In this document: positions 1-64,000 of the stretch, one piece after another | Layout of the letters: the number at the start of each line of letters is the position of its first letter | Position numbering within the stretch: position 1 is the stretch's first letter | Source of the DNA: Sphaerolaimus hirsutus | Taxonomy: Eukaryota > Nematoda > Chromadorea > Monhysterida > Sphaerolaimidae | NCBI GenBank assembly: GCA_964036195.1 | Contig: OZ038457.1 | Span: forward strand, 18,131,147-18,195,146 | Reading direction: 5' to 3' | Length of the DNA: 64,000 nt | The notes under the pieces: generated by a model | The model's database searches: none | The model's input: the letters and a program-made list of their open reading frames with translations, nothing else | Told to the model about the DNA's origin: nothing | Position numbers and translations under genes: made by a program

Positions 1-735
1 TGCACATTCATATAGTTTCCACACGAAAATTGAGACTTTCTTAGGGTGCACGATGCGCATGAGCGCCCCAAAAACAGCATACATCAGCTAGCACAGAAAA
101 AGCACGATAAAAACCGTTGAACTTTGCAAAATAGATAGTAGAGTCTGTGAATTTCTTACTAGCGAACCGGACACTAAAATTAGGAGTTAAGCGTTCGAAC
201 GTTTTTTTTCAATGCAGAACTACAAATGCGGAAATGAGAATCTACATGAAGAAATAAGAACGGAACATGTATAATGTTAAAAGTTAGGCCGACATGCGAA
301 TCTCTTGAAGGACCAGGAATGCATTCATTCAAACTTTGCTGGTGTGCCGGTTTTATCATGAAAGTTTTTTTGTTGAAGATTTGAGTTCCACTTCCGCATT
401 CGAAAAGTTCGAACGCATGACTCAAAATTTCGGTGTGGGGTGCGCTAAATTTTTGGAAGAAAAAGAGCCCATCGCCGAAATTTCAAAGAAATTTGTGATT
501 CTAACACAATTGGCATCGGGGCTAATTTTTTACTTTTCAAACGAGTCTTTTTCTGTATATCTCCCATTTATAGTTCAGCATGCAAAAGCGGTCGAATGCG
601 AAATGCAAATTTTCAGTGTACCCTACCATGAGTACATCCAGCAAAAAATGGAATATAATTGATAAAAAAACAACAACGGTGGCATCAAACACGGTTTCAA
701 AAGCCAGTCCGAACAAACATTTTCCGCGTTATGAA

Positions 736-1762
736 CAGGGTTGGTTTTATAAAAATTCATTTTAGTAAAATTGTACAAAAATTGTATAAAAATTTTATTT
801 TATTTTTATTTTATTCTTGTTTCATTGTATTTTATTTTATTTTATTCCCAAAAGTCATTAATAAAATAAAATGACACATTTTACAAAAATTGTACAAAAG
901 TTTTACAAAAAATCAGAATCATGCATGCAAGGCCAAAAAAATGTTATAATTAGACCTATACATGAAAAACCTGTGACAAATTTTCCCTTACTTTTCAAAA
1001 GTTGCATGCAGTATGTATTGTTAGCTAGCTGCAAGTGTAAAGTTACAATGATTGATAAGAATGGTTTGCATTTTCAGTAGAAGGACTAGTGGAGTGTGCT
1101 GGGCACATTTGTAAAATGTTATGCAATTTGTCAATTGTCTTGACAAATATAAAGTAAAGTGTCAATTCTCATGCAAAATGTCAAGTGTCATGTCAAATTT
1201 CAAGCAAAGTGGCAATTGTCATGACAAATGTCATGCAAAGTGTAAATTGTGGATCCAAATCTTGTGTTTTTGTATCCATAGTATGTTTTGTATCCAAACC
1301 TTATGTTTTTGTATCCAAACCTTATGTTTTTGTATCCAAATGTTCACATAAGATTTGGATACAACAACAACATAATTTGGATACAAAACATAAGATCGAG
1401 ATATCATACATAAGATTTGGACACAATTTACTTGACAATTGATACTTTATTTTTTTACATGTCATGACAATTTACACTTGACCTTGCATTTGTCATGACA
1501 ATTGACACTTTGCATGACATTTTACATGACATTGGACACTTTACACTTGGGACTGCTCCCAGATCCATGAATAAACAGGTAGAAACTCAAGCAACGAGAT
1601 AAAATTTTACAAAAAAATACAAATTTTTATACAATTTTACAAAAATACGAATTTTTATACAATTTTTATTTTTATTCTTATATTTTCCATTTTATTTTAT
1701 TTTATTTTATTCTTGAATATTCCATTTTATTTTTATTTTTTTCTGAGATTTTGCCAACCCTG
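736..1762. mobile_element. hAT-like MITE with TTTTA arms
   Basis: The termini are CAGGGTTGG and CCAACCCTG, flanked on both sides by the perfect 8-bp direct repeat GTTATGAA (728-735 and 1763-1770), the hAT hallmark. Behind the termini lie inverted arms built from TTTTA and TTTACAAAAATTGTA-like units (about 750-900 and 1590-1745). The interior is occupied by a foldback element (about 1100-1560). No transposase frame is present, so it is non-autonomous. Confidence 0.85.
1100..1560. mobile_element. Foldback element nested in the TTTTA-arm MITE
   Basis: The left half carries repeated TGTCATGCAAAGTGTC/TGTCAATTGTC words and the right half their complement, ending ACACTTGGGACTGCTCCC. The centre (about 1255-1425) is a second inverted repeat of TTTTGTATCCAAAC against ATTTGGATACAAAA. 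The same central motif recurs at 60150-60263. It appears able to fold along almost its full length. No coding content is evident. Confidence 0.65.
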
Positions 1763-1770
1763 GTTATGAA

Positions 1771-3149
1771 CAATTTACAGCCTACGAGCGGCACTATTTA
1801 CAAAAACGGGCAGCATCAACGAACCAATCATGTACTCTGGGCAATTTAGAAATACAAAAACAAAGCCACAAACTGCTCTAAAAAAGACAAATAGAATGGC
1901 GACAGGTATCATTGACCTATGCAGGACGGGACACATTTACGAGTACTAAATACATTTTATGTGCTAAATAAAAAGCCAAAACTAAACAGTCACGGGAATT
2001 GAAATAATGCTGCCAACCGCTGGTGATGGTACCGCTGATATTTGCTTCAAACAATCATTTACAATTTTGAAAAATTTGAAATGTTCAGTGATAGAAACGT
2101 CTGTGAGTGCTTTATCAATCGGAAATGTGAAAAAGATTAAAAGTATGAAAAAAGGTGTTTATCACACAACACCATATATTTACATAAGACTCCCCTTTCG
2201 CAGAGCTTTGGCTGACATTTGATGTATTTCAGATGTCCCTTCCCACACACATTACACACTTCGTTCAGCCAAAACCAAACATAGACAAAAGCGCTTTGTG
2301 GCGCCACCTTTGCGTTGCCGCGAATAAACTTACATATTTACAGGTAAATACCTAGTAAGTAAATGCGTCCAACATAAAAGTCGGTGTTTGCAAACGCATT
2401 AGTGTACAAAATAGTTCAAAAGAGCATAAACACTAAACTAACTTAAAAGGTGCCGAAATCGATGACTTTTGACAGTTCACAAATTTCGCGAGAAATTTGC
2501 GCGCGATGAACTATTCCAAAAATGTGTTCGTAATTAATCAATCTTGATAATGCGATCAAAGTATGAAAAATGATTGCGTGATTCCTGGGGAAGATTTACC
2601 GACAAGGGCCATACAAATGCCATTGAATTGCGTCAGCGGAACACAGAGTTTGGGCGGAAAATCGCCTAATAGAGTGCAGCCATCAATTGCATACTCTTTC
2701 AATTGATCATTTTCGGAATAATTATTTATAAGACTATTAGCACAAATTAGTATGATTTTTTACTACAAAATAAATAGATGTATTGAAAACATCCTATCAA
2801 TTTCACTGGCTTGGAACACACATTTCAGTGATAATTTTGATTAGCTAATTTTCCATCCACGCAGTTACCCCCAACGACAGGTCAACAATAGAAAAAGAAA
2901 AACAGCTAGAGCAGCACAACTCTCTTGGAAAGTCAAGTGGGCGAAATGCATGTGCTCGCTATTTATGGAAAAATCATAATTTCTCCATGACATAAACATA
3001 CACGTCTGTTTGAAAAGTTCCGGCCGTGAAACCAGACACCAAAAATTCCTTTTTTATATTCTCTGGGAAAGATTATTGTAAATACAAAAATTCAAAAAGA
3101 ACTGACTGCTTAGTGAGAGGCTTCAAAAATACATGAATATCAATCGCGG
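1771..3149. other. AT-rich intergenic stretch, no gene recognised
   Basis: The short frame 2007-2222 (71 codons) has no recognised motif. Nothing else was identified. The stretch is repeated at 12797-14175. Confidence 0.5.
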
Positions 3150-3341
3150 CCCACACACTAGTTGACACGTGTGTGTCAACTGAGCCGTGTCAACAGAGAT
3201 TTAGGCTTCTCCTGTACTAGAGCAATCTTCCAATCTACTTGCCATAATAGTTTTTTCAACATGCCACATGTGCATTTGGAGATCTATCAGCAACATGAGA
3301 ACTGAAATCTGAGTTGACACACAAGTGTCAACTAGTGTGGG
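3150..3341. mobile_element. Small MITE with CACACTAGTTGACA termini
   Basis: The left end CACACTAGTTGACACG is mirrored by GTGTCAACTAGTGTG at the right. It belongs to the same family as 33267-33575. It lies directly beside the CAGGGACG element. Second copy at 14176-14367. Confidence 0.6.
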
Positions 3342-3344
3342 GGT

Positions 3345-3737
3345 CAAGGACGTAGCCAGGGGGGGGGGCAGCCACCCCCCCCCCTTCCCGGGCCGGACCA
3401 GGCCAAAAAATTTGCCAGAAATGGCACTTCCAGAAGACAATTTTGCCAGTCTGACCCAAACGACCCAAAGTCTGACAATTTTGCACATTTCACTGCGACA
3501 CAATATATATTTTCAGTTGACCAATGTCCTAAATTCCTGTCCATGTCGCTGTATGTGCCTGTAAGATACAGACATATTCAGCTGTTTTGGCACCAATGCC
3601 AGTGCCAGCGGCGCCATGGCATCACGCCTATGAATGGCGCCAGCGCCATTCCCATACTGCAGAGGCAAAATTTTAGGCCATTTGCTGGGCTCTGTATACA
3701 ATCTGCCCCCTGCTCAAAAATCCTGGCTACGTCCCTG
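3345..3737. mobile_element. hAT-like MITE, CAGGGACGTAGCCAGG termini
   Basis: The left end CAAGGACGTAGCCAGG and right end CCTGGCTACGTCCCTG are inverted repeats, followed inward by G and C homopolymers. Flanks GTGGGGGT and GTGGTGGC match at 6 of 8 bases, consistent with a decayed 8-bp TSD. The interior has GGCGCC/GGCGCCATGG-type words (about 3600-3650), as in the related element 6840-7287. Confidence 0.7.
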
Positions 3738-4154
3738 GTGGTGGCCACCAATGGAGATTATAAAGCATACACAATTCATCAAGTCAGAAAAAGTACACAT
3801 TTAATAGCTTAGACCCCTATGTAAATACCCGACTGGTAGGACACGACTTTACACACAGATGGAGTAAATACAAAAATGACTAAAACCGACTGAAAGGAAA
3901 GAACCTGCTGGCGGCATGCACCTGGGAATTGGAATCGATAATTGAAATTGAAGAAATGGCCAACCGCGATGAAAATGTGACTCATTGCGTAACGCACATT
4001 TTACGTACCCATGTATGTATTTATTTGTGAACTAGCAACCAGTGTGCTCAATGCCAAGGTAATAAATGAATAATGCAGGGTGGACTATTGTGGAATTATT
4101 TTACAGAAATGTCGAGAATTTGGATCTTGAATAAACGAGTGGCTCAGGCAACCT

Positions 4155-4354
4155 NNNNNNNNNNNNNNNNNNNNNNNNNNNNNNNNNNNNNNNNNNNNNN
4201 NNNNNNNNNNNNNNNNNNNNNNNNNNNNNNNNNNNNNNNNNNNNNNNNNNNNNNNNNNNNNNNNNNNNNNNNNNNNNNNNNNNNNNNNNNNNNNNNNNNN
4301 NNNNNNNNNNNNNNNNNNNNNNNNNNNNNNNNNNNNNNNNNNNNNNNNNNNNNN
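4155..4354. other. Assembly gap (200 N)
   Basis: Exactly 200 undetermined bases. The sequence to its left is the end of duplication A; the sequence to its right is unrelated to what follows the second copy at 15181. Confidence 1.
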
Positions 4355-4999
4355 GTAAATGGGTATTTACGCTTACGCTTACGCTTTCATAAAATACCCG
4401 TACGCTTTTTTACGCTTTCCCGACCAAAATACCTGGGTACTAAAAGCGTAAAAAAGCTTTTCACACGGTTCAGTTTTATAGTTTTGAAAACCGTAATACC
4501 ACAAAAAAGAGCTTGAACGAAACTGCGTACCAAAAAAAGTGACTGTGTGTGTCGTAATGCACTGGAAATAGCGGCACATGTACAAATTGTGTCTCAATAG
4601 GAATGTCTCATTTATACTGTGTCGTCTAGTGAAATTGTTGCTTCAGATTAGAAATTTTGGGGCTAAAAATGGATTCCGACGACGATTTTATCGCCGTCGA
4701 CAACACTAACTCCAAGTTAGAAGATGAAGATGACTTAAGTGTCCCTGCCGATGAATTGCCAAACAACATATGAGGGCAGACTACTAAGTGGACATCCGAA
4801 AAATGTCGCTGAGAGATCGATTTGGAAAGAATTCACTGAGCAAAAAGCCTCCTAAACTTTTTTATGCTTACGCTTTTATTTACGCTTTTCCAGGTATTTT
4901 AAAAATACCTTACGCTTTAGTATCCATACTCAAAATTTTGAAAGTGTATTTACGCTTACGTTTACTCTTACCAAAAATCCCGGTATTTTAACAACTCTG
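4355..4999. mobile_element. TTTACGC-arm repeat element, left end lost in gap
   Basis: Tandem ACGCTT/TTACGC words at 4365-4450 recur near 4855-4985, with ATACC and AAAATACC motifs, around a less repetitive core. The right end reads TATTTTAACAACTCTGG, resembling ends of elements near 10775, 35001 and 61487. No TSD can be read because the left end is in the gap. Short frames here are repeat by-products. Confidence 0.5.
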
Positions 5000-6830
5000 G
5001 TAGGCACTAGTGATGTAAAGGCACCGGGGTACCCATGTAGCTCGCGGCATACCTATTGAAGAGCATGGGGGGAGGAGGGGAAATGCCTGGGCAGACCACA
5101 ATGAGAGGCAACCCCTGTTTCAGGGCTGTCTACTGCAAGGGCCCTGTCGGATTTGGGGCCTCAAACACTTCCAGATGAGTGGGGGAGCCAGATCGCTGTC
5201 AACACAACTGCGTCGCTGGTTACCCAGTGAGAGCAGAGGCTAACAGGCTGGTCCCCCTGGTGGTGCACAGACCTGAGAAGCAGCCAACTTTACCTGCACT
5301 TGGGGCTGAACTCAGCTGCCTGCCACACCACCCTACAAGTGTGTCCAAAACCCAAAATTTCCTACCTACTTAAAGTCTACTGCCCAAATCCTGCACTTGC
5401 CAGCCCTAACAGACTGTACTTACAAGGTCAGACATAGCAAACATGATTACAATAACTGTGGCACAGAGTGCCTGACTAGACCTAAGGGGAAAAGGGGGGG
5501 GGGCACTGAAAAACAGGCCAAAAACCCTACAAGAACTGGCACTGCAAACGGCAGGCCACTGAAAAACTGTCACAATAGTGACCCAGCTGCAGACTGGTGA
5601 AGGGGACAGAAAAACGCAACTACGCGCGCACGAAAGCAGAACCGGCCCGACACGGCCACGCAGAGTACCACATGCACTGCACCCCACACGGGCAGCAACA
5701 GCGCACTCACAAAACTACCTACATGCCCGGCAAGACGGCCAAGGGCGCCAGCTGGCAAAACGGCACAGCTACCGAAAACTCCCTAAACGGCGCCCAGCAG
5801 GAACGGCTCGCAAGCGCAGGAAAAAACAATGCCCGGCAGAACGGCCAAGGGCACAGGGCTAGCAAAACGGCTTAAAACCCTACAGGCTGGCAAGACGGCG
5901 CGACCTAAACCTCCCTAAACAGCGCCCAGCAGGAATGGCTTGCAAGCGCAGGGAAAACAACGCCTGGCAGAACAGCCAAGGGCACAGGGCTAGCAAAACG
6001 GCTCAATCCCTACAGGCTGGCAAGACGGCGCAACCTAAACCTCCCTAAATGGTGCCCAGCAGGAACAGCTCGCAAGCGCAGGGAAAACAACGCCCGGCAG
6101 AACGGCCAAGGGCACAGGGCTAGCAAAAACGGCTCAGAACCCTAAACAGTGTGCAGGGCTAGCAGAACGGCTCAGAACCCTACCAAACAGCCTACCTGGC
6201 AAAACGGCCCACGGCGGCGCATGCACTAACCTAGAGCAGCAAAACGGCCTGCCCTAACACGACAGGTGCCCAGCAAAGCGGCTAGCAAGCACCACCTACG
6301 CGCACCAAAAACTTGACTTGACCTGACTCGACCCGAGCTGAGTTTCGCAGTGCGGCCACACCCGAGACTCGGCTCGACTCAACTCACAGAAAGTGTCAGC
6401 CTGACTTGGGACTCGTGTACATCTGGTTTGATGCAGTGGAGGCCCCCACTGACTCAAACTGGCTGCACAAGGGTGCCAACTTGGACTTGACATTTCAAAG
6501 CCACAAGTTCAAAGAAAAACACAGTCACCCACAGAAAAACACAAAAACACCAAAAACAAGTTCAAAGTGCAAGGTGACTTGGGCAAACCGGCCCACAAAC
6601 CACCATGGCAGATACTCAGGGGGGACTTATTTAAAAGCGGCAATGCGGCCAGCTCAACATGAAATGTTTGTGCAAAAGCGCGCCAAACTATTCCAATTAC
6701 AACTTAGGTAAGTTACACCTCCAAGTGAAGGGTGATGAACGAATGATAGAAATCTGTGTTTGATTTTTGAGGAATGGGTTATGTTCACCATTGTTCCCAA
6801 CACTAGAGTAGATGAGAGAGAAAATTAAAC
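5000..6830. repeat. GC-rich region with ~130-bp tandem repeat
   Basis: Base composition is clearly richer in G+C than the surroundings. A unit beginning GCCCGGCAGAACGGCC starts near 5724, 5831, 5962 and 6092, so the spacing settles at about 130 bases. The units contain GCTAGCAAAACGG and CAAGCGCAGG words. About 6310-6410 carries GACTTGACCTGACTCGACC-like degenerate repeats. Position 5007 begins TAGTGATGTAAAGGCACC, like the left terminus of the GGCACC-arm family, but no matching right end was found. Open frames on both strands reflect few stop codons in GC-rich repeats. Confidence 0.6.
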
Positions 6831-6839
6831 AGTTTCAGT

Positions 6840-7287
6840 CAAGGACGTATCCAGGGGGGGGCAGGGGGGGGGGGCTGCAGCCCCCCCCCTTCCCGGGGTG
6901 AGACCTGAAAACTCCTGGAAAATTCAACTTTTCCTATATATTTTTTGATGTTTCTGAAAAATTTTGCGCGCAAGCGCGCAATTTATTCCCCACACATTTT
7001 ACTTTCAGAGGATCGGCCCCTGTAGACCAATATCCTCGAAATTGAACACATTTTTGCAACTTTCACTGTATATGTATGCATATTTACATACATATAAAGC
7101 GATGCATGGCGCTGGCGCCAACGCCAATGACGCCATGGCATGGCGCCTATGTATGGCGCTAGCGCCAAAACGCATTTTCCTCCATACATAGGGTTAAATT
7201 TTAGGGGGGGGGGCTGAGCCCCCCCGTTCGCCGGCCCCCGTAAACAAGCAGCCCCCCCCCCGCTCAAAAATCCTGGATACGTCCCTG
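6840..7287. mobile_element. hAT-like MITE with perfect TSD GTTTCAGT
   Basis: The right terminus is CCTGGATACGTCCCTG and the left CAAGGACGTATCCAGG. The 8-bp repeat GTTTCAGT lies immediately outside both ends (6832-6839 and 7288-7295). Long G and C runs sit behind each terminus. The core contains GCGCGCAAGCGCGCAA (near 6967) and GGCGC/GCGCC words (7100-7170). No coding frame is credible. Confidence 0.88.
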
Positions 7288-7867
7288 GTTTCAGTGACTT
7301 TCACCCATCCCAACTGAAACCCAAGTGCCCCACCTGAAACTGCACAAAACGTGTCCCGAAGACACTGTTCAGAAAACTGACGTTACATAAAACTCAGGCG
7401 CATTAGGCACCAACTTGACTTATCACATTTTTGCGAATACATTTTTGCGAGTTTTATAGTTTTCCAAAACTCCACACAAAATCAACTCCAATGATTTCCG
7501 AATTTCCATACTCAGTTTCCGAATTTCGAAATGTACCTATTTATCTTCACACACACTACATACATCTCTTGTTTTGATTTCCGTTTAAGTGCAAATCAGT
7601 GCAAATCACTTAAAAACGTTGCAAGTCGCGCAGCACCCTGCTGGGCGACACTTCGCGGCGCGGCAGCGCGCCATGAGTTTGATCCGGCCAGGTGGGGTTG
7701 GGTCGGTGCCATGGCTAGAGTAGCGGTGGGATGGCGCGGGCGGAGTGGGTTTGGCGTGCGGGTTGGCGCAGCGTGCAGCTGCGGCGTGCGTCGGCAACGG
7801 CGTGTGCGCCAGCGTGAATGGCAGGCGGCGGGATCTGGTGCCCATGCAGCGCTGGCGCCAGTGGTAG

Positions 7868-9241
7868 GCATAGCGGATTTTGGGGTTAGCATTTTGAGGG
7901 GGGGGGGGTCAGCCGGTCAGCACGCGTTAATAACTCGGGAACCGCTTGGCGAAAAATGTTGAAATTTGGATATGTTATGGTTTCAGGTCGGGGCTAATAT
8001 CAAGTCCGACGATTTTGTTCTACGACCCCCCAGACCGGAGATAGGGGGGGTCTATAAAAACACTGTAATTTGCGTTTTTTTGGGTGTCGCCAAGAACATG
8101 CAAAATTTGAACATCAATAGCTCGGTCATTTGTGAACCGATTTTAGTCATTAAAATGTTAAAATGATCACAAATGTTCGGAGAGTTCATTTCTGAGGTCA
8201 AATCGGAGATACACATTTGTTTATATATCGATTTAGCCAGATTTCGAAATGCAAAATTTCCGCAAAAGTTTGCTTTTTGAACATGCTATCCTATTCTCCT
8301 GATCGAGAGAAACCCAATGAAACAAAAATGAGATCGATATCTCTTTCCGATCAAAAGTTATGGCGCTTCAAACTTTTCCCTCCCATCCACATAAATAAGC
8401 ACATGCATGCAAATTCAAAACTCCATATCTCGGCCATTTCTCAGCCGATTTTCACTGATGAACACTTAAAATGATCAGAATGACATGTAGATATCATTTT
8501 TATCCACAGTTTATTTGTATGCATTTACATTATGACAATTTAATTCAAAAGTTCGCATTAATTTCTTGTATGGGAAATCTGTTGCAATATAGGGATAATC
8601 TGGTCCTAAAAATGAAATCTCCATGTTATTCTGATCATTTTAAGTGTTCATCAGTGAAAATCGGCTGAGAAATGGCCGAGATATGGAGTTTTGAAGTTGC
8701 ATGCATGTGCTTATTTATGTGGATGGGAGGGAAAAGTTTAAAGCGCCATAACTTTTGATCGGAAAGAGATATCGATCTCATTTTTGTTAATTGAGTTTCT
8801 CTCGATCAGGAGAATAGGATAGCATGTTCAAAAAGCAAACTTTTGCGGAAATTTTGCATTTCGAAATCGGGCTAAATCGATATATAAACAAATGTGTATC
8901 TCCGATTTGACTTCAGAAATGAACTCTCCGAACATTTGTGATCATTTTAACATTTTAATGACTAAAATCGGTTCACAAATGACTGAGCTACTGATGTTCA
9001 AAGTTTGCATGTTCTTGGCGACACCCAAAAAAACGCAAATTACAGTGTTTTTATAGACCCCCCCCTATCTCCGGTCTGGGGGGTCGTAGAAAAAATCGTC
9101 GAAATCTGGAAGAGCCCCGACCTGAAACCATAACATATCCAAATTTCAACATTTTTCGCCAAGCGGTTCCCGAGTTATTAACGCGTGCTGACCGGCTAAC
9201 CCCCCCCCCCCCCCAAAATGCTAACCCCAAAATCCGCTATG
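7868..9241. repeat. 1.37-kb long inverted repeat (palindrome)
   Basis: The sequence from GCATAGCGGATTTTGGGG reappears as its reverse complement ending CCCCAAAATCCGCTAT. The arms are about 600-680 bases with few mismatches, and the unpaired centre near 8490-8615 is about 130 bases. Within each arm are GGGGGGTC and GACCCCCC blocks. A transcript through it could form a long hairpin. No TSD or transposon terminus was confirmed, and short frames in the arms are mirror images. Confidence 0.85.
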
Positions 9242-9339
9242 GGTGGGGGGCTCGTGGGGGCAAAAGATATAGACTTTTTCAATGTATTGAGAACAGAAAA
9301 GCAACTGGCGATTTTGAGCAAACAAAAATTACTCAAAAA

Positions 9340-9530
9340 TCGATCCAGAGAAGATAGCTAAGCGATTGGGCGGGGGGGGGGGGGCTCACGGTACAGTAGC
9401 CAAAAATTTCGTCTGCGGATAGATAGACAGCTGATCTGCCTCCGGGATAGATAGATAGATAGCTGGCCGAGTTGGGGGGGGGGGGGGCTTCGAGACGCCT
9501 GTAAACCAGTCTCACCTATTTTGCGCCCCT
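9340..9530. repeat. Poly-G / GATAGATAGATAG repeat fragment
   Basis: G runs alternate with GATAGATAGATAG words, the signature also seen in CAGGGG-terminus elements (20839-21322, 30526-31463). No complete termini were found, so this is treated as a remnant. Confidence 0.45.
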
Positions 9531-9884
9531 CCAAAAAGGCCAAAAATCACGAATAACACGTGAACGAAGTTGACCAAAATCGGCAGCCACAATCTGCCCA
9601 CGAAGTCGCACACCTGTTTAGCTATCGTTAACAACAACGAGATGAACAGTGAAATTAGCAGCCAGCGCCTAGCGCACCGGTGCACGGACATTTTCCTCCG
9701 ATAAAATTAGGAATCATCTGTCCATAAGTGATGGATGGCCTGCGAAATGGGGGGGGGGGGTTGACATTTGACAATTGCGGAATTTTTTGGTGGCCGCGTT
9801 CAAACGTGTTCGAATTTGAAGTGATGTGTATGGGCGCGCCGCACGCCCGCTGCCCGCTTTCGGGTGCATGCCTCCAGCTGGGCG

Positions 9885-10060
9885 TACTCCCAGACCATGT
9901 AAAATGTCAAATGTCATGCAAAGTGTCAAAAGTCATGAAAAATGTCCTGCAAAATGGCAACCGAGTTGCCATTTTGCAAGGCATTTTCTATGACTTTTGA
10001 CACTTTGCATGACATTTTACAGGGCTTTTTTACAGGGTCTTGGAGTGGCACCTGAACGCG
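9885..10060. mobile_element. Short foldback element of the TGTCATGCAAAGTGTC family
   Basis: It runs from ACTCCCAGACCATGTAAAATG to a mirrored CATTTTACAGGG..TTGGAGTGG, with TGTCATGCAAAGTGTC arms meeting around GTTGCCATTTTGC. Related copies lie at about 10845-10990 and 15270-15430. Confidence 0.6.
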
Positions 10061-10083
10061 TGTCCAACTAAGGAGTGGGGGAC

Positions 10084-10775
10084 AGCTGTTAAAAATGTAT
10101 TTTTTATACTCGGGTACTGGGTGATTACATTTACATATACTTTAAAAATACCTGTACTCACCTGTACGCGTACTTTTGAAATGTGTACAGAAAATGCATT
10201 TTAGAAATCTCAAAGTGCAATTTTTTGTAATTATTCAGTATTTCTATGTGGCTACACACACTAGTTTTCACCGTGACTTCGTGTGAAAACTGAAAAAATT
10301 TTAAATGCAAATTTATGAACACGGTTGAATGATTAAATTTAAATAAAACTTGAATTGACTTTTTTTAAAGTTAAAATTTGAAAATTTGAAAACTAAAACA
10401 CATATAGCATACAATAAGAGTAGGCTGAATGTCGCCATGTCGCCAACTAAGTTTTCACACATGTCACGGTGAAAACTAGTGTGTGTAGGGCCTATAGGAA
10501 AATAATGATTTTTAAAAGTTTCTATTTTTAAGAAACAAAAACGACATATGTCATGCCTTCCAGCGTAAAAATCGGTTTCACATGTTCACAGTATGTTAGA
10601 TTTTACACGAAAAAATTAATCACTTTTACATTTTCTGGATAAAAACTACTAAAAATGTATTTTACTCACATGTACCGATGAGTATTTTACATTTTATGTA
10701 CTCAGGGTGAGTAAAAAAGTATTTTACATTTATACATATAGGTACTTTGAAAAAAGTTCAGTAATTTTAACAACT
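10084..10775. mobile_element. MITE with AGCTGTTAAAA / TTTTAACAACT ends and a nested element
   Basis: The ends are inverted and the flanking arms carry TACTCRSGTACT-type degenerate repeats. A second element (about 10253-10490) with CACACTAGTTTTCACCGTGAC ends is nested inside. That nested element is intact and corresponds in inverted orientation to the shell of 62011-62950. Confidence 0.55.
10253..10490. mobile_element. CACACTAGTTTTCACCGTGAC MITE (uninterrupted copy)
   Basis: It starts CACACACTAGTTTTCACC and ends GGTGAAAACTAGTGTGTG. The interior GCATACAATAAGAGTAGG and TGTCGCCATG are found reverse-complemented at about 62050-62100. That copy carries a large palindrome which is absent here, so this is an empty-site comparison. 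Confidence 0.7.
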
Positions 10776-10844
10776 CTTCTGGGGCTGAAACAGTTCAGGG
10801 GCTGAACCGCTGAAACATTCGCTTCAGCTCGCTGCTGGGCGCAC

Positions 10845-10995
10845 CCCAAGACACTGTAAATGCCATATGTCATGCAAGGTGTCAAAAGTACGTAAAAAGC
10901 CAAACTTGTTTACCATTTTACAGGGCATTTTACATGACACATGACTTTTGACACTTTGCACAACACTTGACATTTTACAGGGTCTGAGAGTGGGA
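10845..10995. mobile_element. Short foldback element of the TGTCATGCAAAGTGTC family
   Basis: CAAGACACTGTAAATGCC at the left and GACATTTTACAGGGTCT at the right are inverted, with TGTCATGCAAGGTGTC arms. It lies directly upstream of duplication A copy 2. Confidence 0.55.
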
Positions 10996-11761
10996 CCTGG
11001 TGCTGCGCTACAAATGTACTTAGCACTGCACATTCATATAGTTTCCACACGAAAATTGAGACTTTCTTAGGGTGCACGATGCGCATGAGCGCCCCAAAAA
11101 CAGCATACATCAGCTAGCACAGAAAAAGCACGATAAAAACCGTTGAACTTTGCAAAATAGATAGTAGAGTCTGTGAATTTCTTACTAGCGAACCGGACAC
11201 TAAAATTAGGAGTTAAGCGTTCGAACGTTTTTTTTCAATGCAGAACTACAAATGCGGAAATGAGAATCTACATGAAGAAATAAGAACGGAACATGTATAA
11301 TGTTAAAAGTTAGGCCGACATGCGAATCTCTTGAAGGACCAGGAATGCATTCATTCAAACTTTGCTGGTGTGCCGGTTTTATCATGAAAGTTTTTTTGTT
11401 GAAGATTTGAGTTCCACTTCCGCATTCGAAAAGTTCGAACGCATGACTCAAAATTTCGGTGTGGGGTGCGCTAAATTTTTGGAAGAAAAAGAGCCCATCG
11501 CCGAAATTTCAAAGAAATTTGTGATTCTAACACAATTGGCATCGGGGCTAATTTTTTACTTTTCAAACGAGTCTTTTTCTGTATATCTCCCATTTATAGT
11601 TCAGCATGCAAAAGCGGTCGAATGCGAAATGCAAATTTTCAGTGTACCCTACCATGAGTACATCCAGCAAAAAATGGAATATAATTGATAAAAAAACAAC
11701 AACGGTGGCATCAAACACGGTTTCAAAAGCCAGTCCGAACAAACATTTTCCGCGTTATGAA

Positions 11762-12788
11762 CAGGGTTGGTTTTATAAAAATTCATTTTAGTAAAATTGT
11801 ACAAAAATTGTATAAAAATTTTATTTTATTTTTATTTTATTCTTGTTTCATTGTATTTTATTTTATTTTATTCCCAAAAGTCATTAATAAAATAAAATGA
11901 CACATTTTACAAAAATTGTACAAAAGTTTTACAAAAAATCAGAATCATGCATGCAAGGCCAAAAAAATGTTATAATTAGACCTATACATGAAAAACCTGT
12001 GACAAATTTTCCCTTACTTTTCAAAAGTTGCATGCAGTATGTATTGTTAGCTAGCTGCAAGTGTAAAGTTACAATGATTGATAAGAATGGTTTGCATTTT
12101 CAGTAGAAGGACTAGTGGAGTGTGCTGGGCACATTTGTAAAATGTTATGCAATTTGTCAATTGTCTTGACAAATATAAAGTAAAGTGTCAATTCTCATGC
12201 AAAATGTCAAGTGTCATGTCAAATTTCAAGCAAAGTGGCAATTGTCATGACAAATGTCATGCAAAGTGTAAATTGTGGATCCAAATCTTGTGTTTTTGTA
12301 TCCATAGTATGTTTTGTATCCAAACCTTATGTTTTTGTATCCAAACCTTATGTTTTTGTATCCAAATGTTCACATAAGATTTGGATACAACAACAACATA
12401 ATTTGGATACAAAACATAAGATCGAGATATCATACATAAGATTTGGACACAATTTACTTGACAATTGATACTTTATTTTTTTACATGTCATGACAATTTA
12501 CACTTGACCTTGCATTTGTCATGACAATTGACACTTTGCATGACATTTTACATGACATTGGACACTTTACACTTGGGACTGCTCCCAGATCCATGAATAA
12601 ACAGGTAGAAACTCAAGCAACGAGATAAAATTTTACAAAAAAATACAAATTTTTATACAATTTTACAAAAATACGAATTTTTATACAATTTTTATTTTTA
12701 TTCTTATATTTTCCATTTTATTTTATTTTATTTTATTCTTGAATATTCCATTTTATTTTTATTTTTTTCTGAGATTTTGCCAACCCTG
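11762..12788. mobile_element. hAT-like MITE with TTTTA arms (copy in duplication A2)
   Basis: Duplicate of 736-1762, with CAGGGTTGG termini and the GTTATGAA TSD on both sides. Confidence 0.85.
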
Positions 12789-14370
12789 GTTATGAACAAT
12801 TTACAGCCTACGAGCGGCACTATTTACAAAAACGGGCAGCATCAACGAACCAATCATGTACTCTGGGCAATTTAGAAATACAAAAACAAAGCCACAAACT
12901 GCTCTAAAAAAGACAAATAGAATGGCGACAGGTATCATTGACCTATGCAGGACGGGACACATTTACGAGTACTAAATACATTTTATGTGCTAAATAAAAA
13001 GCCAAAACTAAACAGTCACGGGAATTGAAATAATGCTGCCAACCGCTGGTGATGGTACCGCTGATATTTGCTTCAAACAATCATTTACAATTTTGAAAAA
13101 TTTGAAATGTTCAGTGATAGAAACGTCTGTGAGTGCTTTATCAATCGGAAATGTGAAAAAGATTAAAAGTATGAAAAAAGGTGTTTATCACACAACACCA
13201 TATATTTACATAAGACTCCCCTTTCGCAGAGCTTTGGCTGACATTTGATGTATTTCAGATGTCCCTTCCCACACACATTACACACTTCGTTCAGCCAAAA
13301 CCAAACATAGACAAAAGCGCTTTGTGGCGCCACCTTTGCGTTGCCGCGAATAAACTTACATATTTACAGGTAAATACCTAGTAAGTAAATGCGTCCAACA
13401 TAAAAGTCGGTGTTTGCAAACGCATTAGTGTACAAAATAGTTCAAAAGAGCATAAACACTAAACTAACTTAAAAGGTGCCGAAATCGATGACTTTTGACA
13501 GTTCACAAATTTCGCGAGAAATTTGCGCGCGATGAACTATTCCAAAAATGTGTTCGTAATTAATCAATCTTGATAATGCGATCAAAGTATGAAAAATGAT
13601 TGCGTGATTCCTGGGGAAGATTTACCGACAAGGGCCATACAAATGCCATTGAATTGCGTCAGCGGAACACAGAGTTTGGGCGGAAAATCGCCTAATAGAG
13701 TGCAGCCATCAATTGCATACTCTTTCAATTGATCATTTTCGGAATAATTATTTATAAGACTATTAGCACAAATTAGTATGATTTTTTACTACAAAATAAA
13801 TAGATGTATTGAAAACATCCTATCAATTTCACTGGCTTGGAACACACATTTCAGTGATAATTTTGATTAGCTAATTTTCCATCCACGCAGTTACCCCCAA
13901 CGACAGGTCAACAATAGAAAAAGAAAAACAGCTAGAGCAGCACAACTCTCTTGGAAAGTCAAGTGGGCGAAATGCATGTGCTCGCTATTTATGGAAAAAT
14001 CATAATTTCTCCATGACATAAACATACACGTCTGTTTGAAAAGTTCCGGCCGTGAAACCAGACACCAAAAATTCCTTTTTTATATTCTCTGGGAAAGATT
14101 ATTGTAAATACAAAAATTCAAAAAGAACTGACTGCTTAGTGAGAGGCTTCAAAAATACATGAATATCAATCGCGGCCCACACACTAGTTGACACGTGTGT
14201 GTCAACTGAGCCGTGTCAACAGAGATTTAGGCTTCTCCTGTACTAGAGCAATCTTCCAATCTACTTGCCATAATAGTTTTTTCAACATGCCACATGTGCA
14301 TTTGGAGATCTATCAGCAACATGAGAACTGAAATCTGAGTTGACACACAAGTGTCAACTAGTGTGGGGGT

Positions 14371-14763
14371 CAAGGACGTAGCCAGGGGGGGGGGCAGCCA
14401 CCCCCCCCCCTTCCCGGGCCGGACCAGGCCAAAAAATTTGCCAGAAATGGCACTTCCAGAAGACAATTTTGCCAGTCTGACCCAAACGACCCAAAGTCTG
14501 ACAATTTTGCACATTTCACTGCGACACAATATATATTTTCAGTTGACCAATGTCCTAAATTCCTGTCCATGTCGCTGTATGTGCCTGTAAGATACAGACA
14601 TATTCAGCTGTTTTGGCACCAATGCCAGTGCCAGCGGCGCCATGGCATCACGCCTATGAATGGCGCCAGCGCCATTCCCATACTGCAGAGGCAAAATTTT
14701 AGGCCATTTGCTGGGCTCTGTATACAATCTGCCCCCTGCTCAAAAATCCTGGCTACGTCCCTG
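14371..14763. mobile_element. CAGGGACG-terminus MITE (copy in duplication A2)
   Basis: Duplicate of 3345-3737 with the same imperfect flanking repeat. Confidence 0.7.
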
Positions 14764-15269
14764 GTGGTGGCCACCAATGGAGATTATAAAGCATACACAA
14801 TTCATCAAGTCAGAAAAAGTACACATTTAATAGCTTAGACCCCTATGTAAATACCCGACTGGTAGGACACGACTTTACACACAGATGGAGTAAATACAAA
14901 AATGACTAAAACCGACTGAAAGGAAAGAACCTGCTGGCGGCATGCACCTGGGAATTGGAATCGATAATTGAAATTGAAGAAATGGCCAACCGCGATGAAA
15001 ATGTGACTCATTGCGTAACGCACATTTTACGTACCCATGTATGTATTTATTTGTGAACTAGCAACCAGTGTGCTCAATGCCAAGGTAATAAATGAATAAT
15101 GCAGGGTGGACTATTGTGGAATTATTTTACAGAAATGTCGAGAATTTGGATCTTGAATAAACGAGTGGCTCAGGCAACCTACTCACATACTAAAGTTGAA
15201 GCTACTCGGGCAGAAAAACAACGTTCTCCACCAAAAATTCCACAAAAACACACCAGCGAGGTGGCCAGG

Positions 15270-15432
15270 TTCCACTCCCAGACCATGTAAAACGCTGTAT
15301 AAAATGTCAAAAGACATGCTAAGTGGCAAAAGTTATGTAAAATCGCAAACGTGTTTTACAGAGCATTTTACATGACTTATGGCACTTTGTACGACATTTG
15401 ACATTTTACATGATCTGGAAGTGGCACCTGGA
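15270..15432. mobile_element. Short foldback element of the TGTCATGCAAAGTGTC family
   Basis: CACTCCCAGACCATGTAAAA at the left is mirrored by CATTTTACATGATCTGGAAGTG at the right. The arms carry AAAATGTCAAAAGACATGC. It starts about 90 bases after the end of duplication A copy 2. Confidence 0.55.
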
Positions 15433-15905
15433 TTACCTGCGCCCAGCCAGCTATTTATTTGGAGCACACTGGGCGCAAGGCATTCGCGCCCATCGCGGTA
15501 GCACATGCATAATCAATGACCAAATGTATATCGTTTGCGTGATGTGACGCCGCACAGGGAAGTGCCGCATTCGGAACACAACAACAATGCAAAATGAAAA
15601 ACATGGGTGAATGGGAATCGACCGCGCGCCGTAACCGCATCATTAGGGTTTGGATTATAAATATTTAGATAGTAATATCGACGAATATTATCGACATAGA
15701 TAATTTTGAAACCATGTCTGATATCGACAAACAATGTACCGCCATTTTGAGCTATACGTTCAAACGTTTTTTGGATGCCGGAGCGTAACTCATATCTTCA
15801 AAATTTTAATTTTTGGATGAAAACACAGACCGACCAAAACGTCAGAGAAGAATTACTCGTCATTAAAGCAATTCGCATACAGCCCTAACTTATTCAGGTT
15901 AGGTA
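15433..15905. other. Intergenic, nothing identified
   Basis: Mixed-composition sequence with short frames only; no splice-supported or domain-bearing reading frame and no element termini were recognised. Confidence 0.4.
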
Positions 15906-16308
15906 CCCTAAATCCTCGAATAAGACCCCAGGGGAGTTATTTTTTCCTCAGACGCTTTGGAGGGGGGAGTTATTCAAGGGGGGAGTTATTCGAGGGGGAG
16001 TTATTTTTTCCTCAGAAACCTTCGACTTAATTCATTGCATTTATGTATACCGTGAACTCATGTAATTCATGTATTTCACTGTCAAACAACACCAAAGAGG
16101 TGTGTATACACTGCATACACATCATGTATCTACTGTCACTGCTGTAAGCTAATATTCTTGTTTTGTATATTTGTCATCCAACAGCGGGAGTTATTCAAGA
16201 GGGGGGGCGTTATTCGAGGGCGGGAGTTATTTTTTCCTCGCCTCACCAACAGAGGGAGTTATTCAAGGGGGGGTTATTCGAGGGGGGATCTCATTCGAGG
16301 ATTTGCGG
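15906..16308. mobile_element. CCSTAAATCCTCGAATAAG-type MITE with GAGTTATTC arms
   Basis: The left end CCCTAAATCCTCGAAT and right end ATTCGAGGATTTGCGG are inverted and bordered by TA on both sides. The arms repeat GGGGGAGTTATTC(A/G)AG. It belongs with the CCGTATTTC-type elements at 30797, 58249 and 59424. Confidence 0.65.
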
Positions 16309-17300
16309 TAGATTGCTTATCAAAGCATTTGTACTTTGCAGTATCTATAGCATTTGCTTATCACAGCATCCAAAAAAAGTCAAAACGCATAATTCAGAAT
16401 TTCACTGTGAGATGCGCTGTCGAGAACTTTTTCCATTTAAAAAACCTCTAATCTCTCATTTCGAACAAATATCGAATATCGACATCGACAAGCCATCCAA
16501 TCGACAACCACACACTGGTTTTGAACTCGGCCAGTGTTTACACAACTCGCTGACCTGATCTGATAACACGCGGCGGCAGAGCGCTGCCCATTACATCCGG
16601 CCGCGAGCTAAGTCCCCGGGGAGAATTCCACGAGGTGGGCAGTTGAGAAATTGCGTTAGATAATAGTTGGATCGGTGCCAAAAATAGAAAAATGAAGCGG
16701 TTAGCGCAGTTTCAAGGGCGACAGAGAGCGTACGGCTAGGTTTTACTGACAGAAGCTACTCGACGAAAACTCCCTCCACCCACGGAAAGTATGATTCAAA
16801 AAATAAGTTACCTGATGCGACCGCATCTTCAGAATCGAGGAACGACACACGTTGTTGCCGATTGCGCAATTGCCGCTCAACAATTGGATAAAATGGCATT
16901 TTGTTTCCTTTGCAATTGCCGCGACTGCATTAGACGAAAAGTAGACAATTTTCTTGGAAACGACTCCTCGCGACCTAAATGGAGGGAGGCAAATATTTGT
17001 GATTACATACGGCTATTTGTGACGCGTAGTCTACAGACGTGAATGAACGGAAGGAAGGGAGGGGCGATCACAAAAAAGTGAGATGCGTAATAAAAAGTAC
17101 ACAAGGCCTCCCCTCAATTTTTTTAGTAATGTTTACTTTTTTTGCAAACTGTGCATGGGCGACAACATGGCAGTATTCTGGCAAAAGGAAACACTCGAAT
17201 TTTCTTTAAAAAATACTAGCGTTTCATTCAAACAATGCATTAGAAAATCAAGAAAAGTCGATGAAAATCGTAATGTCATAACTGTACAGGGAATCAGGGA
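16309..17300. other. Intergenic, no gene recognised
   Basis: Frame 16791-17042 (83 codons) has several Cys residues (CFLCNCRDC) but matches no domain I recognise, and no splice context is evident. Nothing else stands out. Confidence 0.35.
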
Positions 17301-18225
17301 TAGGGTTGGGAACCCGACCCGAACCCGTTACCCGCACGTTTTTTTGGAACCGAAACCCGATACCCGAACCCGATCTCAATACCCGAACCCGCACTCAATA
17401 CCCGAAAATACCCACAAAAATTTTCCACAGTTCAATCTTTCAAGCAGTTTGGAAGTTTTTGTGAATACAACTTTCAGTTTTATGCAGTTGTAATTTTAAC
17501 ATCTTTGTTTAATTGGTTAGTTTCAATTATTTCAGATCTTATTTTATTATGTGGTGCATATTTTCATTCACATTTAAAAATCACATTTGGCTTGCTGCCA
17601 ATGAGCATGAATATGCTCAATATTGAACATGGTGCAGATAGTTGCCTTTTCCTTAGTCAAAATGACTGCTTGATATCTAGGTGCACTCCACTCATGGTAG
17701 GTGAGTTTGGGTAGGTAGGTAAGTTCGGTTGTGCAAACCAATGAAGGTGTTGTTTCAATGATAGGTGACTATGCCTCATTTTTAAAGTAAGCTCAGTTCA
17801 GTCAAATAAAGTCCCAGAATACAATATTGGACCCAGGGTTGATGGACCCCCTCCTAGGTCTCTCCAAATACTATGTTTTATGTCACAATTCAATGGTCAT
17901 GTTTTTTTCTTGAGCAACATGATTTTTTTGGAAAAACTGCTGCATTTCCACATGTGTATTTGCACTCAGTTATACTCTTTGTGATCGATAGACAACACTA
18001 TGCTGTATTTTTGCAGTTTTATCCAATACCAGATGATTTTATTATGACCCAACAATACCCGACAATTCTATTACCAGATACCCGACATTTGGACCAGAAT
18101 ACCCGACCCGATACCCGACCTCAATACCCGAACCCGATACCCGCAAAATTTTTGGAACCGATACCCGACCCGAAATTTTTTGGACCCTATACCCGAACCC
18201 GAAAATTTTGAAATTCCCAACCCTA
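17301..18225. mobile_element. hAT-like MITE with ACCCG arms
   Basis: The termini are TAGGGTTGGG and CCCAACCCTA. Flanks ATCAGGGA (17293-17300) and ATGAGGGA (18226-18233) match at 7 of 8. The arms are ACCCGA-type tandem repeats (about 17312-17410 and 18055-18205) surrounding a ~640-base AT-rich core. Frames of RTRYP type are arm translations, not protein genes. Confidence 0.85.
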
Positions 18226-18233
18226 ATGAGGGA

Positions 18234-19152
18234 TAATAAATATTATTATTGTTGAATGTAAGAACATGACTCTAATGGCCACATGGTGGACGCGGAATGT
18301 TTATTGTTGACGCCACATGCAGAATTCCACATGCTCATTTGATGTGAATGTAGACCATGTGTGTGAAAATCCTCGCAATTACGTTTCTCTACATATTTTG
18401 AGGATACGCTTACAACAGGGAGCGATTTCTTCACGTCAATCTAGAGCCAACCCTGAACTTCAAGCTTATTTGCTCTTGGCACCATTCAAAACTGCGACAG
18501 TGAAAGTAACGGATCGTTGAACGTATTGAGACTTGGCTCACGTCCAAATTTGCTTTGGATAGGGTTAGATACAATTGGATATTGCAGGAATGAGAGTAAA
18601 AGACGCAGGATTTCGTTCGCATCACCAATAATGGACGTAGAATGCGATAAAGCGAGCGGAAATGGTCGCTAATGGCGGCCGACATGATGTATGTGTACAA
18701 ACGGGTGTATACACCATTGTTTTGGCCGGTTGCCAAGTCTAAATACGTTTAATCGCCAAAGTAACATCTGGGTGTGACCCTTGATCTACTTTTCATCTAC
18801 GGTGCAGAATTGTTATCGTAAGTTACTATGTTACTAAGTAAAACGAAAACTATATTCCGATGCCATTGTAAAGCTCAAACAACAACAGCCACTCAAATAT
18901 CGTTTATACCTTGGATTTTTTACAAATGGATTCCCTTTGCCGCAAATCGGCTACACAAAATGCAAATTGTAGCAGTTTTTTTCTCGGCTAGCACGAGTGC
19001 GTCAAAAAATTGACCAATCAGCAATGGGTTTCTGTTATTTGACCCAAGATTTTCGGTGAGAAAAGGAACATTTATAGACACTGTTTGACTTGGTCGAAGT
19101 AATTTATGAGGGCGATATTGGTTAATTTTGCTGTGTTTACTTAAATCACGCG
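18234..19152. other. Intergenic, no gene recognised
   Basis: Ordinary-composition sequence with short frames on both strands. No conserved motif, RNA gene or transposon terminus was identified. Confidence 0.35.
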
Positions 19153-19754
19153 GGTTGGAACCGATCTATGTGAGATAAATAAAAAATTATGGACACCACT
19201 AGTTCTATCACATTTTCGTTTTTTTGCCGTTTTAAGAATAAAAAAGTAAAAAAGGTAGCGCGCAGAATTTTGGTCATAAAATAGCGAAACGAAATCAGCA
19301 TAAGCTGTGCGTGGACCTCCGCACTCTTAGAAATCATCACGGACTGGATCGACAAGATTTCGGTAATTTAAACTATATTATTGTTGCTGTTTTTCTCTGA
19401 ACCAACCGGCGCCCTAATATCAAACCGTTCAAACTGCACATTTCATCGGATGCCTAAAGATATTTCCCTTCACTCAGGAATCGCTGTGTTTCCATTGCTA
19501 ATATCTGGTTGTATTTACAACTGGTTTTCTCCAACTGGCGTGAATTTGTATTTTCAATGGATTCGACGGGTTCTACGGTGTGTTTTTTTTGTCAGATTTG
19601 GGCTACAAATTTCTGTTGACCCTCGCGATGTTTCACGAAGTTTTCGGAATGGGCGGATCTGGGTGTACGGATTTGAGTAAAGAGTAAATTGCAAGGTTAT
19701 TGATAATTTTTACCAGAATATTTCTTTTCCACAACATTGTAGGCTACTCAGCAT
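19153..19754. other. Low-copy segment, donor of an inverted copy at 40215-40826
   Basis: The segment contains a 99-codon frame on + (19381-19680) and a 69-codon frame on - (19146-19355). Neither has a recognised domain. Its reverse complement, together with part of the adjoining MITE, is inserted in the second tandem unit with almost no change. Confidence 0.75.
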
Positions 19755-20369
19755 TAGGGTTGGCCGATGTTTTTTTTAATAAAAAAACGTTTTTAAAAAC
19801 AAACAAACATGACGTCTGAAATGTTTTTTTATTATTATAAAACATCGACCGAAATTTTTAGTACTAAGCACTAGGTATTTTGCAAAATTTTTGCGCGCAA
19901 GCGCGCAATTTCACACACAAATTGACATTGGTGGTTGTTTTCATTGGTTTTGAGGCATTTTTAGTATCAAAGTATCCATTTATATATCCTACCATGGGTT
20001 AATAAGCCGTCATATGTTGCTGTAGTATATAATATTGAGGTAATGTGCTTCCATGTACCTCCACAGTGTGTAACTTCACTCCCAAAGTAACAACCTCGTT
20101 TTATAACCTTGTTTGATCACTATTCCGTGCCAAACTTTACCTGAAGTGACGAACATTTGACTATAAGGCGATATACGAACGATATGTCGACGAAAAATGG
20201 ATATTTTTGACACAAATCACCACTTATGATGCTATCCCATGGCTCCACAGACATTATATGGTCATATATAACATCACAGAGTATTGCCACTGTCTGATAT
20301 ACCTGTATATGTTGACACAAGGTTATATCTGGGAGCTTTTTAAAAAAAAACGTTTTTTTCCCAACCCTA
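19755..20369 (-). mobile_element. hAT-like MITE, AACGTTT-arm family, copy a
   Basis: 615 bases with TAGGGTTGG and CCAACCCTA termini and the perfect 8-bp TSD CTCAGCAT (19747-19754 and 20370-20377). The arms are alternating A and T runs with AAACGTTT. The core contains GCGCGCAAGCGCGCAA and ACTAGGTATTTTGC. It lies in reverse orientation to the copies at 23564, 24507 and 58404. Confidence 0.92.
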
Positions 20370-20377
20370 CTCAGCAT

Positions 20378-20838
20378 ACGCCATTTGCATTAGAAATTTT
20401 TATTGCAGAATCTAATAATTGGACATGGCGCCGGCAAGTTTGTGCGTGGATTTCTAGCGTACATCTCTGTCCGCAGATGGTCAGTTTGGTTGGATTGATT
20501 TTTGAAATGGTTGTTTCTGCAGCCTACTGGAGAGTGTTTATTTGTAACGTCTGTAAGTATGTGAAAATATTCCTGTGTCCCAAAGTATGAAAATATTCGG
20601 CTATCCTTTCCACTTAGCATATATTTGCATGTCTCGCAGTTAGCAGCGGTAGCCTGGATGAGTGCCGTGACTTGGCACTTGTCCAATTGTGAAAGCTGTT
20701 GCCCGCTGTGACGCGCCTGCATTCCTGCAATTCCTCAAATGGCACTGACTGCGAAAGGTTTGATTTTGATCTCTGCTTGCTTTTTTACTTTGCACTGTTT
20801 GGGTCATTGTTAAGGGTTGTTGAAGGGTTCGGTTTATG
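20378..20838. other. Intergenic, nothing identified
   Basis: No gene, RNA or element boundary was recognised between two MITEs. Confidence 0.35.
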
Positions 20839-21322
20839 CAGGGGTTCAGTAAGGGGGCGGGTTACCCCGCAAATCCGCCAGCTATCTATCTATCCCGGAG
20901 GCCCGCTCAGCTATCTATCTATCCCGGTGGCAAAATTTTGGGCTACTATCCCCTAAACCCCCCCCCCCCAAATCGGCCTTTTATCTATCTATCTGGAGCG
21001 ATTTTTCAGAAACTATACCCCAATTTTCGCTCAAAATCGCTATTTTTCATACCTTTATATAGATTTTCACCTCCAAAATCACTAGTTCATGCATCTAACT
21101 GCCTATTTTCAGCTATTTTTAGTACTTTATGCCATTAAATACCCATTTTTAGCCATTTTTCACCTACTTTTAGCGATTTTTCTCCTTTTCGTCCCTTCTA
21201 TGCCTATATATTGAACCCCGGCGAACCCCCCCCCAGAAAATTTCTCAGCTATCTATCCCTCCGGATGAGCGATTTGCTATCTATATGAACCCCCGCGGGG
21301 GTCCAAATCTACAAAACCCCTG
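20839..21322. mobile_element. hAT-like MITE, CAGGGGTT / AAAACCCCTG termini
   Basis: The ends are inverted and flanked by GGTTTATG (20831-20838) and GGTTAATG (21323-21330), 7 of 8 matching. The arms carry CTATCTATCTATCC plus C runs. The core repeats TTTTCACCTACTTTTAGCGA-like phrases. It is the same family as 30526-31463. Confidence 0.8.
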
Positions 21323-21768
21323 GGTTAATGGCATATTTAGCAGTAACGTTTCCAGCAGGGTTAGGCATTGTTGGTCCTCAAAATATGTGTTGGCTTTTTT
21401 TGTAAATGTTATGCAGACCCTCGCCGGAAATGCGCACGAAATGCACTCGAAATGCACTGATGTGACCAGAAAATTTACTAACACTACTTCATGAACGTTT
21501 TTCTTGAACTTGAAGATTGATACTTATAGCGCAGTTGTGCACTTACCAGCGTAATGTTTTCCAGCTGGCAGTGGTGCTCTGGGTGCGGTGCCGTGTCTTG
21601 GCATTCGTCCATCGGCACTGATCTGATTGAGTCGTCGCGATGCGCAGCGTCGCCTTTTGGCGCTGTGCCAGATGTTGGCGGACAAGGTGGTCAGCTACTT
21701 GCCTTATGAGGTTAGTGTCGGGCTGACTTTTGGCTGACAGCTTGTTCTGGTACCAGGCCGCTTTCTGG

Positions 21769-21982
21769 GGCCAGTTCCGCAAGTGGAAAAGTTAAGAGTT
21801 AAAATTTAAGAGTTGAGTAAAATGACAAATGACAAGTTATGAGTAGAGTTAAGAGTTGAGTAAAACGACAAATGATTTTACTCAACTCTTAACTTTTAAC
21901 TTTACTCATAACTTATAATTTATCATTTTACTCAACTCTTATGTTTTAACTCTTAACTTTTCCACTAGCAGAACCGGCACCA
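21769..21982. mobile_element. Foldback element, CCAGTTCCGCAAGTGG family
   Basis: GGCCAGTTCCGCAAGTGG at the left mirrors CCACTAGCAGAACCGGCACC at the right. The arms are AGAGTTRAGTAAAATGAC words in opposite orientation. Relatives are at 23207-23364, 59987-60118 and 60262-60380. Confidence 0.65.
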
Positions 21983-22328
21983 GATCGGTTGTTGTCATTT
22001 TGTGTGTGCAGGGAGTTTTCAAGAGGGGGTCTTATTCGAGAATATACGGTAGACTCCTCCCCGTTTTCAGCTATGTGAGTGGTGCCGTAAGCGGCGGTGC
22101 TCCACTCTGACGCCGTGCCATGCTGCCTCGCCTCGCTGTCTCGTGTAGGTATGTAGGTATCTCCATTTTTTATTATTTTCGTACCTGTGTTTAAGCAGGT
22201 TCCTGTGGTTGGATGGTTCCCTCCGCTATTTTTGTCTCATCTGTGTTTTTATTGTGGTCCAAATTGACTGTGCGCTTTGCACCGTAATATTCTGTCTGAG
22301 TTATGAAATTTAAGTGTGTTGGTTGAAT

Positions 22329-22426
22329 TAGGGTTGGAAAAAAAACTTTTCGGACGTCATGTTTTTTTATAAAAAAATGTTGTTGTTTTTTAAAAAAACG
22401 TTTAAAAAAACATCGGCCAACCCTAG
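22329..22426 (+). mobile_element. 98-bp deletion derivative of the AACGTTT-arm hAT-like MITE
   Basis: It retains TAGGGTTGG and GGCCAACCCTA termini and the A/T-run arms but has lost the ~450-base core. The perfect TSD GGTTGAAT lies at 22321-22328 and 22427-22434. Confidence 0.9.
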
Positions 22427-22820
22427 GTTGAATTGTGGATAACTGCACCGGATGCTACCATAGTTTTTGTTAAATTCCATGCACCGAAATTAGGTGAATT
22501 TCATAATTCATGTGTGTGCTGCTGTAACTGTAGGATATGTGGAATTTAACAACAATTATGGTAGCATCCGGTGCAAAGTGTTCATTTTGTATGAAAACGA
22601 TGGTTTAAATATTGTGCTACCAAATCTCTGCCAGTTTTTATCGATATCAAAAAATTAGAAATATCGAAAATGTTTCATGTAAAATAATTTTGTTATTCGA
22701 TGTCATATCCTGGTCTGTGTACTATCCCGGTTTATCTTGTCCTGGTTTGTATACGGTCCCGGTTTATGTTGTCAGAAAAAAATTATATTGAAAAATCCAT
22801 AGGTATCCATCATTTTATAT

Positions 22821-23046
22821 AATGGTACAAGTTTGAAACAAAAAAACAACAACAGAAGAAATAGATATTTCTTCTGTCTAAAAATGATATATTCTAATGG
22901 TACAAGTTTGAAACAAAAAAACAACAACAGAAGCAATAGATATTTCTTCTGTCTAAAAATGATATATTCATGTTTTTTGAATCACATAGAAGCCATAGAT
23001 ATTTCTTCTGTCTAAAAATGATATATTCATGTTTTTTGAATCACAT
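22821..23046. repeat. Short tandem repeat (units of about 75 then 56-60 bases)
   Basis: AATGGTACAAGTTTGAAAC recurs 75 bases apart, and the phrase AGATATTTCTTCTGTCTAAA occurs three times, the last two followed by TGATATATTCATGTTTTTTG. No protein is inferred. Confidence 0.7.
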
Positions 23047-23206
23047 ATTTCTTCTTTTTTTAAAAAGTTTTTAACATTTTTTCTGCATAATGATCTGAAA
23101 AACAAACAGGTTTTGGATGCCTGAAGAGCTCTCTGGGGTGCCAGTGCTTTTTTCAACCGCTTTTTAACTGTTTTTCAGACCTAAAGTAGATCAGACTCTT
23201 CCTACT

Positions 23207-23364
23207 TCCGGCCTACTTCCGCAAGTGGAGAAATGAGAACTGCTTTTGCCAAAGTGAATTGATAGGTAAAATGGCAAAAGCAAAGAAATAATTTTTTGTT
23301 TTTTTTCGGTTTTTCTTTGCTTTTGCCAATTTACTTCTCAGTTCTCCACTTGCGGAACTGGCAC
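23207..23364. mobile_element. Foldback element, TTCCGCAAGTGGAGAA family
   Basis: CTTCCGCAAGTGGAGAA and TTCTCCACTTGCGGAACTGG are inverted ends. The arms GCAAAAGCAAAGAAA and TTTCTTTGCTTTTGCC pair across the centre. Copy in unit 2 at 39209-39366. Confidence 0.7.
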
Positions 23365-23563
23365 CAGTTCTATTTAGGGTTCGCCAGGCTTCTTCAACCG
23401 CGTTTAAAAAAGTGCCGCGTTTAAAAAAGTGCAAGGCTCCCACCCAGGGGTCTCAATCGGCGCGCGGTTTTAAAATCTAGGCGAGTACGAGTGCGCAGAG
23501 TAACACTGGCACTAGTTGTTCACGCGGACAAAAAATAAATAAAAAAACAAATAGATACAGTGT

Positions 23564-24214
23564 TAGGGTTGGAAAAAAAACGTTTTTTTTTAACTCGATG
23601 TTTAAAAACGTTTTTTTAAATAAAAAACGTTTTTTTTAAAAGCTCCCAGATATGACCTTGTGTCAACATATATAGGTATATCAGACAGTGGCAATACTCT
23701 GTGATGTTATATATGACCATATAATGTCTGTGGAGCCATGGGATAGCATTATAAGTGGTGATTTGTGTCAAAAATATCCATTTTTCGTTGACATATCATT
23801 CGTATATCGCCTTATAGTTGAATGTTCATGACTTCAGGTAAAGTTTGGCACCGAATAGTGATCAAACAAGGTGATAAAAGGAGGTTGTTACTTTGGGAGT
23901 GAAGTTACACACTGTGGAGGTACATGGAAGCACATTACCTCAATATTATATACTACAGCAACATATGACGGCTTATTAACCCATGGTAGCACATAGAAAT
24001 GGATATGTTGATACTAAAAATGCCACAATCCCAATGAAAACAACCACCAATGTCAATTTGTGTGTGAAATTGCGCGCTTGCGCGCAAAAATTTTGCAAAA
24101 TACCTAGTGCTTAGTACTAAAAATTTCGGCCGATGTTTTTTAAAAAAAAAAACATTTTGGACGTCATGTTTTTTAAAAAAAAAAACGTTTAAAAAAAAAC
24201 ATCGGCCAACCCTA
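23564..24214 (+). mobile_element. hAT-like MITE, AACGTTT-arm family, copy c
   Basis: 651 bases, TAGGGTTGG..CCAACCCTA, perfect TSD TACAGTGT (23556-23563 and 24215-24222). The arms are A/T runs with AACGTTT. The core begins CTCCCAGATATGACCTTG and ends near GCGCGCTTGCGCGCAA. It is intact here but interrupted in unit 2. Confidence 0.93.
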
Positions 24215-24456
24215 TACAGTGTGCGCAAAAATTTCTATCCCGGAGGCAAAATTTTGGGCTACTACCCCCTAACCCCCCCCCCCAAATCGCCCAGCTATCT
24301 ACCTATCTGGAGCGATTTTTGCGAAACTATACCCCAATTTTCGCTCAAAATCGCTATTTTTCATACCTTTTTATAGATTTTCACGTCCAAAAACATGGTT
24401 CTGGTTCCTATTTGCCTATTTTCAGCTATATTTAGTATTATATGCTCTTGTATACC

Positions 24457-25803
24457 TAGGGTTGGCACTTGATTTTTTTTAACTGAAAAAAATCAACGGG
24501 TGGGAATAGGGTTGGAAAAAAAACGTTTTTTTTTAACTCAATGTTTTTTTAAAAAAAACAACGTTTTTTTTAAAAAACAACAACGTTTTTAATAAAAAAA
24601 AACGTTTTTTTTAAAAGCTCCCAGATATGACCTAGTGTCAACATATATAGGTATGTCAGACACTGGCAATACTCTGTGATGTTAAATATGACCATATAAT
24701 GGCTGTGGAGCCATGGGATAGCATTATAAGTGGTGATTTGTGTCAAAAATATCCATTTTTCGTTGACATATTGTTCGTATATCGCCTTATAGTCGAATGT
24801 TTGTGACTTCAGGTAAAGTTTGGCACGGAATGGTGATCAAACAAGGTTATAAAAGGAGGTTGTTACTTTGGGAGTGAAGTCACACACTGTGGAGGTACAT
24901 GGAAGCACATTACCTCAATATTATATATTACAGCAACATATGTCGGCTTATTCACCCATGGTAGCACATAGAAATGGATGTTTTGATACTAAAAATGCAA
25001 CAAAACCAATGAAAACAACCACCAATGTCAATTTGTGTGTGAAATTGCGCGCTTGCGCGCAAAAATTTTGCAAAATACCTAGTGCTTAGTACTAAAAATT
25101 TCGGCTGATGTTTTTAAAAAAAAAAAAAAACATTTTGGATGTCATGTTTTTTTATTAAAAAAAACGTTTTTTTAATATAAAAAAACGTTTAAAAAAAAAC
25201 ATCGGCCAACCCTAGGTGGGAACTGATTTTAATTTAAAAAAATCAAAAGTCAAAATTTCTGGTAGACTTGCACTAGGTATTTTGCATTTTTGTGCACGCA
25301 AGCGCGCAATTTCTCATACATGTTACCATTTGTGGTGTTTTCATGGGTTTTGGGGCATTTTTAGTGTAAAATCTTCCATTTATTCATGTTACCATGCAAT
25401 AATAAGCTGTGATATGCTAGTGTAGTATATAATATCTAACCAATGTGCTCCAACATACTTCTACAGTGTGTAACATCACTGTCAATGTATTAGCCTTCTC
25501 TTACAACCTTATTTAAGCACTATTCCATGCTGAACTTCACTTGAAGTCACAAACGTTTGACAAAAGGCAATATATGTAATAAGTCTACATAAAATGGATA
25601 TTTTTGGCAGAAATCACTGCTCATAATGCTATCCCATGACTCCACAGTCATAATATCACCACAATAGACATAACAATACATTGTCTGACACTTAACATAC
25701 ACATATTTTTTCTCTATACCCCCATTTTTGGTGATTTTAAAAATAATCTGATTTTAATTTTTAAAAATCAAGGCGTTTAAAAAAATTGTTTTTCCCAACC
25801 CTA
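24457..25803 (+). mobile_element. hAT-like MITE, AAAATCA-arm family, carrying a nested MITE
   Basis: The termini are TAGGGTTGGCAC and CCCAACCCTA, with flanks TGTATACC and TGTATGCC (7 of 8). The arms are TGATTTTTTT/AAAAATCA. The core (about 25260-25700) is a diverged relative of the AACGTTT-family core (ACTAGGTATTTTGCA, CGCAAGCGCGCAATTT, TTTTCATGGGTTTTGGGGCA). It is interrupted at 24507-25214. Unit 2 copy: 42150-43495. Confidence 0.87.
24507..25214 (+). mobile_element. hAT-like MITE, AACGTTT-arm family, copy d (nested)
   Basis: 708 bases with TAGGGTTGG termini and the perfect TSD GGTGGGAA (24499-24506 and 25215-25222). It lies inside the left arm of the AAAATCA-arm element, so it inserted later. 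Unit 2 copy: 42200-42906. Confidence 0.93.
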
Positions 25804-26107
25804 TGTATGCCCATTTTGAGCCATTTTCACCTACTTTTAGCGATTTCTCTCCCTTTTCTTCCTTCTATGGCCCGAAAAAGCCTATATATCGAACCAGCAC
25901 AACCCCCCAACCCCCCCCAGAAAATTTTTCAGCTATCTATCCCCCCAGAGGAGCGATTTGCTATCTATCCATCCACTCGGAGGGTCAAAATTCCAGATAC
26001 TCCAGCTCCCAGCACTTAAAAAAGCAATGGCATTTTTTAATTTTGAAATATTTTGGTTAGGTCTGGTCCGTTGCAAGGGTTCAGAATGGGGCTGGAAAAC
26101 GGAAAAT

Positions 26108-26635
26108 TAAGGGTGTCAAAAAAATTTTTTTAGGAAAACAGAACGGAAAATGGAAAAAATTGCATTTGGCTGAAAACGGAAACGGGAACAGAACAAAAAT
26201 TTCAGTGGCCTGAAAAGGGTCCAGAAAAACGGAAACGGAAAAATGTAATCTGCATGGAAATGGAAAAATTTGCTGAAATTTTGCCAGAAAATGGATAAAA
26301 TTGGTTGAAATTTTGCTGGAAGTGGAAAAAATTTGCTGAAATTTTGCTGGAAACAGAAAAAGTTTACATAATTGACAATCTGCATGAATGTTTACCAGTT
26401 TGGCTGGAACAGAAAGTTGAGCCAGAAAAAGGTAAATGAGGCGGAAAAACAGAAAATTGAAGCAGGAACGGAAAAAGGTGGAAAAACTGAAAATTTAGCT
26501 GGAAAACGGAAAATGAGATGGACAAACGGAAACGGAAAAAAGTGGCGGGAAAACGGGACAAAAATTTCAGCAGCCGGAAAACGGAACGGAAAACGGAAAA
26601 AATTTGCCTGCGGAAAATGGAAATTTGACACCCTA
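26108..26635. mobile_element. MITE-like element with GGAAAACGG arms
   Basis: The left end TAAGGGTGTCAAA and right end TTTGACACCCTA are inverted. The whole interior is degenerate GGAAAA(C/T)GG and TTTGCTGAAATTTTGC repeats. No convincing 8-bp TSD was found. Long frames on both strands are repeat translations. Unit 2 copy: 43800-44327. Confidence 0.6.
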
Positions 26636-26910
26636 GCTGGGTTACCTACCCACCAAACGCTGTGCTATGTATCTATCATAGTTGTTAAAACATTTACTTT
26701 TACTCGATAAATACATATACTCGAGGTACTGAGTAAATATGTTTGTTTCTTCTGAAAAGGTACTTGAAAAGCAAACTGCAGTCTGTTCTGAGTTAGTGAG
26801 TATGAAACGATCAAATTTGGAAATGTCTGGATATAAAAAATAAAAAAGCACGGTTTTTAATTTATTTTTTTGATCGGCTATTTCTTTGGCGATATGTTCG
26901 CTTTTCGCTT

Positions 26911-27030
26911 TTATTTCAGCCGTTCCTGGACTACTGAGGCATACAAATGCAAAAGGAAGTAAGTTTTGGAAGATTTCAGCCATACCGGTACTACTGGGCA
27001 TTCAAATGCAAAAGAAAATAAGTTTTGGAT
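26911..27030 (+). repeat. 60-bp tandem pair resembling a duplicated mini-exon
   Basis: Two ~60-base units start with ATTTCAGCC, share ACTACTG.GCAT.CAAATGCAAAA, and end AGTAAGTTTTGGA or AATAAGTTTTGGA. Each looks like acceptor, short exon, donor. Whether either is spliced cannot be told. Copy in unit 2 at about 44603-44722. Confidence 0.45.
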
Positions 27031-27128
27031 ATACCCTGGCAAGTATGACAAGTTGGCATCCGGCCAATAATTTCGAAATCGCTCAAAGCTAAAATAGGTA
27101 GGCGTGTCTATAGACGAACATAGCGATT

Positions 27129-27278
27129 ATGATAGTGAAAATTGGCAAAGTGGACTATTGTGGCGATTTTGTGCAAAAAATTGAGGAAAAATCGCTCAAA
27201 GTACGATACGCAACTGGTGACCTGGACGTATGCCAACTTATCAGTCGTGACCAGATCCATAAGTTTGCTAGCGGCTGA
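27129..27278 (+). CDS. Possible small ORF, unknown (49 aa)
   Basis: ATG at 27129 to TGA at 27276-27278, with an in-frame stop shortly upstream. The predicted peptide has a balanced, protein-like composition (residues YATGDLDVCQLISRDQIHKF near its C-terminal part), unlike the repeat-derived frames around it. It could be an exon fragment of an unrecognised gene, perhaps linked to 27449-27561, where a second short frame opens in GC-richer sequence. There are no domain matches from memory and no promoter evidence. The same frame is present in unit 2 at 44821-44970. Confidence is low because it is short and unsupported by splice logic. Confidence 0.2.
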   Translation: MIVKIGKVDYCGDFVQKIEEKSLKVRYATGDLDVCQLISRDQIHKFASG

Positions 27279-27585
27279 CTGTTCTGCGGCGTTCATACAG
27301 TGGGTCGCCGTACGTAGCTTCAAGCGGAGTGCGCCAGGCATGTTTGCTCTCTTTCCTCGTTTTTGGTTTGGCTTTCTCCTATCTAGGTGCTCCTGGGGTT
27401 AGATTGGACACGAGCCAAGTTTGTTATTCAACCTAGGTGGAGTTATCAATGGCCGCACGGTGCTGCTGCCGTCGTGAACAGCAGAATTCGGTGGAGAGCT
27501 TGCGCGACCCAGTGCTGCCGGACGGTGAGGGTGGAATCTTTGTGTTTAAAATTTGCCGGTGACCCCTATCAGGATTAATGGCGCA

Positions 27586-27778
27586 CCGCACACTGCAAAG
27601 TGTAACGTTAAGTTCGGACGATTTTTGCATGGGTGGAATTAAAAATCGTCCGAACCTACCCAATTTTCAGTAGTTTTTTAGATGTGTCGTAAATAAAATC
27701 CTCCGAACTGACTTTATAATTCTGCCCGGGCGGAAATTAAAACGTCCGGACCTGATCGTTACACTTTGCAGTGTGCGG
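27586..27778. mobile_element. Small palindromic MITE, CCGCACACTGCAAAGTG termini
   Basis: CCGCACACTGCAAAGTGTAA and its reverse complement end the element. Inner arms TTCGGACGATTTTT and AAAATCGTCCGAAC also pair. Copy in unit 2 at about 45278-45470. Confidence 0.7.
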
Positions 27779-27927
27779 TTCGCCGATGAGTAACTTTTTG
27801 CTAGGATGTAGGTAGGCCTTCCCGGAAGTGCATTTATCCACATTTCTATTTCAACGTCTCATTTAAGATTGAATGCCCGGAAGAATTTTGTTTTTACTGA
27901 ACGTGGAACATTACACGACATTTCTAC

Positions 27928-28087
27928 TACGGTTCAAACGGGACCAGTTTTTCGGACCGGGACCGGGATCCGAAATTGTCTAATGTCTGGACCGGGACTG
28001 GCTTTTTTCAATTGTCGGAACGTGACCGCACCAGGCCCGACTTTTTGCCCAACCATGTACCGGGACCGCGGTCTTTTTTGAACCCTA
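27928..28087. mobile_element. hAT-like MITE with GGGACC arms
   Basis: The termini are TACGGTTCAAACGGGACC and TTTTTGAACCCTA. Flanks ATTTCTAC (27920-27927) and ATTTATAC (28088-28095) match at 7 of 8. The arms are GGACCGGGACCGGGA-like repeats. At 160 bases it is nearly all arm. Unit 2 copy: 45620-45779. Confidence 0.78.
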
Positions 28088-28601
28088 ATTTATACTCCCC
28101 GCCCTCACCACTCAGTTGGCTCGCGCCCGAGCTGTTCCCCTCGAACGCGTCCGCCGTGCTGCTGGTGCGCCGCTAGCCGCTAAATAGCTGCTCGAAAGCT
28201 GCCCAGAGTAATCAATGACTGGAATGGAGGGCTTTGTGCTAATGGGTCTGACTGGATGGGGTGTTGTTCGATTGTGGTGTCCAAATGTTCGGATTTCAAA
28301 GACAATTTCATTTTTTTAAATTGTGAGTGAAGTATCTTCTATCTTATTTCTGTGTTTTGAGCTTTCGAGAGATGAGTATCTGTGTTTTGAGTTTGTTGTC
28401 ATAAAACCTGAGCAGCCCTGGGTTTTTCTTTGCAGATCAAAAATAAAATTTGACATCCCTCGAAACCCCTGAAAAACGCAGAAAAAACCTTTTATGTGTT
28501 TCCGTGTTCCAGAAAATAAAAACTGTAACAATGATATAAGTGTATCCTTGCCACACAATTAATTTATCATCAGCTATCACTAAATATTTCCCTTAACCCA
28601 G

Positions 28602-28699
28602 AGTCCGGTTGGTTCATCATCTACGGTAGCTGTAATTACACAGCTCAACAAATTCTGCCGACATCGCTGACGCCCGCTGTGGTGACGTTCCTGTGGTAA
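28602..28699 (+). CDS. Possible isolated exon, unknown
   Basis: After the acceptor-like CCCTTAACCCAG, one frame reads about 30 residues including NYTAQQILPTSL before a stop. The phrase loosely recalls the A..ILPT.L stretch of major-facilitator transporters of the SLC22/sugar-porter type, but this is a faint resemblance in a very short frame. No neighbouring exon with matching content was found. Identical sequence exists in unit 2 (about 46295-46392). Treat as a weak hint only. Confidence 0.12.
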
Positions 28700-28849
28700 A
28701 CGCGAATGTTGTGGTAAGTTATTCCGTATATGGTGATGTTTTGTCGTTAAACGGGTAAACGTTATGTAGTGTTATGTTCCAGGAATCTTACGTGTAACCG
28801 GCTTTTTTACCATTTTAAAAACCCATTAAAGCGGTTTATAATACGCTGG

Positions 28850-29385
28850 GTAGGGGTATTCCAGATTTCGACCCTCTGTGGGTTGGATGGATAGCAAATC
28901 GCTCCTCTGGGGGGATATATAGCTGAAAAAACGTTGTTGTTGTTTTTTGGTGGGGGGGGGTGGTAGGTGGTTCAATATCTAGACATTTTCAAGGTGTAGA
29001 AGACAGAAAGGGGGGGGGGAAATCGCTTTAAAAATAGGCGAAAGATACAAGCACAGCTAAAAAATAGGTGAATGAGCACAGCTAGAATATAGGTGAAACA
29101 TAAAGCACAGCTAAAAAATAGGTGAATGATTAAGCACAGCTAAAGATAGCGAAGATAGTACAAGAATAGCGAAAATAGGCATTAAGTAACATGAATTAGT
29201 GACTTTGAAGATGCACATCTAAACCGGTTTAAAAATTGGCGATTTTGTGCAAAAATTGGGGTCAAAAATGTCTCAAAAGTCTTACCATCTAGATAGATAG
29301 CTGACCGACTGGGGGGGGGGTCAGGGGACAGTAGCCTAAAAATTTGCCTCGGGGATAGATAGTTGGGCGATTTGGGTGGTAACCT
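28850..29385. repeat. GATAGATAG / poly-G repeat element (CAGGGG-type relative)
   Basis: It contains GGATAGCAAATCGCTCC, repeated AGCACAGCTAAAAAATAGGTG phrases and G runs, the reverse-strand signature of 20839-21322 and 30526-31463. The termini are unclear. Unit 2 copy at about 46543-47078. Confidence 0.55.
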
Positions 29386-29815
29386 CCCTTTCCTACCCTA
29401 CACTGGGCATTTTGCGATATTTGGCAAAAGCTGTTTGTGTTTACGATGCCTTCATTATTTGGATGGAAGCGTGGTTAGAATTCGGAATCTAAAAATGAAA
29501 ACAGTTGGTGATACTCGATATTCGTTACCAATATGTCGTCCTGATTTTGGAGTGTGTATGCAGACATTTTGTAAATTCTTTGGTCTTATGTCAAGTTTTT
29601 TGCAATCATCACCATTCGTTCTTCCATTCTATTTTGTATTTCTGTTATGGTATTTTCTTTTCGAAGTAATTTCCAAATCTCAGTGTCTCTTTGTTTTCGC
29701 ATTTTACATTTTGTTATTTTTTGAATCTATGACATTTCATGCCAATTGGGTTGGCTCATATTCATATGCAGATTATTTTGTCGCAACGAAGTGTGAGTTT
29801 GTGGATTTGACGTGA
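29363..29815 (+). CDS. Hypothetical hydrophobic ORF (150 aa), doubtful
   Basis: The frame starts inside the preceding repeat and runs to a stop at 29813-29815. Residues from about 75 are strongly hydrophobic and Phe/Leu-rich, long enough for one or two membrane spans, as expected by chance in T-rich DNA. Cys residues are scattered (ICRPDFGVCMQTFCKFF). No family is recognised. The frame is identical in unit 2 (47056-47508), which is uninformative because flanking noncoding DNA is equally conserved. It may be a chance frame or a degraded exon. Confidence 0.18.
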   Translation: MGDLGGNLPFLPYTGHFAIFGKSCLCLRCLHYLDGSVVRIRNLKMKTVGDTRYSLPICRPDFGVCMQTFCKFFGLMSSFLQSSPFVLPFYFVFLLWYFLFEVISKSQCLFVFAFYILLFFESMTFHANWVGSYSYADYFVATKCEFVDLT

Positions 29816-30525
29816 CGTGACAAAATAAAATTTTTGTTTATGTCTTTGACAATTTTAAATCATCAAAATGCTTTTTATGCTTTTCGGGGTGAGGGCTCAG
29901 TTTCAACTTGGCGCAGACAAAATAACCATTAAAATTCGTTTTATAAAAATGCATGAAATTAAAGGTCCACGCCTTAGGTACTCGCAACGGCATCTACGTG
30001 TATCGGTAATTTGCTTCTTAAAAAATTTCTACAAAAATGTAAGTACCTATTAAAATTTGTCTCAAGCTGAAAATAGGCCCCGATGAACTGATTCTCCAGC
30101 TGCCGCGACGCAAAGCGCAGTTTATCTTTAATTTGAAGTTCCGTGTTGCTTGCTTCTAGTATTAAGTAGCGAAACTGAGAATTGACATTTTACCTTTCGC
30201 ATTTTACAGTGTCTGTCAGTGCCATCCGGTGCAAGTCAATTGCGTATGTCGTGCAAATTTGTCAATTGTTATACAAGTGTAAAAATTTCAGTATAATAAT
30301 ATAATCTATTATTTTTCATTGACACTATATTTGACACTTAAGTTTACACTTAGACGTGCTCGGGACTGCTCTATGATGGCAGTCCCGCAACCTTTAATTT
30401 GGCATGTAAAATGTCATGCAAAGTATCAATCAAAAACTAACAAAAGCACTAACTTTTGACATTTTATGTGGTGCGGAACTGCCTCTGATTAGATATTTAA
30501 AGAAAAAGTGCCCCGTTACGGTGGC
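29816..30525. other. Intergenic, with a TGTCA-word foldback remnant near 30190-30390
   Basis: GACATTTTACCTTTCGC, TTGTCAATTG and CTTAGACGTGCTCGGGACTGC resemble parts of the TGTCATGCAAAGTGTC foldback family. No gene is recognised. Confidence 0.35.
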
Positions 30526-31463
30526 CAGGGGTTTAGTGGGGGGCGGGGTAACCCCCCCCCCCAAATCCGCCATCTATCGATCTTTCCCAGAAGCAAAATT
30601 TTGGGCTACTATCCTCTAACCCCCCCCCCAAATCGGCCAGCTATCTATCTATCTGGAGCGATTTTAAAGAAATTTCACCCCAATTTTCGCTCAAAATCGC
30701 TAATTTTCGTACCTTTTTATAGTTTTTCACCTTCAAAATTCTATTTCATGTTCCGTATTGCCTATTTTCAGCTATTTTTTGTACTATATGTACTTATCTT
30801 ATTTCTTCTAATAGAAGAGCGCCGTTCTATTTTTTTCGTCAACTTTTTTACCTGCCGTTCTATTAGAGGTGCCGTTCTATTTTTTCACCAAAAATTTTCA
30901 GACATTTTTCATTTGAACATGGTGTTGTTACTGAAAAATGAACAACACGTTACTATCAAAGCATCAATTCAAACAAAACCAAATGTAAAAATTACCCTAA
31001 ATCGTAGTTCTGTACATCTTGGATGTTCACACCATCCATTTTTCTAATATTTGTGTGTTCTGGTACACTTGCAACATAATTTCTTCCTGCCGTTCTATTA
31101 GAGGTGCCGTTCTATTGGAGGCTGCCTTTCTATTAATTTCGTGAGTGCAAAAAAGTGCCAAAACCTGCCGTTCTATTGGAGGTATGCCATTCTATTAGAA
31201 GAAATACGGTATATACCTATTTTTAGCTGTTTTTCTCCTACTTTTAGCGATTTTTTCCCTTTTCTTCCTTCTATACCTCGGAAAAACCTATATATTGAAC
31301 CCACGCGAACCGCCCCTCCCCCAACCCCCCAACCCCCCACCCCCCCCACCCCCCCAATCCCCCACCCCCCCCCCCCAAATTTTGTCCAGCTATCTATCCC
31401 TCCGGAGGATCGATTTGCTATCTATATGAACCCCCGCGGGGGTCTAAATCTACAAAACCCCTG
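30526..31463. mobile_element. hAT-like MITE, CAGGGGTTT / AAAACCCCTG termini
   Basis: Flanks ACGGTGGC (30518-30525) and GCGGTGGC (31464-31471) match at 7 of 8. The arms contain C runs and CTATCTATCTATC. It is interrupted by the CCGTATTTC-type element at 30797-31209. Unit 2 copy: 48219-49159. Confidence 0.8.
30797..31209. mobile_element. TA-flanked MITE with TTCTTCTAATAGAA ends (nested)
   Basis: Left CTTATTTCTTCTAATAGAAG and right ATTAGAAGAAATACGG are inverted, with TA at each border. The arms repeat GCCGTTCTATTAGAGGTGCC. The same family occurs at 58249-59247. Copy in unit 2 at about 48489-48903. Confidence 0.75.
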
Positions 31464-31506
31464 GCGGTGGCACTACCGCCAAAGTCATAAGGACCATGGG
31501 TTTTGG

Positions 31507-31703
31507 CGCTAATGGCCCTGCGCACACGAGTTTTCACATGAAATTTCGAAAACTAATAAATGAGCTTTGAACATGTCTGAGTTTTCCACAATGAGTCATT
31601 TTTAATCTCCGTCAACTGTAGTTGACGGCCACCTCATTGTAGAAAACTCAAATGCGTTCTAAGCTGATTTGTGAGTTTTAGAAATTTCGTGTGAAAACTA
31701 GTG
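31507..31703. mobile_element. MITE with GCGCACAC(T/G)AGTTTTCAC ends
   Basis: GCGCACACGAGTTTTCACATG and GTGTGAAAACTAGTGTGC are inverted ends around a GTCAACTGTAGTTGAC palindromic centre. It ends about 140 bases upstream of the reductase start codon. Relatives are at 35474-35673 and 63537-63845. Unit 2 copy at about 49200-49398. Confidence 0.7.
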
Positions 31704-31846
31704 TGCACAATATCGCTAACTTTCGAAATTCTTGGAATCTTTCAACGGATTTTAAAAGATCCTCTCGATACTTCGCACTTTCCATCCAAAAACAACGTCC
31801 TCCCGCAGCCCCTTTCAGCCAGCAACCCCCAAACCCCCCCTCCAAA

Positions 31847-34439
31847 ATGTCTCGGCCAACAAAGCGCCTCATCGCTCTGCTTCACCGCGCAAGGGGGGTG
31901 CCATCCCGCCGCCTGTCCTCGCACGGGGGTGGTGGCCAGTCGGACATGTTGGTCTACGCCAAGTTCGGCGACCCCTCGAGCGTGGTGCGCTTGGTTACGC
32001 AGCCGGTGCAGCACAGGTTGAGGCCTGGAGAGGTGTGTTGTGGGGGGTGATTGTATCGGTGATGTAGTTGTTATGTTGAGGCTGTCCTCTCGAATCGCGC
32101 CGCTATTTACCAATCGACAGTAAAGGCCAATTTTTACCAACAATCGTCGACCTCTATATCTTTCAATAGCGCGGCAGTCAAACACTGACTAAAAAAGGAG
32201 GGCGCTTTTCTATTATTTAAAAATAATGTGTTCACACATTTATACGAGTCTACCATTTGCCATCGAATAAGTCAATGTCCTCATCATATTTAAATGTGAA
32301 TAAATATATTGAATCCCTTCAAATCAACGCCTAAACTTCTTTCAGCTACCGATTTGAGGCACGATTTGAACTAGCCCCTATCCAAATTGTTTGTGTTTTA
32401 GTGGGTGATTTTGAAAAATCGTGTAAGCCAACCCTTTCTTCCACTACATAATACTGGCCCCCCGTGCACAGGTGCAAGTGCGTTGGCTGGCGGCCCCCGT
32501 GAACCCTGCAGACATCAATATGATCCAGGGGGTGTATGCAATTAAACCGCCGCTGCCCGCTGTGGGCGGCAATGAGGGAGTCGCGCTGGTGGAAGCAGTC
32601 GATTCAGCTGTTAGGTTTGTTTGGGTTTTTGTGATGATGTCAGGATTATTATTTGTGGGGTTATTAATCTTCATAGCTGCTATCAGCAGGACCCAAGAAA
32701 TTTACTTGCACTTCGTAAAAAAAGTGATATACGATAATTAACGGAACGATAATTAATTGGTGTTTTAATAAGTTTTCAATTGCAAGGCCACTTTGTGCTG
32801 AACCCAAAAAAATGATTTCACATTTTCCATCACCAACTTTTTCACACCTACCTAAAATTCCCCCCCCCCCCTAACAGGTCCGTGTCACCCGGGGACCATG
32901 TGATTCCTTCCCGGGCTGGATTAGGCACGTGGCAGACCAGATCCGTTCTACACGAACGTGAACTAATCAAATTGGAGCATGATTTGAAATTGGAACAGGC
33001 TGCGCAGGTGCTCTTTATTTGGCGTTTTTGTGTGGTTGGGCGATTTGATCATTAGCGTGCCAAAAATCTATACCGGGGATAATTTTGCGCAAAATGCAAA
33101 ATGTCGTGAAAATTTTAAACTGTTCCGTCTATTGTCAGATTTTTCTCTGTCATTTCACATTTTCACGACATTTTACACTGTGTGAGATCGGCTCGACGGC
33201 GCTACTTGGACAATCGTTGCAACCACTTGTGTACCCTGTTCGTCACCGCTGAATAAGGCCTACAGTCCACACACTAGTTGACATCAAAATTCGTGTCAAC
33301 TAAAGTCTACTAAATTTTGTTTTATTATTTATGTGATTTTAACTTTCGATGTGATAAAGCACAGTTAATTTTATATCGTGGCTAGGGATGGAAAAAACCC
33401 TTTGAAACCGTTTTTTTAATAACCTTTGAAAAAAACCGGCCGTGACGCTTGCCCGGCCAAAATCTTGACACTTTATTTTCATTTTTTCTGCTAAGTTCGA
33501 TGCTTTGAAATCTTTTTTTGTGTTATTTAGTTCAGATTCAGTTGACACGTATTTTCGATGTCAACTAGTGTGCGTGGGCCCATTGTGCCAAAGGCGCCAT
33601 GGCGCTGCTGTACTCAGCAGCGGTTTTTCATCATCTGCCTGGTTTCCACAAATTTGTGCTTAAGTACCGCCCGTACAAGAGCGAAAAAGCCCCTGAAAAA
33701 ACACCCGACCCACCAATTCTCCACCCCCAGCTAATGGTCAACCCGTGCACGGCGTACCGCCTACTGTGCGACTTCGCGCAACTGCGCAGGGGCGACACTA
33801 TCGTGCAAAACGGCGCCACCACAGCCGTGGGCCAGTACGTGTGCCAGCTGGCACATCAGTTGGGATATCATACAGTGAATGTGATTAGAACTGGGGGTAA
33901 TGTGCCGGAGAAAATGAATAGATTGAAGGTTTGTTGGCTTTGTTTTGGTGGCTGGATCTCAGCCAAGTTTTCCCTGCGTTTTTCAATCTCCATTGGCAAA
34001 CTCACGTCGTCATGTGTGGTGGAATAATTTATTTCACGAAAAATACAACCACGATCATCGTAAATATGCACGTCTACAGACTGAACACTTTGTACGGTGA
34101 TCTACCGTAACCGATCGGAATAATAAACTTAAAAAAAATTTTTTTTCTAGTGATAAATATTTACATCGGCTATGCTGTTTTTTGGCACAGAATTTCTCAC
34201 ATGATGTAAAATACTTAGTTCATTAAATGATGAAATTTTTTTCATATTTAGCATACATCACAACCAGTCCAACATGTTGCCCACCCTGTTGCAGTCGCTC
34301 GGCGCCGACCACGTGCTCACCGACGTCGAGTTCAAAAAGACCGCGCCAGAGTTGTGGAAACATCATAGAAGACCCAAATTGGCACTGAATTGCGTCGGCG
34401 GAAGGCAGGCGGCTTATCTAGCGCATGCTTTGGATCACG
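31847..34439 (+). CDS. MECR: Mitochondrial trans-2-enoyl-CoA reductase, 5' exons, copy 1 (partial)
   Basis: The family performs the NADPH-dependent last step of mitochondrial type II fatty-acid synthesis. Five exons join in frame: 31847-32032, 32472-32614, 32878-33007, 33731-33928 and 34268-34439, all GT/AG, giving about 276 residues of the usual ~370. Residues 1-30 are Arg-rich without acidic residues, fitting a mitochondrial presequence. [10 protein letters not shown] and PAVGGNEG (exon 2), GLGTWQT (exon 3), NPCTAYR and the nucleotide-binding stretch [12 protein letters not shown] (exon 4), and LALNCVGG (exon 5) are family motifs; the Tyr before PPLPAVGG is retained. The start is the only ATG preceding the presequence. 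The exon 5 acceptor was chosen to keep frame. The C-terminal ~100 residues were not found downstream, so this copy is probably incomplete. Identification is firm; the exon 4 and 5 boundaries are less so. Confidence 0.85.
33267..33575. mobile_element. CACACTAGTTGACA MITE inside reductase intron 3
   Basis: CACACTAGTTGACATC and GATGTCAACTAGTGTGCG are inverted ends. The interior holds a TAGGGATGGAAAAAACC stretch resembling a degraded hAT terminus. It ends about 155 bases before the inferred exon 4. Unit 2 copy: about 50958-51266. Confidence 0.7.
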
Positions 34440-34554
34440 GTGGGTTTCTCCTATTGTTTCTTGTTTGTTTGTTTTGTTTTTCCGCGGCCAATGGCTGATG
34501 TAGTCGTGGAATACGGGGTACTGTTAAGATGAAGACTATCAATGCAAGAGCGCT

Positions 34555-34800
34555 GTCTGACGCGTGGCTATACTACAGTGACGTGACAATGTACGCGCAG
34601 TTATTTCTGTCTCACGTTGGAAGCGTGCCAACGATATTTAAAGCATGCGATGTTTGTGAGAAGTCGTTATGAATACTTTTTGTGAAACATCATGACAGCA
34701 ATGAATTTTCCATTTTTTTCTGAAAATCGCATGCGAAAAATAACATTGGCGCGCTTCCGGCGTGAATCACGAGTGCAAGGTGTAAAGTCACTGGATAGGG
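34555..34800. mobile_element. Foldback element, TTGGAAGCGTGCCAA family
   Basis: CACGTTGGAAGCGTGCCAACGA at the left is mirrored by TTGGCGCGCTTCCGGCGTGA at the right. A related element occupies 60555-60800, sharing the GGTGTAAAGT end. Unit 2 copy: about 52246-52491. Confidence 0.6.
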
Positions 34801-34985
34801 TCTGTGCCGGTGCGCATGTAAACTCGGTGCGCATGTAGGCTCTGTGCCCATGTATTTCTACCCGGTGCTCATGTAGACTCGGTGCGCATCTTGTTCAACG
34901 TTCAACCGTACACGCGCACCGATCTACATGGGCACCGGGTTTATATGCATGGGGTCTACAATTACATGTGCACCATACCCATGTA
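34800..34985. repeat. CGGTGCGCATGTAGACT tandem/inverted repeat
   Basis: CGGTGCGCATGTAAACT-like 17-base units at the left face ACATGGGCACCGGGTTTA-like units at the right. A second block of the same words is at 35720-35870. It looks like another simple-repeat-armed element, but termini and TSD were not resolved. Unit 2 copies follow at +17,691. Confidence 0.55.
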
Positions 34986-34999
34986 CGAGTACAATGCAG

Positions 35000-35471
35000 T
35001 GTTGTTAAAATACTGGTATTTTTGGAAAAAGTAAACGTAAACGTCAATACTTTTTTCCAAGTTTCAAGTATAAAGACTAAAATGTATTTATATTTCTAAA
35101 ATATCTGGGTAAACGTAAAATAAAATGCAAATATAAAAAATTTCTAGAAGTTCTCTGATATAAGGTAAAAAATGAGTAAAAATTTTATGACAAAATAAAA
35201 TGGCAAATGACAAGGAAACGATAAAAACTTTTTACTTACCATTTCACTTCCCACTTAATAGATATTTACTTGCCATTTCACTTCCCACTTATCAGGTATA
35301 CAATTACGGTCCCACGTTGGTAGCTTATTTTTTATGTTTTCTCTGGTAACCGGGTAATTGTGCCAGGAAAACGTAACAAAACGTAACGATAATTTTTTCA
35401 AATGTAAACATAAGTATAAATACCCAAATACGTGGGCATTTCAGGTAAACATAAATACATTTTTGCAACAG
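35000..35471. mobile_element. MITE with TAAACGTAAA arms
   Basis: GTTGTTAAAATACTGG at the left, arms of GTAAACGTAAACGT and AACATAAATAC words, and TTTTTGCAACA at the right. It resembles 4355-4999 and 61041-61487. No clean TSD. Unit 2 copy: about 52691-53162. Confidence 0.5.
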
Positions 35472-35473
35472 TG

Positions 35474-35673
35474 GCCCTGCGCACACTAGTTTTCACACGG
35501 AATTTCGAAAACTCATAAATGAGCTTTAAACGTGTTTGAGTTTTCCACAATGAGTCATTTATAATCTCCGTCAACTGTAGTTGACGGCCACCTCATTGTA
35601 GAAAACTCAAATGCGTTCTAAGGTGATTTGTGAGTTTTCGAATTTTGGTGTGATAACTAATGTGCGCAGGCAC
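35474..35673. mobile_element. MITE with GCGCACACTAGTTTTCAC ends
   Basis: GCGCACACTAGTTTTCACAC and GTGTGATAACTAATGTGCGC are inverted, and the centre is GTCAACTGTAGTTGAC. It directly abuts the previous element. Unit 2 copy: 53165-53364. Confidence 0.7.
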
Positions 35674-35719
35674 ACTGGTACAATGTCATCCACCCCTCAT
35701 CCACGATTCTCGCTAGCAA

Positions 35720-35870
35720 CCCGCCCGGTGCCCATCTAGCGCTACAACCCTGTGCGCATGTAAACCCGGTGCGCATGTTACCCATCTAGGGGGCTCTACA
35801 TATGCGCACCGAGTCTACATGGGCACCGGGTTAGCGCTAGATGGGCACCGAGTTTACATGCGCACGGAGT
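35720..35870. repeat. Second CGGTGCGCATGTA block
   Basis: Inverted GTGCGCATGTAAACCCGGTG and CACCGAGTTTACATGCGCAC units around GGGGGCTCTAC. It could be the right part of one larger element started at 34800 and split by later insertions. Confidence 0.5.
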
Positions 35871-36548
35871 CCTCGCCACTGGATATGCAGTATTTAAGAA
35901 TTGACCCTATTTGTGGATAAGAATGTTTTGACATGGGAACTACTCATGTCATGAGATTAATTTTTTCATTACATTTCATACAACCTCCAAATTTATGTTT
36001 CATCCGAATCATCAAATCATTACAGTTTGAATCAGGATATGTATTGTACCGCATCGCATCGCATCGCGTTGTATCAAATATCGGGCACTTTTTATCCGTA
36101 CGTGTCTAAAACAGCGTGAAAGTTGCATGTGCAAGCTATTTTCTATATGCAAACTGGTATTTTTAAAGTTGTGAGGGTTCCAACACGGAATCAAAGATTA
36201 ATATATGTTTTTTTTAAAGTGGTTTATGCCGAAGGTCTTGTAGATTTTGATAACTGTGATGGTTCAAATATTTAGATGGATAGATAGCTAACAAAAATCT
36301 GGGATGGCTGGCGGGTTTACGGGGGTTCAATTTGCATATAGGTAGGCTTTTTCAAGGTGTATAAGTCACTAATTGTAGAAGTCGCTAAAACTAGGTGAAA
36401 AAGTTGGCAGTCATTTCCATTATTACCTGGTAATTATTTGTGTTAGATCGAGCATCAAGAATTCCCTTCATATGTATCAAACATTTTCATTGAAAATTTC
36501 GCAAAAAGACATCGAATGTATGATATCATCCGCATCCTAACCACATTA
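35871..36548. other. Intergenic, repeat fragments only
   Basis: About 36250-36400 resembles a degraded GGATAGATAGCTA/GGGGGTTCAA fragment of the CAGGGG family. No gene is recognised. Units 1 and 2 differ here by small replacements near 36345-36395. Confidence 0.4.
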
Positions 36549-37624
36549 CTAAACATCACTTTCTGGATTTTCTGAACGGTACCAACTGCAAAACAAATAA
36601 TTTAGCAGCGAAATCGCTTCACTTCTCACTATTGGATTTACTGCATAGAATATCAGAGGATTAAATATAAAAATTGAGTAGGAAAAGAAAACCACGATGA
36701 AATCATTCCCAAACACTGAAAAACCAAGGCTTATAGTGATACAAACACCTAAAACTGTCATTTGTGTTACAAAGAAAAGAAATCCTTGCCAAAGTAACCC
36801 TTCTTCTAATTCGATTCGCTTAGAACTTTTAACGCAGGTGCTTTTTGCACCCTGTTTCCTCAAAATTACAACAAGTGCTATGTACAACCCAAAATTTATC
36901 ATGGGGATAGTAGAAAAAAATGTTATGTTTATTATATCAAATGTTTTTTCAAACTGTAAGGAGCTATCTGGACAATTACTTGTGTATGTCATATTTTTTA
37001 AATTTAGATAGTGCCAACATCCTGTGTACATATATTTTGTCACTTCGATGACAAGTGACCCAATACAAATTGTAAAAATGAAAAAGTACACATGTGGTTT
37101 TGCAGTGAAAAGTCTACCAAACCAAGTGTTTGACAAGCCAAACATGACATCAGAACCACAAATAAATCTGTTTATAGATATGCATGTAATTACTGACAAA
37201 AAAAATGTTGAAAAAAATTGCATATTAAATGCTAACAGAAGAGTGTTGAAAATTATATTTTCAATCAAAAAATAACCCAAAAGACAGGACGGGGCATAAT
37301 AACATAAACTAATTAAAAGCAAGTAGATTGTTCCAATATTTATTACCAGAACTAATGTATAAAATGTGTGAGAAAATTTCTGATCATTATTTCTGATTAG
37401 TACACATATTACAGGCACTTTAAGAATTATTGCGATTGTCATCTGAAAAGAGGTGTATGTGAAATACTTATTTTAGATTTGAAAGGTAGTTACAAACAAA
37501 CCAGTGCCATCCATAAAATAGCAGATGTGAAATTCACGAGAATTTTGATATCCTTGGAAGTAGAAATATTGTTTGTATTAGCCATTGGATTGGTGTCATT
37601 TAGCCAAAATTCTGCCTGGGCCAT
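36549..37624 (-). CDS. Seven-transmembrane receptor, nematode serpentine-like, copy 1
   Basis: Two exons on the - strand: 37502-37624 (41 codons) and 36549-37442 (297 codons plus stop), separated by a 59-nt GT/AG intron, giving 338 residues. Exon 1 adds an N-terminus with three N-glycosylation sequons (NDT, NIS, NFT) and the first part of TM1, which exon 2 completes. Further hydrophobic spans lie at about 66-90, 105-132, 157-176, 210-235, 255-282 and 287-310. INRF follows TM3 in place of DRY. Two Cys (CWHY, NCPD) sit in extracellular loop 2. ELEEGLLWQ opens TM6, and NPLIFYAVNPIVR closes TM7. These features recall nematode chemoreceptor classes such as Srx/Srt. Ligand unknown. The exact class is not certain. 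Confidence 0.72.
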
Positions 37625-37801
37625 TATGAACTAGAACATTTAGCTGCTTCTCTGAACATTAGATCATGTTTATATCCGCATTTTTGTTGCTGGGTTTTCT
37701 TTGAAACAAATTTAATAGTATTTACATTGGAAAAATAAAATAGTATTTGAATAAAAAGGTGTCGTTTCTAAAATATACCCTTCGAGCCATGTCATCATTA
37801 G

Positions 37802-38675
37802 TAGTGATGGAAAAGGCACCGGGAAAAATGGCACCGCACCGGCACCGGTGCCATTCCTCAGAAAGGGCACCTGGCACCTTGGGCACCGGCAAAAAAATGG
37901 CACCGCACCGCACCGGCACAGGTGCCATTCTGAAAAAATAGCACCGACAGCCTGGGGTACCGGCCGGTTGCCGGTACTAGCACAGAAAGGCACCGCACCG
38001 GGCTGAAAGTTCCGAAGGATTTATCGGGTATTTTCTTAGAGGCCGCACCTTCAGAAGTGCATTTTTTCACGAATTGTCTATTGATTTTGATCTTTGAGCA
38101 TTCAAAGTGATCAGAATGATGTGGCGATCACTTTATGAAGCAATTATAATAATTACAAATGATAGCTCAAATATTTAATTTGCTCCAATACACATACCAG
38201 TAGTCACTATTGTCTACTGTCTGGGGTGGATATTGTGCAGGAAATGTCATATTTTGTCATATACTGACAACAAATTATGAGGTTAATGGCAAAACAAATG
38301 TAATATTTATGATTGAAGAAAACACAATCATGTATTCCCTCTTCAGAAGGGTAATTATGGCACATTTCAAAGTAAATTTGACGAGACGTTTTTTTCTAGA
38401 AATGACTGAAAACAGTTGAATCTAGAATATTGATCTTATAAATATGAATAAGCACATGCTGTTGACGAAATTTTACACCCTATTAAGACTTGGCCGGTGG
38501 CTTTCCCGGTGCCTTTTACTTTGGCCCTGGTGCTAGCACCTTTGGCACCAGCTGAAAAAGGGCACCGCACCGGCACCTGTGCTATTCTGGAAAAAATGGC
38601 ACCGGCAGGGCACCCAAAAAAAATGGCACCGTACCAGCACCGGGGCACCGGTGCCCCGGTGCCTTTCTATCACTA
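37802..38675. mobile_element. hAT-like MITE with GGCACC arms
   Basis: 874 bases with TAGTGATGGAAAAGGCACCG and CGGTGCCTTTCTATCACTA ends and the perfect TSD ATCATTAG (37794-37801 and 38676-38683). The arms are GGCACCGCACCGGCACC-like repeats around an AT-rich core (about 38030-38480). It lies just 5' of the receptor gene, within about 180 bases of its start. Frames in it are arm translations. Confidence 0.92.
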
Positions 38676-38914
38676 ATCATTAGCGAATGCTAAACCTGAA
38701 TATATGCCCACATCATTTGTCTTATTTTATTTATGTATCAGTTGATCCAACTTGGACCTTGTTTGGTGAGAGAAATTTTGAGTCGCCACTTTCAAATTTT
38801 GTCTTTGTAAACACAAATGTAAAGATACATTATGGCCACAATTTTATGGCACTGATTGGATCAGCAAATTGCTTTCCCATATTTCTTTTCCAACGTATCA
38901 GTAGCAAAGGCAGC

Positions 38915-39148
38915 TAGGGTGGCAGAATTTACGGGACCGTACCGTACCGCATTTTTGGGAAATTTACCGTACCGTACCGTTTACCGCACTTTTAGAAATT
39001 TACCGTACCGTACCGCGTACCGCATTTTCCAAAATTTACCGTACCGTACCGCGTACCGCACTCATTTACCGCAGAAAATGCGGTAAATTTTACTCAGATT
39101 GACATTAAATATGCCAATTTATTAATGACAGTTAACGCGGTGTTTTGA
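38915..39148. mobile_element. TACCG-arm hAT-like MITE, left part truncated at the duplication junction
   Basis: It begins TAGGGTGGCAGAATTTAC, continues with CCGTACCGTACCG repeats, then breaks off at 39148 where unit 2 begins. The intact counterpart is 56580-57328. There is no right terminus here. Confidence 0.88.
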
Positions 39149-39565
39149 AATTTTTCAACCGCTTTTTAACTGTTTTTCAGACCTAAAGTAGATCAGACTC
39201 TTCCTACTTCCGGCCTACTTCCGCAAGTGGAGAAATGAGAACTGCTTTTGCCAAAGTGAATTGATAGGTAAAATGGCAAAAGCAAAGAAATAATTTTTTG
39301 TTTTTTTTCGGTTTTTCTTTGCTTTTGCCAATTTACTTCTCAGTTCTCCACTTGCGGAACTGGCACCAGTTCTATTTAGGGTTCGCCAGGCTTCTTCAAC
39401 CGCGTTTAAAAAAGTGCCGCGTTTAAAAAAGTGCAAGGCTCCCACCCAGGGGTCTCAATCGGCGCGCGGTTTTAAAATCTAGGCGAGTACGAGTGCGCAG
39501 AGTAACACTGGCACTAGTTGTTCACGCGGACAAAAAATAAATAAAAAAACAAATAGATACAGTGT

Positions 39566-41285
39566 TAGGGTTGGAAAAAAAACGTTTTTTTTTAACTCGA
39601 TGTTTAAAAACGTTTTTTTAAATAAAAAACGTTTTTTTTAAAAGCTCCCAGATATGACCTTGTGTCAACATATATAGGTATATCAGACAGTGGCAATACT
39701 CTGTGATGTTATATATGACCATATAATGTCTGTGGAGCCATGGGATAGCATCATAAGTGGTGATTTGTGTCAAAAATATCCATTTTTCGTCGACATATCG
39801 TTCGTATATCGCCTTATAGTCAAATGTTCGTCACTTCAGGTAAAGTTTGGCACGGAATAGTGATCAAACAAGGTTATAAAACGAGGTTGTTACTTTGGGA
39901 GTGAAGTTACACACTGTGGAGGTACATGGAAGCACATTACCTCAATATTATATACTACAGCAACATATGACGGCTTATTAACCCATGGTAGGATATATAA
40001 ATGGATACTTTGATACTAAAAATGCCTCAAAACCAATGAAAACAACCACCAATGTCAATTTGTGTGTGAAATTGCGCGCTTGCGCGCAAAAATTTTGCAA
40101 AATACCTAGTGCTTAGTACTAAAAATTTCGGTCGATGTTTTATAATAAAAAAAAACATTTCAGACGTCATGTTTGTTTGTTTTTAAAAACGTTTTTTTAT
40201 TAAAAAAAACATCGGCCAACCCTAATGCTAAGTAGCCTACAATGTTGTGGAAAAGAAATATTCTGGTAAAAATTATCAATAACCTTGCAATTTACTCTTT
40301 ACTCAAATCCGTACACCCAGATCCGCCCATTCCGAAAACTTCGTGAAACATCGCGAGGGTCAACAGAAATTTGTAGCCCAAATCTGACAAAAAAAACACA
40401 CCGTAGAACCCGTCGAATCCATTGAAAATACAAATTCACGCCAGTTGGAGAAAACCAGTTGTAAATACAACCAGATATTAGCAATGGAAACACAGCGATT
40501 CCTGAGTGAAGGGAAATATCTTTAGGCATCCGATGAAATGTGCAGTTTGAACGGTTTGATATTAGGGCGCCGGTTGGTTCAGAGAAAAACAGCAACAATA
40601 ATATAGTTTAAATTACCGAAATCTTGTCGATCCAGTCCGTGATGATTTCTAAGAGTGCGGAGGTCCACGCACAGCTTATGCTGATTTCGTTTCGCTATTT
40701 TATGACCAAAATTCTGCGCGCTACCTTTTTTACTTTTTTATTCTTAAAACGGCAAAAAAACGAAAATGTGATAGAACTAGTGGTGTCCATAATTTTTTAT
40801 TTATCTCACATAGATCGGTTCCAACCGTGGTGATTTGTGTCAAAAATATCCATTTTTCGTTGACATATCATTCGTATATCGCCTTATAGTTGAATGTTCA
40901 TGACTTCAGGTAAAGTTTGGCACCGAATAGTGATCAAACAAGGTGATAAAAGGAGGTTGTTACTTTGGGAGTGAAGTTACACACTGTGGAGGTACATGGA
41001 AGCACATTACCTCAATATTATATACTACAGCAACATATGACGGCTTATTAACCCATGGTAGCACATAGAAATGGATATGTTGATACTAAAAATGCCACAA
41101 TCCCAATGAAAACAACCACCAATGTCAATTTGTGTGTGAAATTGCGCGCTTGCGCGCAAAAATTTTGCAAAATACCTAGTGCTTAGTACTAAAAATTTCG
41201 GCCGATGTTTTTTTAAAAAAAAAACATTTTGGACGTCATGTTTTTAAAAAAAAAAAACGTTTAAAAAAAACATCGGCCAACCCTA
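39566..41285 (+). mobile_element. AACGTTT-arm MITE, unit 2 copy, interrupted
   Basis: This corresponds to 23564-24214, with TACAGTGT at 39558-39565 and 41286-41293. At GTGGTGATT (39757) 1,070 bases intervene before the same motif resumes at 40827. The segment 39566-40222 therefore reads as a full hybrid element and 40827-41285 as its displaced right part. Confidence 0.88.
39757..40826. other. Inverted templated insertion copied from about 19153-20225
   Basis: The sequence matches the reverse complement of the MITE at 19755-20369 plus its low-copy flank to 19153, including the donor-specific AGCATCATAAG. It carries the inverted 99-codon frame at 40299-40598. It is absent from unit 1. Confidence 0.88.
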
Positions 41286-41292
41286 TACAGTG

Positions 41293-41901
41293 TAGGGTTC
41301 AAACGGGATTGACTTTTCGGGATCGGGATCGGGATCGGGATTCACTTTCTGAGATTTCGGGATCGGGATCGGGATCGGGATTGGGGTTTCGGGATCGGGA
41401 TCGGGATTGGTTTTTTGAGATTTCGGGATCGGGATCGGGATTGGCCGGGATTGGGGTCACGGGATCGGGATCGGGATTGGGATAGGCATTTTTCCGGGAT
41501 CGGGATTGGGTTCTAGGGATAGAGATTTTGGCCATTTTTCTGGCATTCACAGTTGTTCATAAAGGTCTCAAAACACTGTTGGATGCCAGAAAAGTGGCAT
41601 AAAATTGACGCTGGGAATTTGCATCCACTTTTTTGCATGCAAAAACGTCATTATTTCACTTTTTATAATTTCCACTAATTTTTCCGGGATCGGGATCCCG
41701 GACTTGGGAGTTTCTCGGGATCGGGATCGGGATTTGAAAACTTTCGAGATCGGGATCGGGATCGGGATTGGTATTTTTGAGATTTCGGGATCGGGATCGG
41801 GATCGGGATTGGGGTTTCGGGATCGGGATCGGGATCGGGACTGGTAAATCCCGGAATTTCACGGGATCCGGGATCGGGATCGGGATCCCGTTTGAACCCT
41901 A
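41293..41901. mobile_element. hAT-like MITE with GGGATC arms
   Basis: 609 bases, TAGGGTTCAAACGGGAT..ATCCCGTTTGAACCCTA, perfect TSD ATACAGTG (41285-41292 and 41902-41909). The arms are CGGGATCGGGAT tandem repeats (41318-41520 and 41684-41890) in opposite orientation around a ~160-base core. It is absent from unit 1, so it inserted after the tandem duplication. The TSD overlaps that of the neighbouring MITE. Frames of RSRSR type are arm translations. Confidence 0.93.
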
Positions 41902-42149
41902 ATACAGTGTGCGCAAAAATTTCTATCCCGGAGGCAAAATTTTGGGCTACTACCCCCTAACCCCCCCCCCCCCCCCAAATCGCCCAGCTATCTACCTATC
42001 TGGAGCGATTTTTGCGAAACTATACCCCAATTTTCGCTCAAAATCGCTATTTTTCATACCTTTTTATAGATTTTCACGTCCAAAAACATGGTTCTGGTTC
42101 CTATTTGCCTATTTTCAGCTATATTTAGTATTATATGCTCTTGTATACC

Positions 42150-43495
42150 TAGGGTTGGCACTTGATTTTTTTTAACTGAAAAAAATCAACGGGTGGGAAT
42201 AGGGTTGGAAAAAAAACGTTTTTTTTAACTCAATGTTTTTTTAAAAAAAACAACGTTTTTTTTTAAAAACAACAACGTTTTTAATAAAAAAAAACGTTTT
42301 TTTTTAAAAGCTCCCAGATATGACCTAGTGTCAACATATATAGGTATGTCAGACACTGGCAATACTCTGTGATGTTAAATATGACCATATAATGGCTGTG
42401 GAGCCATGGGATAGCATTATAAGTGGTGATTTGTGTCAAAAATATCCATTTTTCGTTGACATATTGTTCGTATATCGCCTTATAGTCGAATGTTTGTGAC
42501 TTCAGGTAAAGTTTGGCACGGAATGGTGATCAAACAAGGTTATAAAAGGAGGTTGTTACTTTGGGAGTGAAGTCACACACTGTGGAGGTACATGGAAGCA
42601 CATTACCTCAATATTATATATTACAGCAACATATGTCGGCTTATTCACCCATGGTAGCACATAGAAATGGATGTTTTGATACTAAAAATGCAACAAAACC
42701 AATGAAAACAACCACCAATGTCAATTTGTGTGTGAAATTGCGCGCTTGCGCGCAAAAATTTTGCAAAATACCTAGTGCTTAGTACTAAAAATTTCGGCTG
42801 ATGTTTTTAAAAATAAAAAAAAACATTTTGGATGTCATGTTTTTTTATTAAAAAAAACGTTTTTTTAATATAAAAAACGTTTAAAAAAAAACATCGGCCA
42901 ACCCTAGGTGGGAACTGATTTTAATTTTAAAAAATCAAAAGTCAAAATTTCTGGTAGACTTGCACTAGGTATTTTGCATTTTTGTGCATGCAAGCGCGCA
43001 ATTTCTCATACATGTTACCATTTGTGGTGTTTTCATGGGTTTTGGGGCATTTTTAGTGTAAAATCTTCCATTTATTCATGTTACCATGCAATAATAAGCT
43101 GTGATATGCTAGTGTAGTATATAATATCTAACCAATGTGCTCCAACATACTTCTACAGTGTGTAACATCACTGTCAATGTATTAGCCTTCTCTTACAACC
43201 TTATTTAAGCACTATTCCATGCTGAACTTCACTTGAAGTCACAAACGTTTGACAAAAGGCAATATATGTAATAAGTCTACATAAAATGGATATTTTTGGC
43301 AGAAATCACTGCTCATAATGCTATCCCATGACTCCACAGTCATAATATCACCACAATAGACATAACAATACATTGTCTGACACTTAACATACACATATTT
43401 TTTCTCTATACCCCCATTTTTGGTGATTTTAAAAATAATCTGATTTTAATTTTTTAAAATCAAGGCGTTTAAAAAAATTGTTTTTCCCAACCCTA
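42150..43495 (+). mobile_element. AAAATCA-arm MITE with nested AACGTTT-arm MITE (unit 2)
   Basis: Copy of 24457-25803. The nested element is 42200-42906 with TSD GGTGGGAA. Differences from unit 1 are mainly homopolymer lengths. Confidence 0.87.
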
Positions 43496-43799
43496 TGTAT
43501 GCCCATTTTGAGCCATTTTCACCTACTTTTAGCGATTTCTCTCCCTTTTCTTCCTTCTATGGCCCGAAAAAGCCTATATATCGAACCAGCACAACCCCCC
43601 AACCCCCCCCAGAAAATTTTTCAGCTATCTATCCCCCCAGAGGAGCGATTTGCTATCTATCCATCCACTCGGAGGGTCAAAATTCCAGATACTCCAGCTC
43701 CCAGCACTTAAAAAAGCAATGGCATTTTTTAATTTTGAAATATTTTGGTTAGGTCTGGTCCGTTGCAAGGGTTCAGAATGGGGCTGGAAAACGGAAAAT

Positions 43800-44327
43800 T
43801 AAGGGTGTCAAAAAAATTTTTTTAGGAAAACAGAACGGAAAATGGAAAAAATTGCATTTGGCTGAAAACGGAAACGGGAACAGAACAAAAATTTCAGTGG
43901 CCTGAAAAGGGTCCAGAAAAACGGAAACGGAAAAATGTAATCTGCATGGAAATGGAAAAATTTGCTGAAATTTTGCCAGAAAATGGATAAAATTGGTTGA
44001 AATTTTGCTGGAAGTGGAAAAAATTTGCTGAAATTTTGCTGGAAACAGAAAAAGTTTACATAATTGACAATCTGCATGAATGTTTACCAGTTTGGCTGGA
44101 ACAGAAAGTTGAGCCAGAAAAAGGTAAATGAGGCGGAAAAACAGAAAATTGAAGCAGGAACGGAAAAAGGTGGAAAAACTGAAAATTTAGCTGGAAAACG
44201 GAAAATGAGATGGACAAACGGAAACGGAAAAAAGTGGCGGGAAAACGGGACAAAAATTTCAGCAGCCGGAAAACGGAACGGAAAACGGAAAAAATTTGCC
44301 TGCGGAAAATGGAAATTTGACACCCTA
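43800..44327. mobile_element. GGAAAACGG-arm element (unit 2)
   Basis: Copy of 26108-26635 with TTTGACACCCTA at the right end. Confidence 0.6.
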
Positions 44328-45619
44328 GCTGGGTTACCTACCCACCAAACGCTGTGCTATGTATCTATCATAGTTGTTAAAACATTTACTTTTACTCGAT
44401 AAATACATATACTCGAGGTACTGAGTAAATATGTTTGTTTCTTCTGAAAAGGTACTTGAAAAGCAAACTGCAGTCTGTTCTGAGTTAGTGAGTATGAAAC
44501 GATCAAATTTGGAAATGTCTGGATATAAAAAATAAAAAAGCACGGTTTTTAATTTATTTTTTTGATCGGCTATTTCTTTGGCGATATGTTCGCTTTTCGC
44601 TTTTATTTCAGCCGTTCCTGGACTACTGAGGCATACAAATGCAAAAGGAAGTAAGTTTTGGAAGATTTCAGCCATACCGGTACTACTGGGCATTCAAATG
44701 CAAAAGAAAATAAGTTTTGGATATACCCTGACAAGTATGACAAGTTGGCATCCGGCCAATAATTTCGAAATCGCTCAAAGCTAAAATAGGTAGGCGTGTC
44801 TATAGACGAACATAGCGATTATGATAGTGAAAATTGGCAAAGTGGACTATTGTGGCGATTTTGTGCAAAAAATTGAGGAAAAATCGCTCAAAGTACGATA
44901 CGCAACTGGTGACCTGGACGTATGCCAACTTATCAGTCGTGACCAGATCCATAAGTTTGCTAGCGGCTGACTGTTCTGCGGCGTTCATACAGTGGGTCGC
45001 CGTACGTAGCTTCAAGCGGAGTGCGCCAGGCATGTTTGCTCTCTTTCCTCGTTTTTGGTTTGGCTTTCTCCTATCTAGGTGCTCCTGGGGTTAGATTGGA
45101 CACGAGCCAAGTTTGTTATTCAACCTAGGTGGAGTTATCAATGGCCGCACGGTGCTGCTGCCGTCGTGAACAGCAGAATTCGGTGGAGAGCTTGCGCGAC
45201 CCAGTGCTGCCGGACGGTGAGGGTGGAATCTTTGTGTTTAAAATTTGCCGGTGACCCCTATCAGGATTAATGGCGCACCGCACACTGCAAAGTGTAACGT
45301 TAAGTTCGGACGATTTTTGCATGGGTGGAATTAAAAATCGTCCGAACCTACCCAATTTTCAGTAGTTTTTTAGATGTGTCGTAAATAAAATCCTCCGAAC
45401 TGACTTTATAATTCTGCCCGGGCGGAAATTAAAACGTCCGGACCTGATCGTTACACTTTGCAGTGTGCGGTTCGCCGATGAGTAACTTTTTGCTAGGATG
45501 TAGGTAGGCCTTCCCGGAAGTGCATTTATCCACATTTCTATTTCAACGTCTCATTTAAGATTGAATGCCCGGAAGAATTTTGTTTTTACTGAACGTGGAA
45601 CATTACACGACATTTCTAC

Positions 45620-45779
45620 TACGGTTCAAACGGGACCAGTTTTTCGGACCGGGACCGGGATCCGAAATTGTCTAATGTCTGGACCGGGACTGGCTTTTTT
45701 CAATTGTCGGAACGTGACCGCACCAGGCCCGACTTTTTGCCCAACCATGTACCGGGACCGCGGTCTTTTTTGAACCCTA
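45620..45779. mobile_element. GGGACC-arm hAT-like MITE (unit 2)
   Basis: Copy of 27928-28087 with the same 7-of-8 flanking repeat. Confidence 0.78.
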
Positions 45780-48218
45780 ATTTATACTCCCCGCCCTCAC
45801 CACTCAGTTGGCTCGCGCCCGAGCTGTTCCCCTCGAACGCGTCCGCCGTGCTGCTGGTGCGCCGCTAGCCGCTAAATAGCTGCTCGAAAGCTGCCCAGAG
45901 TAATCAATGACTGGAATGGAGGGCTTTGTGCTAATGGGTCTGACTGGATGGGGTGTTGTTCGATTGTGGTGTCCAAATGTTCGGATTTCAAAGACAATTT
46001 CATTTTTTTAAATTGTGAGTGAAGTATCTTCTATCTTATTTCTGTGTTTTGAGCTTTCGAGAGATGAGTATCTGTGTTTTGAGTTTGTTGTCATAAAACC
46101 TGAGCAGCCCTGGGTTTTTCTTTGCAGATCAAAAATAAAATTTGACATCCCTCGAAACCCCTGAAAAACGCAGAAAAAACCTTTTATGTGTTTCCGTGTT
46201 CCAGAAAATAAAAACTGTAACAATGATATAAGTGTATCCTTGCTACACAATTAATTTATCATCAGCTATCACTAAATATTTCCCTTAACCCAGAGTCCGG
46301 TTGGTTCATCATCTACGGTAGCTGTAATTACACAGCTCAACAAATTCTGCCGACATCGCTGACGCCCGCTGTGGTGACGTTCCTGTGGTAAACGCGAATG
46401 TTGTGGTAAGTTATTCCGTATATGGTGATGTTTTGTCGTTAAACGGGTAAACGTTATGTAGTGTTATGTTCCAGGAATCTTACGTGTAACCGGCTTTTTT
46501 ACCATTTTAAAAACCCATTAAAGCGGTTTATAATACGCTGGGTAGGGGTATTCCAGATTTCGACCCTCTGTGGGTTGGATGGATAGCAAATCGCTCCTCT
46601 GGGGGGATATATAGCTGAAAAAACGTTGTTGTTGTTTTTTGGTGGGGGGGGGTGGTAGGTGGTTCAATATCTAGACATTTTCAAGGTGTAGAAGACAGAA
46701 AGGGGGGGGGGGAAATCGCTTTAAAAATAGGCGAAAGATACAAGCACAGCTAAAAAATAGGTGAATGAGCACAGCTAGAATATAGGTGAAACATAAAGCA
46801 CAGCTAAAAAATAGGTGAATGATTAAGCACAGCTAAAGATAGCGAAGATAGTACAAGAATAGCGAAAATAGGCATTAAGTAACATGAATTAGTGACTTTG
46901 AAGATGCACATCTAAACCGGTTTAAAAATTGGCGATTTTGTGCAAAAATTGGGGTCAAAAATGTCTCAAAAGTCTTACCATCTAGATAGATAGCTGACCG
47001 ACTGGGGGGGGGGTCAGGGGACAGTAGCCTAAAAATTTGCCTCGGGGATAGATAGTTGGGCGATTTGGGTGGTAACCTCCCTTTCCTACCCTACACTGGG
47101 CATTTTGCGATATTTGGCAAAAGCTGTTTGTGTTTACGATGCCTTCATTATTTGGATGGAAGCGTGGTTAGAATTCGGAATCTAAAAATGAAAACAGTTG
47201 GTGATACTCGATATTCGTTACCAATATGTCGTCCTGATTTTGGAGTGTGTATGCAGACATTTTGTAAATTCTTTGGTCTTATGTCAAGTTTTTTGCAATC
47301 ATCACCATTCGTTCTTCCATTCTATTTTGTATTTCTGTTATGGTATTTTCTTTTCGAAGTAATTTCCAAATCTCAGTGTCTCTTTGTTTTCGCATTTTAC
47401 ATTTTGTTATTTTTTGAATCTATGACATTTCATGCCAATTGGGTTGGCTCATATTCATATGCAGATTATTTTGTCGCAACGAAGTGTGAGTTTGTGGATT
47501 TGACGTGACGTGACAAAATAAAATTTTTGTTTATGTCTTTGACAATTTTAAATCATCAAAATGCTTTTTATGCTTTTCGGGGTGAGGGCTCAGTTTCAAC
47601 TTGGCGCAGACAAAATAACCATTAAAATTCGTTTTATAAAAATGCATGAAATTAAAGGTCCACGCCTTAGGTACTCGCAACGGCATCTACGTGTATCGGT
47701 AATTTGCTTCTTAAAAAATTTCTACAAAAATGTAAGTACCTATTAAAATTTGTCTCAAGCTGAAAATAGGCCCCGATGAACTGATTCTCCAGCTGCCGCG
47801 ACGCAAAGCGCAGTTTATCTTTAATTTGAAGTTCCGTGTTGCTTGCTTCTAGTATTAAGTAGCGAAACTGAGAATTGACATTTTACCTTTCGCATTTTAC
47901 AGTGTCTGTCAGTGCCATCCGGTGCAAGTCAATTGCGTATGTCGTGCAAATTTGTCAATTGTTATACAAGTGTAAAAATTTCAGTATAATAATATAATCT
48001 ATTATTTTTCATTGACACTATATTTGACACTTAAGTTTACACTTAGACGTGCTCGGGACTGCTCTATGATGGCAGTCCCGCAACCTTTAATTTGGCATGT
48101 AAAATGTCATGCAAAGTATCAATCAAAAACTAACAAAAGCACTAACTTTTGACATTTTATGTGGTGCGGAACTGCCTCTGATTAGATATTTAAAGAAAAA
48201 GTGCCCCGTTACGGTGGC

Positions 48219-49159
48219 CAGGGGTTTAGTGGGGGGCGGGGTAACCCCCCCCCCCCAAATCCGCCATCTATCGATCTTTCCCAGAAGCAAAATTTTGGGC
48301 TACTATCCTCTAACCCCCCCCCCCCCCAAATCGGCCAGCTATCTATCTATCTGGAGCGATTTTAAAGAAATTTCACCCCAATTTTCGCTCAAAATCGCTA
48401 ATTTTCGTACCTTTTTATAGTTTTTCACCTTCAAAATTCTATTTCATGTTCCGTATTGCCTATTTTCAGCTATTTTTTGTACTATATGTACTTACCTTAT
48501 TTCTTCTAATAGAAGAGCGCCGTTCTATTTTTTTCGTCAACTTTTTACCTGCCGTTCTATTAGAGGTGCCGTTCTATTTTTTCACCAAAAATTTTCAGAC
48601 ATTTTTCATTTGAACATGGTGTTGTTACTGAAAAATGAACAACACGTTACTATCAAAGCATCAATTCAAACAAAACCAAATGTAAAAATTACCCTAAATC
48701 GTAGTTCTGTACATCTTGGATGTTCACACCATCCATTTTTCTAATATTTGTGTGTTCTGGTACACTTGCAACATAATTTCTTCCTGCCGTTCTATTAGAG
48801 GTGCCGTTCTATTGGAGGCTGCCTTTCTATTAATTTCGTGAGTGCAAAAAGTGCCAAAACCTGCCGTTCTATTGGAGGTATGCCATTCTGTTAGAAGAAA
48901 TACGGTATATACCTATTTTTAGCTGTTTTTCTCCTACTTTTAGCGATTTTTTCCCTTTTCTTCCTTCTATACCTCGGAAAAACCTATATATTGAACCCAC
49001 GCGAACCGCCCCTCCCCCAACCCCCCAACCCCCCACCCCCCCCACCCCCCCAATCCCCCACCCCCCCCCCCCAAATTTTGTCCAGCTATCTATCCCTCCG
49101 GAGGATCGATTTGCTATCTATATGAACCCCCGCGGGGGTCTAAATCTACAAAACCCCTG
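48219..49159. mobile_element. CAGGGG-terminus hAT-like MITE with nested TA-flanked MITE (unit 2)
   Basis: Copy of 30526-31463, flanked by ACGGTGGC and GCGGTGGC. The nested element begins CCTTATTTCTTC here, preserving the TACC border that has mutated to TATC in unit 1. Confidence 0.8.
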
Positions 49160-49541
49160 GCGGTGGCACTACCGCCAAAGTCATAAGGACCATGGGTTTT
49201 GGCGCTAATGGCCCTGCGCACACGAGTTTTCACATGAAATTTCGAAAACTAATAAATGAGCTTTGAACATGTCTGAGTTTTCCACAATGAGTCATTTTTA
49301 ATCTCCGTCAACTGTAGTTGACGGCCACCTCATTGTAGAAAACTCAAATGCGTTCTAAGCTGATTTGTGAGTTTTAGAAATTTCGTGTGAAAACTAGTGT
49401 GCACAATATCGCTAACTTTCGAAATTCTTGGAATCTTTCAACGGATTTTAAAAGATCCTCTCGATACTTCGCACTTTCCATCCAAAACAACGTCCTCCCG
49501 CAGCCCCTTTCAGCCAGCAACCCCCAAACCCCCCCTCCAAA

Positions 49542-52130
49542 ATGTCTCGGCCAACAAAGCGCCTCATCGCTCTGCTTCACCGCGCAAGGGGGGTGCCATC
49601 CCGCCGCCTGTCCTCGCACGGGGGTGGTGGCCAGTCGGACATGTTGGTCTACGCCAAGTTCGGCGACCCCTCGAGCGTGGTGCGCTTGGTTACGCAGCCG
49701 GTGCAGCACAGGTTGAGGCCTGGAGAGGTGTGTTGTGGGGGGTGATTGTATCGGTGATGTAGTTGTTATGTTGAGGCTGTCCTCTCGAATCGCGCCGCTA
49801 TTTACCAATCGACAGTAAAGGCCAATTTTTACCAACAATCGTCGACCTCTATATCTTTCAATAGCGCGGCAGTCAAACACTGACTAAAAAAGGAGGGCGC
49901 TTTTCTATTATTTAAAAATAATGTGTTCACACATTTATATGAGTCTACCATTTGCCATCGAATAAGTCAATGTCCTCATCATATTTAAATGTGAATAAAT
50001 ATATTGAATCCCTTCAAATCAACGCCTAAACTTCTTTCAGCTACCGATTTGAGGCACGATTTGAACTAGCCCCTATCCAAATTGTTTGTGTTTTAGTGGG
50101 TGATTTTGAAAATCGTGTAAGCCAACCCTTTCTTCCACTACATAATACTGGCCCCCGTGCACAGGTGCAAGTGCGTTGGCTGGCGGCCCCCGTGAACCCT
50201 GCAGACATCAATATGATCCAGGGGGTGTATGCAATTAAACCGCCGCTGCCCGCTGTGGGCGGCAATGAGGGAGTCGCGCTGGTGGAAGCAGTCGATTCAG
50301 CTGTTAGGTTTGTTTGGGTTTTTGTGATGATGTCAGGATTATTATTTGTGGGGTTATTAATCTTCATAGCTGCTATCAGCAGGACCCAAGAAATTTACTT
50401 GCACTTCGTAAAAAAAGTGATATACGATAATTAACGGAACGATAATTAATTGGTGTTTTAATAAGTTTTCAATTGCAAGGCCACTTTGTGCTGAACCCAA
50501 AAAAATGATTTCACATTTTCCATCACCAACTTTTTCACACCTACCTAAAATTCCCCCCCCCCTAACAGGTCCGTGTCACCCGGGGACCATGTGATTCCTT
50601 CCCGGGCTGGATTAGGCACGTGGCAGACCAGATCCGTTCTACACGAACGTGAACTAATCAAATTGGAGCATGATTTGAAATTGGAACAGGCTGCGCAGGT
50701 GCTCTTTATTTGACGTTTTTGTGTGGTTGGGCGATTTGATCATTAGCGTGCCAAAAATCTATACCGGGGATAATTTTGCGCAAAATGCAAAATGTCGTGA
50801 AAATTTTAAACTGTTCCGTCTATTGTCAGATTTTTCTCTGTCATTTCACATTTTCACGACATTTTACACTGTGTGAGATCGGCTCGACGGCGCTACTTGG
50901 ACAATCGTTGCAACCACTTGTGTACCCTGTTCGTCACCGCTGAATAAGGCCTACAGTCCACACACTAGTTGACATCAAAATTCGTGTCAACTAAAGTCTA
51001 CTAAATTTTGTTTTATTATTTATGTGATTTTAACTTTCGATGTGATAAAGCACAGTTAATTTTATATCGTGGCTAGGGATGGAAAAAACCCTTTGAAACC
51101 GTTTTTTTAATAACCTTTGAAAAAAACCGGCCGTGACGCTTGCCCGGCCAAAATCTTGACACTTTATTTTCATTTTTTCTGCTAAGTTCGATGCTTTGAA
51201 ATCTTTTTTTGTGTTATTTAGTTCAGATTCAGTTGACACGTATTTTCGATGTCAACTAGTGTGCGTGGGCCCATTGTGCCAAAGGCGCCATGGCGCTGCT
51301 GTACTCAGCAGCGGTTTTTCATCATCTGCCTGGTTTCCACAAATTTGTGCTTAAGTACCGCCCGTACAAGAGCGAAAAAGCCCCTGAAAAAACACCCGAC
51401 CCACCAATTCTCCACCCCCAGCTAATGGTCAACCCGTGCACGGCGTACCGCCTACTGTGCGACTTCGCGCAACTGCGCAGGGGCGACACTATCGTGCAAA
51501 ACGGCGCCACCACAGCCGTGGGCCAGTACGTGTGCCAGCTGGCACATCAGTTGGGATATCATACAGTGAATGTGATTAGAACTGGGGGTAATGTGCCGGA
51601 GAAAATGAATAGATTGAAGGTTTGTTGGCTTTGTTTTGGTGGCTGGATCTCAGCCAAGTTTTCCCTGCGTTTTTCAATCTCCATTGGCAAACTCACGTCG
51701 TCATGTGTGGTGGAATAATTTATTTCACGAAAAATACAACCACGATCATCGTAAATATGCACGTCTACAGACTGAACACTTTGTACGGTGATCTACCGTA
51801 ACCGATCGGAATAATAAACCAAAAAAAAATTTTTTTTCTAGTGATAAATATTTACATCGGCTATGCTGTTTTTTGGCACAGAATTTCTCACATGATGTAA
51901 AATACTTAGTTCATTAAATGATGAAATTTTTTTCATATTTAGCATACATCACAACCAGTCCAACATGTTGCCCACCCTGTTGCAGTCGCTCGGCGCCGAC
52001 CACGTGCTCACCGACGTCGAGTTCAAAAAGACCGCGCCAGAGTTGTGGAAACATCATAGAAGACCCAAATTGGCACTGAATTGCGTCGGCGGAAGGCAGG
52101 CGGCTTATCTAGCGCATGCTTTGGATCACG
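49542..52130 (+). CDS. MECR: Mitochondrial trans-2-enoyl-CoA reductase, 5' exons, copy 2 (partial)
   Basis: Exons 49542-49727, 50165-50307, 50569-50698, 51422-51619 and 51959-52130 match copy 1 exactly in splice sites and, as far as compared, in coding sequence. Presequence, GGNEG, GLGTWQT, NPCTAYR, the nucleotide-binding stretch and LNCVGG are all present, about 276 residues. Exon 5 ends in phase 1 within ALDHG, so a further exon is required for the remaining C-terminal region. None is recognisable between 52131 and 64000. If the true 3' exons lie beyond this window, this copy is the better candidate for the functional gene and copy 1 for the redundant one. Intron differences from copy 1 are mostly homopolymer lengths. 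Confidence 0.85.
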
Positions 52131-54232
52131 GTGGGTTTCTCCTATTGTTTCTTGTTTGTTTGTTTTGTTTTTCCGCGGCCAATGGCTGATGTAGTCGTGG
52201 AATACGGGGTACTGTTAAGATGAAGACTATCAATGCAAGAGCGCTGTCTGACGCGTGGCTATACTACAGTGACGTGACAATGTACGCGCAGTTATTTCTG
52301 TCTCACGTTGGAAGCGTGCCAACGATATTTAAAGCATGCGATGTTTGTGAGAAGTCGTTATGAATACTTTTTGTGAAACATCATGACAGCAATGAATTTT
52401 CCATTTTTTTCTGAAAATCGCATGCGAAAAATAACATTGGCGCGCTTCCGGCGTGAATCACGAGTGCAAGGTGTAAAGTCACTGGATAGGGTCTGTGCCG
52501 GTGCGCATGTAAACTCGGTGCGCATGTAGGCTCTGTGCCCATGTATTTCTACCCGGTGCTCATGTAGACTCGGTGCGCATCTTGTTCAACGTTCAACCGT
52601 ACACGCGCACCGATCTACATGGGCACCGGGTTTATATGCATGGGGTCTACAATTACATGTGCACCATACCCATGTACGAGTACAATGCAGTGTTGTTAAA
52701 ATACTGGTATTTTTGGAAAAAGTAAACGTAAACGTCAATACTTTTTTCCAAGTTTCAAGTATAAAGACTAAAATGTATTTATATTTCTAAAATATCTAGG
52801 TAAACGTAAAATAAAATGCAAATATAAAAAATTTCTAGAAGTTCTCTGATATAAGGTAAAAAATGAGTAAAAATTTTATGACAAAATAAAATGGCAAATG
52901 ACAAGGAAACGATAAAAACTTTTTACTTACCATTTCACTTCCCACTTAATAGATATTTACTTGCCATTTCACTTCCCACTTATCAGGTATACAATTACGG
53001 TCCCACGTTGGTAGCTTATTTTTTATGTTTTCTCTGGTAACCGGGTAATTGTGCCAGGAAAACGTAACAAAACGTAACGATAATTTTTTCAAATGTAAAC
53101 ATAAGTATAAATACCCAAATACGTGGGCATTTCAGGTAAACATAAATACATTTTTGCAACAGTGGCCCTGCGCACACTAGTTTTCACACGGAATTTCGAA
53201 AACTCATAAATGAGCTTTAAACGTGTTTGAGTTTTCCACAATGAGTCATTTATAATCTCCGTCAACTGTAGTTGACGGCCACCTCATTGTAGAAAACTCA
53301 AATGCGTTCTAAGGTGATTTGTGAGTTTTCGAATTTTGGTGTGATAACTAATGTGCGCAGGCACACTGGTACAATGTCATCCACCCCTCATCCACGATTC
53401 TCGCTAGCAACCCGCCCGGTGCCCATCTAGCGCTACAACCCTGTGCGCATGTAAACCCGGTGCGCATGTTACCCATCTAGGGGGCTCTACATATGCGCAC
53501 CGAGTCTACATGGGCACCGGGTTAGCGCTAGATGGGCACCGAGTTTACATGCGCACGGAGTCCTCGCCACTGGATATGCAGTATTTAAGAATTGACCCTA
53601 TTTGTGGATAAGAATGTTTTGACATGGGAACTACTCATGTCATGAGATTAATTTTTTCATTACATTTCATACAACCTCCAAATTTATGTTTCATCCGAAT
53701 CATCAAATCATTACAGTTTGAATCAGGATATGTATTGTACCGCATCGCATCGCATCGCGTTGTATCAAATATCGGGCACTTTTTATCCGTACGTGTCTAA
53801 AACAGCGTGAAAGTTGCATGTGCAAGCTATTTTCTATATGCAAACTGGTATTTTTAAAGTTGTGAGGGTTCCAACACGGAATCAAAGATTAATATATGTT
53901 TTTTTTAAAGTGGTTTATGCCGAAGGTCTTGTAGATTTTGATAACTGTGATGGTTCAAATATTTAGATGGATAGATAGCTAACAAAAATCTGGGATGGCT
54001 GGCGGGTTTACGGGGGTTCAATTTGCATATAGGTAGGCTTTTTCAGGTAGGCTTGTAGAAGTCGCTAAAACTAGGTGAAAAAGTTTTATTACAGTCATTT
54101 CCATTATTACCTGGTAATTATTTGTGTTAAATCGAGCATCAAGAATTCCCTTCATATGTATCAAACATTTTCATTGAAAATTTCGCAAAAAGACATCGAA
54201 TGTATGATATCATCCGCATCCTAACCACATTA

Positions 54233-55308
54233 CTAAACATCACTTTCTGGATTTTCTGAACGGTACCAACTGCAAAACAAATAATTTAGCAGCGAAATCG
54301 CTTCACCTCTCACTATTGGATTTACTGCATAGAATATCATAGGATTAAATATAAAAATTGAGTAGGAAAAGAAAACCACGATGAAATCATTCCCAAACAC
54401 TGAAAAACCAAGGCTTATAGTGATACAAACACCTAAAACTGTCATTTGTGTTACAAAGAAAAGAAATCCTTGCCAAAGTAACCCTTCTTCTAATTCGATT
54501 CGCTTAGAACTTTTAACGCAGGTGCTTTTTGCACCCTGTTTCCTCAAAATTACAACAAGTGCTATGTACAACCCAAAATTTATTATGGGGATAGTAGAAA
54601 AAAATGTTATGTTTATTATATCAAATGTTTTTTCAAACTGTAAGGAGCTATCTGGACAATTACTTGTGTATGTCATATTTTTTAAATTTAGATAGTGCCA
54701 ACATCCTGTGTACATATATTTTGTCACTTCGATGACAAGTGACCCAACACAAATTGTAAAAATGAAAAAATACACATGTGGTTTTGCAGTGAAAAGTCTA
54801 CCAAACCAAGTGTTTGACAAGCCAAACATGACATCAGAACCACAAATAAATCTGTTTATAGATATGCATGTAATTACTGACAAAAAAAATGTTGAAAAAA
54901 ATTGCATATTAAATGCTAACAGAAGAGTGTTGAAAATTCTATTTTCAATCAAAAAATAACCCAAAAGACAGGACGGGGCATAATAACATAAACTAATTAA
55001 AAGCAAGTAGATTGTTCCAATATTTATTACCAGAACTAATGTATAAAATGTGTGAGAAAATTTCTGATCATTATTTCTGATTAGTACACATATTACAGGC
55101 ACTTTCAGAATTATTGCGATTGTCATCTGAAAAGAGTTGTATGTGAAATACTTATTTTAGATTTGAAAGGTAGTTACAAACAAACCAGTGCCATCCATAA
55201 AATAGCTGATGTGAAATTCACGAGAATTTTGATATCCTTGGAAGTAGAAATATTGTTTGTATTAGCCATTGGATTGGTGTCATTTAGCCAAAATTCTGCC
55301 TGGGCCAT
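54233..55308 (-). CDS. Seven-transmembrane receptor, nematode serpentine-like, copy 2
   Basis: Exons 55186-55308 and 54233-55126 with the same 59-nt intron, 338 residues. It has the same architecture as copy 1. Five replacements are visible in exon 2, numbered in the full protein: I104R at the start of TM3, I168V, M222I, L304M within the TM7 motif (NPMIFY), and S315G near the C-terminus. About three silent changes accompany them. All key motifs and both loop-2 cysteines are kept and no stop or frameshift occurs, so both copies could be functional. The GGCACC-arm MITE lies immediately 5' in both units. Confidence 0.72.
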
Positions 55309-55485
55309 TATGAACTAGAACATTTAGCTGCTTCTCTGAACATTAGATCATGTTTATATCCGCATTTTTGTTGCTGGGTTTTCTTTGAAACAAATTTAAT
55401 AGTATTTACATTGGAAAAATAAAATAGTATTTGAATAAAAAGGTGTCGTTTCTAAAATATACCCTTCGAGCCATGTCATCATTAG

Positions 55486-56340
55486 TAGTGATGGAAAAGG
55501 CACCGGGAAAAATGGCACCGCACCGGCACCGGTGCCATTCCTCAGAAAGGGCACCTGGCACCTTGGGCACCGGCAAAAAAATGGCACCGCACCGCACCGG
55601 CACAGGTGCCATTCTGAAAAAATAGCACCGACAGCCTGGGGTACCGGCCGGTTGCCGGTACTAGCACAGAAAGGCACCGCACCGGGCTGAAAGTTCCGAA
55701 GGATTTATCGGGTATTTTCTTAGAGGCCGCACCTTCAGAAGTGCATTTTTTCACGAATTGTCTATTGATTTTGATCTTTGAGCATTCAAAGTGATCAGAA
55801 TGATGTGGCGATCACTTTATGAAGCAATTATAATAATTACAAATGATAGCTCAAATATTTAATTTGCTCCAATACACATACCAGTAGTCACTATTGTCTA
55901 CTGTCTGGGGTGGATATTGTGCAGGAAATGTCATATTTTGTCATATACTGACAACAAATTATGAGGTTAATGGCAAAACAAATGTAATATTTATGATTGA
56001 AGAAAACACAATCATGTATTCCCTCTTCAGAAGGGTAATTATGGCACATTTCAAAGTAAATTTGACGAGACGTTTTTTTCTAGAAATGACTGAAAACAGT
56101 TGAATCTAGAATATTGATCTTATAAATATGAATAAGCACATGCTGTTGACGAAATTTTACACCCTATTAAGACTTGGCCGGTGGCTTTCCCGGTGCCTTT
56201 TACTTTGGCCCTGGTGCTAGCACCTTTGGCACCAGCTGAAAAAGGGCACCGCACCGGCACCTGTGCTATTCTGGAAAAAATGGCACCGGCAGGGCACCCA
56301 AAAGAAATGGCACCGGTGCCCCGGTGCCTTTCTATCACTA
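55486..56340. mobile_element. GGCACC-arm hAT-like MITE (unit 2)
   Basis: Copy of 37802-38675 with TSD ATCATTAG (second at 56341-56348). It is 19 bases shorter because one GGCACC-type stretch near 56310 is contracted. Confidence 0.9.
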
Positions 56341-56579
56341 ATCATTAGCGAATGCTAAACCTGAATATATGCCCACATCATTTGTCTTTTTTTATTTATG
56401 TATCAGTTGATCCAACTTGGACCTTGTTTGGTGAGAGAAATTTTGAGTCGCCACTTTCAAATTTTGTCTTTGTAAACACAAATGTAAAGATACATTATGG
56501 CCACAATTTTATGGCACTGATTGGATCAGCAAATTGCTTTACCATATTTCTATTCTAACGTATCAGTAGCAAAGGCAGC

Positions 56580-57328
56580 TAGGGTGGCAGAATTTACCGT
56601 ACAGTACCGTACCGCATTTTTTGGAAATTTACCGTACCGTACCGTTTACCGCACTTTTAGAAATTTACCGTACCGTACCGCGTACCGCATTTACCAAAAT
56701 TTACCGTACCGTACAGCACTCATTTACCGCAGAAAATGCGATAAATTTTACTCAGATTGACATTAAATATGCCAATTTATTAATGACAGTTAACGCGGTG
56801 TTTTGAAATTTCACAGCACTGTTTTCCTGATTTGAAGCCCTTTCATTTCATTGATATGAGTCATGATTCACATTAGTATAATGTGTTTATAAAATCAAGC
56901 CATGTGCTTCAACACGCTCTTAAGGCGTAAATTTCACTTACTTTTAGCAATTTTTCACCCACTTTTAGTAATTTTTCTTCATTTTCTTCCTCCTACACCT
57001 TGAATAAACCTATATATTGAACCCCTACATTGTGGGTAATGGAATTTTATGTCATCATACTGTTATTGTGTTTTTAAGTCCATTTATCAAATTTTGTCAC
57101 TGAATTTGGTGTCAATTTATGAAGTAAAAGTTCTCTGTAGTCCGGCACTGATACAGTTCTGACAATCAGAAATTTACCGTACCGTACCGCGTACCGCACT
57201 TTACAGATTTACCATACCGTACCGTTTACCGCAAAATTGAAGATTTATCGTACCGTACCGTTTACCGCAAAATAGTAAATTTACCGTACCGCATGGTTTA
57301 CCGCAAGGCCGTACCGTCTGCCACCCTA
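56580..57328. mobile_element. hAT-like MITE with TACCG arms (intact)
   Basis: 749 bases, TAGGGTGGCAGA..TCTGCCACCCTA, perfect TSD AAGGCAGC (56572-56579 and 57329-57336). The arms are TTTACCGTACCGTACCGC repeats (56597-56735 and 57172-57315) flanking an AT-rich core with TTTTAGCAATTTTTC-like phrases. The tandem duplication breakpoint corresponds to about 56806 in its core. Confidence 0.92.
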
Positions 57329-57430
57329 AAGGCAGCAAGCATATTCTAGAAAAAAAATTATGACTTTTTCATTATTGGATACAGTATGTAACTTCTGTAT
57401 GCATTGCGTTTTGCAAAATATGAACATACC

Positions 57431-57562
57431 TAAACACCTTCCCGATCAAGTCCGGCCACCAATTTTTTATTTTACTTCTGACGTCCTAGAACTGGAAATA
57501 GGACATCAGAAGTAAAATAAAAAATGGGGGGGGGGGGCCGGACTTGATCGGAAAGGTGTTTA
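57431..57562. mobile_element. 132-bp hairpin element, GATCAAGTCCGGC family
   Basis: TAAACACCTTCCCGATCAAG and CTTGATCGGAAAGGTGTTTA are the ends. Nearly the whole element is self-complementary around CTAGAACTGGAAATAG. It shares GATCAAGTCCGGC with the palindrome at 62108-62812. Confidence 0.8.
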
Positions 57563-57876
57563 TTTATGTAAATACATGAATGTATGTGTAGTGTGGGAAT
57601 TAATGCAATTGCATTACGGCATGCTTATAAAAACCTACTAAAATTACTTTCACTGCAATTGGTTGTAAGCCAATGATGCTGATTCTGACTATGTAGTGGT
57701 TGTACGGCGCCATTAAGAAGTTGGTGCTCAGCACTTTTTGAACATCTATTTACCGCTGATCCATTTTTGTAAAATCATATGCATTTCCTAGGGGTTGTTA
57801 CATTTTTCCTGTGTGGTGTTCACTCAAAATGACACCACTTATTTATGATGCTATGGAATGGGTCCTACTGTGGGAC

Positions 57877-58157
57877 TAGTGATGTGAAAAGCGCCAGAAC
57901 TGTGGCACCAAGCGCCATGGCGCTTTTCCGACACCCAGCGACAAGCGCCATGTCGCTTTTGCTTTGGCGCTAGCGCCAAGCGCCAGCCCCAGGCATTTTG
58001 TTCCTGGTGCCGGTCAAAAATAGCGCCAAGCACCAAAAGCGCCATGGAGCTTCTCATGGTCAAGGCGCCAAGCGCCAATGGCGCCACAGCAAAATAGCGC
58101 CAAGCGCCATGGCGCTTTTTGCTTTGGCGCTAGCGCCATGGCGCTTTTACACCACTA
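57877..58157. mobile_element. hAT-like MITE with GGCGC arms
   Basis: 281 bases, TAGTGATGTGAAAAGCGCC..GGCGCTTTTACACCACTA. Flanks TGTGGGAC (57869-57876) and CGTGGGAC (58158-58165) match at 7 of 8. The interior is AGCGCCATGGCGCTT repeats almost throughout. The termini resemble those of the GGCACC-arm family. Confidence 0.85.
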
Positions 58158-58248
58158 CGTGGGACCTTTGTGTTTGTCACCTTTTGTGTTTTTCAACCAC
58201 TGGAACTTGCGCTTGAACTTCTGGCTTTCCCAAGATAACTTTCAGATA

Positions 58249-59247
58249 CCGTAGTTCTTCTAATAGAAGAGCGCCGTTCTATTTTTTTCGTCAACTTTTT
58301 TACCTGCCGTTCTATTGGAGGCCGTCGTTCTATTTTTTCACACATTTCTCACTAAACATAGCCTTTTTTTGGTGAAGCTTCAGCAATATTTTAATATCAG
58401 AGCTAGGGTTGGAAAAAAAACGTTTTTTTTATACTGTTTTTTTAATAAAAAAAAAACGTTTTTTTTTAATAAAAAAAACGTTGTTTTTTTAAGCTCCCAG
58501 ATATGACCTTGTGTCAACATATATAGGTATATCAGACAGTGGCAATACTCTGTGATGTGATATATGACCATATAATGTCTGTGGAGCCATGGGATAGCAT
58601 TATAAGTGGTGATTTGTGTCAAAAATATCCATTTTTCGTGAACATATCGTTCGTATATCGCCTTATAGTCAAATGTTCGTGACTTCAGGTAAAGTTTGGC
58701 ACGGAATAGTGATCAAACAAGGTTATAAAAGGAGGTTGTTACTTTGGGAGTAAAGTTACACACTGTGGAGGTACATGGAAGCACATTACCTCAATATTAT
58801 ATACTACAGCAACATATGACGGCTTATTAACCCATGGGAGCACATAGAAATGGATACTTTGATACTAAAAATGCCACAAAACCAATGAAAACAACCACCA
58901 ATGTCAATTTGTGTGTGAAATTGCGCGCTTGCGCGCAAAAATTTTGCAAAATACCCAGTGCTTAGTACTAAAACTTTCGGCCGATGTTTTTTAAAAAAAA
59001 CAACATTTCGGGCGTCATGTTAAAAAAAACGTTTAAAAAAAAACATCGGCCAACCCTAATCAGAGCATCAATTTGACATGTAATATCTATTTTAATGCTT
59101 AGAACGTTCTCTCCATTCATATTTTACTTAACTTTCGTATTTTGGCACACTCCCAACACAATTTCTACCTGCTGTTCAATTGCAGGTGCCGTTCAATTGG
59201 AGGTGCCGTTCTATTGGAGGTATGCCGTTCTATTAGAAGAAATACGG
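58249..59247. mobile_element. TA-flanked MITE with TTCTTCTAATAGAA ends, carrying a nested hAT-like MITE
   Basis: CCGTAGTTCTTCTAATAGAA and TTCTATTAGAAGAAATACGG are inverted ends bordered by TA. The arms repeat GCCGTTCTATTGGAGG. It is interrupted by the element at 58404-59058. Confidence 0.78.
58404..59058 (+). mobile_element. hAT-like MITE, AACGTTT-arm family, copy e (nested)
   Basis: 655 bases, TAGGGTTGG..CCAACCCTA, perfect TSD ATCAGAGC (58396-58403 and 59059-59066). It is very similar to 23564-24214, including the GCGCGCTTGCGCGCAA core motif. Confidence 0.93.
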
Positions 59248-59423
59248 TAACTAATGTTCACAGATGTTTTGTGCTAAAGGCAAATGGCGCAGCAGCTAAA
59301 TAGCCCCAGTGTTTTTTTCTTCACTGTGCTCGGGATAAGGACGCCACTTTTGAAACCCTTTTTCAAGAATAATTGAGCCAAATTGAGCCTCAGCACATTG
59401 CCTAAGAGTGGAAACCGGAACTA

Positions 59424-59876
59424 CCGTATTTCCTCGAAATACCCCCCCCCTTGAAATACCCCCCCCCTCGTTTGACCCCCCCCCTCTCGAGACCACTATG
59501 AAACAATCACCCCCCCCCTCGAAATACCCCCCCCCCAAATTGAGTGTAAAGGGAACGTACATGACAATAACTGTAGTTTGTGTTCCGTGTACTGCAGAAC
59601 ACACGTTAAAACAATGTCGGTGTCACGTTAGAACAGTGTACATACCATCTACATACTAATATTAGTCTACAGAACCTTATAAATGGCGGTTTTTGTTGCA
59701 TTTTTCGACGTCTGCGTACGTTTCAGACGACAATTTCGTACTTGGTTTTCAAAAATTTTCTTGTGAAACAATAACCCCCCCCCTCGAAATACCCCCCCCC
59801 CCTCGTTTAACCCCCCCCCTCTCGGGACCACTATGAAACAATCACCCCCCGGGGGGGGTATTTCGAGGAAATACGG
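59424..59876. mobile_element. TA-flanked MITE with TTTCCTCGAAATACCCCC arms
   Basis: CCGTATTTCCTCGAAATACC and GGTATTTCGAGGAAATACGG are perfect inverted ends with TA borders. The arms alternate C runs with TCGAAATA and TCGTTTGACC. A related decayed element is at 63005-63394. Confidence 0.8.
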
Positions 59877-59986
59877 TATACTTCCCGATATTCCCTGCAT
59901 ATTCCTTGCACTGATAGAGCCCACTCTTCAAATGTCCATTACACAGTACTTAATAGTACATATTTAAATAGACAGATCAGGGGCCA

Positions 59987-60380
59987 GTTCCGCAAGTGGT
60001 AGAGTAAAAAGGAAAACTTGAGCCTTCACTCTTCACTGTACTCTTTACTTTACGTTTTACTCTACTATTTACTTTATACTCTTCTCTTTACTTTTCCACT
60101 TGTGGAACCAGCACCAGGGAGCAGTCCTAAGGTGTCAACTGTGTATCCCAATCGAATGTTTTTTTTGTATCCAGATCTTATGCTTTTGCATCCAAATATT
60201 ATCAAACATTATATTGGCTACAAAAACATAAGATCCGGATACAAAAAAACGGATTTGGATATAGACTGCCCCCTGGTGTTGGTCCCTCAAGTGGAAAAGT
60301 AAAGAGTAGAATAAAAAGTAAAGAGAAGGGTAAACTGAAGAGTTAAGTTGTTTTCTACTCTACCACTAGCGGAACTGGCC
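59987..60380. mobile_element. Cluster of CCAGTTCCGCAAGTGG foldbacks around a GTATCC foldback
   Basis: 59987-60118 and 60262-60380 are foldbacks ending CAGTTCCGCAAGTGG or its complement, with AAAGTAAAGAGTA arms. Between them (60118-60263) lies an inverted repeat of TTTTGTATCCAGATCTTATG against CATAAGATCCGGATACAAAA, like that at 1255-1425. Confidence 0.6.
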
Positions 60381-60554
60381 ACTGTACTTCCATGAGCATA
60401 AATTGAAGTAGTAATACTTTCAATACACTGAGACCAAATGCCAGAAAAAATGTGAACTGTCTTATTTTATGTTTTGAATTTCAATAAAGCAGAACTGATA
60501 TTTTTGTGAGAAACACTGGAAACCACTAAGGGCTTGAAAATAGAAATTATACTC

Positions 60555-60800
60555 GGCGTACATGATACTCTGCCGTCGCACTGATTTATGTCTCGTGTTG
60601 GAAGCGTGCCAATGATTGTTAAGTAATGCGATTTCCGTAAAAAGATGAAAAAATTCATCGATGTGAATATGTTAATGAATAACATTATAACAACAATCAA
60701 TTTTGTCATCTTTTTATGAAACTCGCACGCGCTAACCATCGTTGGCACACTTCCAGCGGGAACCACGCGTGCAGGGTGTAAAGTAACCGGAGTATACTGC
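60555..60800. mobile_element. Foldback element, TTGGAAGCGTGCCAA family
   Basis: GTGTTGGAAGCGTGCCAATG faces CGTTGGCACACTTCCAGCGG; outer ACTCGGCGTACATGATACT and AGTAACCGGAGTATAC segments are partly paired. Relative of 34555-34800. Confidence 0.6.
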
Positions 60801-61040
60801 AAACATTACAGTGAAATAAAACCAGGACATGAAAAACCTCTAATTGAATCAGTCTACATAAACTGGGGAACTAATCTTTGTGTCAATAAAAGAATTTCAA
60901 TGCATCAAAATGTAAAATGATCCAGTGATGAATTTTCATGAAGAATGGAAGCAAACCACATGGTCGAATTCAAAGTAAATGGTTTCAAAGCATGTATTTC
61001 TAAACATAAATAGTTTTTCTATACCGCATGCACTTGCAGA

Positions 61041-61487
61041 GGTGTTGAAAGTACTGAACTTTTTTCAAAGTAAATGTAAAGTATTTGTGTTTTACTCACG
61101 GCTGAGTACAAAAAACGCATACCTAGTAAAACAACGTGAATTAGGGGTAAGATCTCAGCAAAACATGGATCATATACGCTGATTTTTGGACACGATGAAG
61201 ATAATCGTTGCTACTTGGTTCATTAAAAATTTCAGGGTCATACTTTTATTCTTTAGTGGTGTTTGTCCTAATCTACTTAATTTTATGGCGGAATCAAATT
61301 TTTCGTTTCCTCGCTATTTTCCATTATGCGTCAAATGCCTCTTAAAAAATATGTTTTCTGTCTTTGTGTAGTTTCAAAAAGTGTGTGTGAAGATGAGTAC
61401 AGGTATTTTTTGGAGGAAATTTAAACATATTTACTCAGTACTCAGGTATACATATTATTGAGTAAACGTAAATACGTTTTAACAACT
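61041..61487. mobile_element. MITE-like element, AGTTGTTAAAACGTATTTACG end
   Basis: The right end ACGTAAATACGTTTTAACAACT matches the termini near 10775 and 35001. The left end AGGTGTTGAAAGTACTGAAC is weaker. TACTCRG-type words lie near both ends. No TSD. Confidence 0.4.
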
Positions 61488-62010
61488 ATGCTCATTTGAA
61501 TAATCAATAACGTTACCCGTTACCTGCCATATACTGTATTTATTTATGAATACTGGATAATAAGCTGAAACACGGGATATTTGGTGTTGCAATTATCAAA
61601 TTTGAGGGAAAAGAGGTTTGGGAAAAAATTCTTGTTGAATTAGGTGATTTTGTCATATATTTTTGCGGGGAGCGGCTATTCAAATGGGATAATTTATTAA
61701 ACTGTTTATGGTAGCACTTGCACGGATGCATTTCCATCAGTATAAAGATTATAAGATATAATACATGTAAAATGAATATATTTCAGATAACCCACCTTAT
61801 GAAGGCTGTATTTTTTGACGCGAACATTTCTGGGTGTCGACGGCGGGTGTCGTATTCCCACATTTTAGATAAGTTCATATTTCAGTTTCAGACATGTTTA
61901 TATCTTTGGATGCACTATCTATCTGTGATCTGTAATCTGTTTAACACACTACACTGATCGGGCTGAACAAACAAACTTGAAAATAACGCCAAAAGTGTGC
62001 ACCATTGTCC
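61488..62010. other. Intergenic, nothing identified
   Basis: AT-rich sequence with short frames; no element termini or gene signatures seen. Confidence 0.35.
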
Positions 62011-62950
62011 CTACACACACTAGTTTTCACCGTGACTGATGTGAAAACTGAAATGGCGACATGGAGACATTCAGCCTACTCTTATTGTATGCTATATGTG
62101 TTGTAAACAGCGTTCGGATCAAGTCCGGCAGTCACTTTTTGAACGGACATCTGACGCTACAACTCACGCTATGGGGGGTCTTAAGAGCTGAAATTTGGGA
62201 GGAATATAGCCAAGTTTCCCCCCCTACTATATACCAACGCAGATGCGACGGCGTCCCGTTTTAGTGTGGGTCGCCGTATATGCAACAAAAAATTGTGCGG
62301 TTTTCGCTGTCCGGATCAAGTCCGGCACCCACTGGTTCTTCACCACTTTGGGTGCCGTAACTCAAGATACACGAACAGGATAAGTCTAAAACTTGGGGGG
62401 ATTAACGGCGACATCCACCGCTTACTGTACACAGGATGGCGAGCGCCACTGACACACAATAAGTGCCGCTCGCCATCCTGTGTACAGTAAGCGGTGGATG
62501 TCGCCTTAGTCCTCCCAAGCCTTCGACTCATCCTGTTTGTGTATCTGGAGTTACGGCACCCAAAGTGGTGAAGAACCAGTGGGTGCCGGACTTGATCCGG
62601 ACAGCGAAAACCGCACAATTTTTTTTGCATATACAGCGACCCACACTAAAACGGGTCGCCGTCGCATCTGCGTTGGTATATAGTAGGGGGGGAATGTCGG
62701 CTATATTCACCCCAAATTTAAGCTCTTAACTCTCCCCATAGCGTGAGTTGTAGCGTCAGAAGTCCGTTCAAAAAGTGACTGCCAGACTTGATCCGAACGC
62801 TGTTTAGTTTTGAAATTTTCAAATTTAAACTTTTATTAATTAAAATTCTAATTTCAATAAAATCAAATCATTCACCCGTCTTCATTAATTTGCATTTGAA
62901 AAAAATTAAGTTTTCCCACGAAGTCACGGTGAAAACTAGTGTGTGTGGGC
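62011..62950. mobile_element. CACACTAGTTTTCACCGTGAC MITE interrupted by a palindrome
   Basis: The outer ends CACACTAGTTTTCACCGTG and CACGGTGAAAACTAGTGTG and the flanking core match the uninterrupted element at 10253-10490 in reverse orientation. The interruption begins after GCTATATGTGTT and ends before TTTTGAAATTTTC. Confidence 0.78.
62108..62812. mobile_element. ~700-bp foldback element, GATCAAGTCCGGC family
   Basis: The arms of roughly 340 bases run from AACAGCGTTCGGATCAAG to its reverse complement CTTGATCCGAACGCTGTT and include GACGCTACAACTCACGCTAT and TGTACACAGGATGGCGAGCG pairs. The turn is near 62450-62465. No transposase frame was recognised; frames in the two arms mirror each other. 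Confidence 0.85.
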
Positions 62951-63004
62951 ACAATTGCTCCCACACTGAGCGCAATGTGATGAGATGAGAAAATATGTAT
63001 ACTG

Positions 63005-63394
63005 TATTCCGGTGGAATATGGTTCCGTTTTCCTCGAAATACCCCCCCCCCCCTCCCAATTGAGTGTAAAGAGAATGTTAATGACAAAACCTGCGGTTTG
63101 TGATTTGGGCAATGCAAAACACACGTTAAAAACAATGAACTGTTACGTTAGAACAGTGTTTATGCAATCTACATACTTATATACCTAAGTCCATAGACTC
63201 CTATATCTAGCGGTTATTGTTGCATTTTTCTAGGTCTGCGTACGTTACAGACGTCAATTTAGTACTGGAATTTTGAAAAAATTCTGGCGAAATAATAAGC
63301 CCCCCCCCCCTCGAAATACCCCCCTCGTTTAACCCCCTCCAAAATTCTCACTCTGAAACAGTCACCCCTGGGGGGTATTTCCAGGAAATACGGT
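63005..63394. mobile_element. Decayed TTTCCTCGAAATACCCCC-type MITE
   Basis: CCGTTTTCCTCGAAATACCC at the left and GGGTATTTCCAGGAAATACGG at the right, with interior homology to 59424-59876 (GTACGTTACAGACGTCAATT, ACACACGTTAAAA). Confidence 0.65.
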
Positions 63395-63536
63395 CGATTG
63401 AATCCGGTGATATACTGTATTCCGGTGGAATATGGCCAGTGGACAATAGGCGAAATGCATAATGTGCATTTTGTATTGAATTTCTTTGGTGCTCTTTTTT
63501 AAATTTATTTAATTTGTTTGGAGAAGATTGAATGTG

Positions 63537-63845
63537 CCTGCGCACACTAGTTTTCACACAAAATTTCGAAAACTCACAAATCAGCTTGGAACACATTTGA
63601 GTTATCTACAATGAGGCGGCTGTCAATTACCTACAGTTGATTGAGATCAAAAATGAATCATTGTGGAAAACTCAAACACGTTCTCAAACATGAGTTTTCG
63701 AACATGAGTTCTCAAACATGAGTTTTCGAACATGAGTTCTCAAACATGAGTTTTCGAACATGAGTTCTCAAACATGAGTTTTCGAACATGAGTTCTCAAA
63801 CATGAGTTTTCGAAATTTTATGTGAAACTTGTGTGCGCAGGGCCA
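63537..63845. mobile_element. GCGCACACTAGTTTTCAC MITE with internal 14-bp tandem repeat
   Basis: GCGCACACTAGTTTTCACAC and TGTGAAACTTGTGTGCGC are the ends. From about 63686 to 63808 the units GAGTTTTCGAACAT and GAGTTCTCAAACAT alternate four to five times, an expansion absent from relatives at 31507 and 35474. Confidence 0.75.
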
Positions 63846-64000
63846 ATGGAAAGCGTACCTACGGCAGTGGACAAGAATTAGATGCCGGGGCACAGAATGT
63901 GAATCTGTTTCTGAATTAAATGGATACTGATTTCATTAAATTATTTGTCTGAAAAACACATGTTGTTGTTTTTTAAATTTCATCCACTAAAATAATTGAG

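Follow-up and report, generated by a model that had tools for sequence, protein, structure and literature searches.

Results

The window, by which we mean the whole 64,000-nucleotide stretch of Sphaerolaimus hirsutus contig OZ038457.1 analysed here, contains many short elements in which each terminus is followed by an array of one short word (word counts below are plus/minus strand). The TTTTA-arm element at 736-1762 (terminus CAGGGTTGG, TSD GTTATGAA; TTTTA 11/6 in the left half and 14/1 in the right half) has an exact twin at 11762-12788, and falls outside the range 17301-59058 given in the initial annotation. The TACGCTT-arm element at 4355-5003 (right terminus ending in AACAACTCTG; TACGCTT 5/1 left and 4/0 right) has lost its left tip in an N gap and therefore has no readable TSD. 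The ACCCG-arm element at 17301-18225 (terminus TAGGGTTGGGAA; TSD ATCAGGGA/ATGAGGGA, 7/8; ACCCG 10/0 and 12/0) has a core 94% identical to part of positions 2867-5698 of locus L039, which is described below. AACGTTT arms are found at 19755-20369 (terminus TAGGGTTGG, TSD CTCAGCAT), 23564-24214 (TSD TACAGTGT), 58404-59058 (TSD ATCAGAGC), in a core-less element of 97 bp at 22329-22425 (TSD GGTTGAAT), and at 24507-25214 (TSD GGTGGGAA; twin 42200-42906), where the element interrupts, at 24507, the AAAATCA-arm element in which it is nested (24457-25803; TSD TGTATACC/TGTATGCC, 7/8; twin 42150-43495). CTATC arms occur at 20839-21322 (terminus CAGGGGTT; TSD GGTTTATG/GGTTAATG, 7/8; CTATC 9/0 and 3/0) and 30526-31463 (TSD ACGGTGGC/GCGGTGGC, 7/8; twin 48219-49159; CTATC 6/0 and 3/0). 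The GGAAAACGG-arm element at 26109-26634, a member of a genome-wide CGGAA family, has the right terminus TTTGACACCCTA and a degraded left tip, and no TSD was found for it. Two further elements are core-less, namely a GGGACC-arm element at 27928-28087 (TSD ATTTCTAC/ATTTATAC, 7/8; twin 45620-45779) and a GGCGC-arm element at 57877-58157 (terminus TAGTGATGTG; TSD TGTGGGAC/CGTGGGAC, 7/8). The remainder are a GTAAACG-arm element at 34997-35677 (terminus CAGTGTTGTT; twin from 52688) with another MITE inserted near its right end, a GGCACC-arm element at 37802-38675 (terminus TAGTGATG, TSD ATCATTAG; twin 55486-56340), a GGGATC-arm element at 41293-41901 (terminus TAGGGTTCAAACGGG, TSD ATACAGTG) that is absent from the twin locus, and a TACCG-arm element at 56580-57328 (terminus TAGGGTGGCAGA, TSD AAGGCAGC; TACCG 14/0 and 14/0; partial twin from about 38916). 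Owing to duplicated loci, some of the window copies are not independent: a single locus is present twice, at 24208-39153 and at 41895-56811 (99.3%), self-comparison of the window equates 1-4154 with 11027-15180, and parts of 19143-24222 recur in rearranged form at 39151-41293.

These elements move by cut and paste, leaving 8-bp TSDs. All nine of the 8-bp TSDs quoted in the initial annotation are exact direct repeats adjoining matching termini; the GTAAACG element adds one more 8/8 TSD (GTACAATG), and six further array-armed window elements (ACCCG, AAAATCA, GGGACC, GGCGC and the two CTATC copies) have 7/8 TSDs. Flanks matched at 7/8 or better at the true offset for 38 terminus pairs (23 with 8/8 and 15 with 7/8), a number in which overlapping motif hits and twin copies are counted more than once; the five shifted offsets tried gave between 0 and 2. 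Under a strict rule that admitted any terminus and demanded a 12-bp TIR with at most one mismatch, the window yielded 8 candidates, some of other kinds, versus 0 in 5 shuffles. As a point on the other side, three 10-kb stretches picked regardless of hAT contained no strict-rule element. A blind scan of the 18 hAT loci described below returned 45 TIR/TSD candidates versus 3 to 8 at shifted offsets. Moreover, the GGGATC insertion has a clean empty site at about 24214-24221 in the 99.3%-identical copy of the locus. The 45 perfect TSDs used for comparison favour nTnnnnAn (46/90, nominal P 2e-5 with a base frequency of 0.30 assumed), as do the window TSDs alone (15/32, P 0.03).

The arms had been described as inverted, which is wrong. 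Non-palindromic words lie on one strand in both arms, mainly within the outer ~120-180 bp of each arm in the window elements, and the inverted part consists of the outer ~10-20 bp only. Direct arm alignment scored higher than inverted alignment in 12/12 window elements, 11 of which exceeded every shuffle, in both of two window elements found later, and in 34/34 elements from the 18 hAT loci outside the palindromic TAACGATGG family; in the 6006-bp copy described below the scores were 49 direct and 25 inverted, with a shuffle maximum of 26. As controls, random stretches split 233/201 between direct and inverted, the other 66 being ties, and four further elements, chosen because they are known inverted repeats, scored inverted. 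In the CGGAA family the strand of the word relative to the hAT frame is identical in 7/7 related copies, a fixed polarity that may come from common descent alone. Families with palindromic words do not display the same-strand rule: the TAACGATGG family scored inverted in 4/6, and with 6-mer scoring the inverted count exceeded the direct one in 3/5 AACGTTT copies, while AAAATCA stood at 66 to 64. GCGCC-type arms carry words on both strands, and a CAGGGGT candidate in L042 (TIR 9/12) scored inverted (106 vs 28). Drosophila FB and sea-urchin TU are foldback elements, in which the arms of tandem repeats are inverted. The arms described here are not long inverted repeats; being direct, with only the tips inverted, they do not follow the foldback plan.

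The word-array class belongs to the hAT superfamily of DNA transposons and is mostly non-autonomous. This affiliation follows from the occurrence of hAT domains within elements of the same termini and TSDs. A profile search of the 348-Mb genome for PF05699, the hAT C-terminal dimerisation domain, gave 28 matches, and our sample is the 18 loci fetched round 19 of them. At 14/18 loci the match is enclosed by an element with a TIR of at least 10/12 and a TSD of at least 7/8, with the termini TAGGGYGTCAA, TAGGGTTCAAAC or TAACGATGGCAA. The domain is enclosed in elements of the CGGAA, ATATCGA (terminus TAGGGTTCAAAC) and CAGAGTTG types, with window-type termini and 8-bp TSDs. The link to hAT is direct for these families only; none of the hAT-domain copies identified belongs to ACCCG, TACCG, GGCACC, GGCGC, AACGTTT, AAAATCA, CTATC or TTTTA itself. 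At L039 the outer element around the match is of the ACCCG type, and PF05699 lies within a nested CAGAGTTG element (TIR 9/12, TSD GCACCATG). The window element at 26109-26634 is 76-82% identical over aligned parts to six of the seven hAT-domain copies compared. At L038/L057, a CAGAGTTGTTA element of 6006 bp, flanked at either end by TSD CCTTGGCG, contains PF05699 at 61.9 bits; its first exons show, by eye, CxxC and HxxxxH over two exons, a candidate zinc finger, with no zf-BED match at the Pfam cut-off. The short hAT-domain copies inspected show mainly the C-terminal domain, so that arm word and BED specificity cannot be paired.

The window elements are MITEs, being short (97-1347 bp, nested insertion counted), abundant (one 16-bp terminus occurs 11,202 times in the 348-Mb genome) and without hAT coding in window ORFs of at least 110 aa, of which 20 of 25 were scanned with no hAT match, and the remaining five are their twins. 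A C/TAGNG-type terminus is typical of hAT, and short TIRs with such termini are present here, the exceptions being the TAACGATGG and TAGCATT types.

Arm words are family-specific in the window, as claimed, and again in elements at the 18 other loci of the same genome. AACGTTT and AAAATCA are sister families with homologous cores (341-347 of 473 positions) whose word differs in both arms, AAAATCA having few words per arm (2 and 4). The GGGATC and GGGACC families have a common terminus, and the TAGGGTTCAAAC terminus is paired with GGGATC, GGGACC or ATATCG words. Terminus and word are therefore not one-to-one.

Discussion

We favor the view that these are hAT transposons with same-strand subterminal arrays of candidate transposase-binding words that change between families. 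The arms are probably transposase-binding arrays, a reading that has two supports in print (PMC10368747, PMC8097297) and some published counter-points. Each element would be laid out as a short inverted terminus followed by a one-word array of about 120-180 bp, with the arrays of the two ends sharing a strand. The word would be the binding site for the N-terminal DNA-binding domain of the family's transposase, made up of a BED finger and a Hermes-type domain. The arrays would supply avidity, and their common strand would render the two ends non-equivalent, as in Hermes. Upon a change in transposase specificity both arms would be rewritten, aided by copying between direct arms, leaving families that differ in word and keep terminus or core. 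Core-less array-only copies may result from recombination between direct arms or from abortive gap repair. The broader proposal, that the genome amounts to a natural catalogue of hAT recognition codes in which each family's array spells its transposase's word, is swapped in both arms at a specificity shift and by its common strand distinguishes the ends in synapsis, is more tentative, and we would put it somewhat short of an even chance.

Hermes offers the closest guide. It likewise has an 8-bp TSD, a reported nTnnnnAn target preference and short motifs near both tips (PMC10368747). Read from their own TIR, its left-end STR2-7 are antisense and its right-end STR1-5 sense (PMC10368747); on our conversion of these published orientations, the STRs of both ends would lie on one element strand. 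Unlike Hermes, whose AAGT/AAGC motifs lie dispersed and number 17 and 14 in ends of about 450 bp (PMC10368747), the elements described here have dense arrays, family-specific words and mostly non-autonomous copies. In Hermes, about 70% of activity is left when the putative left-end sites are mutated, the BED domains are not engaged at the right end, and a left/left transposon with asymmetric BED sites restored is not rescued in cells (PMC10368747). These results suggest that an element may do without long arrays and that asymmetry of the sites is not enough. In Herves, the transposase recognises an 8-bp motif that is repeated, as well as a synthetic tetramer of it (PMC3143072), and the transposases of Ac, Tol2 and Tag1 also bind short repeats near the ends (PMC3143072, PMC10368747); strand-coherent tandem arrays differing between sister families are not described in the available text of these reports. 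In coral CMITEs, as here, the core outlasts the ends between families, the internal region being the more conserved, but they are piggyBac-like with a TTAA TSD, and the available text does not describe word arrays (PMC2872659).

The composition of the words favours binding arrays. Among trinucleotides, CCG shows the broadest enrichment across arms, reaching at least 3x in 5/11 families (2000 null draws gave a mean of 0.1 and a largest value of 3), and ACC reaches 3x in four in the same comparison; there are also one GCGC-rich family and three AT-rich ones. Most hAT domains of the CGGBP type favour CGG or CGC, some favour AT-rich motifs, and the motifs of four hAT proteins match their own subterminal regions (PMC8097297). 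The binding spectrum of hAT-19 and its kin (CGG, CGC/GCGC, AT-rich) equals the arm-word spectrum here (PMC8097297), in a comparison made once the words were known.

Alternatively, the arms could be selfish simple repeats of hAT elements that bind nothing, grown by slippage or gap repair from a repeat-prone subterminal seed and copied between direct arms, the word being neutral history. We regard this as unlikely, though it is the most serious competitor. It can draw on long direct alignments between arms that take in spacers (162 columns in GGGATC), on higher-order units of 26-72 bp, on two word-unit indels (19 and 7 bp) that distinguish the twin loci, and on a TACCG left arm that differs between the twins by 6 substitutions over 149 bp, versus 29 in 10,717 bp outside elements. 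However, the words are mainly limited to both subterminal zones, their numbers are alike per arm in most families (CTATC and GGAAAA excepted), one polarity is retained in CGGAA lineages just 72-77% identical over aligned parts, the words centre on CGG/GCGC/AT motifs, and a comparison of seven pairs of young copies shows no consistent excess of divergence in arms over cores. The same data bear on two suggestions made earlier. Expansion by slippage agrees weakly with the two word-unit indels, but not with the young copies; homogenisation between arms agrees with the long alignments, but with words masked, spacers alone gave an arm homology above every shuffle in just 3/12 elements (GGGATC, GGCGC and one CTATC).

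It is also conceivable, at a distinctly low probability, that the arms are bound by a host factor, such as a DNA-bending or chromatin protein, which aids synapsis or targeting. The Hermes authors propose such a factor because sequence beyond 50 bp matters and the putative BED sites there do not (PMC10368747), whereas a single factor would not account for a different word per family in one genome. A reading as foldback elements, or as satellites, whose tandem arms are inverted and which have no hAT kinship is highly implausible. The tandem words within TIR-bounded elements do recall Tetris, which has tandem repeats within its TIRs and TSDs of 8-10 bp (PMC4079207), and tandem repeats likewise form the arms of Galileo, but the arms of these foldback elements are inverted, and the direct arms, enclosed hAT domains and discrete elements with 8-bp TSDs contradict this reading.

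Should the arms prove to be binding arrays, the specificities of the transposases of many families could be read together, directly from raw sequence, and the end asymmetry studied in Hermes would become a general, testable hAT rule. Sister families that share a core but differ in word would then represent a DNA-binding protein and its sites changed together. In view of the fact that CGGBP1 and similar host regulators arose from the same domains (PMC8097297), such arrays may show the origin of new CGG-binding regulators together with their sites.

Results

The arrays in the arms of the hAT-like MITEs, whose families are named here by their arm words, are real and recurrent. The initial annotation had described the arms as inverted; instead, inversion is confined to the outermost ~10–20 bp, sometimes including the first word, and further in, the arrays of the two ends share one strand. 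Words per half (plus/minus strand) were 10/0 and 12/0 for ACCCG, 14/0 and 14/0 for TACCG, 13/0 and 16/2 for GGGATC, 2/0 and 1/0 for GGGACC, 8/2 and 7/3 for GGCACC, 11/6 and 14/1 for TTTTA, 6/0 and 11/0 for GGAAAA, 5/2 and 6/3 for AGCGCC and, in the two CTATC copies, 9/0 and 3/0, and 6/0 and 3/0. In the window, the words mostly occupy the outer ~120–180 bp and, apart from CTATC and GGAAAA, the two arms carry comparable numbers of them.

Local alignment of arm against arm scored direct above inverted in 12/12 window elements (one of five AACGTTT copies was used, and the 6840–7287 CAAGGACG element, where direct equals inverted, was omitted), 11 of which exceeded every shuffle, and in both of two window elements found later. 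Five hundred random stretches aligned in the same way favored neither orientation (233 direct, 201 inverted, 66 ties), while among the control window elements four inverted repeats known beforehand scored clearly inverted and the fifth, CAAGGACG, scored equal. Among the 40 hAT-like candidates of loci fetched around hAT domain matches, direct exceeded inverted in 34/34 outside TAACGATGG (including L045 5913–7412, a probably spurious candidate that overlaps another element) and in 2/6 of the separately tallied TAACGATGG elements (word TTCGAA). GCGCC-type arms among these 34 carry words on both strands. A separate arm comparison in the fetched loci favored direct in 12/16, the exceptions being L042, L047, L048, and L052, and by 6-mers direct was higher in 11 of 17 elements, equal in two and lower in four (three AACGTTT copies and AAAATCA). 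The palindromic-word families AACGTTT (by 6-mers) and TAACGATGG depart from the direct rule, which has little meaning for palindromic words. Inverted foldback arms are rejected on the word strand counts and the direct arm alignments in the window and fetched loci.

The nine 8-bp target-site duplications (TSDs) claimed for the window are all exact, and further array-armed elements there have a 7/8 (six elements) or 8/8 (one element) TSD. When flanks of the window terminus pairs were shifted, 38 matched at the true offset versus 0 to 2 at five other offsets. Movement is best demonstrated by the GGGATC element at 41293–41901: its empty twin locus reads CCAACCCT-ATACAGTG-TGCGC, and the filled locus has ATACAGTG on both sides. 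The elements are discrete, with TSDs and one empty site, and a reading as unrelated satellites is rejected. A sequence pattern aimed at short elements of TAGGGTT type matched solely a 97-bp element. A further MITE family, its GCGCACACTAGTTTTCAC-type ends located by eye, was noted at 31505–31712 (arms truly inverted; used as an inverted control), about 35467–35677 and 63535–63840. Elements of CAGGGACGTAGCC type with poly-G/C stretches, at about 3350–3737 and 6840–7287 (perfect 8-bp TSD GTTTCAGT) in the window and at L045 6707–7134 (TSD 7/8), are another hAT-like family without strand-coherent words.

The window, at 18131147–18195146 of one contig in a 348-Mb genome, is eukaryotic DNA with a mitochondrial enoyl reductase gene, and much of it is repeated internally. 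Positions 24208–39153 and 41895–56811 are 99.3% identical across 14,963 columns, 1–4154 equals 11027–15180, and pieces of 19143–24222 recur in 39151–41293, one of them inverted. Some joins of near-identical repeats fall within AACGTTT elements. Candidate readings are alleles left unmerged by the assembly, misassembly, true duplication, or transposon-mediated rearrangement; an element inside a duplicated part was taken as a single element observed twice. An apparent element at 39566–41285 (TSD TACAGTGT) is a chimera of rearranged repeat and was excluded from counts. We also observed an intact 297-aa seven-transmembrane receptor frame (36549–37442, minus strand; twin 54233–55126) with weak similarity to nematode Srx chemoreceptors (E 8e-05, slightly below the Pfam cut-off), and, at 62104–62806, an inverted repeat of 703 bp that matches its reverse complement at 92% identity.

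The genome contains 28 matches to PF05699 (hAT dimerisation), 19 of which are covered by the 18 loci retrieved. In 14/18 loci an element under the strict rule (inverted terminus 10/12, TSD 7/8; a raw count) encloses the match. The candidate in L042 is weaker (terminus 9/12, TSD 8/8), and the sole candidates in L043 and L053 (9/12, 7/8, other termini) resemble chance. Seven loci (L036, L037, L040, L041, L049, L050, and L051) share TAGGGYGTCAA termini and CGGAA arms, and over aligned parts the window GGAAAACGG element shares 76–82% identity with six of the seven copies. In L038, an enclosing element appeared after a 2-kb extension: a 6006-bp element, CAGAGTTGTTA...TAACAACTCTG, with TSD CCTTGGCG on both sides, a hAT domain scoring 61.9 bits, and two arms whose GTAAACGTA-type words share a single strand. 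Its terminus type is common to the window CAGTGTTGTT (34997) and ...AACAACTCTG (4355–5003) elements. Within it (L038 from 4044 to the end, continuing in L057) lie transposase gene pieces in several frames, other repeats in presumed introns, and a CxxC...HxxxxH finger recognized by eye. Inside the TACGCTT-arm element of the window, an acidic open frame of 34 aa (MDSDDDF...; 4669–4773) occupies a position that could correspond to the start of a transposase. The L039 match sits in a nested CAGAGTTG element (TSD GCACCATG) within an ACCCG-type element, part of whose core shares 94% identity with the window ACCCG element; because of this nested location, the match is not of the ACCCG family. No hAT transposase was matched among the 22 window proteins scanned (20 of 25 ORFs of at least 110 aa; the remaining five are twins). 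The proposed hAT affiliation has been demonstrated directly in some families, with the domain inside, and for the others is drawn from terminus, TSD, and layout.

Scanning the 18 loci for paired termini with TSDs gave 45 candidates (46 with slightly altered margins), whereas five shifted offsets gave 3 to 8 each; five candidates, two inverted and three direct, were excluded as not hAT-like by terminus, leaving 40. The base frequencies assumed in judging the sequence preference of their TSDs were simple. The proposed association of terminus with arm word recurs for window pairs, namely TAGGGTGTCAA with CGGAA, TAGGGTGGCAGA with CGGTA (window TACCG) and TAGGGTTGGGAA with CGGGT (window ACCCG), but TAGGGTTCAAAC occurs with three words (GGGATC, GGGACC, and ATATCG). 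In the fetched loci, TAGTGATG again pairs with GGTGC or GCGCC, CAGGGGT again with CTATC, and CAGAGTTG with AAGCG, GTAAA, or CACTT, several recurring pairs being based on one or two elements each. These loci were chosen for hAT and the sample is therefore not random; three stretches picked irrespective of hAT yielded zero elements by the same scan. Genome-wide, terminus TAGGGTTCAAACGGGA has 5606 + 5596 occurrences (reversed control, 0). Among the first 100 places listed, 66 make 33 convergent neighbor pairs at 100–1357 bp, against four divergent and one same-strand pairs within 2 kb. Viral contigs gave 0 matches to one core word and one array word, and a scan of genome contigs also gave 0. The 25 viral-contig matches of a 16-mer terminus, most of which read into one common gene-like sequence, are attributed to chance, 24 having no inverted partner and none a TSD.

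Arm words also differ on a common background. The AAAATCA element has its termini and core in common with the AACGTTT family (341–347 of 473 positions); AACGTT is in both arms of 4/4 full-length AACGTTT copies and missing from AAAATCA, and GATTTT/AAAATC shows the opposite pattern, with 2 and 4 copies in the AAAATCA arms. Homogenization between arms, as first suggested, finds support in long direct alignments including spacers (GGGATC, GGCACC, TACCG, and ACCCG), which suggest copying from one arm to the other, a process that the direct layout permits; however, word-masked spacers beat every shuffle in only 3/12. Expansion by slippage agrees with word-unit indels of 19 and 7 bp between twin loci, but arms were not consistently faster than cores across seven pairs of young copies. 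The TACCG left arm differs between twin loci by 6 substitutions/149 bp versus 29/10,717 bp outside elements.

Discussion

It seems fairly likely that the strand-coherent arrays at both ends of these hAT elements consist of transposase-binding words. Hermes may provide the mechanistic model for such array-armed elements. In that system, BED domains of the transposase contact AAGT/AAGC repeats close to the tips (PMC10368747) and, with each end drawn from the terminus, left-end repeats 2–7 are antisense and right-end repeats 1–5 sense; by our conversion to a common element strand they take one orientation, as in the arrays here. The same paper reports that the right end does not engage the BED domains, that about 70% activity is kept with mutated inner left-end sites, and that left/left symmetrized elements, inactive in earlier work cited there, were not rescued by restoring asymmetric BED sites. 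This lack of rescue counts slightly against a binding role of the arrays. Herves transposase binds an 8-bp repeated motif and its synthetic tetramer (PMC3143072). The usual preference of CGGBP-type hAT domains is for CGG or CGC, with AT-rich motifs in some cases, and four hAT proteins have binding motifs matching their own subterminal regions (PMC8097297). Here, CCG is enriched at least 3-fold in the arms of 5/11 families (simple null: mean 0.1, largest 3), ACC 3-fold in four, and one family is GCGC-rich and three AT-rich. The arm words fit just these preference classes, in a comparison made with the words already known.

Among open-access titles and abstract beginnings, none named a class of hAT MITEs whose arrays are family-specific and strand-coherent. 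Word-like arms are also seen in fish hAT elements of Repbase. Compared with known hAT subterminal repeats, the arrays here are dense, family-specific and strand-coherent, and belong to an extensive radiation whose elements are mostly non-autonomous. The word array is best read as a putative transposase-binding code.
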